NCBI GenBank assembly: GCA_025920705.1
Contig: JAPDLJ010000001.1
Coordinates: forward strand, 62,001-126,000
DNA: 64,000 bases
Reading direction: 5' to 3'
Origin: Candidatus Jingweiarchaeum tengchongense
GTDB lineage: Archaea > Nanobdellota > Nanobdellia > Jingweiarchaeales > Jingweiarchaeaceae
Shown here: positions 1 through 64,000 of the stretch, piece by piece
How positions within the stretch are numbered: position 1 is the first letter of the stretch
Layout: each line of letters begins with the position of its first letter
The notes under the pieces: generated by a model
Told to the model about the DNA's origin: nothing
The model's input: the letters and a program-made list of their open reading frames with translations, nothing else
Databases searched by the model: none
Made by a program: the position numbers and the translations under genes

Positions 1-723
1 TTTACAACGATTTCAGAAAATGGAAATGAAGTTACAAGTACTGATATTACAGAATGGTGCAAGAAACACCCCCATCTGATACAGGGTAGGATTAAGAGCT
101 TAGATGAGAGCGCGAGACATTGGTTCGAGCAAAATTATTTCAAAATATATGAGAGTGTTAGCGAGAAGAAGAGAGAAAAATATATATTATTCTTTACTGT
201 TAATTTTACGATTCTAACTTTACTTTTCTTCTGGATATTGTTACCTAACATCCGCATACTCATTCAAGGTCTAATACTTGGACCATTTCTGGGTTATTTT
301 ATTGGTAAGGCAATTACAAGGCCATTATCAAGACATACAAGGGAAGCGATGCTTGATAAAAAGAAGTGGGAAGCATTCAAAAGATACATTTCTGATTTTT
401 CAGCAATGGAAAGCGCTCCATCTGTATTGATTCATCTCTGGGACAAATACTTGGTCTATGCAATTGTTTTGGGAGTAGCTGAGAAGTTACTTGAAAACAT
501 AAAGAGATTGAGTGAGGAGAGAAATATCACATTCACACCTGTTGTTTGGTATCGTGGAACAACACCACTACACATAGGAGCCATGTCTCCTCAAGCCTTT
601 TCCTCCTTCATTAGTAGCATGTCAGGTACAATAAGCTCCCTCAGTTCAGCTTCATCTGTTGGCGGTGGATTTGCTGGTGGGGGCGGTGGAGGTGGAGGTG
701 GGGGTGGGGGTGGAGCTGGATAG
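1..723 (+). CDS. DUF2207-family membrane protein, C-terminal part (5' end outside window)
   Basis: The frame is open from base 1 to the TAG at 721-723, so this is the last 240 residues of a longer protein. Two hydrophobic segments lie around residues 62-84 and 88-103 of the fragment. They are followed by a soluble stretch with WEAFKRYISDFS, then LWDKYLVYAIVLGVAEKL, and a tail of more than a dozen consecutive glycines. This order (paired membrane helices, a 'WxxFkxyl' region, a 'YAxxlGxa' helix, a poly-Gly end) is characteristic of DUF2207 / YciQ-like predicted membrane proteins. Their function is unknown. The family normally has an N-terminal extracytoplasmic beta domain, which would lie upstream. 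An internal TTG at 238 is in frame but is not a real start because the reading frame continues upstream. Confidence 0.85.
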   Translation, partial: FTTISENGNEVTSTDITEWCKKHPHLIQGRIKSLDESARHWFEQNYFKIYESVSEKKREKYILFFTVNFTILTLLFFWILLPNIRILIQGLILGPFLGYFIGKAITRPLSRHTREAMLDKKKWEAFKRYISDFSAMESAPSVLIHLWDKYLVYAIVLGVAEKLLENIKRLSEERNITFTPVVWYRGTTPLHIGAMSPQAFSSFISSMSGTISSLSSASSVGGGFAGGGGGGGGGGGGGAG

Positions 724-829
724 GTAAGTAGATGAACGAGTTGATATAAGTATATTATATTCATTCTAATTCAGCGCTTCTCGTGATCTTCCTTTCAATT
801 TTAATAACAAATTTAAACAAAGAAAAAGT

Positions 830-1954
830 TTATTCTTCTTTCTTCTTCTTGTAGAAGATTAGGTAGATTGCGTACACCACGACCAAGAACAGTACTAATG
901 CACCTAAATTTGCAGGTTGTAACGCTCCTACGAAAAATCCAGTTGGCGCTACTTCTTCAGATGCTGGTGTGATTACTAACCCAGTTGTTCCTGGAGCACA
1001 GGTACCACAATCTTCCGCGCAGCTATCACAACTTTCCCCATTCTCACATATCCCATTACCACAAACAGCTAAGCAATCATTATCACTTAAAGAATTACAA
1101 TTAACTGGGCAACATCCATCTCCATTTGCACATGTAGTGATGGGTATGTTTGAACATGAAGCTATGCATGTGTTCGGATAATTGCAGACATCTAATGTGC
1201 ATGCATTGTTATCAACACAATCTAAATCCGATGTACAAAGTGGAGTAACACAAATACTGTCACATCTTATTTTCCCCTCCTCACAAGGTGGAATGCATGG
1301 TCTTGTCTCAGTTTCATTCGGTTTGTTCTTGGTTGTGTTGCAATTATTTAAGTCATTACATGTTCTAGTTCTTGTTTGAACATTGTTTATGCAATCTGAC
1401 CAGTCTGACCAACTTGTACATGTCCAATTCTCTTGGCATGGTGGTGGAGGTGGGGGTGGAGGCGGAGGTGGACAAGTTCCACAATCTTGAGGACAAGATG
1501 AGCATGTCTCTGCACCATTACAAGATCCATCTCCACAGTACGGTGTAGGTGGAGGACAAGTTCCACAATCTACTGGACAATTTGAACATGTTTCACCAGA
1601 TTCACATACACAATTACCACATTTATTTGTTGTAACAGTTAGGTTCAAATTCATCAAATTACCTGAATAACAAATTTGTGGTGCTTCATTCACACAGTAT
1701 CCTGCAACTTTAAAAGTAACAGTTTCATTAACCGCATCCACTTGCAATCCGTAATAACCTTGACCATTCCAAGTAATCGTATTAAAACTTGATTTTAATA
1801 CACCGTTCACATATGCTGCTACTAATGTGCCATCAGGAACCGGATTTCCATCAATAGAGGCATAACCTTCAAATGCACAAGGTATTGCAAAAGCACTAGA
1901 AATACTAAAAACCACCAATGCAATCAAAATTGCAATTAAATCCTTTTTTTTCAT
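830..1954 (-). CDS. Cys-rich, C-terminally anchored surface protein with a thrombospondin-like segment
   Basis: 374 aa from the preferred ATG at 1954, which has GAGGG a few bases upstream; in-frame TTG/ATG codons at 1969 and 1966 are less convincing. The N-terminus is a Sec signal (MKKKDLIAILIALVVFSISSAFA). It is followed by a small beta domain, then three related Cys clusters (such as CGDGSCNGAETCSSCPQDC), a run of ten prolines and a segment WTCTSWSDWSDC...RTRTC resembling a thrombospondin type 1 repeat. The C-terminus has a hydrophobic helix (ALVLFLVVVYAIYLIFY) and a KKKKEE stop-transfer tail, so the bulk should be outside the cell. It lies just downstream of the giant gene on the same strand and shares its Cys-repeat style, so both probably serve the cell surface. 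The specific function is unknown. Confidence 0.8.
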   Translation of the reverse strand: MKKKDLIAILIALVVFSISSAFAIPCAFEGYASIDGNPVPDGTLVAAYVNGVLKSSFNTITWNGQGYYGLQVDAVNETVTFKVAGYCVNEAPQICYSGNLMNLNLTVTTNKCGNCVCESGETCSNCPVDCGTCPPPTPYCGDGSCNGAETCSSCPQDCGTCPPPPPPPPPPPCQENWTCTSWSDWSDCINNVQTRTRTCNDLNNCNTTKNKPNETETRPCIPPCEEGKIRCDSICVTPLCTSDLDCVDNNACTLDVCNYPNTCIASCSNIPITTCANGDGCCPVNCNSLSDNDCLAVCGNGICENGESCDSCAEDCGTCAPGTTGLVITPASEEVAPTGFFVGALQPANLGALVLFLVVVYAIYLIFYKKKKEE

Positions 1955-1982
1955 TTTGACCCTCATCAACTCAATTATTTTC

Positions 1983-1995
1983 TTCTTTTTAAATG
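1983..1995 (-). promoter_or_regulatory. TATA-like box for the 374-aa surface protein gene
   Basis: The minus strand reads acatttaaaaaga here, about 35 nt before the chosen ATG at 1954, in the 71-nt space after the giant gene. The position fits an archaeal promoter with a short leader that would include the GAGGG ribosome site. Confidence 0.4.
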
Positions 1996-2025
1996 TTTTT
2001 GATTACCATAAAAAAGATAAAAAAT

Positions 2026-5000
2026 TTATTCTATCTCTAACCTGTCACCCTGTGTCATATATATCCAGTATGGTCTATTTTGTTGGTCATTAAATTCAGT
2101 CAATGCCCATGGTAGTGGTGGTGGGTTGTTGCCCCATTCTGGATTGTAATACTTCCACATCGTTCCATCATAATACCATATCACTGTGTAATTCCCACTT
2201 ATTGATTCAAGCACATTCCAAACCGAGTAATCGCCACCCAACGAATCAATGTCTTCCAAGACCAGTCTTGGTAGGAAGAATCCATTCCATCCTGCATGTA
2301 GATTAATCGTTACATTGTAGTTCCCAGTTGTATCGAGCACGAATATTATCATTTCTGAATTTGTCATCACGTTTCCTGCAACATCCTTACATTTCACGTG
2401 ATATGCATACATCCCATCCTGCAATCCTGATAATTCATAGTAATGGTAAGTGCCATCTCCTTCTAATGTGTTCATTATGTAAGCCATTGTATCATATGAC
2501 CTACTCAAAACATCGAACTTGCATGTTGCTGGTTCATTTGTGAATACTTGCAACATAATACCTTCGCTTCCATCCAAGATTCCGCCTGGCGCTGAATTTA
2601 CGATCTCTGGTGGTGTAAAGTCAATTGGTACTCCTCTCTCTATTCTTCTCGTCACATTCCATCCTGCATTGTCTCTTATATTTATGTCCAACCAGTTACC
2701 TCCGCCGAGCGTGGTAATCACATAACAATATCCAATTTTTGTCAATGAATTGAAGTAACAAAGTGGGGGCAATGTGGCGTCTGTACTGTAGATTGGTTCT
2801 TGCAATCCTGAACTAGGTGTTAGATCAGTTATTGTGAAGTTCACAAACCAACCTAACATTGGTACGCTGTACTGTGTATCGGGTGTAATTGAAGGTGCAT
2901 ATGTATCAACAAACACATTCACATGCTCCGACCAGGTTGTCTTTCCAGCTTTGTCAACTGCTCTAACTCTGTAAGTGTGCATTCCATCTGAACTTACACC
3001 TGTGTAAGGTGATGTTACACTATTGACAATACTTCCATCAACTTCAATGTCAAACCTATCAAAGTTCGTGTCACTCCCACCGTTCCATATTACTTTATAA
3101 TCTCCATCTCTATCATACGGTGGATTATCAACATTCTGTGTTCCTATATTCACTGGTTGTGGTAGATAATTGTCTATCTTAACAACACCCCAAGCTATGT
3201 CATTTTTTCCATTTCCTGCCTTGTCATACACATAAACTTCCAAATGATAAGTGCCTTCTGGGGTACTTTCATAGATTGGAACCATGTATGTGATTGGTTC
3301 TGTTCCAGCATAGCATCTATACAACATGCTTGAATCTTCACTATCAATGTGACCAACAATTGTTCCTCCTCCACCTGTGAATACCATTATCTTAAAGCTC
3401 TTAGGATTGTCCTCTTTACATAAGAAGGAAACTTCTAACATCTCACCTGCTTTCTTCCAAACTGGTGTCAGTGGACTCTGTATCTCAACGGATGGCCACA
3501 CATTATCATATGTAAATCTAACATCTCTTGATTTCAAGCTATTTCCAAGATTGTCATAAGCGACTGCATATATCGTGTAGGTATCGGTCTGTTCTGGCAT
3601 CCATGTGATCATCCAACCATCTTGCTGTGAATCATCTAATCCTATTAGTTCTGGGTATTCACTTTCGTCTTCTCCATAAACCATCCTGTAGAACTCAACT
3701 CTTTCAATTCCGCTAACTGCATCAGCAGTTACGGCTTCTATTTCTATTGCAGCTTCGGAACCGCTTATATATTCATTATTGAGTGGTCTTATTATCGCAA
3801 CACTTTCTGGTTCTCCATTATCAACGATGACGATCACTTGTTCCGAATATCCTGTGTTTCCTACGTTGTCTGTCAATCTCGCAATTATACCATATGCCAA
3901 ACCATCTGTTGCTGTGGTCGTGTCCCATGAGTATGTACATTTATATTCATAACCAGGACTCGGACCTATGTATTCACAATCACTAACTTCATTCCATGTT
4001 TGTCCATTGTCTGTTGAAATTTCTATCTTCATCGGTTCTGGCACATTTGCTTCATCTACCAAAACTTGTATGTCAATTGTTCCTTTCACAAACATGTTAT
4101 TTTCTGGGTATTGAATTTCCAATGCTGGTGCTATTGTGTCAACATTTACCATGACCGAATCACTTCCAATATTTCCTGCATTGTCTGCTATTTCAACTTT
4201 CAGCTCTTGCTCTCCTTGGGGCAGTTCCTTATCGTTCGGTACCATTATCGTTCCATAACACATTCTATTCGTATTATCGTATGGTACGGATCCTAATGAT
4301 ATGCCACCAAGTGTTATATAGCAAGGTGTACCTGTTGTTATCCCTCCTGTAACTTGTCCTTCATACGAATCTAAAATATCTGCACTTATTTGGATCGGAT
4401 GACTACCTAAAAGATCATTTTCAAATGGTAAAGTTACCTCCACTTCTGGCGCATGATTGTCTATGCCAATCTTCGGTAAGTTCCAGATTGTTACTATATC
4501 TTGGATTACATCTGCTATGCAAGTTGGTGGACAGTTTTCCATGTATCCATCTTCACATCCGCACTGCATCATAATTGAGTGATATACTTCTCCTAAGCTA
4601 TTTCCCATGTTTCCAAGATTGTCATCAACTGAGACAGCTAAAAACACTACACCATCTGGTATCCCACTTGGATTTGGTATGGTTGCATAACCTTGACATT
4701 CTTTTGCTTCAGCATTATATACGAGTGTTCCATCCGTCTCAAGTTCTACGATCTTAAATTCTGGTAACAAATCAATCAAGTAAGCATAGCACTGCCTACC
4801 ATCTTCTATCCCAACATTGCACATTCCACTTAATGGATTTTCACAAGGTCCGTGTGGATTTGTCAAGTCTTCTGCTAATGTTACGATTGGTATATCTTCT
4901 CCGTCAGAATACCAACCATCAACTGGTTTCAAAATTAGGATGTGCGGTGGTGTGTTGTCTACTTTATGATATTGCACATGTTCTTGTTCAACATTGCCAA

Positions 5001-8000
5001 GCGCATCCTCAGCATACCACCTTATCTCATGTAAGCATTCCTCTCCTAAATAGAATGTTGTTTTAAGATTGCAATTCTCATCTGTGTAGATATCCTTTTC
5101 CTCTATTTTTGTATCAACTTCACCATCACAGTTTGAATCCCACCATATCTCATAATGTAATTTCTCAGGTCCTGCAGCACACATTTCTTGTTTATCGAGA
5201 GCTGTTAATGTTATTGGTGTTTGGGATGTTATCCAGTAACCATTATCCCATTGGGGTTGTCCGATGCTCTTGGTTGTTTCTGGCGGTGTGGTATCCACTC
5301 TCTCAACTTGTGTATGTGTATCTTCTTTATTTCCCAATGCATCTACACAATACCATTCTAGGGTGTGTTTGGAATCTTCACTATATTGTATTGGCTCTGT
5401 GTACAAAGTCCAATCTTGCTTCAACACATCATCCAAGTAGTATCTATAGTAGATTTTTACATCATCTACTGGATGTGGTGATTGGTCTTCACACGTCAAT
5501 ACTATCTTTGTGTTTTGTTTTATGTAATAGTCACAATCTCCTGAAGCAGCACAAGGTAATTCATCGCAAGGTTTGCTAAACCCATCGAAGTACTTTGTTG
5601 AAACTGGTGGTTTGTTATCAACATAAACACATTGTCTTTTTGTTTGTTCAGTCTTATCAACATTATCAACGGAATAAAACTCTATTAAGTGGCAGGAATC
5701 TTCTGTGATTTTGAACGGACCAGTATAGGTCAACCAATCTCCTGAACCAGTTGCATCTTCGCATGCTGTTTGGCTCTCACAATAAGTATCATCAACTAAA
5801 GTCACTCTATACTTTGTTTCCTTTATTCCTGATTTGTGAGGTCCTGTGTCCTCAACTGTTAATGTGATTGGAGTTTGCGATGTAATCCATTTCGGATAGC
5901 CACCTTGTCCTTCAACTAGTGGTTGACCATACGTCTTGGTTGTTGTTGGTGCTGTCTTGTCAACATAGAATACCTCCACATCTTCTATCATTTCATTTCC
6001 TAATGCATCCCAGCATCTTATGTGGAGTTCATGTTTGGTTTCTTCTGGGAAGCTTATCGGGAATTTATCATACCATCCGTAAAATTTCTGATAGTCATCA
6101 TCAAGATAATAACCCCACTCACAGTAGACACCGCCTACATTGCAACCTCTCCCTGTTGGATCTGGATCTGTCATTTGTACATCTATAGTTGTAATACCAT
6201 CGATAAAGCAGACATCATTTGGATTTTGTGGCAAGCAATCTCCATGATGAGGACCTACTATTGTCTTGGTTATTTCTGGTGGGACTGAATCGACTCTGAA
6301 GTATTCAACATCAACTTGGTTTTGATTACCAAGTGCATCCACACAATAATATTCTAAATCATGTAATGAGTCTTCTTGGAATGTGAAAGTGTATTTGGAT
6401 TCTCCAGACACATCAGCACAGCAATAATCACCTTCCATTGTTCCTCCAAATTGAGTACAGTATTGAGTTGTTAACCATGGTTGTTGTGGATCATCGAATG
6501 ATATTCTATAGCACATCTTCTCATGGTCAACTGGATGTGGTACTTGGTTATCCCAGCTGTCGTCGCAATCCAAGGTTATTGTTGTTACTTTGTCACTAAC
6601 CCAGTAATCGCAATTCTTAATATTAGTTATTTCTATATCGTCCACATACCAACCTTCATAATTGTTAAACAACGAATCTATTGTATCAAACCTGAACTTT
6701 ATTTTTACATTTTTTCCTGTATATGCGGACAAGTCAATCGTTACTTGACGCCATTGGTCTTCTGGGCCGGTTGAAGTCCAAACTTTAACCCAACCTGAAC
6801 CGTCATTCACGTAAACTTCTCTTGCATCGTAAGGAGAAAGTTTCTCTGTATTTTCATAGCTCCAGAATGTCAATTGTGAATTATCACCTAAGATAATGTC
6901 TTTTGAGATCAACTCTCCAGAATTTTCAAAACCTGTATCATAATTGTGGTCTGATTCTTTATTGTAAGCCCAGCTGTGAGTTGGACTGTGACTTCTGTAT
7001 TCAGTTATGTGCCACAAGCCTGTGGCAGTCCATTCACCTGCTCCGTTTTCTACATTATCACTAAAGGTTGTTGATTCACATTTTATCTTTGGCTCTCCAA
7101 TTGTTTTTATTCCCTGTGGTGGGACTGAATCAACAATGTCATATTCCACATGCAACTGCTCAGTATTGCCCAATTCATCCACACAGTACCACTCTAATAC
7201 ATGAGCTGAATCTTTTTCTTTATATATCACCAAAGGTTCATTGTCGTATACAACATATTCCTTGAAATCTCCTGGCTGTTCTCCTACAAGGTAGTCTCTA
7301 TAATATATTTTGACATGATTTACTGGATGTGGATCTTGATCTGAGCAACTAACTGTTATTAGAGTTTTTTGTGTTATGAAATAGCATCCGTCGGTTGGAT
7401 TTGGCATATTTGGATAATACAATGCTTGCTCGTCTGATGTGCAAGCATGCTTAGGATTGTCTAATGTTTTTTGTGAAACTGGTGGTTTAGTATCAACTAT
7501 GTCCAATTCTACATGTTCGCTTTCTTTGTTACCTAAAGCATCAACACAGTACCAAGTAAGTCTGTGATAGGATTCATAATTTGGTAAATCTTCGTAATAG
7601 AATTTAATATAATTACCAACAGTTTCTTCTTTTACAGTTTGCCAATTATCTTCCCAATTCATCTTCCATTCAATCTTATAGTGAATCTTCACGTCATCTA
7701 CTGGATGAGGTTGTTGATCAGCGCAAGAAAGTTCTATAGGGGTTTCGTCTGTCATAAACCAGCAATCGTTGATTCCGTACTGCGTCTTTTCTTCTTGTGT
7801 ACACTCATGTTTTGGGGTTCCTAGTGATTTCTGTGAAACAGGAGGTGTGTTCTCGACGAATACACATTGAGTTTTTATTGGTTCTTTGTTTCCAAGCAAG
7901 TCAACACTATAATATTCTATCATGTGACACGACTGCTCAGTTTTGTAGAAAGGTCCTGTATATTCGTTCCATCCTTCACTTTCATAGCTGTGAATGGGTT

Positions 8001-11000
8001 GACAGTAGGTACTTGGATCAAGACAATAATTATCATTAACAAGTGTGTTCATCCAATAAATCTTGTACATGCCAACAGCGCATATTTCTCCGCCATCTGT
8101 TGCTGCGAGTGTTATTGGTGTCTGACTCGTTATCCATTTCGGATAGCCACCTTGTCCTTCAACTAGTGGTTGACCATATGTCTTGGTTGTTGTTGGTGGG
8201 ACTGTATCCACTTTATCAATTTCTACATGGATTTGTTCTGTATTGCCTAAAACATCCACACAATAATACTCTAATGTGTGTACAGAATCTTCTGGGAAGG
8301 TGAATTCTACATTACCATCTTCATCAACAAACCATTGTGTAAATTGACCATCATCGACTTTATATCTCCAATAAACTTTAACATGATTTGATGGGTGTGG
8401 TTCTTGGTCAACGCAATCTAATGTTATTTTTGTCTGTTGCGTTATCCAATAATCACAACCTTGGCTTTCTCCACATTCTATCTTTGGTTCCCCTATTATC
8501 TTTGTTGTTACGGGTGCTTTATCATCAACAATATCCAATTCAAAATGATGATTCTCTTCCCATCCGCAGCCATCTACTGCCCAGTATTCTATTAAATGGT
8601 AAGACTCTTTGCTCAATGTGATTGTCACGTCTTGGTTTTCTTCACCCATACCTTCCTGATCCAATAGCCATTGATCATTTGGATTGACCTTGTAGTAAAC
8701 TTTCCAATATATTTTTGTCTTGTCTGCATGCTCTCCTGTTTTTTGTGGGTCAGGGTCTTCAGCATGAAGTGTTATTTGAGTCCCTGTTTTCACAAATTGA
8801 CACCCATTTGTTAATTGAATACCTTGAGGTAGATTAGCGGCTGTTATTTCATCACTTGTGCATTCATGCGATACTCCTCCTGCAGGAATCAAAGTTTTAG
8901 TTGTTATTGGGGCAAGCGTGTCTCTGACAAATGAAACACCCAGACACTCAGAAATCTTTCCCCAATTCTCTGCTGTGTCCTTTCCTCTTAATCTTATGTA
9001 ATGTGTTCCATCTGATAACTTACTTGCATCAACGAAAGCACCTATGTATGCACATTTGTAACCATCCCACCTCGTGAAGTTATAAGAAGTGTCCATCCAA
9101 ATTCCGCTCCAAGGAGCTGGAATTGGTGGTATCACAACATCAATAAAGTATTCTCCACCTTGGATCTTTGATTCTTGATCACAAACTGTTGCATTGAGCC
9201 ATGTATTATTTCCACAAATCAAGTATTCATTCGGATATAGAACATTATCTAAGTAAATATCATAAGCACAATCTGGTGGGAGTATGTCCTCTTCAAAATA
9301 GGTACATTCACAGTTACCCCAATTCCCAGCATTATCTTGTGCTCTCACACAAACCCAATTCACTCCATCACTCTTAAAAACAATGTTCTTCTTCAAAAGG
9401 TATTCTACTAATTTGTCTAAATCAAAACTACCATCATCCGCTGGATATATCGTGCCTTTAACAGGTGCCTCGGGGTCGCATGAGGCATAGGAATCCGGAC
9501 CAACGAAAAATTCAGCTGTTTTTATCACTGTACAAGTATCCTCTGTCTTGGCTGTTAAGTTGAATACTCCATTGTTGTAATGTGGAGTCACGACAACATT
9601 CGAAGTTGTTGGACCAATCGTGTCTCTTGGACCCAATAACGGATCACAATAATCATTGCAACCCATTCCACTCGTTAATAAGCCACAACCATTCTCTGTA
9701 CATGTTTGATATCCATAATAACATATCCCATCTTTTACCGTGCCAGGTTCCGGACAATATTGAGAGTCGCGATAGTCACATACACACTCAGTATCACAAC
9801 TTCCACTATAATAGCAAGTATCATCAATTATCTTGGGTTGACATTCTATTCCAAAACCATCACACTCAGCTGAACAAGTTCTTATGCCATTGCCTATTGG
9901 TATTACTGGACCACCATCCTGCCCATCAGAATCAGCACAAGTGTGGGAAATTTCTTGTTGTTTTGGAACACATTCAAGTATTTTCAGGTTACACTCACCA
10001 GGCACCTCTGGCCTATAATCAAATGTTAGTAAGTAATTGTCTGGGTTATAATCGCACACTGCTATTTCAGGATAAAAGTATGGTTCACCAAAAGATTCAC
10101 AATCTGAATCGCTTGAACAACAAAAATTTCCATTAGTTCCATTTTTTCCTATACAGTCTAAGTCAGCGCAGTCTATGTAACCATCACAATCATTATCATA
10201 ACCATCAGTACAGTTTGTCTCAAGAGGTGCTGGTTCTTCATTCCATATCAAGGTGAATAAGCCACCTGTTTCAAAACATATAAGTTTAACTCCTCCACAT
10301 TCCTTTTCAAAGCATGAAGGACACTCTATGCTCCCGCACGTCCAATTTTTACTACAGGGTTTCTTACCCACTACATAACAACCATTAGGCCCGCAAGAGT
10401 AGTCATCTCCCCATTCTTGAATCTCTCCTGTTCCGACACCGATGCATTCTATACCAGTAGTGCAATCTAATTCGTCACAGTCTTGCGTATCGCTATACTG
10501 GCAAGTACAATCTTGTAAACATGTTCCACTATGATACCAAACATTTCCAACACACTCACCTTCACAATCGTCATTTGAATCACACTCAGCATCACATTTC
10601 TCTACGCTACAAGTGTGTGTTATTGTTGGGTCTCCTTGCGTGCACGCATCCTTATTTTCATCACAAACGCTTATGAAAGCATTTCTAAAATCCCAAGTTG
10701 GATGATATGAATCTGGATCGTTGTCACATGTATCTATTCCTGGGATATTGAATTGGGAACAATCAATCGCTGGTCCAAGATTCACACAATTACCATAACC
10801 ATCACAGTGATCAGGGCCATCACAATATAAACCATTATTGCAAGGAGTGCCTAATGGCTCCTTTTCATCTGTTGGACAATGCTTATTTTGACCATCACAA
10901 TATTCTGCTACGTCACATTGTGCATTTTTTGGTCTGCATTCATAAGTATTTGATCTCACTTGATCAACCGGACAATCTGCGCTTTGACCAGTACAGTATT

Positions 11001-12372
11001 CTTCTATATCACAAACGCCTTCTGCTGCTCTACAAACGGTTCCGGATGTTTTGAACTGGCATGTACTACTATCGCAGCAAACTGGCCATTGGCCACCAAC
11101 TTTCTCGCATTGCTCTCCTGGCTCTAAAACACCATTGCCGCAAACAGGAGGAACATAGCATACCTCAAGGTAAGGATCTTTTGATGTTTCTTGATTTTCT
11201 TTACTGTAGAAATCTTTGTGCTCGCCATCATTTACTAATCTTGCGACGAAACTTATCGTCTTGTCACCTGAATACTCACCTTGAACGCAAGAAGTAACTG
11301 TCCAATTATAATATGTATTATTTGAACCTACAGTTTGAGAACCACAAAGTGTTGAATAGGAGGGCATATTATTCCAATTAATCCCGGTTTCTGTCCAAGA
11401 ATCATCAGAAACTAAGTTAACATAAACTGTTTGTAGTTGGGAATCTCCCCCTGATTTATACATTTTTAATTTCGCGGATGTTATTGAACCTGTAATACTT
11501 GATAAGTCAAACTTGAGAAAGCTCATCCTATCTTTATTCTTATCCTTCTTTACATGAAGCTCAGAATCTGTGCCGTAGTTCGCATATTTGTTATTCTCAT
11601 CAACCCAGGAATCGGCAATTGGAGGAAGATTAACACAAACTTGACCAGGGCAATCACTAAAAGTCGTGGTTGCAAGAACTTTTCCCTCATAAGAAGCAGT
11701 AACGATATAAACATCTGTTATTCCATTAAGTTTAAAGGTTGTCTCAAAACCACCGTCAACAACATTTACATCCTGTTCATTGATGATATTACCTTGAACC
11801 TCAATGGTCAAATGGACAGTCGGATAATCAAAAGCCGAGCCGTAAATATAAACCGTTTCCTCTGGTCTGTACTCACTTTTGTCAGTCCATATTGTAGGAA
11901 TCACATCGAGCGTAACTACAATTGGATTCTCAGCGGAACTTGAAATATCAAACACGTTTATGACGTATTTATCTATGTATCCTGAATAGACAGCACCATT
12001 CGTATATTCATCAGGCCATTCACTTTCATAACTCAATTTGCTAATGACAAAATAAGCGTATTTGTTAATGGATGATGTTGGAATCATAGCAATTCCGTCA
12101 GAACCGGTCACTGCGTATGATTCAAGCAGGTAATCTCCATTCAAAGCATCAGAAACAAATATCTCAATCTTTGCATTTGCAACTGGATTATTTGAAGAGT
12201 CTCTCACAATAAAATAAATTTCTTTCGTGTCCGATGCAATTACGAACTGCAGCGCTAACGCTACGACCAGAAATGTGAAGACAAGACCGAGGAACACCTT
12301 TAATTTAGTAGAAGCTTTTAAATTTGCTTTTTTATCATAGAGAAAGTCAATTAAGTCCCTCGGTAGATTCAT
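2026..12372 (-). CDS. Giant modular Cys-rich surface protein (about 3,448 aa)
   Basis: Preferred start is ATG 12372, preceded by GGGGGTG five bases upstream; an ATG at 12396 adds eight residues but has no ribosome site. A basic N-terminus and one hydrophobic helix (residues about 25-46) indicate a signal anchor with the rest outside. Visible order: beta domains; a DNRLRE-like domain (about 250-405); a Cys-rich block resembling ADAM disintegrin modules (about 410-540); further Cys-rich and Ca-binding-like DNDCDG motifs to about 950; a long array of Ig-like repeats marked by 'PPxTxK' and 'HxLEYYCVDxLGN' (about 1150-2470) with a MAM-like jelly-roll inserted (about 1765-1920); a second set of Ig-like domains marked by 'DNxGN'; and a C-terminal 'GWNGFFLPR' domain seen in S-layer and adhesin proteins. 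No C-terminal membrane helix. Likely an adhesin or cell-envelope protein; binding partner unknown. Confidence 0.8.
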   Translation of the reverse strand: MNLPRDLIDFLYDKKANLKASTKLKVFLGLVFTFLVVALALQFVIASDTKEIYFIVRDSSNNPVANAKIEIFVSDALNGDYLLESYAVTGSDGIAMIPTSSINKYAYFVISKLSYESEWPDEYTNGAVYSGYIDKYVINVFDISSSAENPIVVTLDVIPTIWTDKSEYRPEETVYIYGSAFDYPTVHLTIEVQGNIINEQDVNVVDGGFETTFKLNGITDVYIVTASYEGKVLATTTFSDCPGQVCVNLPPIADSWVDENNKYANYGTDSELHVKKDKNKDRMSFLKFDLSSITGSITSAKLKMYKSGGDSQLQTVYVNLVSDDSWTETGINWNNMPSYSTLCGSQTVGSNNTYYNWTVTSCVQGEYSGDKTISFVARLVNDGEHKDFYSKENQETSKDPYLEVCYVPPVCGNGVLEPGEQCEKVGGQWPVCCDSSTCQFKTSGTVCRAAEGVCDIEEYCTGQSADCPVDQVRSNTYECRPKNAQCDVAEYCDGQNKHCPTDEKEPLGTPCNNGLYCDGPDHCDGYGNCVNLGPAIDCSQFNIPGIDTCDNDPDSYHPTWDFRNAFISVCDENKDACTQGDPTITHTCSVEKCDAECDSNDDCEGECVGNVWYHSGTCLQDCTCQYSDTQDCDELDCTTGIECIGVGTGEIQEWGDDYSCGPNGCYVVGKKPCSKNWTCGSIECPSCFEKECGGVKLICFETGGLFTLIWNEEPAPLETNCTDGYDNDCDGYIDCADLDCIGKNGTNGNFCCSSDSDCESFGEPYFYPEIAVCDYNPDNYLLTFDYRPEVPGECNLKILECVPKQQEISHTCADSDGQDGGPVIPIGNGIRTCSAECDGFGIECQPKIIDDTCYYSGSCDTECVCDYRDSQYCPEPGTVKDGICYYGYQTCTENGCGLLTSGMGCNDYCDPLLGPRDTIGPTTSNVVVTPHYNNGVFNLTAKTEDTCTVIKTAEFFVGPDSYASCDPEAPVKGTIYPADDGSFDLDKLVEYLLKKNIVFKSDGVNWVCVRAQDNAGNWGNCECTYFEEDILPPDCAYDIYLDNVLYPNEYLICGNNTWLNATVCDQESKIQGGEYFIDVVIPPIPAPWSGIWMDTSYNFTRWDGYKCAYIGAFVDASKLSDGTHYIRLRGKDTAENWGKISECLGVSFVRDTLAPITTKTLIPAGGVSHECTSDEITAANLPQGIQLTNGCQFVKTGTQITLHAEDPDPQKTGEHADKTKIYWKVYYKVNPNDQWLLDQEGMGEENQDVTITLSKESYHLIEYWAVDGCGWEENHHFELDIVDDKAPVTTKIIGEPKIECGESQGCDYWITQQTKITLDCVDQEPHPSNHVKVYWRYKVDDGQFTQWFVDEDGNVEFTFPEDSVHTLEYYCVDVLGNTEQIHVEIDKVDTVPPTTTKTYGQPLVEGQGGYPKWITSQTPITLAATDGGEICAVGMYKIYWMNTLVNDNYCLDPSTYCQPIHSYESEGWNEYTGPFYKTEQSCHMIEYYSVDLLGNKEPIKTQCVFVENTPPVSQKSLGTPKHECTQEEKTQYGINDCWFMTDETPIELSCADQQPHPVDDVKIHYKIEWKMNWEDNWQTVKEETVGNYIKFYYEDLPNYESYHRLTWYCVDALGNKESEHVELDIVDTKPPVSQKTLDNPKHACTSDEQALYYPNMPNPTDGCYFITQKTLITVSCSDQDPHPVNHVKIYYRDYLVGEQPGDFKEYVVYDNEPLVIYKEKDSAHVLEWYCVDELGNTEQLHVEYDIVDSVPPQGIKTIGEPKIKCESTTFSDNVENGAGEWTATGLWHITEYRSHSPTHSWAYNKESDHNYDTGFENSGELISKDIILGDNSQLTFWSYENTEKLSPYDAREVYVNDGSGWVKVWTSTGPEDQWRQVTIDLSAYTGKNVKIKFRFDTIDSLFNNYEGWYVDDIEITNIKNCDYWVSDKVTTITLDCDDSWDNQVPHPVDHEKMCYRISFDDPQQPWLTTQYCTQFGGTMEGDYCCADVSGESKYTFTFQEDSLHDLEYYCVDALGNQNQVDVEYFRVDSVPPEITKTIVGPHHGDCLPQNPNDVCFIDGITTIDVQMTDPDPTGRGCNVGGVYCEWGYYLDDDYQKFYGWYDKFPISFPEETKHELHIRCWDALGNEMIEDVEVFYVDKTAPTTTKTYGQPLVEGQGGYPKWITSQTPITLTVEDTGPHKSGIKETKYRVTLVDDTYCESQTACEDATGSGDWLTYTGPFKITEDSCHLIEFYSVDNVDKTEQTKRQCVYVDNKPPVSTKYFDGFSKPCDELPCAASGDCDYYIKQNTKIVLTCEDQSPHPVDDVKIYYRYYLDDVLKQDWTLYTEPIQYSEDSKHTLEWYCVDALGNKEDTHTQVERVDTTPPETTKSIGQPQWDNGYWITSQTPITLTALDKQEMCAAGPEKLHYEIWWDSNCDGEVDTKIEEKDIYTDENCNLKTTFYLGEECLHEIRWYAEDALGNVEQEHVQYHKVDNTPPHILILKPVDGWYSDGEDIPIVTLAEDLTNPHGPCENPLSGMCNVGIEDGRQCYAYLIDLLPEFKIVELETDGTLVYNAEAKECQGYATIPNPSGIPDGVVFLAVSVDDNLGNMGNSLGEVYHSIMMQCGCEDGYMENCPPTCIADVIQDIVTIWNLPKIGIDNHAPEVEVTLPFENDLLGSHPIQISADILDSYEGQVTGGITTGTPCYITLGGISLGSVPYDNTNRMCYGTIMVPNDKELPQGEQELKVEIADNAGNIGSDSVMVNVDTIAPALEIQYPENNMFVKGTIDIQVLVDEANVPEPMKIEISTDNGQTWNEVSDCEYIGPSPGYEYKCTYSWDTTTATDGLAYGIIARLTDNVGNTGYSEQVIVIVDNGEPESVAIIRPLNNEYISGSEAAIEIEAVTADAVSGIERVEFYRMVYGEDESEYPELIGLDDSQQDGWMITWMPEQTDTYTIYAVAYDNLGNSLKSRDVRFTYDNVWPSVEIQSPLTPVWKKAGEMLEVSFLCKEDNPKSFKIMVFTGGGGTIVGHIDSEDSSMLYRCYAGTEPITYMVPIYESTPEGTYHLEVYVYDKAGNGKNDIAWGVVKIDNYLPQPVNIGTQNVDNPPYDRDGDYKVIWNGGSDTNFDRFDIEVDGSIVNSVTSPYTGVSSDGMHTYRVRAVDKAGKTTWSEHVNVFVDTYAPSITPDTQYSVPMLGWFVNFTITDLTPSSGLQEPIYSTDATLPPLCYFNSLTKIGYCYVITTLGGGNWLDINIRDNAGWNVTRRIERGVPIDFTPPEIVNSAPGGILDGSEGIMLQVFTNEPATCKFDVLSRSYDTMAYIMNTLEGDGTYHYYELSGLQDGMYAYHVKCKDVAGNVMTNSEMIIFVLDTTGNYNVTINLHAGWNGFFLPRLVLEDIDSLGGDYSVWNVLESISGNYTVIWYYDGTMWKYYNPEWGNNPPPLPWALTEFNDQQNRPYWIYMTQGDRLEIE
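5885..5951 (-). repeat. Long near-exact repeat inside the giant gene, copy 1
   Basis: 67 bases match 8132-8198 with a single difference (acg versus atg). They encode the PKWITSQ / KTYGQPLVEGQGG start of two Ig-like repeats whose other parts differ much more, which points to recent local duplication or gene conversion. Confidence 0.85.
8132..8198 (-). repeat. Long near-exact repeat inside the giant gene, copy 2
   Basis: Partner of 5885-5951, 66 of 67 bases identical, in another Ig-like repeat of the same protein about 2.2 kb away. Confidence 0.85.
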
Positions 12373-12430
12373 CTGAGCACCCCCAAATTCTTCCATTTCA
12401 TTGGAAGTTTGTTACTTAAACGAGAATTTC

Positions 12431-12444
12431 TCTTTTTATAAACG
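12431..12444 (-). promoter_or_regulatory. TATA-like box for the giant surface protein gene
   Basis: The minus strand reads cgtttataaaaaga. A transcript starting about 25 nt downstream (near 12410) would have a leader of roughly 38 nt carrying the GGGGGTG site before ATG 12372. Confidence 0.5.
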
Positions 12445-12481
12445 TTTCTATTTCTTTATCACTATGTAGTAAATAGAAATC

Positions 12482-12979
12482 TCAATCCAATTTCTTCATT
12501 GTTGCGAAAGTTTCACTTGAAAAATGAAGGAGTGGCTCAAATTCTTCATTCCTTATGTGCTCCTTTTCAACCTTTCCAACAACAAGATAGTGATCTCCAA
12601 ATTCTTGCATTAAAACAACCTTACACTCAAATGAAATTGGACACTCTTTTATTAGTGGTGGCTTCACCTTTTCAGCCTTTTCCTTTGTCAGCTTCGCTAA
12701 AACAAATTTATCCTTCTCTTTCCCTGAAAATGAGCCACATATCTCTGCTTCTTTTTTCATCTCTTTGCTTAAGATATTCATCACGAATTCCTTTGTCTCT
12801 TTCAAATTTTTGAAGCTGTGTCTATTTGGAGAAACAGAGAATGCAACATATTTCGGTTCAAAGCTAATTGGCATCAAGAATGAAAAGGTGGCCACATTAT
12901 CCTTGCCTTCCTTACTTATTGTCGTTATCAAAGCAACAGGTCTTGGAAAAATTTGTTGAGAAATTCTCATTTTATTCAT
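12482..12979 (-). CDS. Flavin reductase-like, FMN-binding split-barrel protein
   Basis: 165 aa. The N-terminal motif PRPVALITTISKEGKDNVA, followed by SFLMPISFEPKYVAFSV, the 'HSFKNLKETKEFVMNI' stretch and a later 'CPISFECKV' segment, match the flavin reductase / flavoredoxin family (DIM6/NTAB type). These bind FMN and catalyse NAD(P)H-dependent flavin or iron reduction, or serve as electron carriers. The length is normal for a single-domain member. The start overlaps the last 8 bases of the upstream gene (12972-13634 frame), so the two are co-transcribed and translationally coupled. The physiological electron partner cannot be told from the sequence. Confidence 0.88.
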   Translation of the reverse strand: MNKMRISQQIFPRPVALITTISKEGKDNVATFSFLMPISFEPKYVAFSVSPNRHSFKNLKETKEFVMNILSKEMKKEAEICGSFSGKEKDKFVLAKLTKEKAEKVKPPLIKECPISFECKVVLMQEFGDHYLVVGKVEKEHIRNEEFEPLLHFSSETFATMKKLD

Positions 12980-13613
12980 ACTCCAATTTTTTTACCTTCA
13001 CGATCTTCACCTTCGCCTTCATCGGTCCAATCTTCATCCCATCAATGTGATCTGCCTGAACATATACATTTATCGGAATCTCTATTTCACCAGACTTCTT
13101 CAATTCATATAAATCCCTAATTTCGAATAGATCAGTCCTCAACAAGAATTTGAACATGTGCGTCCTTTCGTTTTCAATTGGAAAGCTTTGCTGGATTGAA
13201 GGCAACGAATATCCTTTCTTGGAATCGTAGAGCAATGAAGATATTTTTTTGCCTGCTTGCTCAGCGATTACGGTAAACCTAAGGGATAATCCTGTGTTGT
13301 TCGTGACAAATACGCGGAGCGTGGCTTCTTCATCCATCTGCATCTCTATTTCAGCTGGACTTATTTTAATGATCACTAAACCTCTCAATTTTTCAATTAT
13401 TTCCATCATGCATTTTTGTACTCTTGAAGAAGTCATGTACTTTGGTGCAATCACAGAAAAAATTTTGAGAAAATTTTCATTCTTTGCTCCTCTGAGCTCA
13501 AGCTCATTGAGAATTCTATCAGCGTTAATTTTCCCAGCATACTTTTGCAGACAGGATAAAAATATATCATAAATTTTCTTCGATTCCAAGATTTCTAGCA
13601 TTTGATCACCCAT
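12972..13613 (-). CDS. Hypothetical protein upstream of the flavin reductase
   Basis: About 213 aa and not recognised. The first ~95 residues look helical (LEILESKKIYDIFLSCLQKY, then AKYMTSSRVQKCMMEIIEKL-like helices). The rest looks like a beta-sandwich domain, with alternating strands such as LVIIKISPAEIEMQM, LRFTVIAEQAG and KVKIVKVKKLEYE. No signal peptide or membrane helix, so it should be cytoplasmic. The start is uncertain. A GTG at 13634 is fused to a perfect AAAGGAGGTG and so lies too close to it. ATG 13613 fits a short-leader transcript from the upstream TATA-like sequences. ATG 13601 has GGGTGAT three bases before it. The 3' end overlaps the flavin reductase start by 8 bases. Confidence 0.65.
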   Translation of the reverse strand: MGDQMLEILESKKIYDIFLSCLQKYAGKINADRILNELELRGAKNENFLKIFSVIAPKYMTSSRVQKCMMEIIEKLRGLVIIKISPAEIEMQMDEEATLRVFVTNNTGLSLRFTVIAEQAGKKISSLLYDSKKGYSLPSIQQSFPIENERTHMFKFLLRTDLFEIRDLYELKKSGEIEIPINVYVQADHIDGMKIGPMKAKVKIVKVKKLEYE

Positions 13614-13724
13614 GATCTCGAAATCAGAGATCACCTCCTTTAAATCATCTTTTTATCATATCACGCCATCATCATCATTCATGGATAATTAATCGTTATT
13701 TTCTTTTAAATCTTGTTATCGTTA

Positions 13725-13734
13725 AGTATAAAAA
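13725..13734 (+). promoter_or_regulatory. TATA-like box for the Lon-like protease gene
   Basis: Reads agtataaaaa. Its centre is about 28 nt before ATG 13758, and no ribosome site precedes that ATG, so the transcript is probably leaderless. Confidence 0.6.
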
Positions 13735-13757
13735 ATTTGGAATTTAGTAGATATACA

Positions 13758-15605
13758 ATGCGAAAAACTATCTTTTCAATTTTGATGCTCATCTTAATGT
13801 CGAACGCATTTGCCTTCTCTACTAATACAAAGATTGTCGGTGTTAGGGAAACAGAGAAAGGTATGGAAGGAGTGGTTGCATACCTCTTTGTTGAAGTGAA
13901 GAACGGAAGTGGAAGAGTATTCGTTGACACATTACCCTTGACGCAGGTAGATACGCAGGCTGGCGCAAGACTGGCAAAGGAAGTTGCTTGTGAAATATTA
14001 CAATACAACTGTTCATCTCTTGATTTTTTCTATGTGATAAGATCAAACTTCACAATGATTGGAGGTCCAAGTGCGAGCGCGGCAATGACCGTGGCCACAC
14101 TCGCTGCTCTGCTCAATAAGAGTCTTCTCTCAGATGTTGTCATAACAGGTACAATCAATCCTGATAGTAGCATTGGCCCGATTGGTGGCGTGCTTGAAAA
14201 GGCAAGGGCTGCCAGGGATGCTGGCGCTACACTTTTCCTGATACCTGAAGGTCAAGCGATTGTAAATGTACCAGAAACAAAAACAGAGCAAATAGGACCA
14301 ATAATTAGGACACAAACGACATTCAAGCAGGTGAACGTGATTGACTATGCGAAAAAAGAATTAAACTTGGACGTGATCGAAGTGGGTGATGTTTTGAGCG
14401 CATTCAAGTATATGACTGGCTACGAGATAACTGAAAGTAATCTCTCTGATGTTAAAGAAATCTTAGACCTTTACACGACCTCGATGAGGAAGATGGCGTC
14501 AAATCTTCTTTCTAAGGCACGAAGTTCAAATTTAGCATTAAAAACCAAAATAGGTAGCTTGAGTAGCATAGAAAGAAGAGCGATTGAAGATATATTTAAA
14601 AGTGCTGAGAGTGAACTTGAAGCTGCAGATAATTATTTCAATGCAGCGCAATATTATTCCTCTTCAAGCTTCTCTGTAAGGAGTTTAGTTTATTCAACAC
14701 ATGCAACGAACTTGATTGAATACTGGAGAAATTCGAGTATGCTCCTTCCAAAGATTGAGCAGATAAATGAAACAATAAATAATGTAATAAAAGAAATAGA
14801 AGGAGTAAATGAAGTAGATACAATATATGATATTGAAGCAATCATCATCTCAAGTGATCGAATATTCGAAGCAGAAGATGCAATGAAGGACGCAATTTCT
14901 GAAATTTCTAATGGAAACATTTATTCAGCGATTTATGATATAAGTGCGAGTGAAGTGAAGATTATGACTGCACAAGAATGGTTCAATTTGATCAATGAGT
15001 TCAATGGCAATCAAATAATCAGATTCAACAAAGAAATGATAAGGCAGCTAGTTCAGGAAAGGATGGAACAAGCAAGAAATTCTTTTACCTATGCTTCTTT
15101 GATAATTGGTGATGGATTATTAAGCAGTTCAAGCTCACATTTGAAAAAAGCGGATGAGGCTTATTTGGACAACAACTTGATCTTTGCTCTATTTGAGGCG
15201 CTGAAAGCAAGAGCAGAGGCAAATTTAGCAATGGGAATTAGGGATATTGCAGTGGAGCAATTAAATTCAAGAATAAATTTGACAAGAAAAAATGCTGAAA
15301 GGGCAATATTAAGAGCTGAGCAGAGAGGTATATTACCATTACTTGCGCTCAGTTATTTTGAATATTCCAAGGCTTTCAACGGTACAGAGTCACTTATATT
15401 TCTTGCCTATTCAGAGGAATTTGCGAGGATATCCGCGGACATATTCGCTGCGATCAACGAGAATCAAACAATTCCTGAGAGTCAAATTACATTAAGAAAA
15501 TTCGTTGAAGAAAGAAAAGAGAATTATCAAATCGTGTTCGCAATGGGTGCAATCTTAGGTTTCCTTGTTTCATATTTACTTGCTCAGAGAACAGGAAAGA
15601 AATGA
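13758..15605 (+). CDS. Membrane-anchored extracytoplasmic Lon-like (S16) serine protease
   Basis: 615 aa from ATG 13758, chosen because it begins a clean Sec signal (MRKTIFSILMLILMSNAFA) at leaderless distance from a TATA box; the longer frame from 13713 would bury it. Residues about 20-200 form a Lon protease domain without an ATPase: GGPSASAAM holds the catalytic Ser, and the helix KARAARDAGATLFLIP follows the GGVLEKA segment with the catalytic Lys. Then comes a long helical region with repeated Ala/Ser-rich helices (about 240-580). A single C-terminal membrane helix (FAMGAILGFLVSYLLA) and a short basic tail end the protein. This architecture matches archaeal secreted Lon-like proteases (COG1750). 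It probably degrades or processes proteins at the outer membrane face. It overlaps the next gene by four bases (ATGA). Confidence 0.88.
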   Translation: MRKTIFSILMLILMSNAFAFSTNTKIVGVRETEKGMEGVVAYLFVEVKNGSGRVFVDTLPLTQVDTQAGARLAKEVACEILQYNCSSLDFFYVIRSNFTMIGGPSASAAMTVATLAALLNKSLLSDVVITGTINPDSSIGPIGGVLEKARAARDAGATLFLIPEGQAIVNVPETKTEQIGPIIRTQTTFKQVNVIDYAKKELNLDVIEVGDVLSAFKYMTGYEITESNLSDVKEILDLYTTSMRKMASNLLSKARSSNLALKTKIGSLSSIERRAIEDIFKSAESELEAADNYFNAAQYYSSSSFSVRSLVYSTHATNLIEYWRNSSMLLPKIEQINETINNVIKEIEGVNEVDTIYDIEAIIISSDRIFEAEDAMKDAISEISNGNIYSAIYDISASEVKIMTAQEWFNLINEFNGNQIIRFNKEMIRQLVQERMEQARNSFTYASLIIGDGLLSSSSSHLKKADEAYLDNNLIFALFEALKARAEANLAMGIRDIAVEQLNSRINLTRKNAERAILRAEQRGILPLLALSYFEYSKAFNGTESLIFLAYSEEFARISADIFAAINENQTIPESQITLRKFVEERKENYQIVFAMGAILGFLVSYLLAQRTGKK

Positions 15606-16630
15606 TAAATATAGAGAAATTTGCTTGTGGCAAAATAAACTTCATAAGGAAAAGTTCTGGTCTACCTTTAATTGGGCACAATGCTTTTGGTGTGATTGAC
15701 CGTGGAACGAATCTATTACAAGTGAGGGCAACGACGATCTGCAATTTGAATTGTATTTTTTGCTCAACAGATGCTGGAAGATTTTCAAGAACAAGAGTAA
15801 ATGAATTCATCGTTGAATTGGAATATTTGCTTGATTATGTGTATAAGGTCGTTAAATTCAAGCAAATCAACGACATTGAGGTACATCTGGACTCGCTGGG
15901 AGAAACAATGACTTATCCTTGGATTACGGAATTGATTGGAAGGTTAAGGGAGAATGAAAATATTAAGACAATATCTATGCAGAGTAATGGTACACTGCTG
16001 AATGGGAAAAAGATAAAAGAGCTTGAGATGGTTGGCTTAGACCGGATAAATCTCTCCATTCTAGCCTTGGATGCTAAGCTCGCAAAAATACTTGCTGGAA
16101 TTGCCAATTATGACATTGAAAAGGTTAAAGATGTTGCTAAAAGAATCGCTGAATCGAAGATCGATCTGTTGATTGCGCCTGTACTCGTCCCAGGTTACAA
16201 TGAGGGTGAAATTCCTAAAATAATAGAATTTGGGATTGAAATCGGTGCTGGAAAGAAATTTTTGCCTTTCGGAATACAAAATTTCATGCGATACAAGTTA
16301 GGTAGAAAACCTAAAGGGTGCAGGACAATTCGTATGTATGATTTCAGAAAGAGAATGGAAGAATATGAAAAGAAATACAACATAAAACTTATTCTCTCTC
16401 CAAAGGACTTTGGAATTCACAAAGCAAAGATGCTTCCGATACCATTCAAAAAGAACGAGAAATTGAATGTGAGAATTGCAAGTGATGGGAGAATAATGGG
16501 GGAAATGATTGGTGTTGCAAGGGAAAGAAGTATTTCGATCATGAGATGCAATGCGAATGTGGGAGATATTGTGAAAATAAAAATATTAAAAACAAAACAT
16601 AATCTGATCGTGGCTGAAAGAGTGAAGTAA
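15602..16630 (+). CDS. Radical SAM protein with C-terminal TRAM-like domain (COG2100 type)
   Basis: 342 aa. The motif ATTICNLNCIFCSTDAGRFS contains the CX3CX2C cluster that holds a 4Fe-4S centre and binds S-adenosylmethionine. Later strands such as 'VHLDSLGETM', 'ISMQSNGTLL' and 'INLSILAL' fit the radical SAM barrel. The last ~60 residues, ending GDIVKIKILKTKHNLIVAERV, look like a TRAM RNA-binding domain, which hints at an RNA or nucleotide substrate. This arrangement is known from archaeal COG2100 'predicted Fe-S oxidoreductases'. The reaction is unknown. ATG overlaps the stop of the Lon-like protease gene, so the two are co-translated. Confidence 0.85.
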   Translation: MINIEKFACGKINFIRKSSGLPLIGHNAFGVIDRGTNLLQVRATTICNLNCIFCSTDAGRFSRTRVNEFIVELEYLLDYVYKVVKFKQINDIEVHLDSLGETMTYPWITELIGRLRENENIKTISMQSNGTLLNGKKIKELEMVGLDRINLSILALDAKLAKILAGIANYDIEKVKDVAKRIAESKIDLLIAPVLVPGYNEGEIPKIIEFGIEIGAGKKFLPFGIQNFMRYKLGRKPKGCRTIRMYDFRKRMEEYEKKYNIKLILSPKDFGIHKAKMLPIPFKKNEKLNVRIASDGRIMGEMIGVARERSISIMRCNANVGDIVKIKILKTKHNLIVAERVK

Positions 16631-16640
16631 TTCTAACGAA

Positions 16641-16654
16641 AGTTTTTTAAGTAA
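16641..16654 (+). promoter_or_regulatory. TATA-like box upstream of the 131-aa gene
   Basis: Reads agttttttaagtaa, about 27 nt before ATG 16674, in the short gap after the radical SAM gene. The gene may therefore have its own promoter. Confidence 0.45.
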
Positions 16655-16673
16655 CCACTATTTAATGGTGAAT

Positions 16674-17069
16674 ATGCATCCAGATTCGCTTGAATCGATC
16701 GTTCAAAAAACGGGCTATTTGGCCCAATTATTCGGCACGATGTACACAGCTGCATACATTGATGAAGTGATCCTAGAAAAAATTGAGGCAAATAAAAATG
16801 AAATTAGAGCGAATCTGAGGCTTCTCAAATTTGAAATAAAAAATCCAAGTGATTTGAAAATAATAAGTGAGATAAGCAAAAAGTTCAATGAACTGAACAA
16901 TGCTTATGGTAAGTTTAGAAAGAAGTATCATGAGAAACTTGAAAATAATGAAACATTGCCCATCACAGAATTGAAAAAATTGTATAGGAAGAGCGAAGAG
17001 TTGCAAGATAAATGTATAAAAATATTCAGTAAATTGGAGAAAGAATTTTCAAGGGATTTCATTGTTTAA
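16674..17069 (+). CDS. Small helical, coiled-coil-like hypothetical protein
   Basis: 131 aa from ATG 16674, preferred over the in-frame ATG at 16665 because GGTGA lies immediately upstream of it. It is rich in Lys, Glu and Asn, with heptad-like stretches (VILEKIEANKNEIRANLRLL, then ISEISKKFNELNNAY), so it should be all-helical and partly coiled-coil. No signal peptide or membrane helix. I do not recognise the family. The stop at 17069 abuts the stop of the convergent radical SAM gene with no spacer, which limits any terminator to coding sequence. Confidence 0.65.
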   Translation: MHPDSLESIVQKTGYLAQLFGTMYTAAYIDEVILEKIEANKNEIRANLRLLKFEIKNPSDLKIISEISKKFNELNNAYGKFRKKYHEKLENNETLPITELKKLYRKSEELQDKCIKIFSKLEKEFSRDFIV

Positions 17070-18143
17070 TCATTCAAGCAACCAGTAATTGCCAATCCTA
17101 ACCCTTTCTAAACCCTGTTCCTTGGCAATCTTTAAGCATTTCATTGCAAATTCTTTTTTTGTGAAACCAACGTCATCCATCTCAAACATTGGATGGTATG
17201 CCAACAATACATATGGTATCGTCTTGTCTATTTTAGCAATAAAATTTGCAATTTTACTTATTTCCTCTTCATCGATGTAATATGGAACTAACAACGTTGA
17301 TGCTCTTAGAAATGGCACTTCCGGCCTCTCTTTATGACAATCTGCCAATGCCTTAAAGTTTTCTTTTGTCTTTTTATTACTAACACCACAAAGTGCGATG
17401 TTTAGATTTTCATCGAATGCCTTCAAATCAAACTTTATCCCACCTCCACTTCTCAAACTGATCTCTGCGAATCTTTTCAATATCTCTGTATTCGCGTTTC
17501 CATTTGTTTCAAGACAGAACCTTAGTATTCCTTTCTTCCTTTCACTTGCTTTCTCGCAGATTCTGGTTATCTTATCCAACTGGGGTGATGGATCACCACC
17601 AAAGAAACAAATACAGGTTGTTTTATTATTGATCGAGCCCAAGAATTTGTCATCGCTTATCTTCGGTCTGTGTGCTACTTCCTTCCTAAACTGCCAATTC
17701 TGACAGAATAAACAGTCAAAGTTACAACCTATACAAAAAACAGAGAGGTTGAAATATCCATACTCGGCACTCTGACGAATCGCGTACCTTGGATAACCTG
17801 CACCGCTGCCTCCTGCACAGAATGGCTGAGCAACGCAATTCGTTGGATGTGGATCGTAGTAAGTTGTTGCAATTAACTCATCTTCTCGTATGATTCTATT
17901 TTTCACATTTCTCACAAGTCCACAGAAACCACTCTCATCTCTTGGTATCTCACACTCATTTCCACAAAATTTACACTTTATTCCTTTATTGGGTATTTCA
18001 GCAACAAGGCCAAATTTCTCTCTAGATTTTTTATGTGCCTCTTTTGCCAATTTCAATGCATCTTCATCGTTCCTAATACAATCCAAACACACTTGTAGAG
18101 AATTTGATGCTAAACCTCTTCCGCAAATCTTACATTTCATCAT
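17070..18143 (-). CDS. Radical SAM enzyme of the PflA/PflX (AmmeMemoRadiSam-like) group
   Basis: 357 aa. The N-terminus has two Cys clusters (CKICGRG...CLDC and CKFCGNECEIPRDESGFC) that look like zinc ribbon-type sites. CIGCNFDCLFCQNWQFRKEV contains the radical SAM CX3CX2C motif, and 'CFFGGDPSPQLDKI' is the Gly-rich SAM-binding strand. This layout resembles pyruvate-formate-lyase activase relatives such as PflX and AmmeMemoRadiSam enzymes. Their substrates in archaea are mostly unknown, and no glycyl-radical enzyme is present in the window. It lies three bases downstream of tatD on the same strand, so the two probably form an operon. It starts with ATGATG. Confidence 0.85.
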   Translation of the reverse strand: MMKCKICGRGLASNSLQVCLDCIRNDEDALKLAKEAHKKSREKFGLVAEIPNKGIKCKFCGNECEIPRDESGFCGLVRNVKNRIIREDELIATTYYDPHPTNCVAQPFCAGGSGAGYPRYAIRQSAEYGYFNLSVFCIGCNFDCLFCQNWQFRKEVAHRPKISDDKFLGSINNKTTCICFFGGDPSPQLDKITRICEKASERKKGILRFCLETNGNANTEILKRFAEISLRSGGGIKFDLKAFDENLNIALCGVSNKKTKENFKALADCHKERPEVPFLRASTLLVPYYIDEEEISKIANFIAKIDKTIPYVLLAYHPMFEMDDVGFTKKEFAMKCLKIAKEQGLERVRIGNYWLLE

Positions 18144-18146
18144 TTT

Positions 18147-18896
18147 CTACAAATTTAATATTTTGAATGCGTTTTCTCTTAATTTTATCTCGGCTTCCTG
18201 TTCCTCAATTTTCTTGATCTCAGCAATCTTCTGGACTACTAACTTCACATTGCTTGGTTCATTTCGTTTATTATCCGCACTTAGCACCGGAGAATCAGTT
18301 TCTGTGAGTAATCTATCCATTGGTAAAACTTTAACGAGTGATTGTTTGTATGTACTTCTACAAACATTTGGCGCGATTGAAAAATAGTATCCACGATTAA
18401 TCGCTATTCTCAATTCATGCATATTACCAGTAAAACCGTGTAAAACAACCTTACCGCTGAAATTCCTCAAAATTTCTAGTACATGCATTGTTGCATTTCT
18501 TGAATGAACAATGACTGGTAAATTCATTTCATCAGCAAGGATTAGCATTTTCTTGAAAACTTCAATTGATCTTCTTCTTTGCTCCAAGTCTTTTATCCAG
18601 TGATAATCCAAACCAATCTCAGAAATTGCCGCAATTTTTACATTTGTATTTCTAATGTAATTTATCTCGGCATCTATTTCCCAGTCATTGAAATTTGGAA
18701 CGAATTCAGGATGAAAACCAAGGCAGGCCTTAACATTATTGTACTTCCTTGATAACTCAATTGATTTTCGATTACTCTCTGGCTCTTGACCAGCATTTAA
18801 AATCAGAACATTACTCGCTCTCTTTATCACTTCATCCCTATCATTATCAAAACTCTTGTCATCAAGATGTGCATGAACATCGACGAATCTGAACAT
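18147..18896 (-). CDS. tatD: TatD-family metal-dependent deoxyribonuclease
   Basis: 249 aa, the usual size. The metal-ligand motifs occur in order: FVDVHAHLDD near the start, GFHPEF, ISEIGLDYHW, VIVHSRNA, VVLHGFTGN and LTETDSPVL. These define the TatD TIM-barrel hydrolases, which are Mg-dependent 3'-5' exonucleases acting on DNA and RNA ends and on damaged nucleotides such as D-aminoacyl or abasic products. The protein is cytoplasmic. It has its own TATA-like box in the 32-base gap after the upstream kinase-like gene and is followed by a radical SAM gene three bases on. Confidence 0.93.
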   Translation of the reverse strand: MFRFVDVHAHLDDKSFDNDRDEVIKRASNVLILNAGQEPESNRKSIELSRKYNNVKACLGFHPEFVPNFNDWEIDAEINYIRNTNVKIAAISEIGLDYHWIKDLEQRRRSIEVFKKMLILADEMNLPVIVHSRNATMHVLEILRNFSGKVVLHGFTGNMHELRIAINRGYYFSIAPNVCRSTYKQSLVKVLPMDRLLTETDSPVLSADNKRNEPSNVKLVVQKIAEIKKIEEQEAEIKLRENAFKILNL

Positions 18897-18916
18897 AAAA
18901 AAGAGAATGGTAATTC

Positions 18917-18929
18917 AAATATTTAAATT
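18917..18929 (-). promoter_or_regulatory. TATA-like box for tatD
   Basis: The minus strand reads atttaaatatttg, centred about 26 nt before the tatD ATG at 18896; no ribosome site is seen, so leaderless transcription is likely. Confidence 0.55.
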
Positions 18930-20173
18930 CAATTCAATCTCAGAGCAGCTCTTATATAAGCATGTGTTTGATGAATCTCTATCTTTCTACCTTGATATGT
19001 GCCTGTGTTCAAAAGATAGAAAAGCACATCGTAATCAAACAATTTTCGAAAAAATCTTTCTTCCCTTCCTTTGTCCATTTCAAGTTGGTAAGGATCATAG
19101 AATGGTTCATTTCCATACTTTCCCCATTTTTCTTCTGGACCAGCACCTGGCATGACTCTAAATTTACCTTCTTTCAATATGTCAATTGCTTCATTCTCTT
19201 CCAATCTTCTTATCGGTGGATTTTCCTCGTCCCTGGTCAGTAATAGAACATATTCTAGGTTTGTTTTATCCACAACATTTTCTTTTCCTTTGAAAACTTC
19301 TTTTACATTGCCATATTCATCAGCAATTAACATCGTGAACCTTTCACGTGGAAACATAATTCTTGAGTTCCCATATGACCAATAGCATCTATCCCAACCT
19401 TCATCGAATACGCACTTCCTTCTTTTTTCAATGACACCTCTATAACATGGACCTATTTTTTCTTGGTCATCACTCTTTTGCCTACAATTTTCTTTTTTAA
19501 CAACGACGTTCTCCAATGGCAAGCCATCGAATGACTTGATGAATGTTGGGTGCCTTTCAGCGATTTCAGTTCTCATATACAATTGCTTCTCAGGCTGCTC
19601 AGCTATTACTTCTCCTTTTCCCTCATCAAATGATACGAAAAAGTAATCATCACCAACCACCTTACTAGATCTCACATTGTACAATAACTCATGGAATTGT
19701 GTTGTTTTTCCTGTTCCTGTTGGAGCTATGATTGCTACACCAGAAGACCTGTTATTTCTGTTGAAGCTAACTAATGCGCCATGAACAGGATACTTATTTC
19801 TCTCTTTGAGAATCTCAACCGTTAATCCTAGTGCACCTTTCGATTTTGCGAGACCATAATATTCTGAATTTACTCCAACCGCTATTCTCCTTTCTAAATC
19901 ATAAAATAGACATGGTTCATAGCCTTCAACATTTTTTATGATGTACAATTCGCCATCTACTTTCTTAGAATTTGATCGATGCCAATTCAATTGCCAAAAT
20001 TCTGATACGTGTTGAGAATTCGTCTTCAATTTTATTTTAGCACCACATAAATTTCCGATATGTGTGAAAGGAAGATCTGTGTAGTTTTTGAGGATTTCAT
20101 CTATTTCTCCTTTGTCTTTAAACGTTGGTGGTCTTCTGTCTGGGAATGTGATGTAATTCTTGATTTGTCTCAA
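18929..20173 (-). CDS. P-loop kinase-like protein of the HprK/PEPCK type
   Basis: 414 aa, with a TTG start preceded by AAGGA and a TATA-like stretch about 26 nt upstream. The core shows VHGALVSF, then the P-loop APTGTGKTTQFHELL (about residues 150-164) and VVGDDYFFVSFDEG, a second acidic motif. This order matches the ATP-binding fold shared by HPr kinase/phosphorylase and phosphoenolpyruvate carboxykinase. Other hallmarks of true PEPCK are not evident, and no phosphotransferase (PTS) gene is in the window, so the phosphorylated substrate is unknown. Cys pairs (NCRQK, GPCYRG, KCVFDEGWDRC) lie in the second half and could bind metal. The function is inferred only at the fold level. Confidence 0.65.
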   Translation of the reverse strand: MRQIKNYITFPDRRPPTFKDKGEIDEILKNYTDLPFTHIGNLCGAKIKLKTNSQHVSEFWQLNWHRSNSKKVDGELYIIKNVEGYEPCLFYDLERRIAVGVNSEYYGLAKSKGALGLTVEILKERNKYPVHGALVSFNRNNRSSGVAIIAPTGTGKTTQFHELLYNVRSSKVVGDDYFFVSFDEGKGEVIAEQPEKQLYMRTEIAERHPTFIKSFDGLPLENVVVKKENCRQKSDDQEKIGPCYRGVIEKRRKCVFDEGWDRCYWSYGNSRIMFPRERFTMLIADEYGNVKEVFKGKENVVDKTNLEYVLLLTRDEENPPIRRLEENEAIDILKEGKFRVMPGAGPEEKWGKYGNEPFYDPYQLEMDKGREERFFRKLFDYDVLFYLLNTGTYQGRKIEIHQTHAYIRAALRLN

Positions 20174-20220
20174 TTCCTTCTTTCTTTATTGTTTTTAAGC
20201 TTTTTAAGTGTTGTTGTAAG

Positions 20221-20233
20221 CATAAATATTAAA
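20221..20233 (+). promoter_or_regulatory. TATA-like box for glyS
   Basis: Reads cataaatattaaa, about 31 nt before ATG 20259 in the divergent space between the kinase-like gene and glyS. No ribosome site precedes the ATG. Confidence 0.5.
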
Positions 20234-20248
20234 TTGTTCGAAAACAAT
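20233..20248 (+). repeat. Perfect inverted repeat at the glyS transcription start
   Basis: ATTGTT-CGAA-AACAAT, two 6-base arms around a 4-base spacer. It sits between the TATA-like box and the ATG, where an operator or a start-proximal RNA hairpin would act. Confidence 0.5.
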
Positions 20249-20258
20249 CAGAATAAGC

Positions 20259-21710
20259 ATGAGCAAATATGATGATGTGATGAAACTAGCATTGGAGAGG
20301 GGATTTTTCTTCCAATCAAGTGAAATATATGCAGATGCCCCTGCTGGATTCTGGGAATATGGGCCCCTGGGTACATCGATGAAAAATAAATTAATTCAAC
20401 TTTGGAGAAAGGAACTAGTTAAGAGGGATGAGATGTTGGAAATTGATGGTAGTGTAATAATGCCAGAAGATGTTTTCATTGCAAGCGGACATTTGAAAAG
20501 CTTTGTTGATCCACTTGTAGAATGTAAGAAGTGTAAACAAGTTTTTAGAGCTGATAAAATAATAAGTGAGAAGTCTGGACAGATAGTACCAGAAAGACTT
20601 AGCGAAAAAGAGTTTGATGCGCTAATTTCAAAGTACAATGTGAGGTGTCCAAATTGCAAAGGTGAACTATCAAAAACAAAGATATTCAATATGATGTTCA
20701 AGGTTGGCATTGGTGCGAAGGATGAAAAGGTAGCATATTTAAGACCAGAAACTTGTCAAAGTATATTCGTTGACTTTCCACGTGTATTTAGGACAATGCG
20801 ATGCAAACTGCCAATTGCAATCGCTCAGACTGGGCGTGTTTTCAGAAATGAGATCTCACCTAGGCAATGCTTACTGAGGTTAAGAGAAATAATACAGGCT
20901 GAAATCGAGGTATTTTTCAATCCAAGTAAGGCAAATGAATTTGAAAAATTTGAATCTGTAAAGAAATACAAGTTAAGGATGTGGATCGATGAGAAAATCG
21001 TTGAGATTTCTTGTGAGGATGCGGTAAGTAAGGGTATTATATCAAATAAATTGATCGCATATTATCTCGCGATATTACAACAGTTCTATGAAAAAACAGG
21101 AATAAAAAGGGAGAACATGAGGTTCAGGACACTTGGTGAGGATGAAAAGGCGTTTTATACAAAGCAAGGATTGGATTTTGAAGTTTTAACGAGTGTTGGA
21201 TGGATAGAGCTCGTTGCATGCAATTATAGAACTGATTATGATTTATCAGGACATGCTAAGGAAAGTAAGAAGGATTTCAGTGTGATCGATGATGGGGAAA
21301 AAATAATTCCACATGTATTCGAGTTATCAATGGGAATTGATAGAACTCTATTTTGTATCATGGAAAATTCATTTGAGAGAGAAAAGGAGAGGGATGTGTT
21401 AAAAGTTCCTTTCTATCTAGCACCAATTACCTGCGCTGTATTTCCACTGGTCAATCGTGAGGGAATGCCAGAGAAAGCAAGGGAAATATATGAGATGTTG
21501 AGAAAAAATTTTGATTCATTTTATGATGATAGTGGGAGCATTGGTAGGAGATATAGGAGGATGGATGAAGTTGGATGTCCGTTCTGCATCACGATCGACT
21601 CACAAACAATGAAGGATGATACTGTCACAATCAGAGATAGAGACAGTATGAAACAAGTAAGAGTAAAGATAAATGAATTGAATGATTGGATTAAAAAGAT
21701 GATTGGATGA
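20259..21710 (+). CDS. glyS: Glycyl-tRNA synthetase, archaeal/eukaryotic dimeric class II type
   Basis: 483 aa. It attaches glycine to tRNA-Gly. Diagnostic segments are GFFFQSSEIYADAPAGFWEY near the N-terminus, SGHLKSFVDPLVECKKCKQV and CPNCKGEL (a Cys4 site), YLRPETCQSIFVDF, the motif 2 region RNEISPRQCLLRLREIIQAE, ELVACNYRTDYDLSGHAK, and the C-terminal anticodon-binding domain with GSIGRRYRRMDEVGCPFCIT. It is shorter than the roughly 570 residues I would expect for archaeal homologues, through compact linkers rather than a lost core domain. The start is leaderless (TATA box about 31 nt upstream). Its stop touches the stop of a convergent small gene. Confidence 0.95.
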   Translation: MSKYDDVMKLALERGFFFQSSEIYADAPAGFWEYGPLGTSMKNKLIQLWRKELVKRDEMLEIDGSVIMPEDVFIASGHLKSFVDPLVECKKCKQVFRADKIISEKSGQIVPERLSEKEFDALISKYNVRCPNCKGELSKTKIFNMMFKVGIGAKDEKVAYLRPETCQSIFVDFPRVFRTMRCKLPIAIAQTGRVFRNEISPRQCLLRLREIIQAEIEVFFNPSKANEFEKFESVKKYKLRMWIDEKIVEISCEDAVSKGIISNKLIAYYLAILQQFYEKTGIKRENMRFRTLGEDEKAFYTKQGLDFEVLTSVGWIELVACNYRTDYDLSGHAKESKKDFSVIDDGEKIIPHVFELSMGIDRTLFCIMENSFEREKERDVLKVPFYLAPITCAVFPLVNREGMPEKAREIYEMLRKNFDSFYDDSGSIGRRYRRMDEVGCPFCITIDSQTMKDDTVTIRDRDSMKQVRVKINELNDWIKKMIG

Positions 21711-21896
21711 CTACTCCTCGTATCCAAACATGTCCATTATCTCTCCTGCGCTGAGAGTCCCAAATTTCTCCGCGCATGACTCACATATCTTAACGATCTT
21801 CTTTCTTTCCTGATCACATAAAATTCGAACATTTTTCTTTTCTTTACAAATAGAACAAATGCCCTCTTCAAATCCGAGCGTAATGCCTAATTCCAC
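21711..21896 (-). CDS. Small four-cysteine zinc-binding protein
   Basis: 61 aa with a GTG start. The sequence contains CSICKEKKNVRILC and CESCAEKFG, a CX2C...CX2C arrangement expected to bind one zinc ion, followed by an acidic tail GEIMDMFGYEE. No family name can be given. The protein could be a zinc-ribbon RNA- or protein-binding factor. The reading frame is supported by the Cys spacing, by a TATA-like box about 28 nt upstream of the GTG, and by its exact convergent abutment to glyS. Confidence 0.65.
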   Translation of the reverse strand: MELGITLGFEEGICSICKEKKNVRILCDQERKKIVKICESCAEKFGTLSAGEIMDMFGYEE

Positions 21897-21916
21897 TTTT
21901 ATTTCATGTGGTGCAA

Positions 21917-21930
21917 AAACTTAAATTTTT
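21917..21930. promoter_or_regulatory. Shared bidirectional TATA-like element between the small zinc protein and pheS
   Basis: The near-palindromic core ttaaattt lies about 26 nt before the pheS ATG (21951, plus) and about 28 nt before the small-gene GTG (21896, minus). Both starts lack a ribosome site, so both transcripts would be leaderless. Confidence 0.5.
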
Positions 21931-21950
21931 GCATTTGAATTAAGTAAGAC

Positions 21951-23474
21951 ATGGATGTAAGTGAAGTAGCTGAAAAGTTGCATAGGTTTGAGCGTAGATT
22001 TTTGAAAGCGATTGAGAAATATGGTGAAGGAAAAGAAATAAGTGAAATTTCTAGATTGGCTAATTTAAAAGAAGTTGAAGGGATGCGTGCTGTCCAATGG
22101 TTGAGAAGTAAGGGTTTAATAATTCTGAAGGAGAGACCTAGAGAAAAAATTAGACTTACTCCACTCGGGGAAAAGTATTTAGAAGAAGGATTGCCTGAGG
22201 AAAGATTTTTGAACGTGATCGCTAGTGAAACAAAAAGTTTTAATCAGATCATAGAGCAAGCGAAATTGACAAAGGATGAATTTGATGTTTCAATTGGAAT
22301 ATTGAAAAAGAGGAATTTAATCGATGTCGTTGACAACAAGGTCAAAATCACGCACTTGGGTATTGAAGCAATGAAAAGAAAGAACAAGGAAAGGATGCTT
22401 CTAGAGACATTAAAAGACGGGGAAAAGGGAATCGATGAGATAGGTGAATTAAAAAATGTCATTGGTGAGATGATCAAAAGGGGGCTGGTGAAGAGTGAAT
22501 TAATGGTTGAAAAAAGGATCTTTGTTACAGATATTGGAAAGAAAGTTACTGCTGAAATAAAGGAAGAGATGTTCATTGATCAACTTACTCCAAGCTTGAT
22601 AAAAAAGGGAGAATGGAAGAATGTGAAGTTTAGAAAATACGATATCCTTGCGCCTGTACCTGAAATATTTGCGGGTAAAAAACAAGTATATCTCAATTTT
22701 CTCGATCAAGTGAAGCAGCGATTAGTTGCGCTCGGGTTTCAGGAGGTGAATGGGCCAGTCATTGAAATGATGTTCTTCAATTGTGATGCATTATTTATGC
22801 CACAGGATCATCCAGCAAGGGAGATTCATGATATTTATTTCATAAAAGAACCAAGGTACGGAACACTCTTCAAGTATAAGAAATTCTTTGAAAATGTTGT
22901 AAGAGCACATGAAAAAGGATTCGGTGGATCTAAGGGTTGGGGTTATAAATTCAATGAAATTGAAAGTAAGAGATTAATATTGAGAAGTCATGGAACTGCA
23001 GTTAGTGCTAGAACGATGATGAGCAAGGAATTGAAAATTCCTGGTAGATATTTCACAATTGCGCGTGTTTATAGACCTGATGTGGTTGATTGGAAGCATT
23101 TAACTGAATTCAACCAGTTGGAAGGAATCGCGTTGGATGAAAGCATCACGTTCAGGAACCTGCTTGGAATATTAAAGGAATTTGCAATTTCAATTGCAAA
23201 ATGCAATGAAATGAAATTCGTGCCCAGTTACTATCCATTCACCGAGCCAAGCGTTGATCTTTACTTGAAATTTGGTGATAAGTGGATAGAGGCAGGTGGA
23301 GCAGGTATATTCAGACCAGAAGTAACAATGCCGCTTGGTATAAATGTTCCTGTGATTGCTTGGGGAATTGGTATTGATCGATTGTTTATGCTGAGAGAGG
23401 GAATTAATGACATAAGAAACCTGTTTTCAAGAGACTTGGGATGGTTGAGGAAAAAGGACCTGAAATGCCTGTGA
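21951..23474 (+). CDS. pheS: Phenylalanyl-tRNA synthetase alpha subunit
   Basis: 507 aa. Catalytic subunit of the (alpha-beta)2 enzyme that charges tRNA-Phe. The first ~200 residues hold several winged-helix-like domains (for example ISEISRLANLKEVEGMRAVQ and SIGILKKRNLIDVVDNKV), typical of archaeal and eukaryotic PheS. The class II catalytic domain follows: GPVIEMMFFNCDALFMPQDH (motif 1 region), 'FTIARVYRPDVVDWKHLTEF' (motif 2) and 'MPLGINVPVIAWGIGIDRLF' (motif 3). The gene is leaderless and overlaps pheT by 10 bases, so both subunits are made together. Confidence 0.96.
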   Translation: MDVSEVAEKLHRFERRFLKAIEKYGEGKEISEISRLANLKEVEGMRAVQWLRSKGLIILKERPREKIRLTPLGEKYLEEGLPEERFLNVIASETKSFNQIIEQAKLTKDEFDVSIGILKKRNLIDVVDNKVKITHLGIEAMKRKNKERMLLETLKDGEKGIDEIGELKNVIGEMIKRGLVKSELMVEKRIFVTDIGKKVTAEIKEEMFIDQLTPSLIKKGEWKNVKFRKYDILAPVPEIFAGKKQVYLNFLDQVKQRLVALGFQEVNGPVIEMMFFNCDALFMPQDHPAREIHDIYFIKEPRYGTLFKYKKFFENVVRAHEKGFGGSKGWGYKFNEIESKRLILRSHGTAVSARTMMSKELKIPGRYFTIARVYRPDVVDWKHLTEFNQLEGIALDESITFRNLLGILKEFAISIAKCNEMKFVPSYYPFTEPSVDLYLKFGDKWIEAGGAGIFRPEVTMPLGINVPVIAWGIGIDRLFMLREGINDIRNLFSRDLGWLRKKDLKCL

Positions 23475-25132
23475 TAAGTGTAAATTTGAAAGACCTGGAG
23501 AAGATGATTGGGAAAAACTTACCTAGAAAAATTGATGAATTGAATGATCTATTGTCCTTTTGTAAGGCTGAGATTGAGGAAATGAATGGAGAAGAGGCAC
23601 TGATAGAGATAAAAGATGGTAATCGAATTGACTTGTGGTCAACTGAAGGTTTGGCAAGAGCTTTAAAAGGTGTAATTGGAAAGGAGATAGGTCTAGTAAA
23701 ATATGACTGTGAGGAAACATCCTTAAAGGTATTCGTGGATGTTAGATTAAAAAAAATAAGGCCATACATTGCTTGTGGAATTGTAAAGGGATTGAAGCTG
23801 AGTGATGAATTAATAAAAGAATTTATGCAAATGCAGGAAAAATTGGATACAATATACGGAAGAAAAAGAAAGAAAACATCGATTGGTTTCTATGACTTCG
23901 ATAAAATAAAATTTCCTATTTATTATACGATCTCAGACGGTAATGATAAATTCGTGCCTTTGAATTGCGACAAAGCAATGAATTTGTTTGAAATATTGCA
24001 AAGGACAGAGAAGGGCATCGAATATGGGCACATTTTACATGGATTGAAATTTTATCCAATATTAAAAGATGAGCAAGGTAAAATACTTTCTTTTCCACCC
24101 ATCATCAATTCAAATGATCTTGGAAAAATAACAGAAAAAACAAAGAATATCTTAATCGAGGTGACTGGCACAAATATGGAAGCAGTACTAAATACATTGA
24201 ATGTGATTGTCGCCAATTTGATTGAGCGAGGTGGTAAGGCATTTTCATTAAAGGTTGTTTACAAGAACAAGGAAATTTTGACCCCTTCTTTCAATGAAAT
24301 GAAGATTGAGATAGAAACTGAACAGGTAAACAAGATAATCGGTCTGAAATTGAACCAAGAAGAAATTGCTAAACTGCTGGAAAGGGCGAGATATGGAATC
24401 ATAAGGGCAAGAAAGGATGTTATTTCAATCGTTGTTCCGTTCTATCGCATTGATATCTTACATCCGGTTGATGTCATTGAAGATGTTGCAATCATGTATG
24501 GATATAACAAAATGAAACCGGAGGAACTGAGGATTTACACAACTGGTTCGCTGAGTAGTTCAACAAACTTCATTGATTTAGTAAGGGAATTGATGGTTGG
24601 CTATGGATTCCAGGAAATACTTAGCTTCACATTGATAAACAAAGATACACTTTTCAAGAAAATGAATTTAAAAGAAGAAAGAGTCTTTGAAATTTCAAAT
24701 CCAAAGAGCTTGAACTATAGTTGTTTGAGAAACTCAATTTTGCCAGGTCTGATTGATTTCCTTTCAGTAAATATCCAACACGAATATCCACAACGAATAT
24801 TTGAGTGTGGTGATGTCTTTTTAATTGATGAGAAGGAAGAAAATTGCACAAAACAGGTGAAAAAACTCTGTGCTGTAATCTGTGATAGCAAAGCAAGTTT
24901 TTCGCAGGCAAAATCTTTTGTTGAAGCACTTTCAAGAGACATCGGATTAAAGTTTGAGATTGTTGAGGGTAAGCATGATTCATTCATCAATGGTAGATTC
25001 GGAAAAATCATATGGAACGGTAAGGAGATAGGTTTAATTGGTGAAATACATCCAAAGGTTCTTGAGAACTTCAATATAGAAAATCCAATTTCTTGTTTTG
25101 AGATCGAGATAAGTGAAGGAATGATGAGATGA
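23465..25132 (+). CDS. pheT: Phenylalanyl-tRNA synthetase beta subunit
   Basis: 555 aa from ATG 23465 (MPVISVNLKDLEKMIG), the start that matches archaeal PheT N-termini and has AAAGGA upstream; an in-frame ATG at 23441 would add eight atypical residues. It includes the B1 domain, the B3/B4 editing region (VPLNCDKAMNLFEILQRTEK and neighbouring strands), the B5 DNA-binding-like domain (FYRIDILHPVDVIEDVAIMY) and the inactive class II-like domain near the C-terminus. Length is normal for archaea. The stop overlaps hjc by four bases. Confidence 0.95.
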   Translation: MPVISVNLKDLEKMIGKNLPRKIDELNDLLSFCKAEIEEMNGEEALIEIKDGNRIDLWSTEGLARALKGVIGKEIGLVKYDCEETSLKVFVDVRLKKIRPYIACGIVKGLKLSDELIKEFMQMQEKLDTIYGRKRKKTSIGFYDFDKIKFPIYYTISDGNDKFVPLNCDKAMNLFEILQRTEKGIEYGHILHGLKFYPILKDEQGKILSFPPIINSNDLGKITEKTKNILIEVTGTNMEAVLNTLNVIVANLIERGGKAFSLKVVYKNKEILTPSFNEMKIEIETEQVNKIIGLKLNQEEIAKLLERARYGIIRARKDVISIVVPFYRIDILHPVDVIEDVAIMYGYNKMKPEELRIYTTGSLSSSTNFIDLVRELMVGYGFQEILSFTLINKDTLFKKMNLKEERVFEISNPKSLNYSCLRNSILPGLIDFLSVNIQHEYPQRIFECGDVFLIDEKEENCTKQVKKLCAVICDSKASFSQAKSFVEALSRDIGLKFEIVEGKHDSFINGRFGKIIWNGKEIGLIGEIHPKVLENFNIENPISCFEIEISEGMMR

Positions 25133-25488
25133 GTAGATATGCTGGCGGTGCAAATGTTGAAAGAGAGTTGATACATCACTTATTAAAAAAAGGATATGCG
25201 TGCATGAGGGCTGCTGGTTCTGGAAAGACAAGTTATCCATCCCCTGACATATTCGCTGGTAAGCATGGAAAGATGTTGGCGATAGAGGTCAAATCTTCAA
25301 AAAAAGATGTTGTTTACATTGAGAAAAATGAAATTGATGAATTGCTGAGATGGGCTTCAATTGCTCAATGCATTCCAATTGTAGCTGTGAAGTTCAAAAA
25401 CAAAGGATGGAAATTTTTTAATAATTTCGAAAAAGTTTCAGACAAGTTCTATGCTTTCTCATTTGATAAAGGAGAAGAAGTTTTTTAA
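25129..25488 (+). CDS. hjc: Archaeal Holliday junction resolvase Hjc
   Basis: 119 aa. Resolves four-way DNA junctions made during recombination and fork restart. The nuclease residues are present: E11 in NVEREL, D40 in SPDIF, and E53 and K55 in LAIEVKSS, forming the PD-(D/E)XK core. The RAAGSGKTSYPSPDI segment is the basic loop of the family. Length is normal. It starts on the ATGA overlap with pheT, so it is the last gene of the pheS-pheT-hjc operon. A convergent tRNA gene ends four bases after its stop. Confidence 0.95.
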   Translation: MSRYAGGANVERELIHHLLKKGYACMRAAGSGKTSYPSPDIFAGKHGKMLAIEVKSSKKDVVYIEKNEIDELLRWASIAQCIPIVAVKFKNKGWKFFNNFEKVSDKFYAFSFDKGEEVF

Positions 25489-25492
25489 AACA

Positions 25493-25566
25493 AGCCCCGA
25501 GAGGGATTTGAACCCTCAATCTCCTGTTTACGAGACAGGCGCTCTACCAGGTTGAGCCATCGGGGC
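25493..25566 (-). tRNA. tRNA-Thr (anticodon CGT)
   Basis: 74 nt on the minus strand. Acceptor arms GCCCCGA / TCGGGGC pair over seven bases. The D arm is GCTC...GAGC, the anticodon stem CCTGT / ACAGG encloses loop CTCGTAA (anticodon CGT, reading ACG), and the T arm is GAGGG-TTCAAAT-CCCTC. The discriminator base is T, no CCA is encoded, and there is no intron. Confidence 0.95.
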
Positions 25567-25584
25567 ATTATTTTAGAAGATTTT

Positions 25585-25599
25585 CAAATATTTAAAAAT
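25585..25599 (-). promoter_or_regulatory. TATA-like box for the tRNA-Thr gene
   Basis: The minus strand reads atttttaaatatttg, centred about 26 nt before the mature tRNA 5' end at 25566, so little or no 5' leader is expected. Confidence 0.6.
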
Positions 25600-25627
25600 A
25601 AAGAAGAATACATTGTAAAATTTAAAG

Positions 25628-26218
25628 TTAGGTTACGATACCTAATGCCAGTATCAGTAGTGAAATTGGTAGTATTACGATGACAAGCGTGATGATCGTT
25701 GAGATTATCAGTGCTAGAATTGTTTTTCCATAACTAAGTTTATGTTGTTTTGAAATTCCAATTATCAATAAAATCGATGACCAGATTGAAACGATGAATC
25801 CCACGAATGGTATCCACGATAAAAGATAGTTGGGTATTGAGGAATAAACTTGTGCCATCGCTGTCTTCATAATTTCTCTTCCACCCATCAAATAAACACC
25901 GATGTGCAAAAGTGCTGCTCCAATAAATATTCCGGCGATGTTTATGATCAAAAAAAGTATGTAGATGATTGGTATTGTGATGATGCCAACTGAGCCAATA
26001 AATTTGTTAAGGTTCCCCAGCGTTGATGTTGGAATGAAGGATGAAAGCGCTGATAGTCCTATGCCTGTTGCGATTGCTGGTATAATGGTCAAGACAGCGG
26101 TAATTTTTATCAGTTCTGTCCAATCCTTCGTTTTGTGCTTTTCAAAGAATTCCATTGGATTTAGTATTACTTGTTTTATCACATCTGCAATTTCATTCAA
26201 AAATTCCATTTTCTTCAC
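25628..26218 (-). CDS. Yip1-domain integral membrane protein
   Basis: 196 aa with GTG at 26218 or ATG at 26209. After an amphipathic N-terminus (VIKQVILNPMEFFEKHKTKD), about five hydrophobic helices follow. Features typical of prokaryotic Yip1 proteins are the 'NPxxFF' start, a helix with LLHIGVYLMGG, and the 'AQVYSSIPNYLLSWIPFVG' segment. The role in archaea is unknown; eukaryotic relatives work in membrane traffic. It is divergent from the PH-domain membrane gene, with about 100 bases holding promoters for both. Confidence 0.85.
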   Translation of the reverse strand: MKKMEFLNEIADVIKQVILNPMEFFEKHKTKDWTELIKITAVLTIIPAIATGIGLSALSSFIPTSTLGNLNKFIGSVGIITIPIIYILFLIINIAGIFIGAALLHIGVYLMGGREIMKTAMAQVYSSIPNYLLSWIPFVGFIVSIWSSILLIIGISKQHKLSYGKTILALIISTIITLVIVILPISLLILALGIVT

Positions 26219-26249
26219 ATTAATTTAATTTCATTGAATGTTAATAAGC

Positions 26250-26260
26250 CTTTTTATGTA
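26250..26260 (-). promoter_or_regulatory. TATA-like box for the Yip1 gene
   Basis: The minus strand reads acataaaaagg, about 37 nt before GTG 26218, in the divergent spacer. Confidence 0.4.
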
Positions 26261-26287
26261 ATTGTTTTAAATAAAAATCACTGATAA

Positions 26288-26298
26288 GTTTAAATTTA
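26288..26298 (+). promoter_or_regulatory. TATA-like box for the PH-domain membrane protein gene
   Basis: Reads gtttaaattta, about 27 nt before ATG 26320; there is no ribosome site, so leaderless transcription is likely. Confidence 0.55.
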
Positions 26299-26319
26299 GA
26301 ATTTATTATTTAATAGAAA

Positions 26320-26769
26320 ATGAGAAAGGGAAAAATAAAGATAATTGGATTTACTGAGAGGTTGATATTACTCAGCTGCTTCTTCCTCCTCAACTTTGAT
26401 ATAATTATAAATTTCATCGAGAATTTGAGACCTCAATTCTTAATAAACTTTGCATTCTTCCTAATTTTTTCTTTCTTATTCATTTCAATACTAGCATTCT
26501 TTGCTTGGGGGGAAAAGGAGTATTACATTTTAAAGAATTTCTTACACATAAATTCGTTTGGATGGAAAAGGATTCCACTGAATGAAATAGTAGAGGTAAG
26601 AGTCAAGCAGGGTTTAATAGAAAAAATGTTTGGTATCGGAAAAATAATCATATCCACAAAAGATGGAAAGTATGTGATAGATGATGTCGTCAATCCTAAA
26701 GAAATTGAAATTATGATATTAAGAAAAATTTCAAAGGGTAATGAAATCAAGAGATATGAAATGATCTAA
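26320..26769 (+). CDS. Membrane-anchored bacterial PH-like domain protein
   Basis: 149 aa. Two hydrophobic helices (about residues 14-33 and 40-61) precede a soluble domain of about 80 residues: YYILKNFLHINSFGWKRIPL, EIVEVRVKQGLIEKMFGIGK, and TKDGKYVIDDVVNPKEIEI. This is the pattern of YdbT-type bPH2 domains: a helix pair, a short beta barrel, and a G-x-G-x-I turn. The function is unknown. The last 23 bases overlap the convergent PUA gene. Confidence 0.7.
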   Translation: MRKGKIKIIGFTERLILLSCFFLLNFDIIINFIENLRPQFLINFAFFLIFSFLFISILAFFAWGEKEYYILKNFLHINSFGWKRIPLNEIVEVRVKQGLIEKMFGIGKIIISTKDGKYVIDDVVNPKEIEIMILRKISKGNEIKRYEMI

Positions 26770-27214
26770 GACTCATAATCCTTCTCGACTTTGGTACCAT
26801 ATTTAATATTTTATTGCCTAATGCCTTACCACATCCAGCAAAATCATTTCCTCGCTTTATGATCACGTATCCAGTGAAATTCGTTTTTATCTGTAAATCA
26901 TAGCCTCTCAACCATTCATGTAAATCTTTCTCTGTTACTTCAATTACGTTTTTCCTTGCTTCTTTCCCAAATATCTGGGAACCTTCTATTGTCAATCTGA
27001 TACCGTCCTTTTCCTTAAAGGCGACATAAGTACCAAGAAACTTTATCCTCATTCTTTTGAATTCATTCACATCTACATTTTTGTTCAATATCCATAACCG
27101 ACCTTTACCACTTTCAAACCATAAGAATTTGTTTTTAAACTTGATTCCGTATTGTTTACTGAGCTCATCAAAAATCTTTTTTTCTTCTCCCCTGCTCAAT
27201 TTTTTAGCGATCAT
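26747..27214 (-). CDS. Stand-alone PUA-domain protein, partner of the NOP2/Sun methyltransferase (COG3270 type)
   Basis: 155 aa. The C-terminal half has the PUA signature: LGTYVAFKEKDGIRLTIEGS, then GYVIIKRGNDFAGCGKALGN and a basic end VPKSRRIM. The N-terminal half resembles the pre-PUA domain of ribosome biogenesis factors. COG3270 proteins are the detached counterpart of the C-terminal RNA-binding domain fused to some Nol1/Nop2/Fmu methyltransferases. Here the gene starts four bases after the end of such a methyltransferase on the same strand. It probably guides the enzyme to its rRNA or tRNA target. Confidence 0.8.
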   Translation of the reverse strand: MIAKKLSRGEEKKIFDELSKQYGIKFKNKFLWFESGKGRLWILNKNVDVNEFKRMRIKFLGTYVAFKEKDGIRLTIEGSQIFGKEARKNVIEVTEKDLHEWLRGYDLQIKTNFTGYVIIKRGNDFAGCGKALGNKILNMVPKSRRIMSLRSFHIS

Positions 27215-27218
27215 TTTA

Positions 27219-28136
27219 TCACAATTTTTTTATTTTGGCAACAAAGAACCCTTCGGTATCATTGTCTTGTGGATATATGCGCATACACTTCTTTACCTCA
27301 TCATTATACTTCTTATTTTCCCATTCCTCAATTCCAGGTCTACTCTTTATTTTTAAATTTATCCTCTCCACGCTCGCATTCTCATATCTGTTCAACAGAT
27401 AATCAACGACTTCTTCGTTCTCCTCAGGAGCCAATGTACAAGTTGAGTAAACAAGTGTTCCGTTTTTATTCAAACAATTGAATCCAGATTCAATTAACTT
27501 CTTTTGCAACTTAGAGAATTTTTTTATTGAGAAAACATTCCACATCTCCATGATTTTAAAGTTTTTTCTAATCGCACCCTCACTTGAGCATGATGGATCA
27601 ACGAAAACGAGGTCAAATTTGATTCCATGCTCGTGAAATCGCTCCCCTTTCTCCATTGTAACAATCGTATTTATCACACCACACCTTTGTAAATTTGATG
27701 ACAATATCTTTATTCTATCGATCCGAACATCGTTTGCTACAATCACACTTTCCCGAAACTTCTGTGCGATTTGTGTTGTTTTTGAACCGGGTGAAGCGCA
27801 TAAATCAAGTATTTTGACATACTCACATTCATCAATCGTCTCAACAGGAATCATGCTCGCTGCTTCCTGAACATAGTAGTAACCTAGACAATGTTCAATC
27901 GTGTTTCCTATGTCCGAAGGTGCATTATAAACATAGAACCCGCTTTCGCACCAAGGCACTTGCTCAATTCTCCATCCCTTATCAATGAGCCTCCTTTTAC
28001 ATTCATCAATATTAATTTTCAATGTATTTATTCGGATACTAGTTCTCAAGAATCTTTTCGAGTACTCTAGAAACTCTTCAAGCTCATTTCCAAGAAGTAT
28101 TTTAAATCTGGCAATAAAATCTTCCTTGAATTTCAT
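27219..28136 (-). CDS. NOP2/Sun (Nol1/Nop2/Fmu) family RNA m5C methyltransferase
   Basis: 305 aa. SAM-dependent methylation of cytosine C5 in rRNA or tRNA. The SAM-binding loop LDLCASPGSKTTQIAQKF, the motif IV segment VFVDPSCSSEGAIRKN and the motif VI segment VYSTCTLAPEENEEVV are clear; they contain the two conserved Cys (release and catalysis). The residue before the motif IV Cys is Ser rather than the usual Pro. An N-terminal ferredoxin-like extension (LRTSIRINTLKINIDECKRR) is present, but there is no PUA domain; that is encoded by the next gene. The start overlaps the upstream coiled-coil gene by four bases. Confidence 0.92.
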   Translation of the reverse strand: MKFKEDFIARFKILLGNELEEFLEYSKRFLRTSIRINTLKINIDECKRRLIDKGWRIEQVPWCESGFYVYNAPSDIGNTIEHCLGYYYVQEAASMIPVETIDECEYVKILDLCASPGSKTTQIAQKFRESVIVANDVRIDRIKILSSNLQRCGVINTIVTMEKGERFHEHGIKFDLVFVDPSCSSEGAIRKNFKIMEMWNVFSIKKFSKLQKKLIESGFNCLNKNGTLVYSTCTLAPEENEEVVDYLLNRYENASVERINLKIKSRPGIEEWENKKYNDEVKKCMRIYPQDNDTEGFFVAKIKKL

Positions 28137-28525
28137 GCCTTACCCAATTCCTTTCTTATTAGCCTAGCTGCCTCATCTTTTGTTAAAAATCTCGTCGGAT
28201 CTATCATGTTTATGTATTTTTCTAGAACCTTAAGGTCATGCTCGCTCGCTGTCATCTCCAGTTGTCTCCCTATATCCCTGATCTTCTCATCAATTTCTTT
28301 TATTTTTGATGAAAGTTCATTAAGTTTCAAATCAATTTCTCTAATACTTGATTTGAGTTCATTCGTTTTTGAGATTAAATTCTCATCCGTAATCGTTAAT
28401 CTATCTCTTGTCTGTTTCAATCTCTCTTCAAGCAATCTTGTTCTCTCACTAAGCTCAGCTATCTTTTGGGATACAAACTGCATGTATGCTTTCTCATCTT
28501 TCGGAGAGATTTGGTAGGCAGGCAT
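28133..28525 (-). CDS. Coiled-coil protein upstream of the methyltransferase
   Basis: 130 aa. Residues about 15-100 form a long heptad-patterned helix (for example KIAELSERTRLLEERLKQ and LNELSSKIKEIDEKIRD). A short C-terminal segment PTRFLTKDEAARLIRKEL follows. Cytoplasmic, no signal. The end resembles C-termini of archaeal coiled-coil proteins found near motility or chemotaxis genes, but I cannot name the family. It is co-transcribed with the RNA methyltransferase and divergent from the secretion ATPase gene. Confidence 0.7.
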   Translation of the reverse strand: MPAYQISPKDEKAYMQFVSQKIAELSERTRLLEERLKQTRDRLTITDENLISKTNELKSSIREIDLKLNELSSKIKEIDEKIRDIGRQLEMTASEHDLKVLEKYINMIDPTRFLTKDEAARLIRKELGKA

Positions 28526-28542
28526 TTTAATTATAATGTAAT

Positions 28543-28557
28543 GAATAATTATAAATC
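28543..28557 (-). promoter_or_regulatory. TATA-like box for the coiled-coil / methyltransferase / PUA operon
   Basis: The minus strand reads gatttataattattc, centred about 26 nt before the ATG at 28525; a leaderless transcript is expected. Confidence 0.55.
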
Positions 28558-28605
28558 TTCTTAAACTATTTTATTATCTTAGAGGAGATAAATTTTGATT
28601 AGATA

Positions 28606-28644
28606 AGTTAAAATAAAATAAATGAATCATTTTATTTAAGGTGG
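28606..28644 (+). promoter_or_regulatory. Candidate promoter and ribosome site of the surface-machine operon
   Basis: An AT-rich stretch (gttaaaataaaataaatg, 28607-28624) could be the TATA box. AAGGTGG at 28638-28644 lies four bases before ATG 28649 as a ribosome site. The exact TATA position is uncertain in this AT-rich gap. Confidence 0.35.
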
Positions 28645-28648
28645 TTGG

Positions 28649-30949
28649 ATGCCTGAACAAAAGCAGCCTTGCTCATACCACGTTGAGAGGGAGGATTCTG
28701 AAAGAAATCTAGTTGTGAATTGTCTTGGATGTTGGTTCTATCCAAGTATCGAAGAAAATGAAGTATGCATGGAAAGAATAATCAACTACTTAGTTGAATC
28801 TGGACATATGAATTCGATTGTGCTTTCAAGTGAAAGAAACTATGTTTATCCAGATGAGCAAGCAAAGCTGCTGAATGAGATCGCAGATGTGTATGTTTAT
28901 TTGTTGAAGGAGAGAAACATCCTTAGTTACAAGCGATTGGTCGTTGATAAATATTCGATGAAGTACGTGCCAATCTGGTTGGGAACATTGAGAAGGATAT
29001 TAATGGAGCTCTTGAGAAGAGATCCAATCGGAGCTTATGTCGAGACGCTCAGAGTAATAAGAATACAGAAAATAAATTTGGATAAGGAAAGAGCTGAAGT
29101 GAAACCTTCTCTTGAAAATTACATTCATATTCTCGAGGAAATATTGACAGCATTGGAAAAAACATCATTGATACAGCAAGTGAAACCATACTTGCCTGGT
29201 TACAAAGTTGGAAGTAGGGAAATATACAGAAGAATATTCGAACCAATGATAAGACCAAATTTCATGTACACAAGATTAATGGCTGAACCGCCATTGAAAG
29301 GGGAAGAAGTTGAAAGTTATGAGATAGGTGAAAAGGATAGGAGTCAAGTCACAATATACAAATTACCTGACAGAGCGAGTCTGTTGTACCATATTATTCC
29401 ACCAGAATTCCAATTGAATGAGGAGGAGTACGTGCTTCTTGATGAAGCAAGAGAAGTACTCGTAAAATATAAACCACAGGAAAAGGAATTTGTTGATCCG
29501 CAAAGGATGAGGGAAGTCTTCTTCAACATTTCAAGAGATCTGATTGAAGAAATTGCGAATACGAAGAGAGTAAAGTTAACATATAATCAAATCGAGCAAT
29601 TGGCAAGAATATTAGTAAGATTGACTGTTGGATTTGGTCTGACAGAGGTTCTATTGCAAGATCCATACTTGGAAGATATTTATATCAATGCACCCATAGG
29701 GAGGATACCTATATTTGTGAAACATTCTAAATACGGTGAATGTTACACGAACATCATACCAAATATAAAAGAAGCTGAGGCTTGGGTCTCTCGTTTCAGG
29801 ATGATTTCTGGTAGACCATTAGATGAGGCAAATCCAGTGTTGGATACTGAGTTAATTACGCCTGAGGCAAGGGCGAGAGCTGGTATCATACAACCACCAC
29901 TCAGTCCAAAGGGATACAGTTTTGCATTTAGAAAACATAGGGAAAAGCCATGGACGCTACCCTTATTCATCAAACATAGAGCATTGACACCACTCTGTGC
30001 TGGTTTGTTGTGGTTCTGTGTCGATGGTGCAAGAACGATCCTTGTTGGTGGAACAAGAGGAAGTGGTAAAACATCATTGCTCGCTTCTTTGATTGCTGAG
30101 ATGATGCGAAGGTACAGGATATTAACTGTAGAAGATACATTGGAGCTTCCTGTTGATTACTTCAGAGATCTTGGTTATAACATTGTTTCAATGAAAGTTA
30201 GAAGCGCAATTGTTGGTGAAAAAAGTGAGATGAGCGCTGAGGAAGGAATAAGGACTTCCTTGAGGCTTGGTGATTCCTGCTTGGTGATCGGTGAGGTGAG
30301 GTCTAGGGAATCAGTTGCGCTCTACGAGGCAATGAGGATTGGTGCATTAGCAAATGTTGTGATGGGTACGATACATGGTGAGAGTCCATACGGTATATTT
30401 GACCGTGTTGTGAATGATCTTGGAGTTCCGAGGACAAGTTTCAAGGCAACGGACTTAGTAATTCTGTGCAATAAAATAAGAACACCTGATCAGATATTTG
30501 ATGTTAGGAGGGTCGTCCAGGTAACTGAGGTCAGAAAGCATTGGATGGAGGATCCAATGAAAGAGAAGGGATTCATCAATTTGATGGAATACGATGTCAG
30601 GGATGATGAGATAAAACCGACAAAGGATCTTATAGAAGGAGAAAGTGAGGTAATAAAGGCAATTGCAGCAAGAGTTAGACATTGGGCTGGAAATTGGGAT
30701 GCAGTGTGGGAGAACATTGTTTTGAGGGCTAAAATTAAGGAGATGCTCGTTGAATATGCGAAGAAAACAAACAATGATGCACTATTGGAAGCTGATTTCG
30801 TTGTGGATGCAAATGATCAATTTCACAAGATCTTCGAAAGATTGTCTGAGAAAACTGGATATCCTGAGAGCAAGGATGTTCTATATGAGTTCGAGAATTG
30901 GTTGAAATTGAGGATAAAAGGTAAAGAAATTGAACGAGGATCAAGCTAG
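28649..30949 (+). CDS. Type II/IV secretion (pilus assembly) ATPase, archaeal GspE/PilT/VirB11 superfamily
   Basis: 766 aa. Hexameric motor that drives assembly of type IV pilus-like filaments. The P-loop VGGTRGSGKTSLLASLIAEM lies around residues 463-482, followed by the Asp-box region TVEDTLELPVD, a Walker B region DSCLVIGEVRSRES and the His-box TIHGESPYGIFDRVVNDL. The N-terminus carries four Cys (8, 25, 28, 40; the core is NCLGCWFYPSIEENEVC) that could hold zinc or an Fe-S cluster. A helical N-terminal domain follows, then the 'LxDPxLEDIYINAP' region of archaeal secretion ATPases. It overlaps the membrane platform gene by 20 bases. Confidence 0.92.
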   Translation: MPEQKQPCSYHVEREDSERNLVVNCLGCWFYPSIEENEVCMERIINYLVESGHMNSIVLSSERNYVYPDEQAKLLNEIADVYVYLLKERNILSYKRLVVDKYSMKYVPIWLGTLRRILMELLRRDPIGAYVETLRVIRIQKINLDKERAEVKPSLENYIHILEEILTALEKTSLIQQVKPYLPGYKVGSREIYRRIFEPMIRPNFMYTRLMAEPPLKGEEVESYEIGEKDRSQVTIYKLPDRASLLYHIIPPEFQLNEEEYVLLDEAREVLVKYKPQEKEFVDPQRMREVFFNISRDLIEEIANTKRVKLTYNQIEQLARILVRLTVGFGLTEVLLQDPYLEDIYINAPIGRIPIFVKHSKYGECYTNIIPNIKEAEAWVSRFRMISGRPLDEANPVLDTELITPEARARAGIIQPPLSPKGYSFAFRKHREKPWTLPLFIKHRALTPLCAGLLWFCVDGARTILVGGTRGSGKTSLLASLIAEMMRRYRILTVEDTLELPVDYFRDLGYNIVSMKVRSAIVGEKSEMSAEEGIRTSLRLGDSCLVIGEVRSRESVALYEAMRIGALANVVMGTIHGESPYGIFDRVVNDLGVPRTSFKATDLVILCNKIRTPDQIFDVRRVVQVTEVRKHWMEDPMKEKGFINLMEYDVRDDEIKPTKDLIEGESEVIKAIAARVRHWAGNWDAVWENIVLRAKIKEMLVEYAKKTNNDALLEADFVVDANDQFHKIFERLSEKTGYPESKDVLYEFENWLKLRIKGKEIERGSS

Positions 30950-32957
30950 GAGATTATATGAAAAATACGTTGAGAGAGGAGAGGCTACTGGAATAGAATC
31001 AAGAGAGTATAAGATATTCAAACTGATTGAAAAGCCATGGAATATCAAGATATTCGAGCAACTTTGCAAATTAAGTGGTTCTATTTTAAAAGTTAAGCTT
31101 GAGAAAGAGGAGAAGGAAAGGCTCGAGAATGCAATCAGAATTTTAAATTTAGACATAGCGCCGGAAGACATTTCAAGTCTTTCCTTGCTTTCAATGATAT
31201 TTTTTGCCTCTCTTTGCCTATTCGGATTCATCGCTGGAAGTCTTATTCTTGTTGTTATGTTCGTTGTTTGCGCGATATTTGCTCAAAGATATGTGAAAAA
31301 CATACCAATAAACGCAGTAAGGATGCGAATGATAAGAGCAAGTGGTGACTTGATACTCGCGATACTTTACATGGTCATTTACATGCGACACAACCCAAAT
31401 TTAGAAAAGGCAGTTGAATTTGCTGCTGATAATTTAACTGGACCGCTTGCACTTGACTTCCAAAAATTGCTTTGGGATGTTGAGACGAGGAAGTACGAGA
31501 CATTGAAAGGTGCATTGGATAGTTATGTATTGTCTTGGAAGGATTACAGTCCACATTTTGTTGATGCAATTTATTTAATAGAAACCTCTCAATTGCAAAC
31601 CTCGGAAGAGAAAAGACTTGAAATATTGGATATGGCAGTTTCAAGAATGTTGGATGGTACGTATGACAGCATGAGTCACTTTGCCTCTGGATTAAGGGAG
31701 CCTGTGAATGCGCTTTATATGATGGGTATTATACTTCCAATTCTTGGACTTGTCTTATTCCCAATTTTCGCCTCATTTCTATCGGATGTTTTCAATGTGA
31801 ATTATGTCGCTGTGATGTACAACGTTGGATTACCACTTGTTGTTTATTTCTTGGGTGCTCAAATATTAAAAGGTAGACCGACAAGCTTCCCTGCACCTAA
31901 TATAGAAGGTCATCCAGACGTCCCAAAAAAAGGATGTTTCCTGCTGGCTGGCATAAACATTCCTGCAATTTTGCCAGCAGTTGGTGTGTTCACGCTTTCA
32001 ATGTTCATTTTTTACAACTTTTATCTTAGAGCTGTTCCGACCGTACCAAGTGAATTTGACATTTATTGGAGCATGGTACCGATCATAGGAATTTCGCTCA
32101 CAATTTTCACCTATACAAAGCTCGCTTCATTTCAAAGAATGAGGGTTTGGAAAAAAATAATAGAGGTTGAGAGGGAATTCACTGACGCAAGCTTTCAATT
32201 GGGAAATAGGATATCAGAGGGATTTCCACCAGAGATAGCGGTTGAAAAGGTTGGAAACATCATGAAGAAAACGGAAATATCAAATTTCTTTAATGTAATC
32301 TTGGTAAACATGCACAAGATTGGATTGAGCTTTGACGCAGCGATATTTGATAAGAAATACGGTGCAATTAATTTGTATCCTTCAAGAATCATAAGAAGCT
32401 CAATGCAGGTGATGGTTGAGAGTGCTAGGAAGAGCTTGAAAGATGCGGCAATTTCATTGATAAACTTCTCGACATATTTGAGAAGCATGGAAAGAATAAA
32501 TGAGAAAGTTAGAGACGTGCTTGATGAGGTAATCTCCTCAATGCGATTTCAGGCAGCTTACATTACACCAATCATGTGTGGTGTCGTTGTTGGATTGTCA
32601 GCATTGATAATTATAATTTTATACTTCCTCCAAGAACAAATTACAAAGTTAAGCGCTGCAAGTGCTGAGGGTGAATTTGCAATGGGTACTTGGGCATTTG
32701 GAATGTTCATCGTTTCAAAGAGCATACCTCTTTATTTATTGCAGATTGTTGTCGGAATTTACATGATCGAGATACTGTTGCTAATTTCATATATATTGGC
32801 AGAAATTGAAAGACCAAGCGACGAAACATATAGAAATCACATCATCTCAACGATGATCTTGCCATCAATAATAATATATATTATCTGCTCTGTTGTTGTT
32901 ACTATTATGTTTACTGGTATAGGGAGGGCAGCACTAGCTATAGGTGAGATGTTTTGA
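30930..32957 (+). CDS. Type II secretion F / TadC-like membrane platform protein
   Basis: 675 aa with a TTG start inside the ATPase gene. Two T2SSF-like halves are visible. The first has hydrophobic segments around residues 88-125 and 270-310 flanking a soluble helical domain that contains LILAILYMVIYMRHNPNLEK. The second repeats the pattern, with NRISEGFPPEIAVEKVGNIM and C-terminal helices. This is the polytopic platform (TadC / ArlJ / GspF family) on which the ATPase acts. The 20-base overlap gives tight coupling to the ATPase. Its stop overlaps the TTG start of the next gene (TTGA). Confidence 0.9.
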   Translation: MNEDQARRLYEKYVERGEATGIESREYKIFKLIEKPWNIKIFEQLCKLSGSILKVKLEKEEKERLENAIRILNLDIAPEDISSLSLLSMIFFASLCLFGFIAGSLILVVMFVVCAIFAQRYVKNIPINAVRMRMIRASGDLILAILYMVIYMRHNPNLEKAVEFAADNLTGPLALDFQKLLWDVETRKYETLKGALDSYVLSWKDYSPHFVDAIYLIETSQLQTSEEKRLEILDMAVSRMLDGTYDSMSHFASGLREPVNALYMMGIILPILGLVLFPIFASFLSDVFNVNYVAVMYNVGLPLVVYFLGAQILKGRPTSFPAPNIEGHPDVPKKGCFLLAGINIPAILPAVGVFTLSMFIFYNFYLRAVPTVPSEFDIYWSMVPIIGISLTIFTYTKLASFQRMRVWKKIIEVEREFTDASFQLGNRISEGFPPEIAVEKVGNIMKKTEISNFFNVILVNMHKIGLSFDAAIFDKKYGAINLYPSRIIRSSMQVMVESARKSLKDAAISLINFSTYLRSMERINEKVRDVLDEVISSMRFQAAYITPIMCGVVVGLSALIIIILYFLQEQITKLSAASAEGEFAMGTWAFGMFIVSKSIPLYLLQIVVGIYMIEILLLISYILAEIERPSDETYRNHIISTMILPSIIIYIICSVVVTIMFTGIGRAALAIGEMF

Positions 32958-33478
32958 AGAAAGGAATATTGATGAGTACATTGTTCAAATTAGTGACTGG
33001 AGCCATTTTAATCATATTCGTAATCGTGATCGTTTCAGTGATTTTTGGCCCATATTTCCTGCCATATGGTTGTAACAATAATTGCATTTGCGAGAAAAGT
33101 AGGAAGGAAGACACAGGTGTTCCTTTGGTATTCAAACCATGCGCTGAAAAAGATTGTAATATTTCCGGCTCGATGAGATGTAATTGTGACTGTAAATGCG
33201 AGAAAATGATTGATTGCAGGCCAAATCAGCCAGAGAAATGTAGATGTAGACCTGGATACCAATGCACATTTGTCCCAACAGCAGATCCGAATGAGCAGTG
33301 GAGTAATTGTTCAAATCCAGATACAGGTGATTGGTACATCGCACCTGTCTGCGTCTATTATGAGAATCAATATTGTTGTCCAGATTGCGTTGCTGAGACT
33401 AGTGAGGCATGTAGGGCTACTTTAGACGCGTTAGGATGGAGCAGTGGAAATTGCCCTGTAGGTGCGGTAACATGGTAA
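32954..33478 (+). CDS. Cys-rich anchored protein of the pilus-like locus
   Basis: 174 aa with TTG start. A short basic leader MKKG precedes a hydrophobic helix (about residues 8-33), the form of a class III (prepilin-like) signal. The rest is extracytoplasmic and has about 22 Cys in 140 residues, including NCDCKCEKMIDC and the end segment YCCPDCVAETSEACRA, so multiple disulfides are expected. No recognised domain. TTG overlaps the platform gene stop by four bases. Confidence 0.75.
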   Translation: MKKGILMSTLFKLVTGAILIIFVIVIVSVIFGPYFLPYGCNNNCICEKSRKEDTGVPLVFKPCAEKDCNISGSMRCNCDCKCEKMIDCRPNQPEKCRCRPGYQCTFVPTADPNEQWSNCSNPDTGDWYIAPVCVYYENQYCCPDCVAETSEACRATLDALGWSSGNCPVGAVTW

Positions 33479-33624
33479 AAAAAGGGATAACAAAGGAAAT
33501 TTTGTTTTTAATAATATTATTAGTTGCACTTATATTTTCAATCGCTATATATTTGTTAGTAAATAAGACTGTATTCAAGGGAACATCAGATTTTTTTGAT
33601 TTTATGAAGAGGTTATTTGAATGA
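33472..33624 (+). CDS. Small single-helix pilin-like protein
   Basis: 50 aa from ATG 33472 (MVKKGITKEILFLIILLVAL), with GGTG ten bases upstream. The longer in-frame ATG at 33436 would overlap the upstream gene by 43 bases and spoil the short leader. Leader MVKKG is followed by a hydrophobic helix and a 20-residue charged tail. It overlaps the previous gene by seven bases and the next by four. Likely a minor pilin-like subunit or an assembly factor. Confidence 0.65.
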   Translation: MVKKGITKEILFLIILLVALIFSIAIYLLVNKTVFKGTSDFFDFMKRLFE

Positions 33625-34724
33625 AAAAAGGAGCATTGCAGCATTTCATTGCAATCTTCATCATAGCAGTAATCGCATTGCTACTATTACTCTTCTACAT
33701 TATCCCTGCTGTCTTCCCAATGGTTCCAAGCATAGGGGCACCCATATGCGCAACAAGTGTTTGTTTGAGAACTCTATATACTGAAGCAAGAGCAAAAACA
33801 TTTACAATTCCTATAATTGGACTCACGGTTGCAAGTGCTAGGCAAGTACTATTCGTTCAACCACCTTCTGTAAGAAGTATTTGCCCATATGGGACAGGTC
33901 AAATGATCACGAACACTTCCGGGCGAATTATTAAATATTCCCCAACTGCTTTAGAATGCGATATAACCAAAGAAGAATGTAGACAAAAATTGGAGAACAA
34001 GACGATAAAGAAAATAATTGATGATATAAACACTTGCTGGGGAATTTTCAAGACTTGCGGACAAGATCCATTAATGGAAGAACCAAACATATTTTATTTC
34101 TGTAGCTCAGTCTATTATGAATTAGGTAATTTAAATATTTTTTATCGTTGGATATATGAACAAATGGATGTAAATAGAAATGGTTCCCTTCAAAATAAGA
34201 CAGGTAAAGATATTCCAATCAAAATATTCAAATATGGTGGAGAATATGTACCACACGACTCATTTGATTTGTTTAATCAACGTGTGATCATACATACTGT
34301 GTTTATGGATTATGGGGCTCATGCTTGTCAATACGATGATGGTGAGTGCAATTCAACTTTAACTGCAGGTGAATGCTTAGCAAAAATATTTGGGGGTGAT
34401 TACGACAATGCATTGTATAATTATAGAAAAGCGAGCCTAGCGATACCTACTGAACGTGGCGAAGTTGAAACTTTTATAGTTATGGGTTCAAAATGCAGGA
34501 AAATGGTAACACCTGCTTGGCAAAATTATCCTCCAAAAGAAGGTGCAATTAATTGTTATGATGGTGCGAGTCTTGAAAGATTCTATATAGGTAGCTGGGG
34601 AATACCCATACGTTATACAAAACCGTGTTGGGAGCCGGATGGTGCAAACTTGTGTGATGATATCACTAATATTCCTTTTCAAGGATGTAAAGATCAAATC
34701 TGGTTAATTGTGCAACCAGTATAA
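33621..34724 (+). CDS. Anchored extracytoplasmic protein of the pilus-like locus (367 aa)
   Basis: Leader MKKG and a hydrophobic helix (about residues 10-32) precede about 330 extracytoplasmic residues with around 16 Cys and many potential N-glycosylation NxS/T sites. Hydrophobic and aromatic segments (IFYFCSSVYYELGNLNIFYR) suggest a folded globular domain. No family recognised. ATGA overlap with the previous gene. A TATA-like box follows its stop and belongs to the next gene. Confidence 0.75.
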   Translation: MKKGALQHFIAIFIIAVIALLLLLFYIIPAVFPMVPSIGAPICATSVCLRTLYTEARAKTFTIPIIGLTVASARQVLFVQPPSVRSICPYGTGQMITNTSGRIIKYSPTALECDITKEECRQKLENKTIKKIIDDINTCWGIFKTCGQDPLMEEPNIFYFCSSVYYELGNLNIFYRWIYEQMDVNRNGSLQNKTGKDIPIKIFKYGGEYVPHDSFDLFNQRVIIHTVFMDYGAHACQYDDGECNSTLTAGECLAKIFGGDYDNALYNYRKASLAIPTERGEVETFIVMGSKCRKMVTPAWQNYPPKEGAINCYDGASLERFYIGSWGIPIRYTKPCWEPDGANLCDDITNIPFQGCKDQIWLIVQPV

Positions 34725-34738
34725 AAATTATAAAAGAT
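34724..34738 (+). promoter_or_regulatory. Internal TATA-like box before the 673-aa gene
   Basis: Reads aaaattataaaagat, centred about 27 nt before ATG 34758, in the first clear gap inside the operon; that ATG has no ribosome site, so a leaderless internal transcript is likely. Confidence 0.5.
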
Positions 34739-34757
34739 AAATGCGTTCGTTATATAT

Positions 34758-36779
34758 ATGCCAAGTAGCGAATTCATCAAATATATTGGAATAATAATTG
34801 CATTACTTGTTCTCATCATATTGTCTTATGTGTTTGCAAGTGGTGGAATGGAGAACATGAGTAAAACATTATGTCAAACATCTGCAAGAGTTAGAAATTT
34901 TTGGTACCATAGTCCGCTAATAAACTTTCCCATTTTCAATATTGGTGCTTCCACATTTTCGCATCTTTCGGGTTGGGCTCCACCTCTTTTTTGTTCTCCT
35001 TCAAAAAAAATTCTTGATTTAACAAAGAGTAATAGGACTGAAATTCTGGATAAATTAGCAAAGGAAATATTGGATTGTTATGCTAAATATGGTGGGGATT
35101 CTTTTGATATATTGATGGATAATGCTAATAACCCACAACTTTGTTCGATTATGCACTTAAAATTGGGTGATAACAAGATAAATATGTCGGATCTTGTAAC
35201 ATTCCTTTCAACTTATAACGTAACATCCATAAATGCTAGAGATTGTAGAATATGTACAAATGAAGCAGGTGAATATTGTCCTAGTGGTTTTACTTGTATG
35301 GAAGATGGTAGTGTCTGTTATCAAGCAATTAAAGACTGTAACATAGAAAAATTTCCAGGAATAAAGTTTTGCCCATGTCCAAAGGATTTTTCTTGTAGTG
35401 GTGGAACAAAATGTGTGAAAGATTCTGTTGAAATTGATGCACCAGTTTGTTACAATTATACATCACCGTATTCTTGTAGAATAAATTTAACCTACGGAGA
35501 TTTAATGCGTGCACTTAGGATTGTATATGTTAGTTCCAATGTTTATGGTGTAAGCACTTGTAATATGGAAATGAAGAGTATTTCTTGTCCTGATGGGCGA
35601 ACTTACCAGTATCACGACCCAATATTCTGTGGTTGTAAAGAACCTTATAGTGATGAAGGTTATTGCTTGAATTTAACAAAATTAAAAGAAGATGGAAAAA
35701 TAACAGATAATAATGATTTATGCAAGCTAGTACAACGTAACCTTTCACTTGACAGTTTATGTAATACGTATAAAAATGATGTTTATGAATTCAATTGTGC
35801 ATCAAGCATATCTACTTTAATGTGTGATGATTCTTATGGTTGCGTTGAACCTAAACTCGGATACTCACTCCCAATCTATGGGTTTATAAGAGATGATTAC
35901 ACGCGTACTTTATACAATTTTACTGATGATATACTTACTGGTGAAATAGATTTATTTTTATTCTTCTCGGATCATTTTATAAGATCACTGTTAGAGAGTG
36001 GTAATGCTAAATTATCAGATCCATCTTTTTTATCTTCTTTAACTTATGCTGGCAGGACAACATATGGTTTTACAAATGCATTTATTAGATATTATCACAG
36101 TCCAAGTGTTTCTTCATATTTTCCTATGTCCACTACTCAGCTTACACAATTCCAGGCAGACGCCACTACATTCGGTTTTTTAAAAACAACAGAGAGTTAT
36201 TCTGGTAATTGGAAAAAATTTCTAAGAGATAAGAGTAGTTATTTCGGTGGTATAGCTAATCCTCCAATGAAATATGTAGCGCTCACAGCATTATCAGGTT
36301 CTTTTACTGCTGCAAGCACGAGGGTACCCATAGCATTTAACATTCCACCCATATGTGGTGGTGGTTGTGGACATACTGCTGGTGGTTGGGAAGCTTGGAC
36401 TGATATGGCAATAAATTGTGGTGTTGAATGTTTACCTTGTGCTGTTTCTACTACTGGTATTGTATATACTGCTGGCTTTGCTATTATACCTATATTAAAA
36501 CAATGTGCTGGTTGTATTGTATGTCTTGGTGAAGCAAGTCTTCAATCATATGCTTTCTGTTCACAACCAAGAGTCATATTGCCTCAAGATTCCGTACTGC
36601 TTTGTTACCATTCAGTAAACCCATTGCTAGATCCAACTCCTGGTTGTGGTGGAATAGGAGAAAGATGTTGCGCAGGTGATACATGTGACTATGGTTATTT
36701 ATTTTGTAGAGGAGGAAAATGTGATTATTATGAATATTCTTTGTATGCTCCCCTACCAGCCACTAGTCCAAGAATTTAA
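34758..36779 (+). CDS. Large Cys-rich anchored protein of the pilus-like locus (673 aa)
   Basis: The N-terminus MPSSEFIKYIGIIIALLVLI is a signal anchor without the basic MKKG leader of its neighbours. The extracytoplasmic part has more than 40 Cys. Small clusters such as EYCPSGFTCMEDGSVC and CPCPKDFSCSGGTKC resemble EGF/TIL-like knots. A Gly/Cys-rich region (CGGGCGHTAGGW) and a hydrophobic stretch around residues 565-585 lie near the C-terminus. The 'CPxGFxC' knots recur in the 638-aa protein of the same locus, suggesting partners or paralogous pieces. No enzyme motif seen. It probably has its own leaderless promoter. Confidence 0.75.
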   Translation: MPSSEFIKYIGIIIALLVLIILSYVFASGGMENMSKTLCQTSARVRNFWYHSPLINFPIFNIGASTFSHLSGWAPPLFCSPSKKILDLTKSNRTEILDKLAKEILDCYAKYGGDSFDILMDNANNPQLCSIMHLKLGDNKINMSDLVTFLSTYNVTSINARDCRICTNEAGEYCPSGFTCMEDGSVCYQAIKDCNIEKFPGIKFCPCPKDFSCSGGTKCVKDSVEIDAPVCYNYTSPYSCRINLTYGDLMRALRIVYVSSNVYGVSTCNMEMKSISCPDGRTYQYHDPIFCGCKEPYSDEGYCLNLTKLKEDGKITDNNDLCKLVQRNLSLDSLCNTYKNDVYEFNCASSISTLMCDDSYGCVEPKLGYSLPIYGFIRDDYTRTLYNFTDDILTGEIDLFLFFSDHFIRSLLESGNAKLSDPSFLSSLTYAGRTTYGFTNAFIRYYHSPSVSSYFPMSTTQLTQFQADATTFGFLKTTESYSGNWKKFLRDKSSYFGGIANPPMKYVALTALSGSFTAASTRVPIAFNIPPICGGGCGHTAGGWEAWTDMAINCGVECLPCAVSTTGIVYTAGFAIIPILKQCAGCIVCLGEASLQSYAFCSQPRVILPQDSVLLCYHSVNPLLDPTPGCGGIGERCCAGDTCDYGYLFCRGGKCDYYEYSLYAPLPATSPRI

Positions 36780-36793
36780 TGGAGGTTGTATGA

Positions 36794-36949
36794 ATGAAAA
36801 AAGGAATTGAAAGGGAAGTAATGCAATTGTTACTTGCGCTCTTTGTTTTATTCACAGTAATACTGATTATCATATTTTTAAGAGGAAAAGGTGATGAGCT
36901 AATTGAAAAAATACAGAAATTATTTTCATTTGGTTGGTTGACTGGATGA
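36794..36949 (+). CDS. 51-aa single-helix pilin-like protein
   Basis: ATG AAA AAA GGA..., with GGAGGT seven bases upstream (36781-36786), one of the best ribosome sites in the locus. The product starts MKKGIEREVMQLLLALFVLF, with a leader of four residues, a Glu-containing start and then a hydrophobic helix to about residue 29, and a short tail ending FSFGWLTG. It has the size and layout of other single-helix subunits here. It overlaps the next gene by four bases (ATGA). Confidence 0.7.
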   Translation: MKKGIEREVMQLLLALFVLFTVILIIIFLRGKGDELIEKIQKLFSFGWLTG

Positions 36950-37095
36950 TGAAAGCTGCAATAAAATTAACAACAGAAGTAATAATTGTATTAACATTAT
37001 TCATCATCTTCTTGATCCTTGTAATGATTGCATTTGGACCAAGGAGTCTAATTGGTTGGTTAGCAGGAGTTTTAAACATCACATTTCCGTGGTAA
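36946..37095 (+). CDS. 49-aa single-helix pilin-like protein
   Basis: ATGATG start overlapping the stop of the previous small gene. The product starts MMKAAIKLTTEVIIVLTLFI: leader MMKA, Glu a few residues into the mature part, then a hydrophobic helix, and an end LNITFPW. The next gene's ATG follows the stop by one base. This tight spacing and the shared layout support it as a real gene. Confidence 0.65.
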   Translation: MMKAAIKLTTEVIIVLTLFIIFLILVMIAFGPRSLIGWLAGVLNITFPW

Positions 37096-37096
37096 G

Positions 37097-37570
37097 ATGA
37101 GGGCGCAAGGTTTGCCAATAAATACAATTATTGTTGTAATTGTTATTGTCTTAGTGGCAGTAGTGGTCATCGTGATGTGGGTGTTTGGAGGTGGAAGACC
37201 TTTAAGTAGTATTGCTATGATTGTGGGTGGTGGAACACCAACTGACAAGTCTGCGGCAGTGATGATATGTGAGCAATTGTGTGATAAAATAAAGACAACA
37301 CTTGATAAGATTGAAGATTTGAGATTTGCTGATTTTTGTTTAAAGGTTTTTGATCTATCAAAGGAAAATTCAAATTACCCGGTAAATGATCATTGTTATA
37401 GTGGGGAAACTGCCTGGCCAGGAGGAACATTAAAGAAAGCAGATGGGAATGGTGCAAATGAGCAATTAGCAATTTCTTGTTTAATACAATTAATAGATGG
37501 CACAGTATGTAATAGTATAAATGTAAATTGCTGCAGTAATCCAACGCTTGCGAATTGTGGATGCTCTTGA
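37097..37570 (+). CDS. Pilin-like paralogue 1 (157 aa)
   Basis: Starts MRAQGLPINTIIVVIVIVLV. A three-residue leader MRA ahead of Gln fits the archaeal EppA-type class III signal, with cleavage before Q. A hydrophobic helix to about residue 31 and a Gly-rich linker lead to a compact domain of about 110 residues with around ten Cys (ICEQLCDKI, DHCYSGE, VNCCSNPTLANCGC). It is a close paralogue of the next gene, sharing an 83-base identical DNA segment, and a more distant one of the third copy. Likely a structural subunit of the filament. Confidence 0.8.
   Translation: MRAQGLPINTIIVVIVIVLVAVVVIVMWVFGGGRPLSSIAMIVGGGTPTDKSAAVMICEQLCDKIKTTLDKIEDLRFADFCLKVFDLSKENSNYPVNDHCYSGETAWPGGTLKKADGNGANEQLAISCLIQLIDGTVCNSINVNCCSNPTLANCGCS
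37379..37461 (+). repeat. 83-base exact direct repeat, copy 1 (in pilin-like paralogue 1)
   Basis: Identical to 37898-37980. It encodes the PVNDHCYSGETAWPGGTLKK / ADGNGANE region. Flanking coding sequence is clearly diverged, so this block was probably copied recently between the two genes. Confidence 0.95.
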
Positions 37571-37577
37571 ATGTAAA

Positions 37578-37591
37578 ATTTTTAAATATAG
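37578..37591 (+). promoter_or_regulatory. Internal TATA-like box before pilin-like paralogue 2
   Basis: Reads atttttaaatatag, about 26 nt before ATG 37610, and no ribosome site is present; consistent with a leaderless internal transcript. Confidence 0.5.
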
Positions 37592-37609
37592 AATGTGTAA
37601 GGTATAATA

Positions 37610-38089
37610 ATGAAAAAGGCGCAAGGTTTGCCAATAAATACAATTGTACTTGTCTTAGTTGGTCTTCTTGTGGCTGTTGTTCTTGTGGCGATGTGGGTTG
37701 GTGGAGGAGGAAGATTATTCGGTGGATTATCTTCGGTTGTTAGTGGTGGTACACCTGCAGAACTCAGCAGTGCAACATCATTGTGTCAGAGTTATTGCAA
37801 CAATTTAGTTGCTATGTCACTCTCTGATATTACACTTGTAAAAAATAATGATTTTTGTTTGAAAGTATTTGACTTCTCGAAACAAAATGCTGATTATCCG
37901 GTAAATGATCATTGTTATAGTGGGGAAACTGCCTGGCCAGGAGGAACATTAAAGAAAGCAGATGGGAATGGTGCAAATGAAGTGTTAGCAGTTAGATGCA
38001 GTCTAAGATTGGCGGATGGTAAAGTATGCACTAGCATAAATGTAACTTGTTGCAATAATCCCACATCAGCAAATTGTGGCTGCATTTAA
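37610..38089 (+). CDS. Pilin-like paralogue 2 (159 aa)
   Basis: Starts MKKAQGLPINTIVLVLVGLL: leader MKKA before Gln, then a hydrophobic helix and a Gly-rich linker (WVGGGGRLFGGLSSVVSGGT). The Cys pattern of paralogue 1 is kept (LCQSYCNN, DFCLKVFDFSKQNADYPVND, INVTCCNNPTSANCGC). The middle is identical at DNA level to paralogue 1. It has its own TATA-like box. A likely major or minor filament subunit; nothing shows which of the three copies is dominant. Confidence 0.8.
   Translation: MKKAQGLPINTIVLVLVGLLVAVVLVAMWVGGGGRLFGGLSSVVSGGTPAELSSATSLCQSYCNNLVAMSLSDITLVKNNDFCLKVFDFSKQNADYPVNDHCYSGETAWPGGTLKKADGNGANEVLAVRCSLRLADGKVCTSINVTCCNNPTSANCGCI
37898..37980 (+). repeat. 83-base exact direct repeat, copy 2 (in pilin-like paralogue 2)
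   Basis: Partner of 37379-37461, with 83 of 83 bases identical. Confidence 0.95.
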
Positions 38090-38138
38090 AATAATTTAAA
38101 ATATAAAATTTAATTTGGCACTATGAAAAAGTAACAAC

Positions 38139-38150
38139 TTGTTTTTCTTT
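38139..38150 (+). terminator. T-rich tract after pilin-like paralogue 2
   Basis: ttgtttttcttt in the longest gap of the operon (38090-38213). T-runs of this kind end archaeal transcripts, often partially. The rest of the gap is AT-rich with a promoter-like element and no coding potential seen. Confidence 0.3.
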
Positions 38151-38169
38151 GTAACTATTTTATAACTAA

Positions 38170-38185
38170 AATTTTTTAAACTAAG
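38170..38185 (+). promoter_or_regulatory. Internal TATA-like box before pilin-like paralogue 3
   Basis: Reads aattttttaaactaag, about 36 nt before ATG 38214. A transcript from it would keep the GGTGATGG ribosome site at 38205-38212. Confidence 0.45.
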
Positions 38186-38213
38186 AAAGTGTTAAATAAT
38201 TAAAGGTGATGGA

Positions 38214-38669
38214 ATGAAAAAGGCGCAAGGTTTGCCATTAAATGCAATCGTCTTAGGTATTCTAGCACTATTGGTTCTTGTGGTGGTTGGTGCTGCATGG
38301 ATCGTTGGTGGTGGAAACATATTCAGAGGATTCTCACAGATCATCAGAGGACAGACACCAGGAACACTAACACAGGCACAAGCAAGTTGCCAACAATTAT
38401 GTACAAACATAAAAACAGGTGTTGTACCGAATATAGAGAGTATACCTAGAACAGATTACTGCACGAAAACATTTGATCTATCACAACAGAATCCCTCTTA
38501 TGCGGTAAATGAGCACTGTTATGGTTCGGAATCAGGGCTTGTAGATTCAAGAAATAGTCCTGTCACTACAGAAGTGTTGGATATTCCTTGCACAATTACA
38601 TTGACAAATGGATCTTCGGTTATATTGGATGCAACTTGCTGCACTGGTGGAGCTTGTACGGTTATTTAA
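38214..38669 (+). CDS. Pilin-like paralogue 3 (151 aa)
   Basis: Starts MKKAQGLPLNAIVLGILALL with the same leader and hydrophobic helix as paralogues 1 and 2. The rest keeps the frame of conserved sites: ASCQQLCTNIK, DYCTKTFDLSQQNPSYAVNE, HCYGSESG and a CC near the end (ATCCTGGAC). Identity is lower, and it lacks the copied block. The gene has both a TATA-like box and a good ribosome site, unlike paralogue 2. Confidence 0.8.
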   Translation: MKKAQGLPLNAIVLGILALLVLVVVGAAWIVGGGNIFRGFSQIIRGQTPGTLTQAQASCQQLCTNIKTGVVPNIESIPRTDYCTKTFDLSQQNPSYAVNEHCYGSESGLVDSRNSPVTTEVLDIPCTITLTNGSSVILDATCCTGGACTVI

Positions 38670-38685
38670 GAGAACAAAGATAAAA

Positions 38686-38862
38686 ATGATGAAGAAAAAG
38701 GCAGCGATTAGCTTAAGCACCGAAACGATCGTTATAATTGTTGTAGCACTTGTTCTTTTTATTATTCTTTTACTACTTGTTTCTAAGGGTTTTAGGGAAA
38801 TCGTTATCAAAGTCTTTAATCTAATGCGAGGAGTACCAAATGCGACTGTTGTTTTCCCGTGA
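38686..38862 (+). CDS. 58-aa single-helix pilin-like protein
   Basis: ATGATG at 38686 gives MMKKKAAISLSTETIVIIVV, a basic leader ending in Ala, a Glu seven residues into the mature part, a hydrophobic helix and a short tail. The same frame is open upstream to 38608, but that would run inside paralogue 3. It closely resembles the 49-aa protein at 36946 in layout ('A-I-K/S-L-T/S-T-E' before the helix). It overlaps the next gene by 23 bases. Confidence 0.65.
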   Translation: MMKKKAAISLSTETIVIIVVALVLFIILLLLVSKGFREIVIKVFNLMRGVPNATVVFP

Positions 38863-39634
38863 GATCGGGAAGAAAGGTGTGGAAGAAACTACAAAGCAAA
38901 TCGTCCTTTTAATCATATTTGCAATCGTCCTCATTGCATTTATTCTCGCATTATTACCAAATCTCCAAGCAGTAACTTGGGGTCAATTTGTATCTGCCTT
39001 TAACACTTACCATCTCACAATTGTCAAAGCAATTGCATACAAACAAAGCTTGGCAGGACCGATGAATGTACCTGATGGTTTTTTTATTATTCAAATATAT
39101 GGCGGTGATACGTGCCAAACAGCAATGAATTCATTGGCACTAGCAACACAAGGACAGATTAGTTCATATGCTGGCGAATGTGCAGATAAATTTTGTATCT
39201 GTGGTGGGAGACTAGGTAGAAGTGGTACTTGGTATACAAAACAGAACCCATGGTGGATAAGAACTACTTCTGGAGCAGCAGATAGCTTTCCAGATGGATT
39301 TAGCGATGCACTTGCTGAATGTGGTACTTGTACTACATATGACCAAGCAAAACAAAAATTGAATGATTTTTGTTACTATTTTTTTTGGGAAGGATATTAT
39401 GGAGATCCAACAGCAGCAAGACAAATATTTACGGGTTTGATATGTCATGCACTAACAACTCCTTCTCTTGTAGGTCCTCCTCCTTTCATTGCCACAAACA
39501 TCACTTCTGATTCGAACTATATTCATCCACTTATGTTTATATATAAGAAAGGTGGGGTAACAATACAGAGTCATTATGTTGAAAAGCAAGAGACAGAAGC
39601 ATATTATTTAAATTCAAGTTTTGTTATATATTAA
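38840..39634 (+). CDS. Anchored extracytoplasmic protein of the pilus-like locus (264 aa)
   Basis: GCGAGGAG seven bases before ATG 38840 supports this start. The leader MRLLFSREIGKKG is longer than that of its neighbours but still ends KKG before VEETTKQIVLLIIFAIVLIA, with Glu near position +2/+3. An extracytoplasmic domain of about 220 residues with eight Cys follows (CICGGRLGR, ECGTCTTYDQAKQKLNDFCY). No family recognised. It ends nine bases before the next gene. Confidence 0.75.
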   Translation: MRLLFSREIGKKGVEETTKQIVLLIIFAIVLIAFILALLPNLQAVTWGQFVSAFNTYHLTIVKAIAYKQSLAGPMNVPDGFFIIQIYGGDTCQTAMNSLALATQGQISSYAGECADKFCICGGRLGRSGTWYTKQNPWWIRTTSGAADSFPDGFSDALAECGTCTTYDQAKQKLNDFCYYFFWEGYYGDPTAARQIFTGLICHALTTPSLVGPPPFIATNITSDSNYIHPLMFIYKKGGVTIQSHYVEKQETEAYYLNSSFVIY

Positions 39635-39643
39635 ATTATAAAA

Positions 39644-40738
39644 ATGAAAAAAGGAGTGTTGCTGCCTGCATTAGCTTTGCTAATATTTGCTGCTATAATG
39701 CTCTTTGTTGCACTTGCGCTTGGGATGATGATTGCAAGAATGGTATTCTCTGATAGCTTACCAGGTGCGTTATTTGCGATGGAGTTAGCAAACATCTATA
39801 ATTTACTTTATACAGTTCCAGGAAACGTTGAGTTCATTTATCCTGGAAATGTGATGTGTAAATGGAACGCTACTGGTCAATTTTATAGATGTGGTAACAC
39901 AGGCAATGTGACTGGAATTTTAAGAACCTACCACAGCGAATACTATAATATGAGTGGTGACATTCGTAAAGACTTAGTTTTTTATTTAACATTCATAAAT
40001 TTAACTTATAAGTTAACTGCAATGAATCCCTATTCTATACCTGCAATTTATCATCCAAGTATGTCAGATGGTTGTTTTTTAACTTATACATATAACCAAA
40101 AAAACACAGGATCATTCCTAAGCGAAGCAATTATAAAAGCTTTAGAAGCAGCAGGTCTTCCTACTTATGGTGCACAGAACAATTTATTTAAAGATCTAGG
40201 ATTTGATAATAAAACAGGTATTTTTACCTACACAAAAATAAGATATCATTCGGATACGCTTTGTCCACCAGGTAGCTCACCAGGATTGGATCACTTAATC
40301 GATAATATTCTCACTATATGTGTTAACAATCGAACGGGTATAAATTATATAGAGATCTTTTTAAATGCAGGTCAAGCAATAAATAAAAAAGATTCTACTA
40401 CGATTTGTGAGTATATACTCCCAATTGAAGCAAATTTTTATACACATTGGAACCTTGCAAAGGAAAAGTATTGTTTTGATCTTAATAAATTTTCAAATTC
40501 AAACACAAGTTGTAATGGATATATTTTTCTAATGGGGGATATGGTAATGCCTTATTATGAAGGAAGACCTTGGTGGGACTTCACTGCTTGGGGTTGGGAT
40601 GATCCTGATGGTAAGAAAAGACCAGTTTATGTAAAATGTACGGTAAAAATAGTCAATACTGGTAATAAAATTATAGCAATGGAGAGAGAGGGTGAATGTG
40701 AGTATGTAACTGCGTGTAACATAGGTGTTAAATGTTGA
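39644..40738 (+). CDS. Anchored extracytoplasmic protein of the pilus-like locus (364 aa)
   Basis: MKKG leader, then a hydrophobic helix (LLPALALLIFAAIMLFVALA). The outside part of about 330 residues is rich in Tyr, Asn and potential N-glycosylation sites, with about a dozen Cys, two of them close to the C-terminus (ACNIGVKC). Overall size and composition resemble the 367-aa protein at 33621, so the two may be distant paralogues. No known domain. The stop overlaps the next start by seven bases (ATGTTGA). Confidence 0.75.
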   Translation: MKKGVLLPALALLIFAAIMLFVALALGMMIARMVFSDSLPGALFAMELANIYNLLYTVPGNVEFIYPGNVMCKWNATGQFYRCGNTGNVTGILRTYHSEYYNMSGDIRKDLVFYLTFINLTYKLTAMNPYSIPAIYHPSMSDGCFLTYTYNQKNTGSFLSEAIIKALEAAGLPTYGAQNNLFKDLGFDNKTGIFTYTKIRYHSDTLCPPGSSPGLDHLIDNILTICVNNRTGINYIEIFLNAGQAINKKDSTTICEYILPIEANFYTHWNLAKEKYCFDLNKFSNSNTSCNGYIFLMGDMVMPYYEGRPWWDFTAWGWDDPDGKKRPVYVKCTVKIVNTGNKIIAMEREGECEYVTACNIGVKC

Positions 40739-41517
40739 AAGCGCAATTTGAAGCTGAATATATTGAACTTGTAATCTCTGTTTTAATTGCAATTGTTGTA
40801 ATTACAGGTATTATTTCTGGATTAAAAAATTTGACATTTAGGATTCACAATGCGGATGTTGTCAGTTTCACATTGATGATGAGCCAACGATTGATATCAA
40901 CTGGGGATTGTTTTGCATACGAGTACTCTTCAATAAATTTTGATGAAAGCGATCCATCTGTACCTTTCGTTCGTTATTATAGTGTTGTATCACCTGGTAT
41001 AATTGAAATGAAAAAGGTAACAACACAGGCGCAATTGAATGGTATTCCATGTATGATAATTCCACAACCATTGGGAGACCCAAATTTTGGAATAAAAGCA
41101 TTTTATCATGGGTTAGCTACAATTGGTGCTACACTTGCATATGTTGTAGGAATTATTGGGGCTGCTGCTTTGACTATAGTAACATTTGGTGCGAGTACTC
41201 CTTTGTTAATAGGTGTCATCACAATAGGTGGAATAGCTTTGCTCCAAACAGGGGCTGTTTATGAAATGGCTGCTATGTTTTTTGCAAATATGATTTGGGG
41301 GGGACCAAGTGAGGAATTTATAATTACTATTGGTAGACTTAAATTCACAGATATTGAAACAAAGAGATCATTCTTTATTGAAACATCGGTTCAAGAAATA
41401 AGTCGAAGCTACACGGTGTTTATTCCTGTTGTTTTGAAGTACGAAGATGGAACTGAACATTTTGGAACAACAGAGGTTACATTTGCATTTTTACCAAAGG
41501 GTGAGTTTTTAGGATGA
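40732..41517 (+). CDS. Pilin-signal membrane protein with additional helices (261 aa)
   Basis: Starts MLKAQFEAEYIELVISVLIA: leader MLKA, Gln at +1 and Glu at +3 and +5, a near-canonical archaeal class III signal. After an extracytoplasmic part there is a Gly/Ala-rich hydrophobic block (residues about 125-185, two or three membrane-like helices such as TLAYVVGIIGAAALTIVTFG). A beta-rich C-terminal domain ends the protein (SFFIETSVQEISRSYTVFIP). Internal membrane helices set it apart from its single-helix neighbours, so it may be an assembly component rather than a filament subunit. Confidence 0.7.
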   Translation: MLKAQFEAEYIELVISVLIAIVVITGIISGLKNLTFRIHNADVVSFTLMMSQRLISTGDCFAYEYSSINFDESDPSVPFVRYYSVVSPGIIEMKKVTTQAQLNGIPCMIIPQPLGDPNFGIKAFYHGLATIGATLAYVVGIIGAAALTIVTFGASTPLLIGVITIGGIALLQTGAVYEMAAMFFANMIWGGPSEEFIITIGRLKFTDIETKRSFFIETSVQEISRSYTVFIPVVLKYEDGTEHFGTTEVTFAFLPKGEFLG

Positions 41518-41993
41518 AAAAAGGAGCGATGAGTTTGCTTGGATTGTTTTTTTATTTATTTGTATCATTAGCTGCGCTTGGTGCATTTTTTATGATGAGT
41601 AGATCAATTGCAAGCTCAATTCATCTAAATCAAATAATGATTGGTGTGAGAACACAGTGCTTTGCATCATTAAATGCTATTTTTGGGAGAGAATATACAA
41701 GGCAGGGACAATCCTTTACTGAAAATTTTACTAGACTAAAAGAGTTTTATAATGTTTCAGAAGATTCAATTGATGAGGAAATTAAAAGAGCAAGTGCGCT
41801 CCTGAGCGCGACAGATATTAAGCAAAATTTCGTAATTTGCTCTTCATGGATGCCAACTTATGAGTACCAAAGATGCATAAGTGAAATAAAGAAGAAGTAC
41901 GAGGCAAAGGCAATAAGTGCTGTTTGCTCAGTTAGAATGTGGGCACCTGCAGGTGTCCAAGAAAAAGAGGTAATTGCATGGCTAACAGGATAG
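41514..41993 (+). CDS. Anchored helical protein of the pilus-like locus (159 aa)
   Basis: ATGA overlap with the previous gene. MKKG leader and a hydrophobic helix (MSLLGLFFYLFVSLAALGAF) are followed by a mostly helical domain of about 115 residues with four Cys (RTQCFASL, VICSSW, RCISEIKKKYEAKAISAVC). No family recognised. The last 16 bases overlap the next gene. Confidence 0.7.
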   Translation: MKKGAMSLLGLFFYLFVSLAALGAFFMMSRSIASSIHLNQIMIGVRTQCFASLNAIFGREYTRQGQSFTENFTRLKEFYNVSEDSIDEEIKRASALLSATDIKQNFVICSSWMPTYEYQRCISEIKKKYEAKAISAVCSVRMWAPAGVQEKEVIAWLTG

Positions 41994-43891
41994 CACAAGT
42001 AGATATAATCATGTCCTTGACTACAGTGATAATTGTAGTCATCGCACTATCTACACTTATTTATTTAGCTGAATGGGTTGCAACACCGATTTCTCATCGT
42101 GCTGCATTGTTAAACTTAATGCAAAAAGTTGAGATGATAAAAACGAAGATATTACAAGAAAGAAAATACAAATTTGAGAAAGCTGAATTCTTCTTGGGTA
42201 CAATGGGTACAACTACTCCTAGCTGTGGTCTTGCTGATATTTGGTTTTTAAATCTTCCTGAGAAAAGTGCGTTTTATATGAAAAAAGGAAGTATGACTTG
42301 TTATTTAAATGCTGATGATGCGGTAAAATTATTGGAAAATATGACAAATACTTTCTATAATTACACAAGTTTAACTGAAACATTCGGAACAGAGACAGTT
42401 GATGAAATTAAAAACTTTGAATATGGTAAAATAAGGTATAAAAGTTATTTTGATAACTATAAAATCCAACCTCAAAGTTTAACAACAACGTCGAATTACG
42501 CGTGTGGAATGCATAATTGTCCTCCTGGTTTTATTTGCAGTGATGACAAAGTTTGGTGTGAAAGAATAATAACAAAATGTGATTTCTATCAAGCTTTTAC
42601 AGATCATCCAGATAGTATCATTTGCAATGCAAGTGAAGTTTGTCCAGCTGGTTACTCACCGGTCTACAGGTGTGAAGACCCATTGGAAGAAATCGTTTGT
42701 TGTGATAATAATTGGGTTGCAAGAAGTGAGCATTATAACATTTATTTTTGCAACAATACAGAAGAAATTTGCGCTGATCCAGACTGTACCACTACCGAAA
42801 CTGTAACTGTGTGTAAATATAATAGTGATATAATGCAACCATATAACAGTGGAAATTGCAATAATGTCAATTGTGGTTCAAAAATTATTTCTGAAGGAAA
42901 TTTATATTTTGAATCATACTTCCAAGCACCTTTTTGTATTGGTGCTTGGTATGAAAGCGCCATTGCTGGCTATACTAATCTTATTTATTTACAACGTGTG
43001 AAACCATTACCAATAAAATCAAGCGGAGAATTCACATTTGTACCTGCGTACGATGAACACATCGAAGCAAGTACAGAAAAATACACAACAAAAATAGAAT
43101 ATACAGATAGTCTAGTTACGCATCTAAGTCCGAAGCTATATTTAATAGACGAATACAATTATGCAGAGAGTTATGTTAGTTCTGAATGGTTTGAAAATAA
43201 ACTTCAGGAATATTTCTTTAATTTATCCACCAGATACGTACCTAATATTTGGATAAACGGAAATGAAGTTCCAGTCGCTGATTGGCTTGCTGGATTAATC
43301 ATAAATTTGGGTGGTGTAAGTGCACTACCACCTTGTGCATTAGTACCAAGAACAATTTCTGGTGTAACTTACACATCATATGAATGTACTGCTTGTTGGG
43401 ATGAATGTAAAAGTAGATTAGGAGCTGCTTTTTGTAACAGTACAGTTGCATTTAAGAAAAGAGTAGAAAATGAGTTTTTTGAAAAAACAGGATATCATTT
43501 AAAAATAAATCCCAAAGAAATAAGAGTTAGGGTTGGATTGTTGTGTGATCCAATTGATCCTGGGCCAGAAGAAAGAATCTTATCCTTACCAATAAAATTA
43601 ATATTTGCTACGTCTGCAGGTGGAATGATTATAAATGATTCAAATTGTAGAATTAGACCGGATGGTGGAACACAGCCATTAGCAGACGGTGGATGGAAAG
43701 ATGCATTTGTTTTTATAATAGGTAAAGAAGTTACTGACTCTCCGTGTGCTACAAATTTCATTATGTATTGTAAAGATTTAAGAAATGGTATATGTGCAAA
43801 TGGTACAAGTTTTACTTGTCCAGTAGATTCATTTTGTGACAAGAATTCAAATGCGTGCATAAAAACAAACTGTCCGGAGTTGTGGAATTAA
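41978..43891 (+). CDS. Cys-rich anchored protein of the pilus-like locus (637-638 aa)
   Basis: Start ATG 41978 (MANRIAQVDIIMSLTTVIIV) is preferred over 41939: AGAGG lies seven bases upstream and it yields leader MANRIA before Gln. After the helix, about 600 extracytoplasmic residues carry around 35 Cys, with knots such as NCPPGFICSDDKVWC, ICNASEVCPAGYSPVYRC and TCPVDSFCDKNSNAC that echo those of the 673-aa protein. No enzyme motif seen. It ends at the base before the giant gene starts, so the two are certainly co-transcribed. Confidence 0.75.
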   Translation: MANRIAQVDIIMSLTTVIIVVIALSTLIYLAEWVATPISHRAALLNLMQKVEMIKTKILQERKYKFEKAEFFLGTMGTTTPSCGLADIWFLNLPEKSAFYMKKGSMTCYLNADDAVKLLENMTNTFYNYTSLTETFGTETVDEIKNFEYGKIRYKSYFDNYKIQPQSLTTTSNYACGMHNCPPGFICSDDKVWCERIITKCDFYQAFTDHPDSIICNASEVCPAGYSPVYRCEDPLEEIVCCDNNWVARSEHYNIYFCNNTEEICADPDCTTTETVTVCKYNSDIMQPYNSGNCNNVNCGSKIISEGNLYFESYFQAPFCIGAWYESAIAGYTNLIYLQRVKPLPIKSSGEFTFVPAYDEHIEASTEKYTTKIEYTDSLVTHLSPKLYLIDEYNYAESYVSSEWFENKLQEYFFNLSTRYVPNIWINGNEVPVADWLAGLIINLGGVSALPPCALVPRTISGVTYTSYECTACWDECKSRLGAAFCNSTVAFKKRVENEFFEKTGYHLKINPKEIRVRVGLLCDPIDPGPEERILSLPIKLIFATSAGGMIINDSNCRIRPDGGTQPLADGGWKDAFVFIIGKEVTDSPCATNFIMYCKDLRNGICANGTSFTCPVDSFCDKNSNACIKTNCPELWN

Positions 43892-46800
43892 ATGAATGGT
43901 ATGATAAATAAGATTTGGAGGAAAAAATATCTACTCTTATTACTTATTGCTTTCTTTGTCCTACTATTCACATTTAAAGGAACAAATGCTGGTTGTGATT
44001 TTACTTGTGCTACATTAGATGGAGAATGTTCTATGCATTTGTGGTTGGGTGGGGGTACTGGTATACCATCTTGTACATTAGGTTCATTCTATGATTCAGG
44101 TGCATGGGGTATATGTTGGCGTTGGTGGCCTGGGAATACTTGGTGTAGATGCAATGATTGTAGACAAGGTGATGTAAGATGGATAGAAAATTATTATTGT
44201 CCAAATACATGGAATAATGAATTTGATGAGAAAGATTGTACTGTTATAGTAGATGCATGGGATTGGGGTTGTTATGGAAGACCTTTACCAGGAAAATGGG
44301 ATGCACCATATAGACAATGTGTCAAATGTGATAGTAGAATGAAGGTGAAAAGATTTAATGATCCAGACAGAAGAAAAAAAATAGATGAGTTATGGAGTGA
44401 AGATAATCCTCCAAAAGAATTAGATCCAAGTATAACAAATATAGCTCACAAATGTGAAGCTGCTTGTGGAGCATCTAGAGAATGCGATGATAAAGACCCT
44501 TCTTACACAACTTGTACAAATGGAGCTCCTCAGCATTGTAATTACAATTCACAATGTGTTTTGGGACCACCAAATCCAAAGTGTGATAGTTATAGTATAT
44601 GTGGTGGTAGCCCTCAATGTAATGGTATATATACTGGATATTATTTTTGCAGTGAGTTTAACACATGGGCTTCTTGTATGAATTGTAATTATGATGAAGG
44701 GTTCTGCGATAATACTCACTGTAATCAAGCAAGTCATTGGTGCCAAGGGAAAAAAAGAAACACAGCAGGATGTACTTCGGCATCAGTATGTGGTGGACAT
44801 TGCCGTGTAGAATGTGACAGTTATTGTCAAAGTGTGGGAGCAGTATGTAATGTTGATTGTAATGCAAGTCCAGCATGTGATGGCAGAACACCGAATTCAT
44901 CTCAGTGTACTAGTCATGAAAATGGGGATTATTACAAGTGTGATCCAAATTGCATTGCTGGCTCTTGGCAGGATTGTGGAGTATCAAGCTGTGGCGCTTC
45001 TTGTCCAGGAGTCGGATGTAATTGGGTATTTAGATATTGTTCTGTTGAAGAAGGTGGATGTCAAAGCCAAATATGGGATTTAGATAATTATGAGGATAAA
45101 TGCAAAACATGTATGGGAAATCCAAAATTATGGCAGGCTGGTGGTGATATATCAAATTGTTGTGGTGATGATCCGAATGAATATTTATTAGAATGTAGAT
45201 ATAATACAACTATTTGGTCAAGTGTGGATGAAAGTCCATGTAAAGGGGTACAAGCTATAAATGAGGCATGTTGTGATTCAGCTACTGATTGTGTTTGGAA
45301 AGATAATTGTATAGCAAACGGACAGAGATTACCTATAAATTCCTCTGTTTTTTGCAATAATGGTGTGTGGGATTATATTGGAACTGCTAGTATATATGAA
45401 GTAAGGATATTCGATGAAGAAGCGCATTACTGTAGAGCAACTGCCTGTGCAAATGCATATGGAACTGTTGTTTCTTGTATAGTCCAGGAATCAGAAGGTA
45501 ATTTAACAATAGGAACACTGGTTGGCGCAAATCAGCCTCCAGATTTTCCATTGCCACCGGATGGTCCATCAAGAGCAAATGTTGATGAACTTGTGTCTTT
45601 CAGTGCTAGCACTACGGATCCTGATGGGGATCAGATAAAGTATGAATTTGACTGGGGGGATGGGACAACAAGTGAAAGTATATATGTAAATTCGGGTGAT
45701 GTAGTTGTTCTCTCACATTCATGGAGCAGTGCTGGTACATATTGTGTAAAAGTTAAAGCAATAGATAATAATAGCTTATCTTATGGCTATTCTGCATGTC
45801 ATTGGATAAAGATAAATGCACCACCAAGCGTACCGATTATCTATGGTCCTACATTTGGTAAAATAGGCGAAACTTATGAGTACAATGTAAGCTCAGTTGA
45901 TCCGGAAGGAGATTTTATAAACTATATAATATTTTGGGAATATTCACTTGAAGTACCAAACAGTACATCCATATCACCAACAGCTTCTGGTATAAATTAT
46001 ACATTTTCACACGTTTGGTTTAATTATGGTTTATATTGTATAAAAGCGCAGGCCATAGATGTTTGGGGTGCAAAATCTGCACTTTCACCTTGTTTAGAAA
46101 TGAGAATAAATTCACCACCAAGAATACCAAAATTAATTGGGCCAGATATTGGTACATTTGGTGAAACATATGAATACATGGCTAATACTACGGATCCTGA
46201 TGGGGATCAGATAAAGTATGAATTTGACTGGGGGGATGGGACAACAACTAGTTTAACTAGTTTTGTTGACTCTGGAACTTCACAGAACATGTCACATACA
46301 TTCAATTTAAGAGGTCAATTTTGTGTGAGAGCAAGAGCAATTGATAATAATAGTTTAATGTCAGCATGGTCACCTTGTATCCCAATGATTGTTAATTCTC
46401 CACCAACTATACCAAGTATATCAGGAACTGATGAAGGAAAAGCATTTAATAATTATGGATTTGAATTTTTATCAACGGATCCTGATGGAGACCAAATACA
46501 ATATGAAATCGATTGGGGGGATGGAAACAAAGAAATAACCTCAGTCTCAGACTCTGGCGTTTCTAAAACAGTAAATCATATCTGGACAATAGAAGGTACA
46601 TTTTGTGTGAGAGCAAGAGCAATTGATTTGCCATTCCTTGCTGCTTCTGATTGGTCTCCTTGTTTCAATGTTATAATTTCTGGAGTTAAAAATTGGCCAA
46701 TGTTTAAATATAATAATAAGCATATAGGGTCGATAGATCTTGGTGGACCAATTGTTAATAAAACATTATGGAAATTTAACACAGGTGGAATGATTATTTC

Positions 46801-49800
46801 GTCGCCTGCAGTAGTTGATGACATTGTTTACTTTGGTTCTCTGGATCATAATTTATATGCAGTATATGCAGTAAATGGAACATCTTTATGGAATTATACA
46901 ACTGGGGATGCTATATTTTCTTCGCCTGCTGTAAGTAATAATATTGTCTATTTTGGTTCTTTAGATAATAAATTCTATGCATTAAATGCAAGAACTGGTG
47001 CACTTATATGGAGTTATAATGTAGGTAGTTCAATCTGGTCCTCGCCTATTGTACATCAGGGAAAAGTATTCTTTGGTGCTGATGATGGGAAATTATATGC
47101 TCTAGATGCAAATACGGGAGCTTTTATATGGAGTTATAATACAGGTAGTGCGCACATATACTCTTCTCCAGCAGCTACTGGTGATAGTGTATACTTCGGT
47201 GATTGGAATGGTAAAATCTATGCACTTTATGCAAATAATGGAACATTGAAGTGGAGTTACAATACTGGAGGAATAATAGAAGGTGCTCCTGTTATTGTAG
47301 ACAATATCCTTTACATTGGTTCACAAGATGGTAAGTTATATGCACTTTATGCAAATAATGGAACATTGAAGTGGAGTTATAGCAGTGGTAACATGATATA
47401 TGGCAGTGCTGTGGTTTCTGGAAATAAGGTAATATTTGGATCGGGAAATAGTGTTTATGCATTATTTACCGAGAATGGTAGTTTGAAATGGAGTAAAAAT
47501 CTAGGCGGATCAACTATAGATACTCACCCTATCATCGCGGATTTGTTGTATGTTCCAACTGGAAATGGTTTATATGCATTAACTCCATATGATGGTGGAA
47601 TAATATGGAGTCATAGTATAGGTCAATTCATAGAAGGTTCACTTGCAGTAGCTAATATTACAAGTAGTAGTAGATTTTATCCTAATCCAATAATTCAACC
47701 AGACTATTATATTACAGGTGATAATATACTCTTTATCGGAATAGGAAGTAGTTTATATGCAATATTCGATAACTCAGCACCAAATGTACCTATAATAACT
47801 GGCCCGAAAACAGGATATCCGGGCACAAGTTATACATATACATTCAATAGTAGTGATCCAAATTGGGATAAAATAAAATACGTCGTTGATTGGGGAGATG
47901 GGACAATAAGTTCAAGTGGATATTTAGATTCTGGAACTTCTTATACTGTTTCTCACACATGGAGTAATTATGGTACTTATACAATAAAAGTAACTGTTTA
48001 TGATGAGCACCTTTGGAACTCAACGAATACAACAAAGATGAGTTTCTGCTATCCAGATTGGAACAATGTTACATACTTTGATAAATCAGCTGTGAAGAGT
48101 GTAACAAATATCGTTGCAATAAGAATTACAGTAAAACCAGTAAATGATAGCTATTCAAGATGTTATGGTTCTTGGGCTAGATATTCAAATGGAACTTATG
48201 TTGCTTTGGGGACCTATCATCCACCTGCTACTCAAACTTGTCATGATCCAAATAATTGGGATGGTTGGTGTAATTGTATTGTAATTAATGGGGAAACTAC
48301 GATCACACATAACTTGGTAGATTATGGAATAACAACGCCGTTTACTGGAACAATTGAGACAAGAGTAAGTGATGGATGTTGTGGTGCTGTCGGGGATCCA
48401 AAATGTGGTACCCCAACTTATTGGCTAGTAAATTGGACATCAATATTATTCCAAGATGATTTTAATGATGGGAATGATAATGGATGGACGAGAATCAAGG
48501 GAACCTGGTATGTTGATAATGGAATTTATTATCAAAATGATTCATATTTCTATCCCGATACATTAGATTATTTAAGTGTAGCTGGAGATGTGAATTGGAT
48601 TAATTATACATTAGAAGCAGATGTAAGGAATACATATGTGTTACCATCCTCTCCGGATTCGGAATCAATGTCCTTGGTTTTTAGATACACCCCAAACGCT
48701 TCTGTTCCATTAGGTGGTGAATTTTATCGCGTAATGCTGGAGGATTGCGATCCACCGTCTCACGGAGCATGTAGAAATGCATATATTGAATATGCAAATG
48801 GTTGGGATGGTGCTTGGGTAGCTCATCCTGGAATTTCGGGATGGGAAGTATTAAATTCAACTTCCTTTAATTACGATCCACTTGTATGGCATCACTTTAA
48901 AGTTGAGGTAATGGGTCCAAATATTAAATGGTGGGTCGATGGTAATTTATTATTAACAGCTTATGATACTCGATTAACAAAAGGAAAAATTGGTGTACTA
49001 TCAAATAAACCAACACAATTTGATAATGTGATTGTGCACGATGATCCAACAGAACCGATATCTTCTGCTTCATCTGTACTATTCATTTCTGAGAAGGAGA
49101 ACGAAGATAAAACATTTAACATTTCATTTCCACTGCTAAGAATAAGCAAAGATATATTGTATAAAACTACGATTGAAGAGAAAGATAGTAATCTTGGAAT
49201 AAATTATATTAAAGAACTGCTATATATTTTAGATTCAATAACCAAAAATTCTAAGGAAATATTTAATTACTATGTGAGTAATACATTACAGGGCTTTAAG
49301 CACTTATCTTTAAATTTACGACACATACTTAATTTCTATTTGAATGGGCTAAAAATTTTTGGAGATAACCTTAAATCAGATTTGTATGCACTAATGCAAA
49401 ATAAGGAAACTAAGGAACATAAAGAAAGCTTTGCATTTCCTGCTTATAGCCAACCGCCAAAAATCACGTCAAATATGATGGTCAATGAAAAGATAAATAC
49501 ATTGTTAGAGAAGCATAAGGAAAATAATATTGATCCACCATTTAGATGTCCTGACTTTGATAAAGACGAGATAATAAATGTTGAAATAATAATAAAGAAG
49601 GATGCGCTTGGAGGTAAAACAAAGGTAATCTTAGGAATAATGGATGATTTTGGTAGAAATAAAGTTGAATGGAGTTGGTCAACTGGAAGCAACGTAATAT
49701 ATAGTATACCACAAAGGATCTCTGGTTTACCTAGATGTATGAAAATAAATGAAACAATTAGTTGGGACAATGAAATAAACGCAAATGAAGAAATGACATT

Positions 49801-52225
49801 TATTTGTCAATTCGATGCTAGGGATTACCGGGATATCTCGCCAAATAATCCATTAAATTTCACCATTTACACTTGTTGGGATGGTTTTGATGCAAATGGG
49901 GATGGATCATTTGATTGTAGAAGTGATGCGATAAGTGTATTTAATGCATCAACAACAATTGGTATGAATGGACCATTACATGATGTAAGAGTAAAAAGAG
50001 TTGGTTCACTTGATTTAAAAATAAATTCAATTATCCCAAGTTTAGAATCTGGAAAAATTGAAGTAAATGGAACAATTGATTTTGTTTACCAGAATGGTGT
50101 AAGTAGATATGCATTAAATTCGTCAACAGAAGGGGGAGATTGTCCTGGTGGTAAATGTATCGTTTGCGCATTACTTGGAGCAGATGAGGAAGGAGTATTA
50201 TGGGTAAGAGACGATGAAACAACAAGATATGATTATGGTGTGGATCGACCTTCATGGTTACAAGAGTGGGTTGGTTTAATTTATAAAAAATCTGATGGTC
50301 CATTAAACTTATATGTTCCTGGTATGGGAAGTTTTGTTTCAGATTATTGGTTCGATGGAATACACAGGACAGAGTCATCAAGTTATCCAAAAAATTATGC
50401 ATTGAGTTGGAGTAATTCTTTGTATAATGATACGCTCGTGTGGTTTGGACTTACACCTGGGGCAATCGATGATCCAGCTGGTATAAACAATACATTATAC
50501 TATGATTCATTCCAGGGATGTTGTAATGATACGAATAGTTGTGTGAATCCAAATACATATGGAAGTTTAAATATTAAAGGGGTTTGCGGTGGTGGATACA
50601 AGAAAGATGGTAATATTTTCAAATCAACTGAATTCGATGAAAGTGTGAATCCGTCGGGTGGTAATATCATGCAGGGATTCCATCTAATTAGATTTATCAC
50701 AACAAATGCTGGATTTAATTGTTTGAAAGATCCATCTGTCTCAGCCGCTTTGAATTGTAATTATGATTATTACGCAAAAAGTTGTTGTGTAAGAAAGGGG
50801 ATGAGTTGTAGCGAGGAAGAAGGTCCTTACAATGTATACTACGCAAATCCTGAAACAGGATATTTGTCCATGTTACCTCCATTGCCCCCATTATTACAAT
50901 GTTCTGATACAACTAATGCTAGTTATAGTGAGGCAAAGTGTGAGAAACTCAAATTCTATGAGAATAAAGATGAAGTTGATTATTTAATAAGTGCTAGTGA
51001 TTATGTTAGGGAAAAGAGATTTGATAGAAACTTCCCACAATTCAATGTGAAGAATAGTAAGACAATAAAAGTTGAATACTGTGATGTAAATGAGACAGGA
51101 CATTTCAATTGCACAGTTCCTTATAAAGAATTCAAAGCGAAATACTTAGCTTGCGTTGCAAAGAACAAGTACGCATCTGGCTATAAAGTAGTATCATACA
51201 ACACAACAAAAATTTGCTTGAACTTCCAAGTTTCTCATGATACCATACATACGATTTATACAGATTTCTATTTACCAATTCTAGTAGGTTGGAATGAGAC
51301 ATATGGATTCTTCTATCCAGATTCACCCATAGAAAAATTGAAGAATATGACAAACCTACCTCCACTAATACCAAATATCACAGGACCTGTAAGTGGTAGA
51401 ATTAATACTGCATACAACTTCCAGGCGAATACAACAGACCCAAATGGTGATCTAGTCAAATTTGTATTTGATTGGGGAGATGGAACCATATCTGAAAGTG
51501 AATACGTGGATCCAAGTATGTTAGCAGTAATGATGAATCATTCATGGTCAACAACTGGAGTTAAATGTATAAAGGTTAAAGCAATTGATATCTACGGTGC
51601 AGAATCTGATTTCTCATCTTGTTATAATATAAATATTGTCTCTGTTCCAATTTGTGGAAATGGTGTTGTAGATCCTGGGGAAGTATGTGATCCTAGTGCC
51701 ACACCGAATGGATGTCCTCCAAACCAAGTTTGTAAGAATTGGTGTACTAGATGCACTACTTGTGGGAATGGGATAATAGATCCTGCAGAGGAATGCGATC
51801 CCATGTCACCGATCGATACCTGCGGTCCGTTTGAATATTGTAGTAGCGTTAATTGTTTCTGCAGACCCATGATTGGTTGTTTAGAAAAGGGAAGTTTGAT
51901 TTTAACACCCAGTGGTTATAGAAGAATTGAGGAGATAAAAGAGGGTGACATTGTAATTGGCTATGAAAATTGGAGAAAAGTAATGACAAAAGTATTAAAA
52001 ACTGCTGTACATCAAGTAAATACGACACTTTACTATTACAAAGGTTATTGGTTCACAGGGAACCACCTAGTCTACACAGACGATTATAAAGAATTCAAAT
52101 CAGTTACCGAGTTTACGAATATAACGAAACACTATGTGGGTGAAGTTTACGACATACAAACAGAAATTGGAAATTACTTTGGTACGGACAATTTCCTAAT
52201 ACACAATAAACCCATCCCAGTGTAA
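43892..52225 (+). CDS. Giant secreted PKD / PQQ-propeller protein with C-terminal Hint autoprocessing domain (2777 aa)
   Basis: Sec signal or anchor at residues about 10-32 (KKYLLLLLIAFFVLLFTFKG), then order by residue: Cys-rich region to about 540; four PKD domains (about 545-925, marked DPDGDQIKYEFDWGDGT); a PQQ-type eight-ish-bladed beta-propeller (about 930-1300, repeats 'VYFGSxDxKLYALxAxTGxxxWSY'); another PKD; a lectin/LamG-like beta domain (about 1513-1720); a helical stretch; several beta and Cys-rich domains including a Ca-binding-like DANGDGSFDC; a last PKD (about 2487-2585); a CGNG...PGEVCDPS Cys stalk; and a Hint domain from Cys2663 to Asn2772. No sorting motif or C-terminal membrane helix. 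It is the last gene of the pilus-like operon and probably the tip adhesin or a secreted partner. Confidence 0.85.
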   Translation: MNGMINKIWRKKYLLLLLIAFFVLLFTFKGTNAGCDFTCATLDGECSMHLWLGGGTGIPSCTLGSFYDSGAWGICWRWWPGNTWCRCNDCRQGDVRWIENYYCPNTWNNEFDEKDCTVIVDAWDWGCYGRPLPGKWDAPYRQCVKCDSRMKVKRFNDPDRRKKIDELWSEDNPPKELDPSITNIAHKCEAACGASRECDDKDPSYTTCTNGAPQHCNYNSQCVLGPPNPKCDSYSICGGSPQCNGIYTGYYFCSEFNTWASCMNCNYDEGFCDNTHCNQASHWCQGKKRNTAGCTSASVCGGHCRVECDSYCQSVGAVCNVDCNASPACDGRTPNSSQCTSHENGDYYKCDPNCIAGSWQDCGVSSCGASCPGVGCNWVFRYCSVEEGGCQSQIWDLDNYEDKCKTCMGNPKLWQAGGDISNCCGDDPNEYLLECRYNTTIWSSVDESPCKGVQAINEACCDSATDCVWKDNCIANGQRLPINSSVFCNNGVWDYIGTASIYEVRIFDEEAHYCRATACANAYGTVVSCIVQESEGNLTIGTLVGANQPPDFPLPPDGPSRANVDELVSFSASTTDPDGDQIKYEFDWGDGTTSESIYVNSGDVVVLSHSWSSAGTYCVKVKAIDNNSLSYGYSACHWIKINAPPSVPIIYGPTFGKIGETYEYNVSSVDPEGDFINYIIFWEYSLEVPNSTSISPTASGINYTFSHVWFNYGLYCIKAQAIDVWGAKSALSPCLEMRINSPPRIPKLIGPDIGTFGETYEYMANTTDPDGDQIKYEFDWGDGTTTSLTSFVDSGTSQNMSHTFNLRGQFCVRARAIDNNSLMSAWSPCIPMIVNSPPTIPSISGTDEGKAFNNYGFEFLSTDPDGDQIQYEIDWGDGNKEITSVSDSGVSKTVNHIWTIEGTFCVRARAIDLPFLAASDWSPCFNVIISGVKNWPMFKYNNKHIGSIDLGGPIVNKTLWKFNTGGMIISSPAVVDDIVYFGSLDHNLYAVYAVNGTSLWNYTTGDAIFSSPAVSNNIVYFGSLDNKFYALNARTGALIWSYNVGSSIWSSPIVHQGKVFFGADDGKLYALDANTGAFIWSYNTGSAHIYSSPAATGDSVYFGDWNGKIYALYANNGTLKWSYNTGGIIEGAPVIVDNILYIGSQDGKLYALYANNGTLKWSYSSGNMIYGSAVVSGNKVIFGSGNSVYALFTENGSLKWSKNLGGSTIDTHPIIADLLYVPTGNGLYALTPYDGGIIWSHSIGQFIEGSLAVANITSSSRFYPNPIIQPDYYITGDNILFIGIGSSLYAIFDNSAPNVPIITGPKTGYPGTSYTYTFNSSDPNWDKIKYVVDWGDGTISSSGYLDSGTSYTVSHTWSNYGTYTIKVTVYDEHLWNSTNTTKMSFCYPDWNNVTYFDKSAVKSVTNIVAIRITVKPVNDSYSRCYGSWARYSNGTYVALGTYHPPATQTCHDPNNWDGWCNCIVINGETTITHNLVDYGITTPFTGTIETRVSDGCCGAVGDPKCGTPTYWLVNWTSILFQDDFNDGNDNGWTRIKGTWYVDNGIYYQNDSYFYPDTLDYLSVAGDVNWINYTLEADVRNTYVLPSSPDSESMSLVFRYTPNASVPLGGEFYRVMLEDCDPPSHGACRNAYIEYANGWDGAWVAHPGISGWEVLNSTSFNYDPLVWHHFKVEVMGPNIKWWVDGNLLLTAYDTRLTKGKIGVLSNKPTQFDNVIVHDDPTEPISSASSVLFISEKENEDKTFNISFPLLRISKDILYKTTIEEKDSNLGINYIKELLYILDSITKNSKEIFNYYVSNTLQGFKHLSLNLRHILNFYLNGLKIFGDNLKSDLYALMQNKETKEHKESFAFPAYSQPPKITSNMMVNEKINTLLEKHKENNIDPPFRCPDFDKDEIINVEIIIKKDALGGKTKVILGIMDDFGRNKVEWSWSTGSNVIYSIPQRISGLPRCMKINETISWDNEINANEEMTFICQFDARDYRDISPNNPLNFTIYTCWDGFDANGDGSFDCRSDAISVFNASTTIGMNGPLHDVRVKRVGSLDLKINSIIPSLESGKIEVNGTIDFVYQNGVSRYALNSSTEGGDCPGGKCIVCALLGADEEGVLWVRDDETTRYDYGVDRPSWLQEWVGLIYKKSDGPLNLYVPGMGSFVSDYWFDGIHRTESSSYPKNYALSWSNSLYNDTLVWFGLTPGAIDDPAGINNTLYYDSFQGCCNDTNSCVNPNTYGSLNIKGVCGGGYKKDGNIFKSTEFDESVNPSGGNIMQGFHLIRFITTNAGFNCLKDPSVSAALNCNYDYYAKSCCVRKGMSCSEEEGPYNVYYANPETGYLSMLPPLPPLLQCSDTTNASYSEAKCEKLKFYENKDEVDYLISASDYVREKRFDRNFPQFNVKNSKTIKVEYCDVNETGHFNCTVPYKEFKAKYLACVAKNKYASGYKVVSYNTTKICLNFQVSHDTIHTIYTDFYLPILVGWNETYGFFYPDSPIEKLKNMTNLPPLIPNITGPVSGRINTAYNFQANTTDPNGDLVKFVFDWGDGTISESEYVDPSMLAVMMNHSWSTTGVKCIKVKAIDIYGAESDFSSCYNINIVSVPICGNGVVDPGEVCDPSATPNGCPPNQVCKNWCTRCTTCGNGIIDPAEECDPMSPIDTCGPFEYCSSVNCFCRPMIGCLEKGSLILTPSGYRRIEEIKEGDIVIGYENWRKVMTKVLKTAVHQVNTTLYYYKGYWFTGNHLVYTDDYKEFKSVTEFTNITKHYVGEVYDIQTEIGNYFGTDNFLIHNKPIPV
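45611..45671 (+). repeat. 61-base exact repeat in PKD-coding sequence, copy 1
   Basis: Identical to 46187-46247; encodes TDPDGDQIKYEFDWGDGT. Other PKD domains of the protein encode the same motif with different bases, so these two were homogenised recently. Confidence 0.95.
46187..46247 (+). repeat. 61-base exact repeat in PKD-coding sequence, copy 2
   Basis: Partner of 45611-45671, 576 bases downstream. Confidence 0.95.
47219..47259 (+). repeat. 41-base exact repeat in propeller-coding sequence, copy 1
   Basis: Identical to 47339-47379, exactly 120 bases (one 40-residue propeller blade) apart; encodes YALYANNGTLKWSY. Confidence 0.9.
47339..47379 (+). repeat. 41-base exact repeat in propeller-coding sequence, copy 2
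   Basis: Partner of 47219-47259, one blade further on. Confidence 0.9.
51878..52222 (+). other. Hint (hedgehog/intein) domain coding segment of the 2777-aa protein
   Basis: Block A is CLEKGSLILTPSGYRRIEEI with Cys at the N-terminal junction and the usual KEGDIVIGY turn. Block B is FTGNHLVYT, giving the TxxH motif. Blocks F and G are VYDIQTEIGNYF and NFLIHN, ending in the His-Asn pair at residues 2771-2772. Only KPIPV follows, so there is no C-terminal extein and no Cys/Ser/Thr at +1. At 110 residues it is a minimal domain without homing endonuclease. Known Hint domains of this form cleave at the N-terminal Cys through a thioester. Confidence 0.88.
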
Positions 52226-52242
52226 GGTTTTTATATTAGATC

Positions 52243-52304
52243 TATACTTAAATTATAGAACTTTTGAGTATTTGAAAAACAAAAAATCTAAAAAACAAGA
52301 GGTG
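52243..52304 (+). promoter_or_regulatory. Promoter and ribosome site of alba
   Basis: tatacttaaattatag (52243-52258) is a TATA-like box, with a weaker one at 52226-52239. AGAGGTGA at 52298-52304 is a strong ribosome site seven bases before ATG 52312. The gap marks the end of the pilus-like operon. Confidence 0.5.
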
Positions 52305-52311
52305 AAACGAA

Positions 52312-52590
52312 ATGGCAGAAAAGAACGAAAATGTAATCTTTGTTGGCAGTAAGCCTCCAATGAACTATGTGCTTGCTGTCATTACACAGTTCCATAATGG
52401 AGCTAAGGAAGTTGAAATTAAGGCAAGAGGGAGAGCAATCTCCAGAGCAGTTGATGTGGCAGAAATTGTTAAGAACAAATTCATGCCAGATATAAAAGCT
52501 GAGAACATACAATTGGGAACAGAAGAAATACAGACAGAGCAGGGAAACAAATTAAACGTTTCAACAATTACAATAAAATTAAAAAAATAA
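52312..52590 (+). CDS. albA: Chromatin protein Alba
   Basis: 92 aa. Dimeric DNA/RNA-binding chromosomal protein of archaea. The family signature is nearly complete: [20 protein letters not shown] with the DNA-contacting Lys, then [20 protein letters not shown], and a C-terminal strand STITIKLKK. Size is standard. It has a strong GGTGA-type ribosome site and its own promoter, fitting its usual abundance. A T-rich tract follows its stop. Confidence 0.97.
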
Positions 52591-52593
52591 ATT

Positions 52594-52608
52594 CTTTTTT
52601 TAATTTTT
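52594..52608 (+). terminator. T-rich terminator candidate after alba
   Basis: cttttttta then attttt directly after the alba stop, in the 28-base gap before the FKBP gene; runs of T are the archaeal intrinsic termination signal. Confidence 0.4.
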
Positions 52609-52618
52609 GGTGTGAAAA

Positions 52619-53275
52619 ATGATAAAGGAAGGAGATTTTGTTAATCTGGATTATGTTGGAAAAGTAAAGGAAAGTGGAGAAGTTTTTGATGTAACTAGTG
52701 AAGAATTCGCAAAGAAGTTTAATGTTTTTGATGAAAAAATAAAATATCATCCTGTCACGATTATCGTGGGTGAGAAGTTCTTAATAAAGGGTGTTGAGGA
52801 TTCTTTAATAGGAAAAAATGAAGGAGACAGTTACAGCATTGAAATAAAGAGTGTGGATGCATTTGGTGAAAGAAATCCTGAATTAATAAAATTAATACCA
52901 ACAAGGTATTTCAACAAAGAAGAGATAACGCCTTATCCTGGATTGAGAGTAAACATTGATGGTTTGATCGGAACAATAAGGAGCGTAAGTGGTGGGAGGG
53001 TAATTGTTGATTTCAATCATCCACTAGCTGGAAAAGATGTGGAGTATGAAATAAAAGTCAATAGAATTTTAAAGGATGACAAAGAAAAAGTGTTATCCTT
53101 GGTCTCTTTTTTTACTGGAATGAGCGAAAATGAATGTGGAATAGAAATAAGTGAAAAAGTAGTAAAGATAAAGATAAAGGAGAAAGAGATACCAAAGGAA
53201 GTTAAAAAGCGAATTTCAGAATTAATAAAGAAACACATCAAATTAGAAAAAGTTGAATTTGTTGAGGAATATTAG
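52619..53275 (+). CDS. FKBP-type peptidyl-prolyl cis-trans isomerase
   Basis: 218 aa. Protein-folding catalyst of the archaeal SlyD-like FKBP group. VNLDYVGKVKESGEVFDVTS is the start of the FKBP fold, 'PVTIIVGEKFLIKGVEDSLI' the central strand-helix, and 'GLRVNIDGLIGTIRSVSGGR' the IF (insert-in-flap) domain, followed by VIVDFNHPLAGKDVEYEIKV, which closes the barrel. About 70 additional residues form a C-terminal alpha/beta domain seen in long archaeal versions. Cytoplasmic. GGTG lies ahead of ATG. Upstream of ftsZ but separated by its own promoter. Confidence 0.92.
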   Translation: MIKEGDFVNLDYVGKVKESGEVFDVTSEEFAKKFNVFDEKIKYHPVTIIVGEKFLIKGVEDSLIGKNEGDSYSIEIKSVDAFGERNPELIKLIPTRYFNKEEITPYPGLRVNIDGLIGTIRSVSGGRVIVDFNHPLAGKDVEYEIKVNRILKDDKEKVLSLVSFFTGMSENECGIEISEKVVKIKIKEKEIPKEVKKRISELIKKHIKLEKVEFVEEY

Positions 53276-53281
53276 CATAAA

Positions 53282-53319
53282 GAATTTAAATATACTGAAT
53301 TTTAATTTAAAATAGGTGA
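53282..53319 (+). promoter_or_regulatory. Promoter and ribosome site of the ftsZ-secE-spt5-uL11 operon
   Basis: gaatttaaatatac (53282-53295) is a TATA-like box, and aggtga (53314-53319) sits six bases before ATG 53325. Confidence 0.5.
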
Positions 53320-53324
53320 AATAA

Positions 53325-54458
53325 ATGGCAATTAAGGAAAGAATTGAAATTAGTGAAGTTCCTGGCATCTCAATTTCTGGCATAAAAGCATTCAAGCCAG
53401 AAGTATCAAAAACAAAGGAACTTGATGTTGAATTGGAGGAGATGATTTCAAAGAGGAAAACATCTATAAAAGTTTGCGGTGTTGGTGGTGCTGGCAATAA
53501 CACAATCACAAGAATGAGTGAAGTTGGAATAAAGGGAGCTGAGCTGATCGCAATAAATACAGATGCGCAAGACCTACTCTGCACAATCGCAGACAAAAAA
53601 TTGCTCATAGGAAAAGATTTGACTGCTGGTCTCGGAGCGGGCGCTGATCCTGCAATTGGTAGAGAGGCTGCAAAAGAGAGTGAGCAAGAGATAAAGAAAC
53701 TTTTGCAAGGTGGGGACATGGTATTTGTAACGTGCGGGCTTGGTGGTGGCACAGGAACGGGCGCTGCTCCAGTCGTAGCTGAAGTTGCAAAGAAACTTGG
53801 GGCATTGACTGTTGCTGTTGTCACGCTACCATTCTCAGTTGAAGGAAAAGTTAGGATGCAGAATGCAATGGAGGGATTGGAATATTTGCAGGGGGTTGTT
53901 GACACATTGATTGTGATACCGAATGACAAGTTATTGGAAATCTGTCCTGATCTTCCATTGAGCACGGCATTTAAAGTGGCTGATGAGATATTGACAAATG
54001 CAGTTAAAGGAGTTACGGAGCTTGTAACGAAACCAGGATTAATAAATGTTGATTTCGCAGATATAAGGACAATAATGAGAGAAGGTGGAATTGCAATGAT
54101 AGGTGTTGGTGAAAGTGATACAGAAAACAGGGCAGTAGAATCTGTCGAGAAGGCAATAAATAATCCATTATTGGACGTTGATATTTCGGGTGCTAAAGGA
54201 GCATTGGTTCATGTGATAGGTGGACCATCGATGACATTGGATGAGGCCAAAACTGTTGTTGAAGTCGTTAGCAAAAGATTGAGCGAGGACGCAAAGGTGA
54301 TATGGGGTGCACAGATATCAAATGACATGCATGACACAATCAGAACGATGTTAATTGTGACGGGTGTGAGATCGCCACAGATTTTTGGAAGGGACAAGAC
54401 AATCATGGAGCAAAGGAAAAAAACAATAGAAAGTGAACTGGGTATCAAATTCATGTGA
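53325..54458 (+). CDS. ftsZ: Cell division GTPase FtsZ
   Basis: 377 aa. Forms the division ring. After a ~45-residue N-terminal extension come [15 protein letters not shown] (nucleotide-binding), the tubulin signature [10 protein letters not shown] at about residues 140-149, and the T7 loop region [15 protein letters not shown] with the catalytic Asp. The C-terminus is short ([16 protein letters not shown]). The gene is first of a run with secE, spt5 and uL11, an order found in many archaea. The last bases overlap a possible GTG start of secE. Confidence 0.97.
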
Positions 54459-54463
54459 ATAAA

Positions 54464-54655
54464 ATGAGATTCTCAGAAATAATACCAAGAATAAGAAGTA
54501 CGATTGAAGAATATATTAGGATCTTAAAGATTGCTGAGAAACCAAGTAAGAGTGAGTTGTATGAAACATTAAAAATATGTGGGATTGCATTGTTAATAAT
54601 TGGTGTTGTTGGTTTTTTAATCCAAGTGGTATTTAGAGTAATTAGGGGTATATAA
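54464..54655 (+). CDS. secE: Protein translocase SecE / Sec61-gamma
   Basis: 63 aa from ATG 54464; a GTG at 54455 overlapping the ftsZ stop is an alternative giving 66 aa. An amphipathic helix (IIPRIRSTIEEYIRILKIAE) with the KPSKSELYETLKI segment precedes one membrane helix (IALLIIGVVGFLIQVVF). This is the small essential clamp subunit of the SecY channel. Its position between ftsZ and spt5 is typical for archaea. Confidence 0.93.
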   Translation: MRFSEIIPRIRSTIEEYIRILKIAEKPSKSELYETLKICGIALLIIGVVGFLIQVVFRVIRGI

Positions 54656-54656
54656 A

Positions 54657-55124
54657 ATGGAAGAACCAAAAATATTTATTGTGAAGACAACTGCTGGAAG
54701 GGAAAGACAAGTAATAGATAAGTTAATTTCTGTGATTAAGAGAAAAAACCTATCTATCTTTTCAATACTTTCACCACATGGTGTGAGTGGTTACATATTT
54801 CTAGAAGCGGTAAGTAGAGACGAAGTAAATACTGCGGTGTATGGAATTCAGCACATAAAAGGTGTGATCTCAAGTAATGTTGAGTATAAAGAAATCGAGC
54901 ACTTTTTAGTACCAAGTTCCACGCAAATCACAATAAAGGAAAACGATATCGTTGAAATAATTAGTGGTCCATTCAGGGGAGAGAAAGCAAAGGTCACAAG
55001 AATAAGTAAGACGAAAGAAGAAGTTGTTGTTGAACTTTTGGAAGCAGCTGTTCCAATTCCGGTTACTGTAAAGTTGGATGCAGTTAAAGTGATAAGAAGA
55101 GAGGAAGAGGAGGTAAAGGAATGA
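54657..55124 (+). CDS. spt5: Transcription elongation factor Spt5 (NusG family)
   Basis: 155 aa. Binds the RNA polymerase clamp to keep it processive and couples it to ribosomes. The NGN domain (IFIVKTTAGRERQVIDKLIS, then VSGYIFLEAVSRDEVNTAVY) occupies residues 1-85. A KOW domain follows: NDIVEIISGPFRGEKAKVTR. The acidic tail REEEEVKE ends at the ATGA overlap with uL11. Length is normal for archaea. Confidence 0.96.
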   Translation: MEEPKIFIVKTTAGRERQVIDKLISVIKRKNLSIFSILSPHGVSGYIFLEAVSRDEVNTAVYGIQHIKGVISSNVEYKEIEHFLVPSSTQITIKENDIVEIISGPFRGEKAKVTRISKTKEEVVVELLEAAVPIPVTVKLDAVKVIRREEEEVKE

Positions 55125-55588
55125 AAAAAGTAATAAATGTAATTGTTGATGGTGGAAAAGCAACGCCAGCTCCACCGCTCGGTCCAAGCATATCACCACT
55201 GGGTATCAATGTAATGGATGTGGTGAAAAAAATAAATGAGGCAACAAATAGTTTTTCTGGAATGAAGGTTCCTGTTAAGGTAATTGTTGAAACATCAACA
55301 AAGAATTTTGAAATAGAGGTTGGCGTCCCAGCAACTGCTGAATTACTAAAAAAAGAATTGAATGTTCAAAAAGGTGCTTCAAGCACGGGAAAGGAAAAAA
55401 TAGGTAATTTAAGTCTTGATCAAATAATAAAAATAGCGAAGATAAAGTTTCCAAACTTGAACTTAAAGAGTGCTTGCAAACAAGTGATCGGTAGCTGTGT
55501 CTCATTGGGAATCACCATCGATGGGAAGAATGCTAAAGAGTTGATAAAAGAGATAAATGATGGAAAATATGATAATAAACTAGGATGA
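55121..55588 (+). CDS. rpl11: 50S ribosomal protein uL11
   Basis: 155 aa. Stalk-base protein that binds the GTPase-associated region of 23S rRNA. The N-terminal domain has VDGGKATPAPPLGPSISPLG (the proline-rich switch helix). The C-terminal rRNA-binding domain has KLNLDQIIKIAKIKF-like and VIGSCVSLGITIDGKNAKEL segments. Overlaps the spt5 stop and the next gene's start by four bases each. Confidence 0.97.
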   Translation: MKKVINVIVDGGKATPAPPLGPSISPLGINVMDVVKKINEATNSFSGMKVPVKVIVETSTKNFEIEVGVPATAELLKKELNVQKGASSTGKEKIGNLSLDQIIKIAKIKFPNLNLKSACKQVIGSCVSLGITIDGKNAKELIKEINDGKYDNKLG

Positions 55589-56328
55589 AAATGGATCAAT
55601 ATCAGCGTTTATTAAAAAAAATAAAGAATGGAAAAATACCTGAACACGTTGCAATAATAATGGATGGAAATCGGAGATGGGCAAAAGAGCACAACTTACC
55701 ACAAGAAATAGGGCACAGGAAGGGAAAGGACAATTTGGAAAACATTCTGCAGGCAGCATTTGATATTGGAATCCGAATACTCACGCTTTATTCCCTATCA
55801 CTGTATAACCTTTATAGAAGACCTAAGGAGGAGTTCAATTATCTGATGAAACTGTTCAAGGAAGGTTTTGAACAAATTGTGAATGATAAGAGGATAAAAG
55901 AGAATAAGGTAAGGATAAATGTCTTTGGAAAAATTGAACTGTTACCAGCAAATGTGAGAAAGGTAATAAAAAAAGCAGTCAGTAGAACAAAGAATTACAC
56001 GAACTATTTCTTGAATTTCTGCATTGCATATGATGGTAGGGAAGAAATTGTAAATGCAGTCGAGAAAATATGTAAGTTATACAAAGAAGGTAAAATAAAG
56101 TACATTGATGAAGACTTAATAAAATCAGCGATTTACACTTGCGACTTTCCTGCTCCTGATTTAATCATCAGAACTGGAAAGGAAAAGAGATTGAGTGGGT
56201 TTCTTTTATGGGACTCAAGTTATAGTGAAATTTTTTTCTCGAATAAATATTGGCCAGATTTCAAAAAAGAAGATTTCGCAAGAGCAATTTTAGATTTTCA
56301 AAAAAGGGAGAGAAGATTTGGAAAATAA
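55585..56328 (+). CDS. uppS: Cis-prenyltransferase (polyprenyl diphosphate synthase)
   Basis: 247 aa. Condenses isopentenyl diphosphate to long cis-polyprenyl diphosphate, the carrier for N-glycans and cell-surface sugars. EHVAIIMDGNRRWAKEHNLP holds the catalytic Asp27, and 'LTLYSLSLYNLYRRPKEEFN' and 'DLIIRTGKEKRLSGFLLWDS' are the other conserved regions. Full length. The start overlaps the uL11 stop by four bases and the end overlaps the reductase gene by 11, placing it within the ribosomal operon. Many N-glycosylation sites in the surface proteins here would need its product. Confidence 0.95.
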   Translation: MKMDQYQRLLKKIKNGKIPEHVAIIMDGNRRWAKEHNLPQEIGHRKGKDNLENILQAAFDIGIRILTLYSLSLYNLYRRPKEEFNYLMKLFKEGFEQIVNDKRIKENKVRINVFGKIELLPANVRKVIKKAVSRTKNYTNYFLNFCIAYDGREEIVNAVEKICKLYKEGKIKYIDEDLIKSAIYTCDFPAPDLIIRTGKEKRLSGFLLWDSSYSEIFFSNKYWPDFKKEDFARAILDFQKRERRFGK

Positions 56329-57457
56329 AGTAATAATCGTTGGTGCTGGAATAATTGGCAATTTTCTTGCTTATGAACTTTCTAAAAATGGGATAGAATG
56401 TCTAGTGATTGAAAAGAAAAGTAAATTTGGAAAGGAAGCTTGTACTTCTCTGGTATCAAAGAGGATCTTTGATTTTGCTCCAAAAAAATTTATCATAAAC
56501 AAAATAGATGGTGCTAGAATTTTTTTTCATGATAAACAACTTGAAGTAATTGCAAATGAAAAGGCCTATGTAATTGACAGGAAAGCACTTGAGGAGTTCT
56601 ATGCTAAAAATGCTGAACTGGCATGTTATAAAATGAATGAGAAATTCAAGGATTTTTATTATTGCATGGATGGGATAAATGCAATTACTGAAAGAAAAAG
56701 ATATTTCACAAATTTATTGGTCGGTTGTGATGGTGCAGCATCAATTATTTCAAGAAAGATTGGGAATAAATGGAATTTTATCACTGGAATACAGACAAGG
56801 GCGAAAATAAAGAGAGATAAGGATTTTGTCGAGATATATTTTGGTGAATTTTCGAAGGATTTTTTTGCTTGGGTTGTACCAGAGAATGATGAGATTGCTA
56901 GGATTGGATTGGCCTCTTCATCGAATGTTTATGATTATTTTAAAAAATTCTTAAAATTTTTGGATGTGAAGGAAGGAAAGGTGGATGTGGGTTTAATTCC
57001 AATCTCTTTACCAAAAAAAACATGCAGTAAAAATTTAATTATTGTGGGAGATGCTGCGTCACAAGTTAAAGCAAGTACTGGTGGTGGGATAATAACAGGA
57101 ATGCACTGCGCGAAACATGCGATCAATGCGATAAAAAATGCACTCAAAGAAAAAGATTTCTCAGAAGAATTCTTTGTAAATGAATATGAAACTAAATGGA
57201 AATCAGAATTAATGTGGAATTTTAAGACATGTTACTTCATTAGAAAAACACTTGAGAATTTTTCAGACAAAGATTACCAAAGACTTTACGAGTTTTTAAG
57301 TAAAAAAGAGATAATGAATAAAGTAAGAGTTGGGGCTGATATGGATTTTTATTCAAATTTTGTTTTTAGCTTATTTTCCACAGAACTGCTGATTTTTATC
57401 TTAAAACAATTAATGCACAATCCAAAAATTATAAAAAATATTTCAATATTAATCTAA
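56318..57457 (+). CDS. Geranylgeranyl-reductase family FAD-dependent oxidoreductase
   Basis: 379 aa with TTG start inside uppS. The FAD-binding fold is marked by KVIIVGAGIIGNFLAYELSK at the N-terminus, 'LLVGCDGAASIISRKIG' and 'IIVGDAASQVKASTGGGIIT'. These are the signature regions of geranylgeranyl reductases, which saturate the isoprenoid chains of archaeal membrane lipids or polyprenyl carriers. Together with the upstream cis-prenyltransferase it suggests a small lipid or glycan-carrier module. The exact substrate is an inference. Confidence 0.85.
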   Translation: MENKVIIVGAGIIGNFLAYELSKNGIECLVIEKKSKFGKEACTSLVSKRIFDFAPKKFIINKIDGARIFFHDKQLEVIANEKAYVIDRKALEEFYAKNAELACYKMNEKFKDFYYCMDGINAITERKRYFTNLLVGCDGAASIISRKIGNKWNFITGIQTRAKIKRDKDFVEIYFGEFSKDFFAWVVPENDEIARIGLASSSNVYDYFKKFLKFLDVKEGKVDVGLIPISLPKKTCSKNLIIVGDAASQVKASTGGGIITGMHCAKHAINAIKNALKEKDFSEEFFVNEYETKWKSELMWNFKTCYFIRKTLENFSDKDYQRLYEFLSKKEIMNKVRVGADMDFYSNFVFSLFSTELLIFILKQLMHNPKIIKNISILI

Positions 57458-57464
57458 TTCTAAA

Positions 57465-58106
57465 ATGAAATATAAGCTAATCATATTTGATCTTGATGGT
57501 ACGCTTTATCGCATACCTAAGGAGATAAGTGAAAGGTTTGAGGATAATATTATTGATTTCTATGCTGAAAATTTTTGCGTGAGTAGGGAAGATGCAAGAA
57601 AAATAAGGAAAAAATTGAAGAAAAAATATGGTACAAGTGCGTACGTTTTTAAGGCATTGGGGATGGAAAATGATTTCTATTTAAGCGTTTTTGGCGGAAT
57701 TGACCCATCCACTTATATCAAAAAAGATGAAAAATTGGTAGAAATACTCAATGAAATAAAATTGAAAAAAGTAATTTTAACGAATTCTCCAAAATTTTTT
57801 GCATTGAAAGTTTTGAATGCGATTGGAATCGACGCAGATACATTTGATTTAATTGTGACCGCAGATAATTGTGAGAAAATAAAACCAGATAGGGAAGCGT
57901 TTTTGAACATCACAAAAAAATTCAATATATCACCTTTGGAAACGATTGTTGTTGGAGATGAGGCTGAAAAGGATTTAAAGATGGCGCACGAGCTTGGTAT
58001 GAAAACGGTATTGGTTGGAAGGAAAAAGGCACCTTACATTGATTTTAACATAAGTTCTATACACCAAATAAGAAGTGTATTGGAACATATAACAAAAAGT
58101 TTATAA
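57465..58106 (+). CDS. HAD-superfamily hydrolase, pyrimidine 5'-nucleotidase-like
   Basis: 213 aa. All four HAD motifs are present: FDLDGTLY with the nucleophile Asp, VILTNSP, the Lys region CEKIKPDREAF and VVGDEAEKDLKMA. A helical cap (residues about 20-90) places it with SDT1/phosphoglycolate-phosphatase-like enzymes. It dephosphorylates a small metabolite; which one is unknown. Seven bases after the reductase gene and before the uL1 promoter. Confidence 0.9.
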   Translation: MKYKLIIFDLDGTLYRIPKEISERFEDNIIDFYAENFCVSREDARKIRKKLKKKYGTSAYVFKALGMENDFYLSVFGGIDPSTYIKKDEKLVEILNEIKLKKVILTNSPKFFALKVLNAIGIDADTFDLIVTADNCEKIKPDREAFLNITKKFNISPLETIVVGDEAEKDLKMAHELGMKTVLVGRKKAPYIDFNISSIHQIRSVLEHITKSL

Positions 58107-58113
58107 ATACTTA
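58099..58113 (+). promoter_or_regulatory. TATA-like box for the uL1-uL10-P1 operon
   Basis: gtttataaatactta; initiation about 25 nt downstream would begin near 58131, giving a leader of about 35 nt that contains the stem described at 58139-58175. Confidence 0.6.
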
Positions 58114-58138
58114 AATTTTAAATTGCAAAGTTTAAGCC

Positions 58139-58175
58139 CGAGCACTGCTTAGGCAGGAGGGAAAAATGAAGCTCG
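58139..58175 (+). promoter_or_regulatory. Candidate structured leader over the uL1 start (possible autogenous control site)
   Basis: CGAGC (58139-58143) can pair with GCTCG (58171-58175), and inside it CTGC / GCAG (58145-58148, 58153-58156) closes a TTAG loop. The structure encloses the GGAGGG ribosome site and the ATG. In methanogenic archaea uL1 represses its own operon by binding an mRNA mimic of its rRNA site; whether this hairpin is such a site is an inference. Confidence 0.4.
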
Positions 58176-58822
58176 AAGATGTTCTCAAATCAATAAAAGA
58201 AGCTAGGAGTAAGGCGAAGAAGAGAAACTTTGTACAGAGCTTTGATTTGATTATTTCTTTGAAGGAAGTAAATCTAAAAAAACCAGAAGAACAAATTGAC
58301 ATGGCATTGAATTTACCATTTGGCAAGGGGAAAAAACCAAAGATAGCATGTTTCGCTGGAAAAGAGTTGGAAGTACAGGCAAAGCAATTTTGTGATCTTG
58401 TAATCACAAGGGATGATATTTTAAAATATGTGGGTAAAAATAGAGAAATAAGAAAATTATGTAATGAATACGATTTTTTTATTGCACAAGTTAACATGAT
58501 GCCGCAAGTTGCACAAGTATTCGGTAAATTTTTAAGTACAAGGGGAAAAATGCCTGACCCTAAAATTGGACTCGTTGTACCTCCAAATGTCGATTTAAAA
58601 GAAGTTGTTGAGAAACTCCAGAATCTGGTTAAAATCCAAGCAAAAAAACAACCGGTTATAAGTTGTTGTATTGGAAATGAGAAAATGAGTGACGAAGAAA
58701 TAGCAAAGAATTTACTATTTGTTTATGATAATGTTAGAAAAAAATTACCTCGTGGTGAACATCAAATAAAGAGTGTGAGAATAAAGCTAACGATGGGTCC
58801 TCCGATAAAGATAGGTAAGTAA
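58166..58822 (+). CDS. rpl1: 50S ribosomal protein uL1
   Basis: 218 aa. Binds 23S rRNA at the mobile L1 stalk, and in several archaea its own mRNA. RKRNFVQSFDLIISLKEVNL-like N-terminal strand, the central Rossmann-like domain 'KPKIACFAGKELEVQAKQFC' and the conserved KFLSTRGKMPDPK turn are clear, with IKSVRIKLTMGPPIKIG at the end. GGAGGG five bases before ATG. One base separates it from uL10. Confidence 0.97.
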   Translation: MKLEDVLKSIKEARSKAKKRNFVQSFDLIISLKEVNLKKPEEQIDMALNLPFGKGKKPKIACFAGKELEVQAKQFCDLVITRDDILKYVGKNREIRKLCNEYDFFIAQVNMMPQVAQVFGKFLSTRGKMPDPKIGLVVPPNVDLKEVVEKLQNLVKIQAKKQPVISCCIGNEKMSDEEIAKNLLFVYDNVRKKLPRGEHQIKSVRIKLTMGPPIKIGK

Positions 58823-58823
58823 A

Positions 58824-59741
58824 ATGGAAAGGAAAAGCATTCAAGAAAAAAAGAAGAAAGTTGAGAAGCTTGTTGATTTAATTAAAGGATACAAGATAGT
58901 TGGTGTGATAGATATTGAAAATATAAAAGCAAGACAATTACAGAAAATAAGAAATGCACTTCCAAAGGATACAAAAATAAAGGTTGAGAAAAAGAAGATA
59001 ATTGAATTTGCGTTTGATGCATTAAAAGAGAAAGGACTAGATAAGTTAAAAGAGTACTTGAAAGGTATGCCTGCTTTAATTCTTTCAAATAGTGATCCTT
59101 TCTATGTGTCTAAAATGTTGGATAAAAACAAAGCTAGTGGATTTGCAAAACCTGGACAGATAGCTGAAGAGGATGTAATCATACCTGCTGGTCCAACAAA
59201 CTTTACTGCTGGTCCAATCATTGGTGAATTGGCACAAGTTGGTATAAGGGGAAAAGTCGAAGATGGTAAGATTGTGATTGTACAGGATACTTGTGTTGTT
59301 AAAAAAGGAGAAGAAATAAATAAAAAAGTTGCTGAGGTTTTAATGAAATTTGGGATAGAGCCAGTCAAAATTAGATTAAAGATGCTCGCTTGCTATGATA
59401 ACGGGAGAATATACAAGGCAGATGAATTGCATGTTAGTGAGGAAGAAGAAATAGAAAGAATTAAACAAGCACATTCATTCGCATTTAATTTATCAATAAA
59501 TTGTAAAATATTAACAAAAGAAACGAGAGAGATTTTATTGAGAAATGCGGCAATGGATGCAAGGAAACTTGCATTGGGTGCTTGTATCATTTCAAAAGAT
59601 ACGTATGAAGAAATAATATCATTAGCTTTCTCCCAGATGCTCATGTTGGCTTCAAAGATACATGTGATAAATAAGGAAGCTTTATCAGATGAATTAAATG
59701 AATTGGTTGTTGAGAAGGGATTTAAAGAAATTTTTGGATAG
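58824..59741 (+). CDS. rplP0: 50S ribosomal protein uL10 (P0)
   Basis: 305 aa. Anchors the P1 stalk dimers to the ribosome. Conserved parts: [20 protein letters not shown] (rRNA-binding region), [19 protein letters not shown], and the archaeal [19 protein letters not shown] insertion. C-terminal helices for P1 dimers follow ([20 protein letters not shown] and after). It lacks the long Ala/Glu-rich hinge and acidic 'LFG' tail usual for archaeal P0, ending at FKEIFG, so it is about 30 residues short. The stop lies 10 bases before the P1 start. Confidence 0.95.
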
Positions 59742-59751
59742 AGGTGAAAAA

Positions 59752-60030
59752 ATGGAATATGTATATGCAGCTTTATTATTGAACAAAGCTGGCCAACCAA
59801 TAACAGAAGAAAATGTGACGAAGGTATTACAAGCTGCTGGGGTACAAGTAAACGAGGCTAGGGTTAAGGCATTAGTTGCTGCGCTACAAGGTGTGAACAT
59901 CAACGAAATAATTTCACAAGCAGCACCAGTTGCAACTCCGACGCAAGCTGCACCAACTCCAAAGAAAGAGGAACCAAAGAAAGTCAGCGAGACAGAAGCA
60001 GCTGCTGGACTATCATCACTATTCGGATAA
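59752..60030 (+). CDS. rpl12: 50S ribosomal protein P1 (archaeal L12)
   Basis: 92 aa from ATG 59752, which has GAGGTGA upstream; the open frame continues back to 59698 but only inside uL10. The N-terminal dimer domain is [20 protein letters not shown], then [20 protein letters not shown]. An Ala/Pro hinge and the conserved [10 protein letters not shown] tail, which contacts translation factors, follow. The hinge is short and weakly acidic. Confidence 0.96.
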
Positions 60031-60067
60031 AAGTTATGGTTGGTAGCGATATGGTGTTATGAAAAAG

Positions 60068-60081
60068 ATTTTTATATTAAA
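60068..60081 (+). promoter_or_regulatory. TATA-like box for alaS
   Basis: atttttatattaaa, about 25 nt before ATG 60099 with no ribosome site; leaderless start expected. Confidence 0.55.
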
Positions 60082-60098
60082 TTTTTATTTAATGAAGC

Positions 60099-62723
60099 AT
60101 GTATGATAACAATTACGAGAAGTTCTTAAAATCAATTGGATTAAAGAGAAGAAAATGTAAAGTATGTGGTAAGTACTTTTGGAGTTCAAAGGAAATTGAC
60201 ATTTGCGACCATCCACCCTGCTCTCCTTATTCTTTTTTGGGAAACAGATTATCTAGAAAAGAATACAAAGTTGGAGAAGTAAGAAGTAAATTCTTAAATT
60301 TTTTCAAGAGAAACAAACACGAAGTGATTAATCGCTATCCTGTGATCGCAAGATGGAGAGATGATGTTTTTCTCACGAATGCGAGCATATATTGCTTCCA
60401 GCCAAGTGGTGGTTTTAAGAGTGGTAAGGAAATATTGGTACCTGCGAATCCACTCACAATATCACAAGTGTGTATTAGAGAGAATGATTTAGATCTTGTT
60501 GGTGTGACGGGTAGACACTATGCTTGTTTTGAGATGATGGCGCACCATGCATTTAATTACAAAAAGAATGTTTATTGGAAAGCATCAACAGTTAAGTACT
60601 GTTATGATTTTTTTACGAAGGAATTGGGATTTCCCATTGACTCGATAAGTTTCGTTGAGAATCCTTGGTATGGTGGTGGGAATGCTGGTTATGCGCTTGA
60701 GGTACTGATAAAGGGGATGGAAGTAGCAACACTTGTATTTATGGATATGAGTGAGGGTAATGGGAAAGGTATTGAATTTAATGGTAAGAGATACATAAGG
60801 ATGGATAAAAAAATTGTTGATACCGGATATGGGCTTGAGAGAATTGCTTGGCTTTGTTCGTCTGAATTAATCGGATATGAATGGGTATTTGGTCCTGTGA
60901 TTGAGAAAATAAGAACGTATACTGGAATCAAGAGATTGGAAGGGGATCTGATGAAAACATTTGTTTACTATTCATCTTTATTTAATGATTATGATGAAAT
61001 ATTAAACAAAAGTGCTGATGTGTTGAAAATGAAGAAGGAAGAGCTTGATGTATTGATCAGGCCAAACAAAGATATATACACATTATGTGATTATTCCAGA
61101 GCCATTCTTTTCCTATTGAGCGATGGTGCAGTACCAAGTAACAAAGAGGAGGGCTACACGGTTCGTCTCCTCATAAGAAGATGTATCGATCTAATGAGAA
61201 AAATAAAGATAGACAGAAAATTATCTGAGATCGTCTCACTTCAAATAGGACTTTGGAAAAATGATTTTCCGGAATTGGAAAAAAATGTGAATTATATAGA
61301 TGAAGTGTTGGAAATTGAGGAGAAGAGATACGACGAAACAATAAAGAGAGGAATTGCAATCATCGAAAATGAAATTTCTAAAAATAAAAGTATAGATGAA
61401 GAAAAATTAGTAAAGTTCTACGATACATATGGAACACCGGTTGATTTAATAAAAGAAATTGCGGCGAAGAATAAAATTGAAATAAAGATACCTCAAAATT
61501 TTACTTCATTGGTGGCAAAATACCATCGAATGATTGAAGAAGGAAAAATTGAACGTGTCGAAATCGATGAAAAACCATTCTTAAATTTAAAAGAAACAAA
61601 ACAGCTTTATTATGTCTATCCTTATAAAAAAGAATTCAAAGCAAGAGTAATTGACGTCAAGGATAACATTGTGATACTAGATCAGACGCTCTTTTATCCT
61701 GAAAGTGGCGGACAAGAGAATGACACTGGAGAAATAAACGGAGAAAAAGTAATTGATGTAAAGAAAACTGAAAATGGGGTTATACTGCATTTCTTAGAAA
61801 AAAAGTCCAACAAAATAAAGAAAGGCAAAATCGTTTCTGGAAAAATTGACTGGGAGAGAAGGTATTCACTCATGAAAATGCATAGTGCAACGCACGTGAT
61901 CTTGGCGAGTGCTAGAAAGTGTTTGGGTGAACATGTTTTTCAGGCAGGCGCAAAAAAGGAACCTTTGATTTCAAGATTAGATATAAGACATCATAAAAGA
62001 ATCAGCGATGAGGAATTGATGGAAATAGAAAAAGAGGCAAACAGGATTCTGTGGGAAAACATTGGAGTAAAAGTTTATTTTATGGATAAAATTGAGGCTG
62101 AAAAAAAGTTTGGGTTTGTATTATATCAGGGTGGGGTCCAAGAAAGTAAGAAAATAAGAATCGTTGAAATTCCTGGTATAGATGTGCAAGCATGTGGTGG
62201 CCTACATGTAAAAAATACGAGTGAAATTGGACTAATAAAAATAATAAAAGTTGAGAGAATACAGGATGGTGTTGAAAGATTAATTTTCTCTTGCTCATTC
62301 AGTGCACTTAACGAAATATGGAAAGATGAGAAGATATTGAAAAATTTAAGTGAAATGTGGGGAATACCTACACAACAAATTGAGAAAACAGCTGAAAGAT
62401 TCTTCTCAGAGTGGAAAGAAATGAGAAAGAAAATACAAGAGATACAAGAAAGTTTACTTTTTGAATTGATCAATCAGATGATAAAAGAGAAATCTTATGT
62501 AAAATTGAACATCCCTATAGATGAGTTTGGAATATTACCAAAGGTGATAAAAAACTTGGGAGAAAAAACAATCGGCAAGACACTGATAATTGTTGGAAAT
62601 GGTTTTGCATATGCAATATCAAAAAATCCAACAATAAGTGCGAAAGAGGAGTTGGAAAAATTCTGTGTGAAGGTTGAAGGGAATAATTTAGAAGCGAAAG
62701 GATTTGGGTTAAAGGGGAAATGA
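60099..62723 (+). CDS. alaS: Alanyl-tRNA synthetase, archaeal type
   Basis: 874 aa. Charges tRNA-Ala and edits mis-attached Ser or Gly. The archaeal N-terminal Cys cluster (Cys20, 23, 36, 41 in CKVCGKYFWSSKEIDICDHP) is present. The class II core has FLTNASIYCFQPSGGFKSGK, VGVTGRHYACFEMMAHHAFN and DTGYGLERIAWL. The editing domain has the zinc-type HSATH motif near residue 594 and CGGLH near 699. The C-terminal oligomerisation domain (C-Ala) is short, and the total is slightly under the usual archaeal ~900. The stop overlaps the next gene start (ATGA). Confidence 0.96.
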   Translation: MYDNNYEKFLKSIGLKRRKCKVCGKYFWSSKEIDICDHPPCSPYSFLGNRLSRKEYKVGEVRSKFLNFFKRNKHEVINRYPVIARWRDDVFLTNASIYCFQPSGGFKSGKEILVPANPLTISQVCIRENDLDLVGVTGRHYACFEMMAHHAFNYKKNVYWKASTVKYCYDFFTKELGFPIDSISFVENPWYGGGNAGYALEVLIKGMEVATLVFMDMSEGNGKGIEFNGKRYIRMDKKIVDTGYGLERIAWLCSSELIGYEWVFGPVIEKIRTYTGIKRLEGDLMKTFVYYSSLFNDYDEILNKSADVLKMKKEELDVLIRPNKDIYTLCDYSRAILFLLSDGAVPSNKEEGYTVRLLIRRCIDLMRKIKIDRKLSEIVSLQIGLWKNDFPELEKNVNYIDEVLEIEEKRYDETIKRGIAIIENEISKNKSIDEEKLVKFYDTYGTPVDLIKEIAAKNKIEIKIPQNFTSLVAKYHRMIEEGKIERVEIDEKPFLNLKETKQLYYVYPYKKEFKARVIDVKDNIVILDQTLFYPESGGQENDTGEINGEKVIDVKKTENGVILHFLEKKSNKIKKGKIVSGKIDWERRYSLMKMHSATHVILASARKCLGEHVFQAGAKKEPLISRLDIRHHKRISDEELMEIEKEANRILWENIGVKVYFMDKIEAEKKFGFVLYQGGVQESKKIRIVEIPGIDVQACGGLHVKNTSEIGLIKIIKVERIQDGVERLIFSCSFSALNEIWKDEKILKNLSEMWGIPTQQIEKTAERFFSEWKEMRKKIQEIQESLLFELINQMIKEKSYVKLNIPIDEFGILPKVIKNLGEKTIGKTLIIVGNGFAYAISKNPTISAKEELEKFCVKVEGNNLEAKGFGLKGK

Positions 62724-64000
62724 GAAAAATAATTTTTGTGATAATTGACGGTGGAAGTGATACTCCCTGTAAAGAACTCAATGGTTTAACTCCTTTTGAT
62801 GTAGCAAATAAACCAAACATAGACTTCTTAGCGAGGAATGGTAGGAATGGAATCATTTATCCATTTGCTCGTGATTTTGCACCTGAAAGTGACGTTGCAA
62901 CAATTGCATTACTTGGATACGATCCAATTAAGTACCATGTGGGTAGAGGACCGTTTGAAGCACTTGGCGCTGGTATAAAAATCACAAATGGTGAACTCGC
63001 ATTGAGATGCAATCTTGCTACATTAGAAAAAAATCAAATTGTAGATGTTAGGGGTGGTGGAATCTCTGATTCAGATGCTAGCATGCTTGTAGAGGAGATA
63101 AATGAAAAAGTGAAAATAGATGAAGCTGAATTCCTTCTAAAACATACAATTGGGTATCGAGCTGTGCTAATCATATCCAAAAAAGATACGGTACTTTCAA
63201 ATGAAATCACAAACACACACCCAGGCTACAATGCTGAACAGGTTGATTTAATTTGGGAAGAAAGGGGGGAATCGATGAAATTCATTTTCAATGAAGCTCA
63301 AAGAGTGAAAACAACGAGACTACTAAGCTGCAAACCACTAAGTAATAAAAAGGAAGCAAAGATTTCTGCTTCACTTGTAAATGAATTCATCAGCAAAAGT
63401 AAGGATGTATTGGAAAGTTCTGAAATTAATAAAAGAAGAGAAATGAATGGGATGAAAAAGGTGAATGTAATACTGACAAGGGACGCTGGAAATAGGTTAC
63501 CAGTTCTTGATAGTTATAAGAAGAGATTCAATTTGGAAGCATGTTGTATCGCTGATATGCCATTGGAAAGAGGAATTGCGGCTGCTGCTGGCATGCATGT
63601 CATTGATTTAAAAGAAAGGGATGTTTTGGTGGGTTTGGAAGAAAAATTCAAAAAAATAATGCAATATTATGATTCTTTCAATTTCTTTTACGTGCATATA
63701 AAAGGATGTGATGAAGCTTCACATCGAAGAAATGCAATTGAGAAAAAAAATGTAATCGAGATGATTGATAAGTATTTTTTTGGAAATTTACTTAGATACA
63801 TAAACACAAGGGAGACAATAATATGCATCACTTGCGATCATACAACTTCCTCTGAGCTTGGTGTTCACACTGCAGATCCTGTGCCATTCACAATAAGTGG
63901 TGCAAATATCATCAGGGATAATACTCAAAAATTTTCTGAGAAGAATTGTGTTAAAGGAAGTTTGGGTAGTATAATTGGTAAAAATCTCGTACCTATGTTA
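62720..64000 (+). CDS. apgM: 2,3-bisphosphoglycerate-independent phosphoglycerate mutase, archaeal type (3' end outside window)
   Basis: 427 codons open to the window end. Interconverts 3- and 2-phosphoglycerate in glycolysis and gluconeogenesis. It belongs to the alkaline-phosphatase superfamily: IIDGGSDTP with the first metal Asp, [17 protein letters not shown] with the nucleophile Ser, '[13 protein letters not shown]', 'GCDEASH' and 'CDHTTSS' with '[10 protein letters not shown]' for the remaining metal ligands. Complete family members are about 400-430 residues, so only a short tail is missing. The start is the ATGA overlap with alaS. Confidence 0.94.

What the first reader, a model, noticed from the sequence alone, without database searches (positions are those of the whole stretch)
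28649..52225. A 23.6-kb operon for a type IV pilus-like surface machine built mostly from unrecognised proteins
Seen: a secretion ATPase and TadC/F-type platform are followed, same strand, by thirteen N-terminally anchored proteins and one 2777-aa giant. Most neighbours overlap by 4-23 bases; the main breaks precede 34758, 37610 and 38214. Established: ATPase plus platform is the minimal motor of archaeal type IV filaments. Inference: the downstream genes encode filament, assembly and adhesin parts of a machine that differs from archaella and Tad/Aap pili. No archaellin, ArlH-like or prepilin peptidase gene is present here.
Basis: partly seen in the sequence, partly recalled or inferred. Interest (0 to 1): 0.85.

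Follow-up and report, generated by a model that had tools for sequence, protein, structure and literature searches.

The report
DPANN type IV pilus-like operon
This stretch encodes a whole type IV pilus-like machine of a tiny (DPANN) archaeon: its motor is nearly universal in that phylum and already known, but its fast-evolving filament proteins, including a cysteine-rich pilin-like family, had mostly escaped recognition.

Summary
Behind a T2SSE-type ATPase and a TadC-like platform come 15 proteins with one N-terminal anchor, 13 with a prepilin-like K/R-G/A motif, then a 2777-aa secreted protein (PKD, PQQ propeller, LamG-like, C-terminal Hint). Gene order is conserved: profile matches that exclude the anchor link several cassette genes to relatives in the same order, and the operon precedes FKBP-FtsZ in two other families too. 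The ATPase occurs in 266 of 279 genomes of the phylum. Three paralogues define a cysteine-rich pilin-like family whose cysteine domain alone finds 40 of 279 genomes; in about 24 it lies just downstream of this motor. The core (ATPase, TadC, coiled-coil genes) matches 'locus 2' published for cluster-2 DPANN (PMC11291902), and such islands were already called divergent pilins (PMC6393860). It is not an archaellum; a prepilin peptidase lies elsewhere in the genome. Most likely it assembles an attachment filament. The filament, adhesin role and host contact are inferred; AlphaFold/Foldseek gave no pilin match.

The parts
28133..28525 (-). Coiled-coil cytoplasmic protein (130 aa), divergent from the ATPase; matches the published 'CCP' of DPANN T4P locus 2
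   Evidence: Profile hits 112 proteins in 61 loci, none with a TM segment; divergent from the ATPase in 29 of 39 relatives' loci
28649..30949 (+). Assembly ATPase, 766 aa (T2SSE/VirB11 superfamily), with a ~250-aa N-terminal extension
   Evidence: PF00437 63 bits; best PDB match 2oap, A. fulgidus; 266 of 279 phylum genomes at E<=1e-60
30930..32957 (+). TadC/ArlJ-type membrane platform, 675 aa (TTG start)
   Evidence: Homologues in 54 of 56 same-class genomes; homologous to own second platform, which passes PF00482
32954..33478 (+). Anchored Cys-rich protein; the TTG start gives prepilin-like MKKG|IL
   Evidence: Sequence; motif and anchor
33472..33624 (+). Missed gene: 50-aa prepilin-like protein MVKKGITKEILFL...
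   Evidence: overlaps both neighbours by a few bases
33621..34724 (+). Anchored prepilin-like protein (367 aa), shares a domain with 34758
   Evidence: Profile match to the 34758 family, E=3e-12
34758..36779 (+). Anchored Cys-rich protein (673 aa, 42 Cys); its N-terminal ~165-aa domain is a conserved family
   Evidence: 25 hits in 23 loci; anchor-stripped hhalign prob 96, E=1.7e-9 to L040/L044
36794..36949 (+). Missed gene: 51-aa prepilin-like protein
36946..37095 (+). Missed gene: 49-aa prepilin-like protein
37097..37570 (+). Cys-rich pilin-like paralogue 1 (candidate major pilin)
   Evidence: Alignments A1/A3 with invariant cysteines; family searches
37610..38089 (+). Cys-rich pilin-like paralogue 2 (candidate major pilin)
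38214..38669 (+). Cys-rich pilin-like paralogue 3 (candidate major pilin); AF2 model: N-terminal helix 9-44, then short helices and strands (pLDDT 71)
38686..38862 (+). 58-aa prepilin-like protein (ORF listed as 38608)
38840..39634 (+). Anchored protein, conserved slot after the pilins
   Evidence: Anchor-stripped hhalign prob 94, E=8.5e-8 to L040:10514/L044:7672
39644..40738 (+). Anchored protein, minor-pilin slot 1
   Evidence: hhalign prob 60 to L053:15964, weak
40732..41517 (+). Anchored protein, minor-pilin slot 2
   Evidence: hhalign prob 94/90/80 to L046/L044/L053; 7 relatives' loci
41514..41993 (+). Anchored protein, minor-pilin slot 3
   Evidence: Iterated whole-protein profile finds 6 relatives' loci, E to 1e-40; anchor-stripped match prob 64
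41978..43891 (+). Anchored Cys-rich protein, minor-pilin slot 4
   Evidence: Iterated profile finds 4 relatives' loci; anchor-stripped hhalign prob 85
43892..52225 (+). 2777-aa secreted surface protein: PKD domains, PQQ beta-propeller, LamG-like (3keto-disac_hyd) domain, C-terminal Hint domain; candidate adhesin
   Evidence: Pfam; 115 Cys and 50 N-glycosylation sequons

Best explanation
A chromosomally fixed operon for a DPANN-specific archaeal type IV filament system. Proposed mechanism: prepilins are inserted in the membrane by a positively charged leader ending K/R-G/A and cut by the stand-alone A24 peptidase encoded elsewhere in the genome. The hexameric ATPase (28649) drives the platform (30930), which extracts pilins from the membrane into a helical filament. 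The three cysteine-rich paralogues (37097, 37610, 38214), possibly with the four ~50-60-aa mini-pilins, would form the filament body. The block 39644-40732-41514-41978, with 33621/34758 and 38840, would prime, cap or decorate it. The 2777-aa Sec-exported protein would be the tip or surface adhesin. The coiled-coil proteins, which lack any membrane segment, would act at the cytoplasmic face. Shown by sequence: motor, platform, anchors with motif, conserved order, genetic linkage of the pilin-like family to the motor. Inferred: a filament, which subunit is major, adhesin role, host contact.
For: ATPase and platform homology. ATPase in 266/279 phylum genomes, listed matches mostly 49-62% identical over nearly the whole length. 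Cassettes of anchored proteins follow the pair in many relatives. Slot homology in the same order after removing the anchor and by iterated profiles. Same flanking FKBP and FtsZ genes downstream in G026 and G037. Prepilin-like motif enrichment p=1.4e-10. Prepilin peptidase in genome. Cysteine domain of the pilin-like family alone found in 40/279 genomes; comparing coordinates, about 24 of the 40 lie within ~13 kb downstream of the ATPase/platform on the same strand. Published proteomics: proteins of the equivalent loci are made in Nha. antarcticus (PMC11291902).
Against: Foldseek finds no pilin (or any confident match) for the AF2 model of 38214, which is itself only moderately confident. The pilins' KAQG leader does not meet the strict FlaFind rule. 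About half of relatives' loci lack a recognised pilin beside the pair. No filament has been seen in this organism. Slot matches for 39644 and 41514 are weak without the anchor.
Confidence: 0.8

Rival explanations
1. A type II secretion-like pseudopilus: the same motor and pilins form a short piston that exports or displays the giant and other Cys-rich proteins rather than a long filament.
For: Many different minor-pilin-like subunits, few candidate major pilins per operon, and a large secreted protein encoded in the same operon. The nearest solved relative, 2oap, is annotated 'type II secretion'.
Against: Archaea of this kind are not known to have an outer membrane to cross (general knowledge); the giant has its own Sec-type N-terminus. 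The GspE model scores about 31 bits vs cutoff 630.
Confidence: 0.15
2. An archaellum-like or DNA-uptake filament rather than an adhesion pilus.
For: The ATPase's best NCBIfam model is FlaI/ArlI (149 bits). A KaiC-type ATPase with a second platform lies ~12 kb past the operon's end.
Against: Score far below the FlaI cutoff of 550; the KaiC protein scores 44 vs ArlH cutoff 215. Solved ArlI branches with other ATPases of this genome, not with this family. No archaellin recognised in the operon. DNA uptake was not tested.
Confidence: 0.1
3. A loosely linked cluster: ATPase and platform use pilins encoded elsewhere, and the anchored proteins here are unrelated surface proteins.
For: In 20 of 39 relatives' loci the pair has no recognised pilin next to it; haloarchaeal PilB3 loci also lack pilins (PMC4858521).
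Against: Conserved order of several slots over long divergence; same-strand linkage of the Cys domain to the motor in about 24 of 40 genomes; overlapping genes.
Confidence: 0.05

Closest known systems
DPANN cluster-2 type IV pilus 'locus 2' (PMC11291902)
   Same: Assembly ATPase + TadC + coiled-coil protein genes, conserved in Nanoarchaeota, Woesearchaeota, Pacearchaeota, Nanohaloarchaeota and Aenigmarchaeota
   Different: Here a 16-gene cassette ending in a 2777-aa protein follows directly; the second coiled-coil gene lies ~126 kb away (G000:C1:216360). The text read names filament proteins (FlaF, PilA) only for locus 1.
DPANN 'dark matter' type IV pili islands (PMC6393860, Fig. 2A)
   Same: ATPase, TadC, surface proteins and signal-bearing unknown proteins predicted to be diverse pilins
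   Different: No families, slots or cysteine-rich pilins defined in the text; whether this exact locus type is drawn could not be checked (figures are not held).
Euryarchaeal clade 2 T4P (PilB3/PilB4; PMC4858521)
   Same: VirB11-family ATPase plus TadC with minor pilins; clade said to include a few Nanoarchaea
   Different: No PilA-type match by Pfam/NCBIfam; placement of this ATPase among the published clades was not tested.
Archaellum (ArlI/ArlJ/ArlH)
   Same: ATPase and platform superfamilies
   Different: Below FlaI and ArlH cutoffs; no archaellin recognised.
Bacterial Tad/Flp pili and T2SS
   Same: ATPase and platform superfamilies
   Different: TadA-type model 120 vs 373 bits, GspE ~31 vs 630; no secretin or TadZ recognised in the operon.

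Membership tests
Archaeal type IV filament system (broad) | VirB11/T2SSE-superfamily assembly ATPase | tested here: met
   PF00437 63 bits; PDB 2oap E=5e-30
Archaeal type IV filament system (broad) | TadC/PilC-type platform next to the ATPase | tested here: met
   (direct Pfam hit only E=0.28; met through a homologue that passes)
Archaeal type IV filament system (broad) | Prepilins with class III signal (charged leader, G/A cut site, hydrophobic helix) | tested here: inconclusive
   13 of 15 anchored proteins show a relaxed motif; the strict FlaFind pattern is met at the leader by 6 plus 33472 by reading
Archaeal type IV filament system (broad) | Prepilin peptidase | tested here: met
   PF01478 over cutoff at G000:C37, not in the operon
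Archaeal type IV filament system (broad) | Pilin fold of the candidate subunit | tested here: inconclusive
   AF2 pLDDT 71, long N-terminal helix plus strands; no Foldseek match at E<=0.001
Archaeal type IV filament system (broad) | A filament on the cell | not testable with these tools
   Needs microscopy
DPANN T4P locus 2 (PMC11291902) | ATPase + TadC + coiled-coil protein genes | tested here: met
   28133 coiled-coil gene divergent from the ATPase; second one at C1:216360
DPANN T4P locus 2 (PMC11291902) | Sequence orthology to the Nha. antarcticus locus-2 genes | not tested
   That genome was not fetched; Nanohaloarchaea and Aenigmatarchaeota loci do carry the same ATPase and coiled-coil families
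Archaellum | ArlI equivalog score | tested here: not met
   149 vs cutoff 550
Archaellum | ArlH beside the motor | tested here: not met
   None in the operon; KaiC-type protein nearby scores 44 vs 215
Tad/Flp pilus | TadA-family score | tested here: not met
   120 vs 373
Bindosome (Bas) | BasE score | tested here: not met
   72 vs 1000

The most novel reading that the evidence does not exclude
A distinct, phylum-wide class of archaeal type IV filament built from disulfide-rich pilins, with cytoplasmic coiled-coil scaffolds and a tandem set of small polytopic membrane proteins as extra core parts and, here, a self-processing (Hint-tailed) giant adhesin, used for host attachment by DPANN episymbionts.
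Probability: 0.3. Interest if true: 0.8.

Novelty: new variant of a known kind. Interest (0 to 1): 0.5.

Why it matters
Cultivated DPANN archaea live attached to other cells, and at least one set of their pilus clusters has been noted to lack annotated pilins (PMC9563170). Here a near-universal motor (266/279 genomes) is tied by gene order to a definable cysteine-rich pilin-like family and to conserved minor-pilin slots, which gives concrete proteins to look for in filaments of cultured DPANN.

Tried and rejected
Archaellum, Tad and bindosome membership by NCBIfam cutoffs: rejected. Structure route: AF2 + Foldseek gave no PDB match for pilin 38214 or for the 34758 N-terminal domain (the latter model is poor, pLDDT 55). 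The pilin profile with its N-terminus hit 301/371 genomes but with the anchor removed only 40/279, so the larger figure mostly reflects the generic prepilin N-terminus. The Hint domain as a shared feature of such giants: rejected; it is not found elsewhere in this genome, and only partial intein-like matches occur in 10 other genomes of the class. Disulfide-forming VKOR/DsbA in this genome: none found (genome 92.5% complete). The tree contains two unusable rows (Haloterrigena, where my gene caller picked a wrong frame, and L007, very long), so only the separation of the solved ATPases from this family is used. A first bulk hhalign run timed out.

Full report
Observation. The window is G000:C1:62001-126000 of a 1.12-Mb, 40-contig genome. 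Named relatives found with the ATPase are Woesearchaeota, Pacearchaeota, Parvarchaeota, Aenigmatarchaeota, Nanohaloarchaea and Nanoarchaeota genomes, i.e. DPANN. Three further genes of ~50 aa lie in what looked like gaps: 33472-33624, 36794-36949 and 36946-37095. With these the run has 18 genes, and the only gaps over 33 nt are 39 nt before 37610 and 124 nt before 38214. ORF 38608 probably starts at 38686. The TTG start at 32954 gives MKKG|IL, a prepilin-like leader.

Motor. 28649 is a T2SSE ATPase that fails the NCBIfam cutoffs for ArlI, TadA-type, BasE and GspE. In a tree, solved ArlI, A. fulgidus 2oap and CpaF group with four other ATPases of this genome on a long branch, apart from the window family; the closest paralogue in this genome (L005) lies beside a thermosome gene, which resembles 'locus 1' of PMC11291902. 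Tree caveats: two unusable rows and many long branches. The window ATPase type was found in 266 of 279 genomes of the phylum at E<=1e-60, mostly one match each. The platform is weak in Pfam (E=0.28) but homologous to a platform in the same genome that passes the T2SSF cutoff.

Cassette. In relatives the ATPase-platform pair is often followed by many same-strand proteins with one N-terminal anchor: 187 of 215 have it, against 262 of 937 other genes, and the prepilin-like motif is enriched. To avoid matches driven by the hydrophobic anchor, the first 35 residues were removed before profile-profile comparison: 34758 matches a protein in the corresponding position in L040 and L044 (prob 96), 38840 matches L040/L044 (94), 40732 matches L046, L044 and L053 (94/90/80), 41978 matches L046 (85); 39644 and 41514 match L053 only weakly (60, 64). 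The order 39644-40732-41514-41978 is the same in those loci. Iterated profiles with the anchor extend this and show that 33621 and 34758 share a domain. Of 39 relatives' loci with at least 7 kb downstream, 29 have the divergent coiled-coil gene, 19 a pilin-family protein, 14 the 34758 family and 10 the 38840 family; 20 have no recognised pilin next to the pair. In G026 and G037 the operon is followed by the same FKBP and FtsZ genes as in the window, with L11 also shared in G037.

Candidate major pilins. 37097, 37610 and 38214 are paralogues with relatives sharing invariant cysteines. A profile including the anchor hits 301 of 371 phylum genomes, but most of that is the generic N-terminus. The cysteine domain alone (A3) hits 40 of 279 genomes. 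Comparing those coordinates by hand with the ATPase/platform coordinates, about 24 of the 40 lie on the same strand within ~13 kb downstream; many of the rest are on other contigs of draft assemblies. AF2 of 38214 gives an N-terminal helix 9-44 and a small mixed domain, pLDDT 71, but no PDB match. So 'pilin' rests on position, N-terminus and linkage, not on a fold match. A prepilin peptidase was found at C37.

Giant. 43892-52225 carries PKD domains, a PQQ propeller and a LamG-like domain, 115 cysteines and 50 N-glycosylation sequons, and ends in a Hint domain (PF13403 20.5 bits, below its cutoff; inteins and a bacterial intein-like domain as weak PDB matches) that stops a few residues before the end of the protein. 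In relatives, large secreted proteins also lie at the end of the cassette, some with PKD or FG-GAP domains, but this tail was not found in them.

Coiled-coil and membrane partners. The divergent coiled-coil family (28133) has no membrane segment in 112 hits, which argues for the cytoplasm rather than for a surface attachment protein as suggested in PMC11291902. The second coiled-coil gene of this genome is at C1:216360 (50% identity to the relative's gene), next to small 4-5-TM proteins whose homologues lie within 6.5 kb of the ATPase in all 35 loci where they were found with it, on the same strand in 34.

Known work. Makarova et al. 2019 (PMC6393860) interpreted such DPANN islands as divergent pilins. 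The 2024 Nha. antarcticus paper (PMC11291902) described two conserved T4P loci in cluster-2 DPANN with coiled-coil proteins and proteomic support. PMC9563170 notes that no pilins were annotated in its nanohaloarchaeal T4P clusters. The 2016 census (PMC4858521) does not mention the DPANN lineages searched for, other than Nanoarchaeum. What is added here: the missed genes, the slot homologies, the linked Cys-rich pilin-like family, the prevalence of the ATPase, and the conserved small polytopic neighbours. Papers outside the open library could not be checked.

Verdict. A type IV pilus-like operon of a DPANN archaeon, of a published locus type, in an extended form; a function in attachment is inferred.

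Noticed in passing
G000:C1:126023-130611 (just past the window end; L038): Second TadC-like platform (628 aa) with four small anchored proteins and a KaiC-type ATPase: a second T4P-like locus
   Followed up: partly
G000:C1:216282-218455 (L142) and 35 relatives' loci: Conserved tandem 4-5-TM small membrane proteins beside the second coiled-coil gene, linked to the ATPase across the phylum
   Followed up: partly
L041/L115 ATPase; L061 and L114 ATPase: Intein-like insertions in relatives' ATPase genes, apparently at two sites (P-loop; before the EAxALYEAM stretch)
   Followed up: no
window 51854-52222: C-terminal Hint domain on the giant, not found elsewhere in this genome
   Followed up: partly
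window 2026-12396 (-): 3456-aa giant with CBM96, disintegrin-like and bacterial Ig-like domains
   Followed up: partly
window 13758-15605: 615-aa protein with a TM segment near each end and a Lon_C (S16) protease domain
   Followed up: no
G000 genome: Seven T2SSE-family ATPases in a 1.1-Mb genome
   Followed up: partly
G000:C34:53046-53357: A fourth protein matching the pilin profile (E=1.4e-14) outside the operon
   Followed up: no
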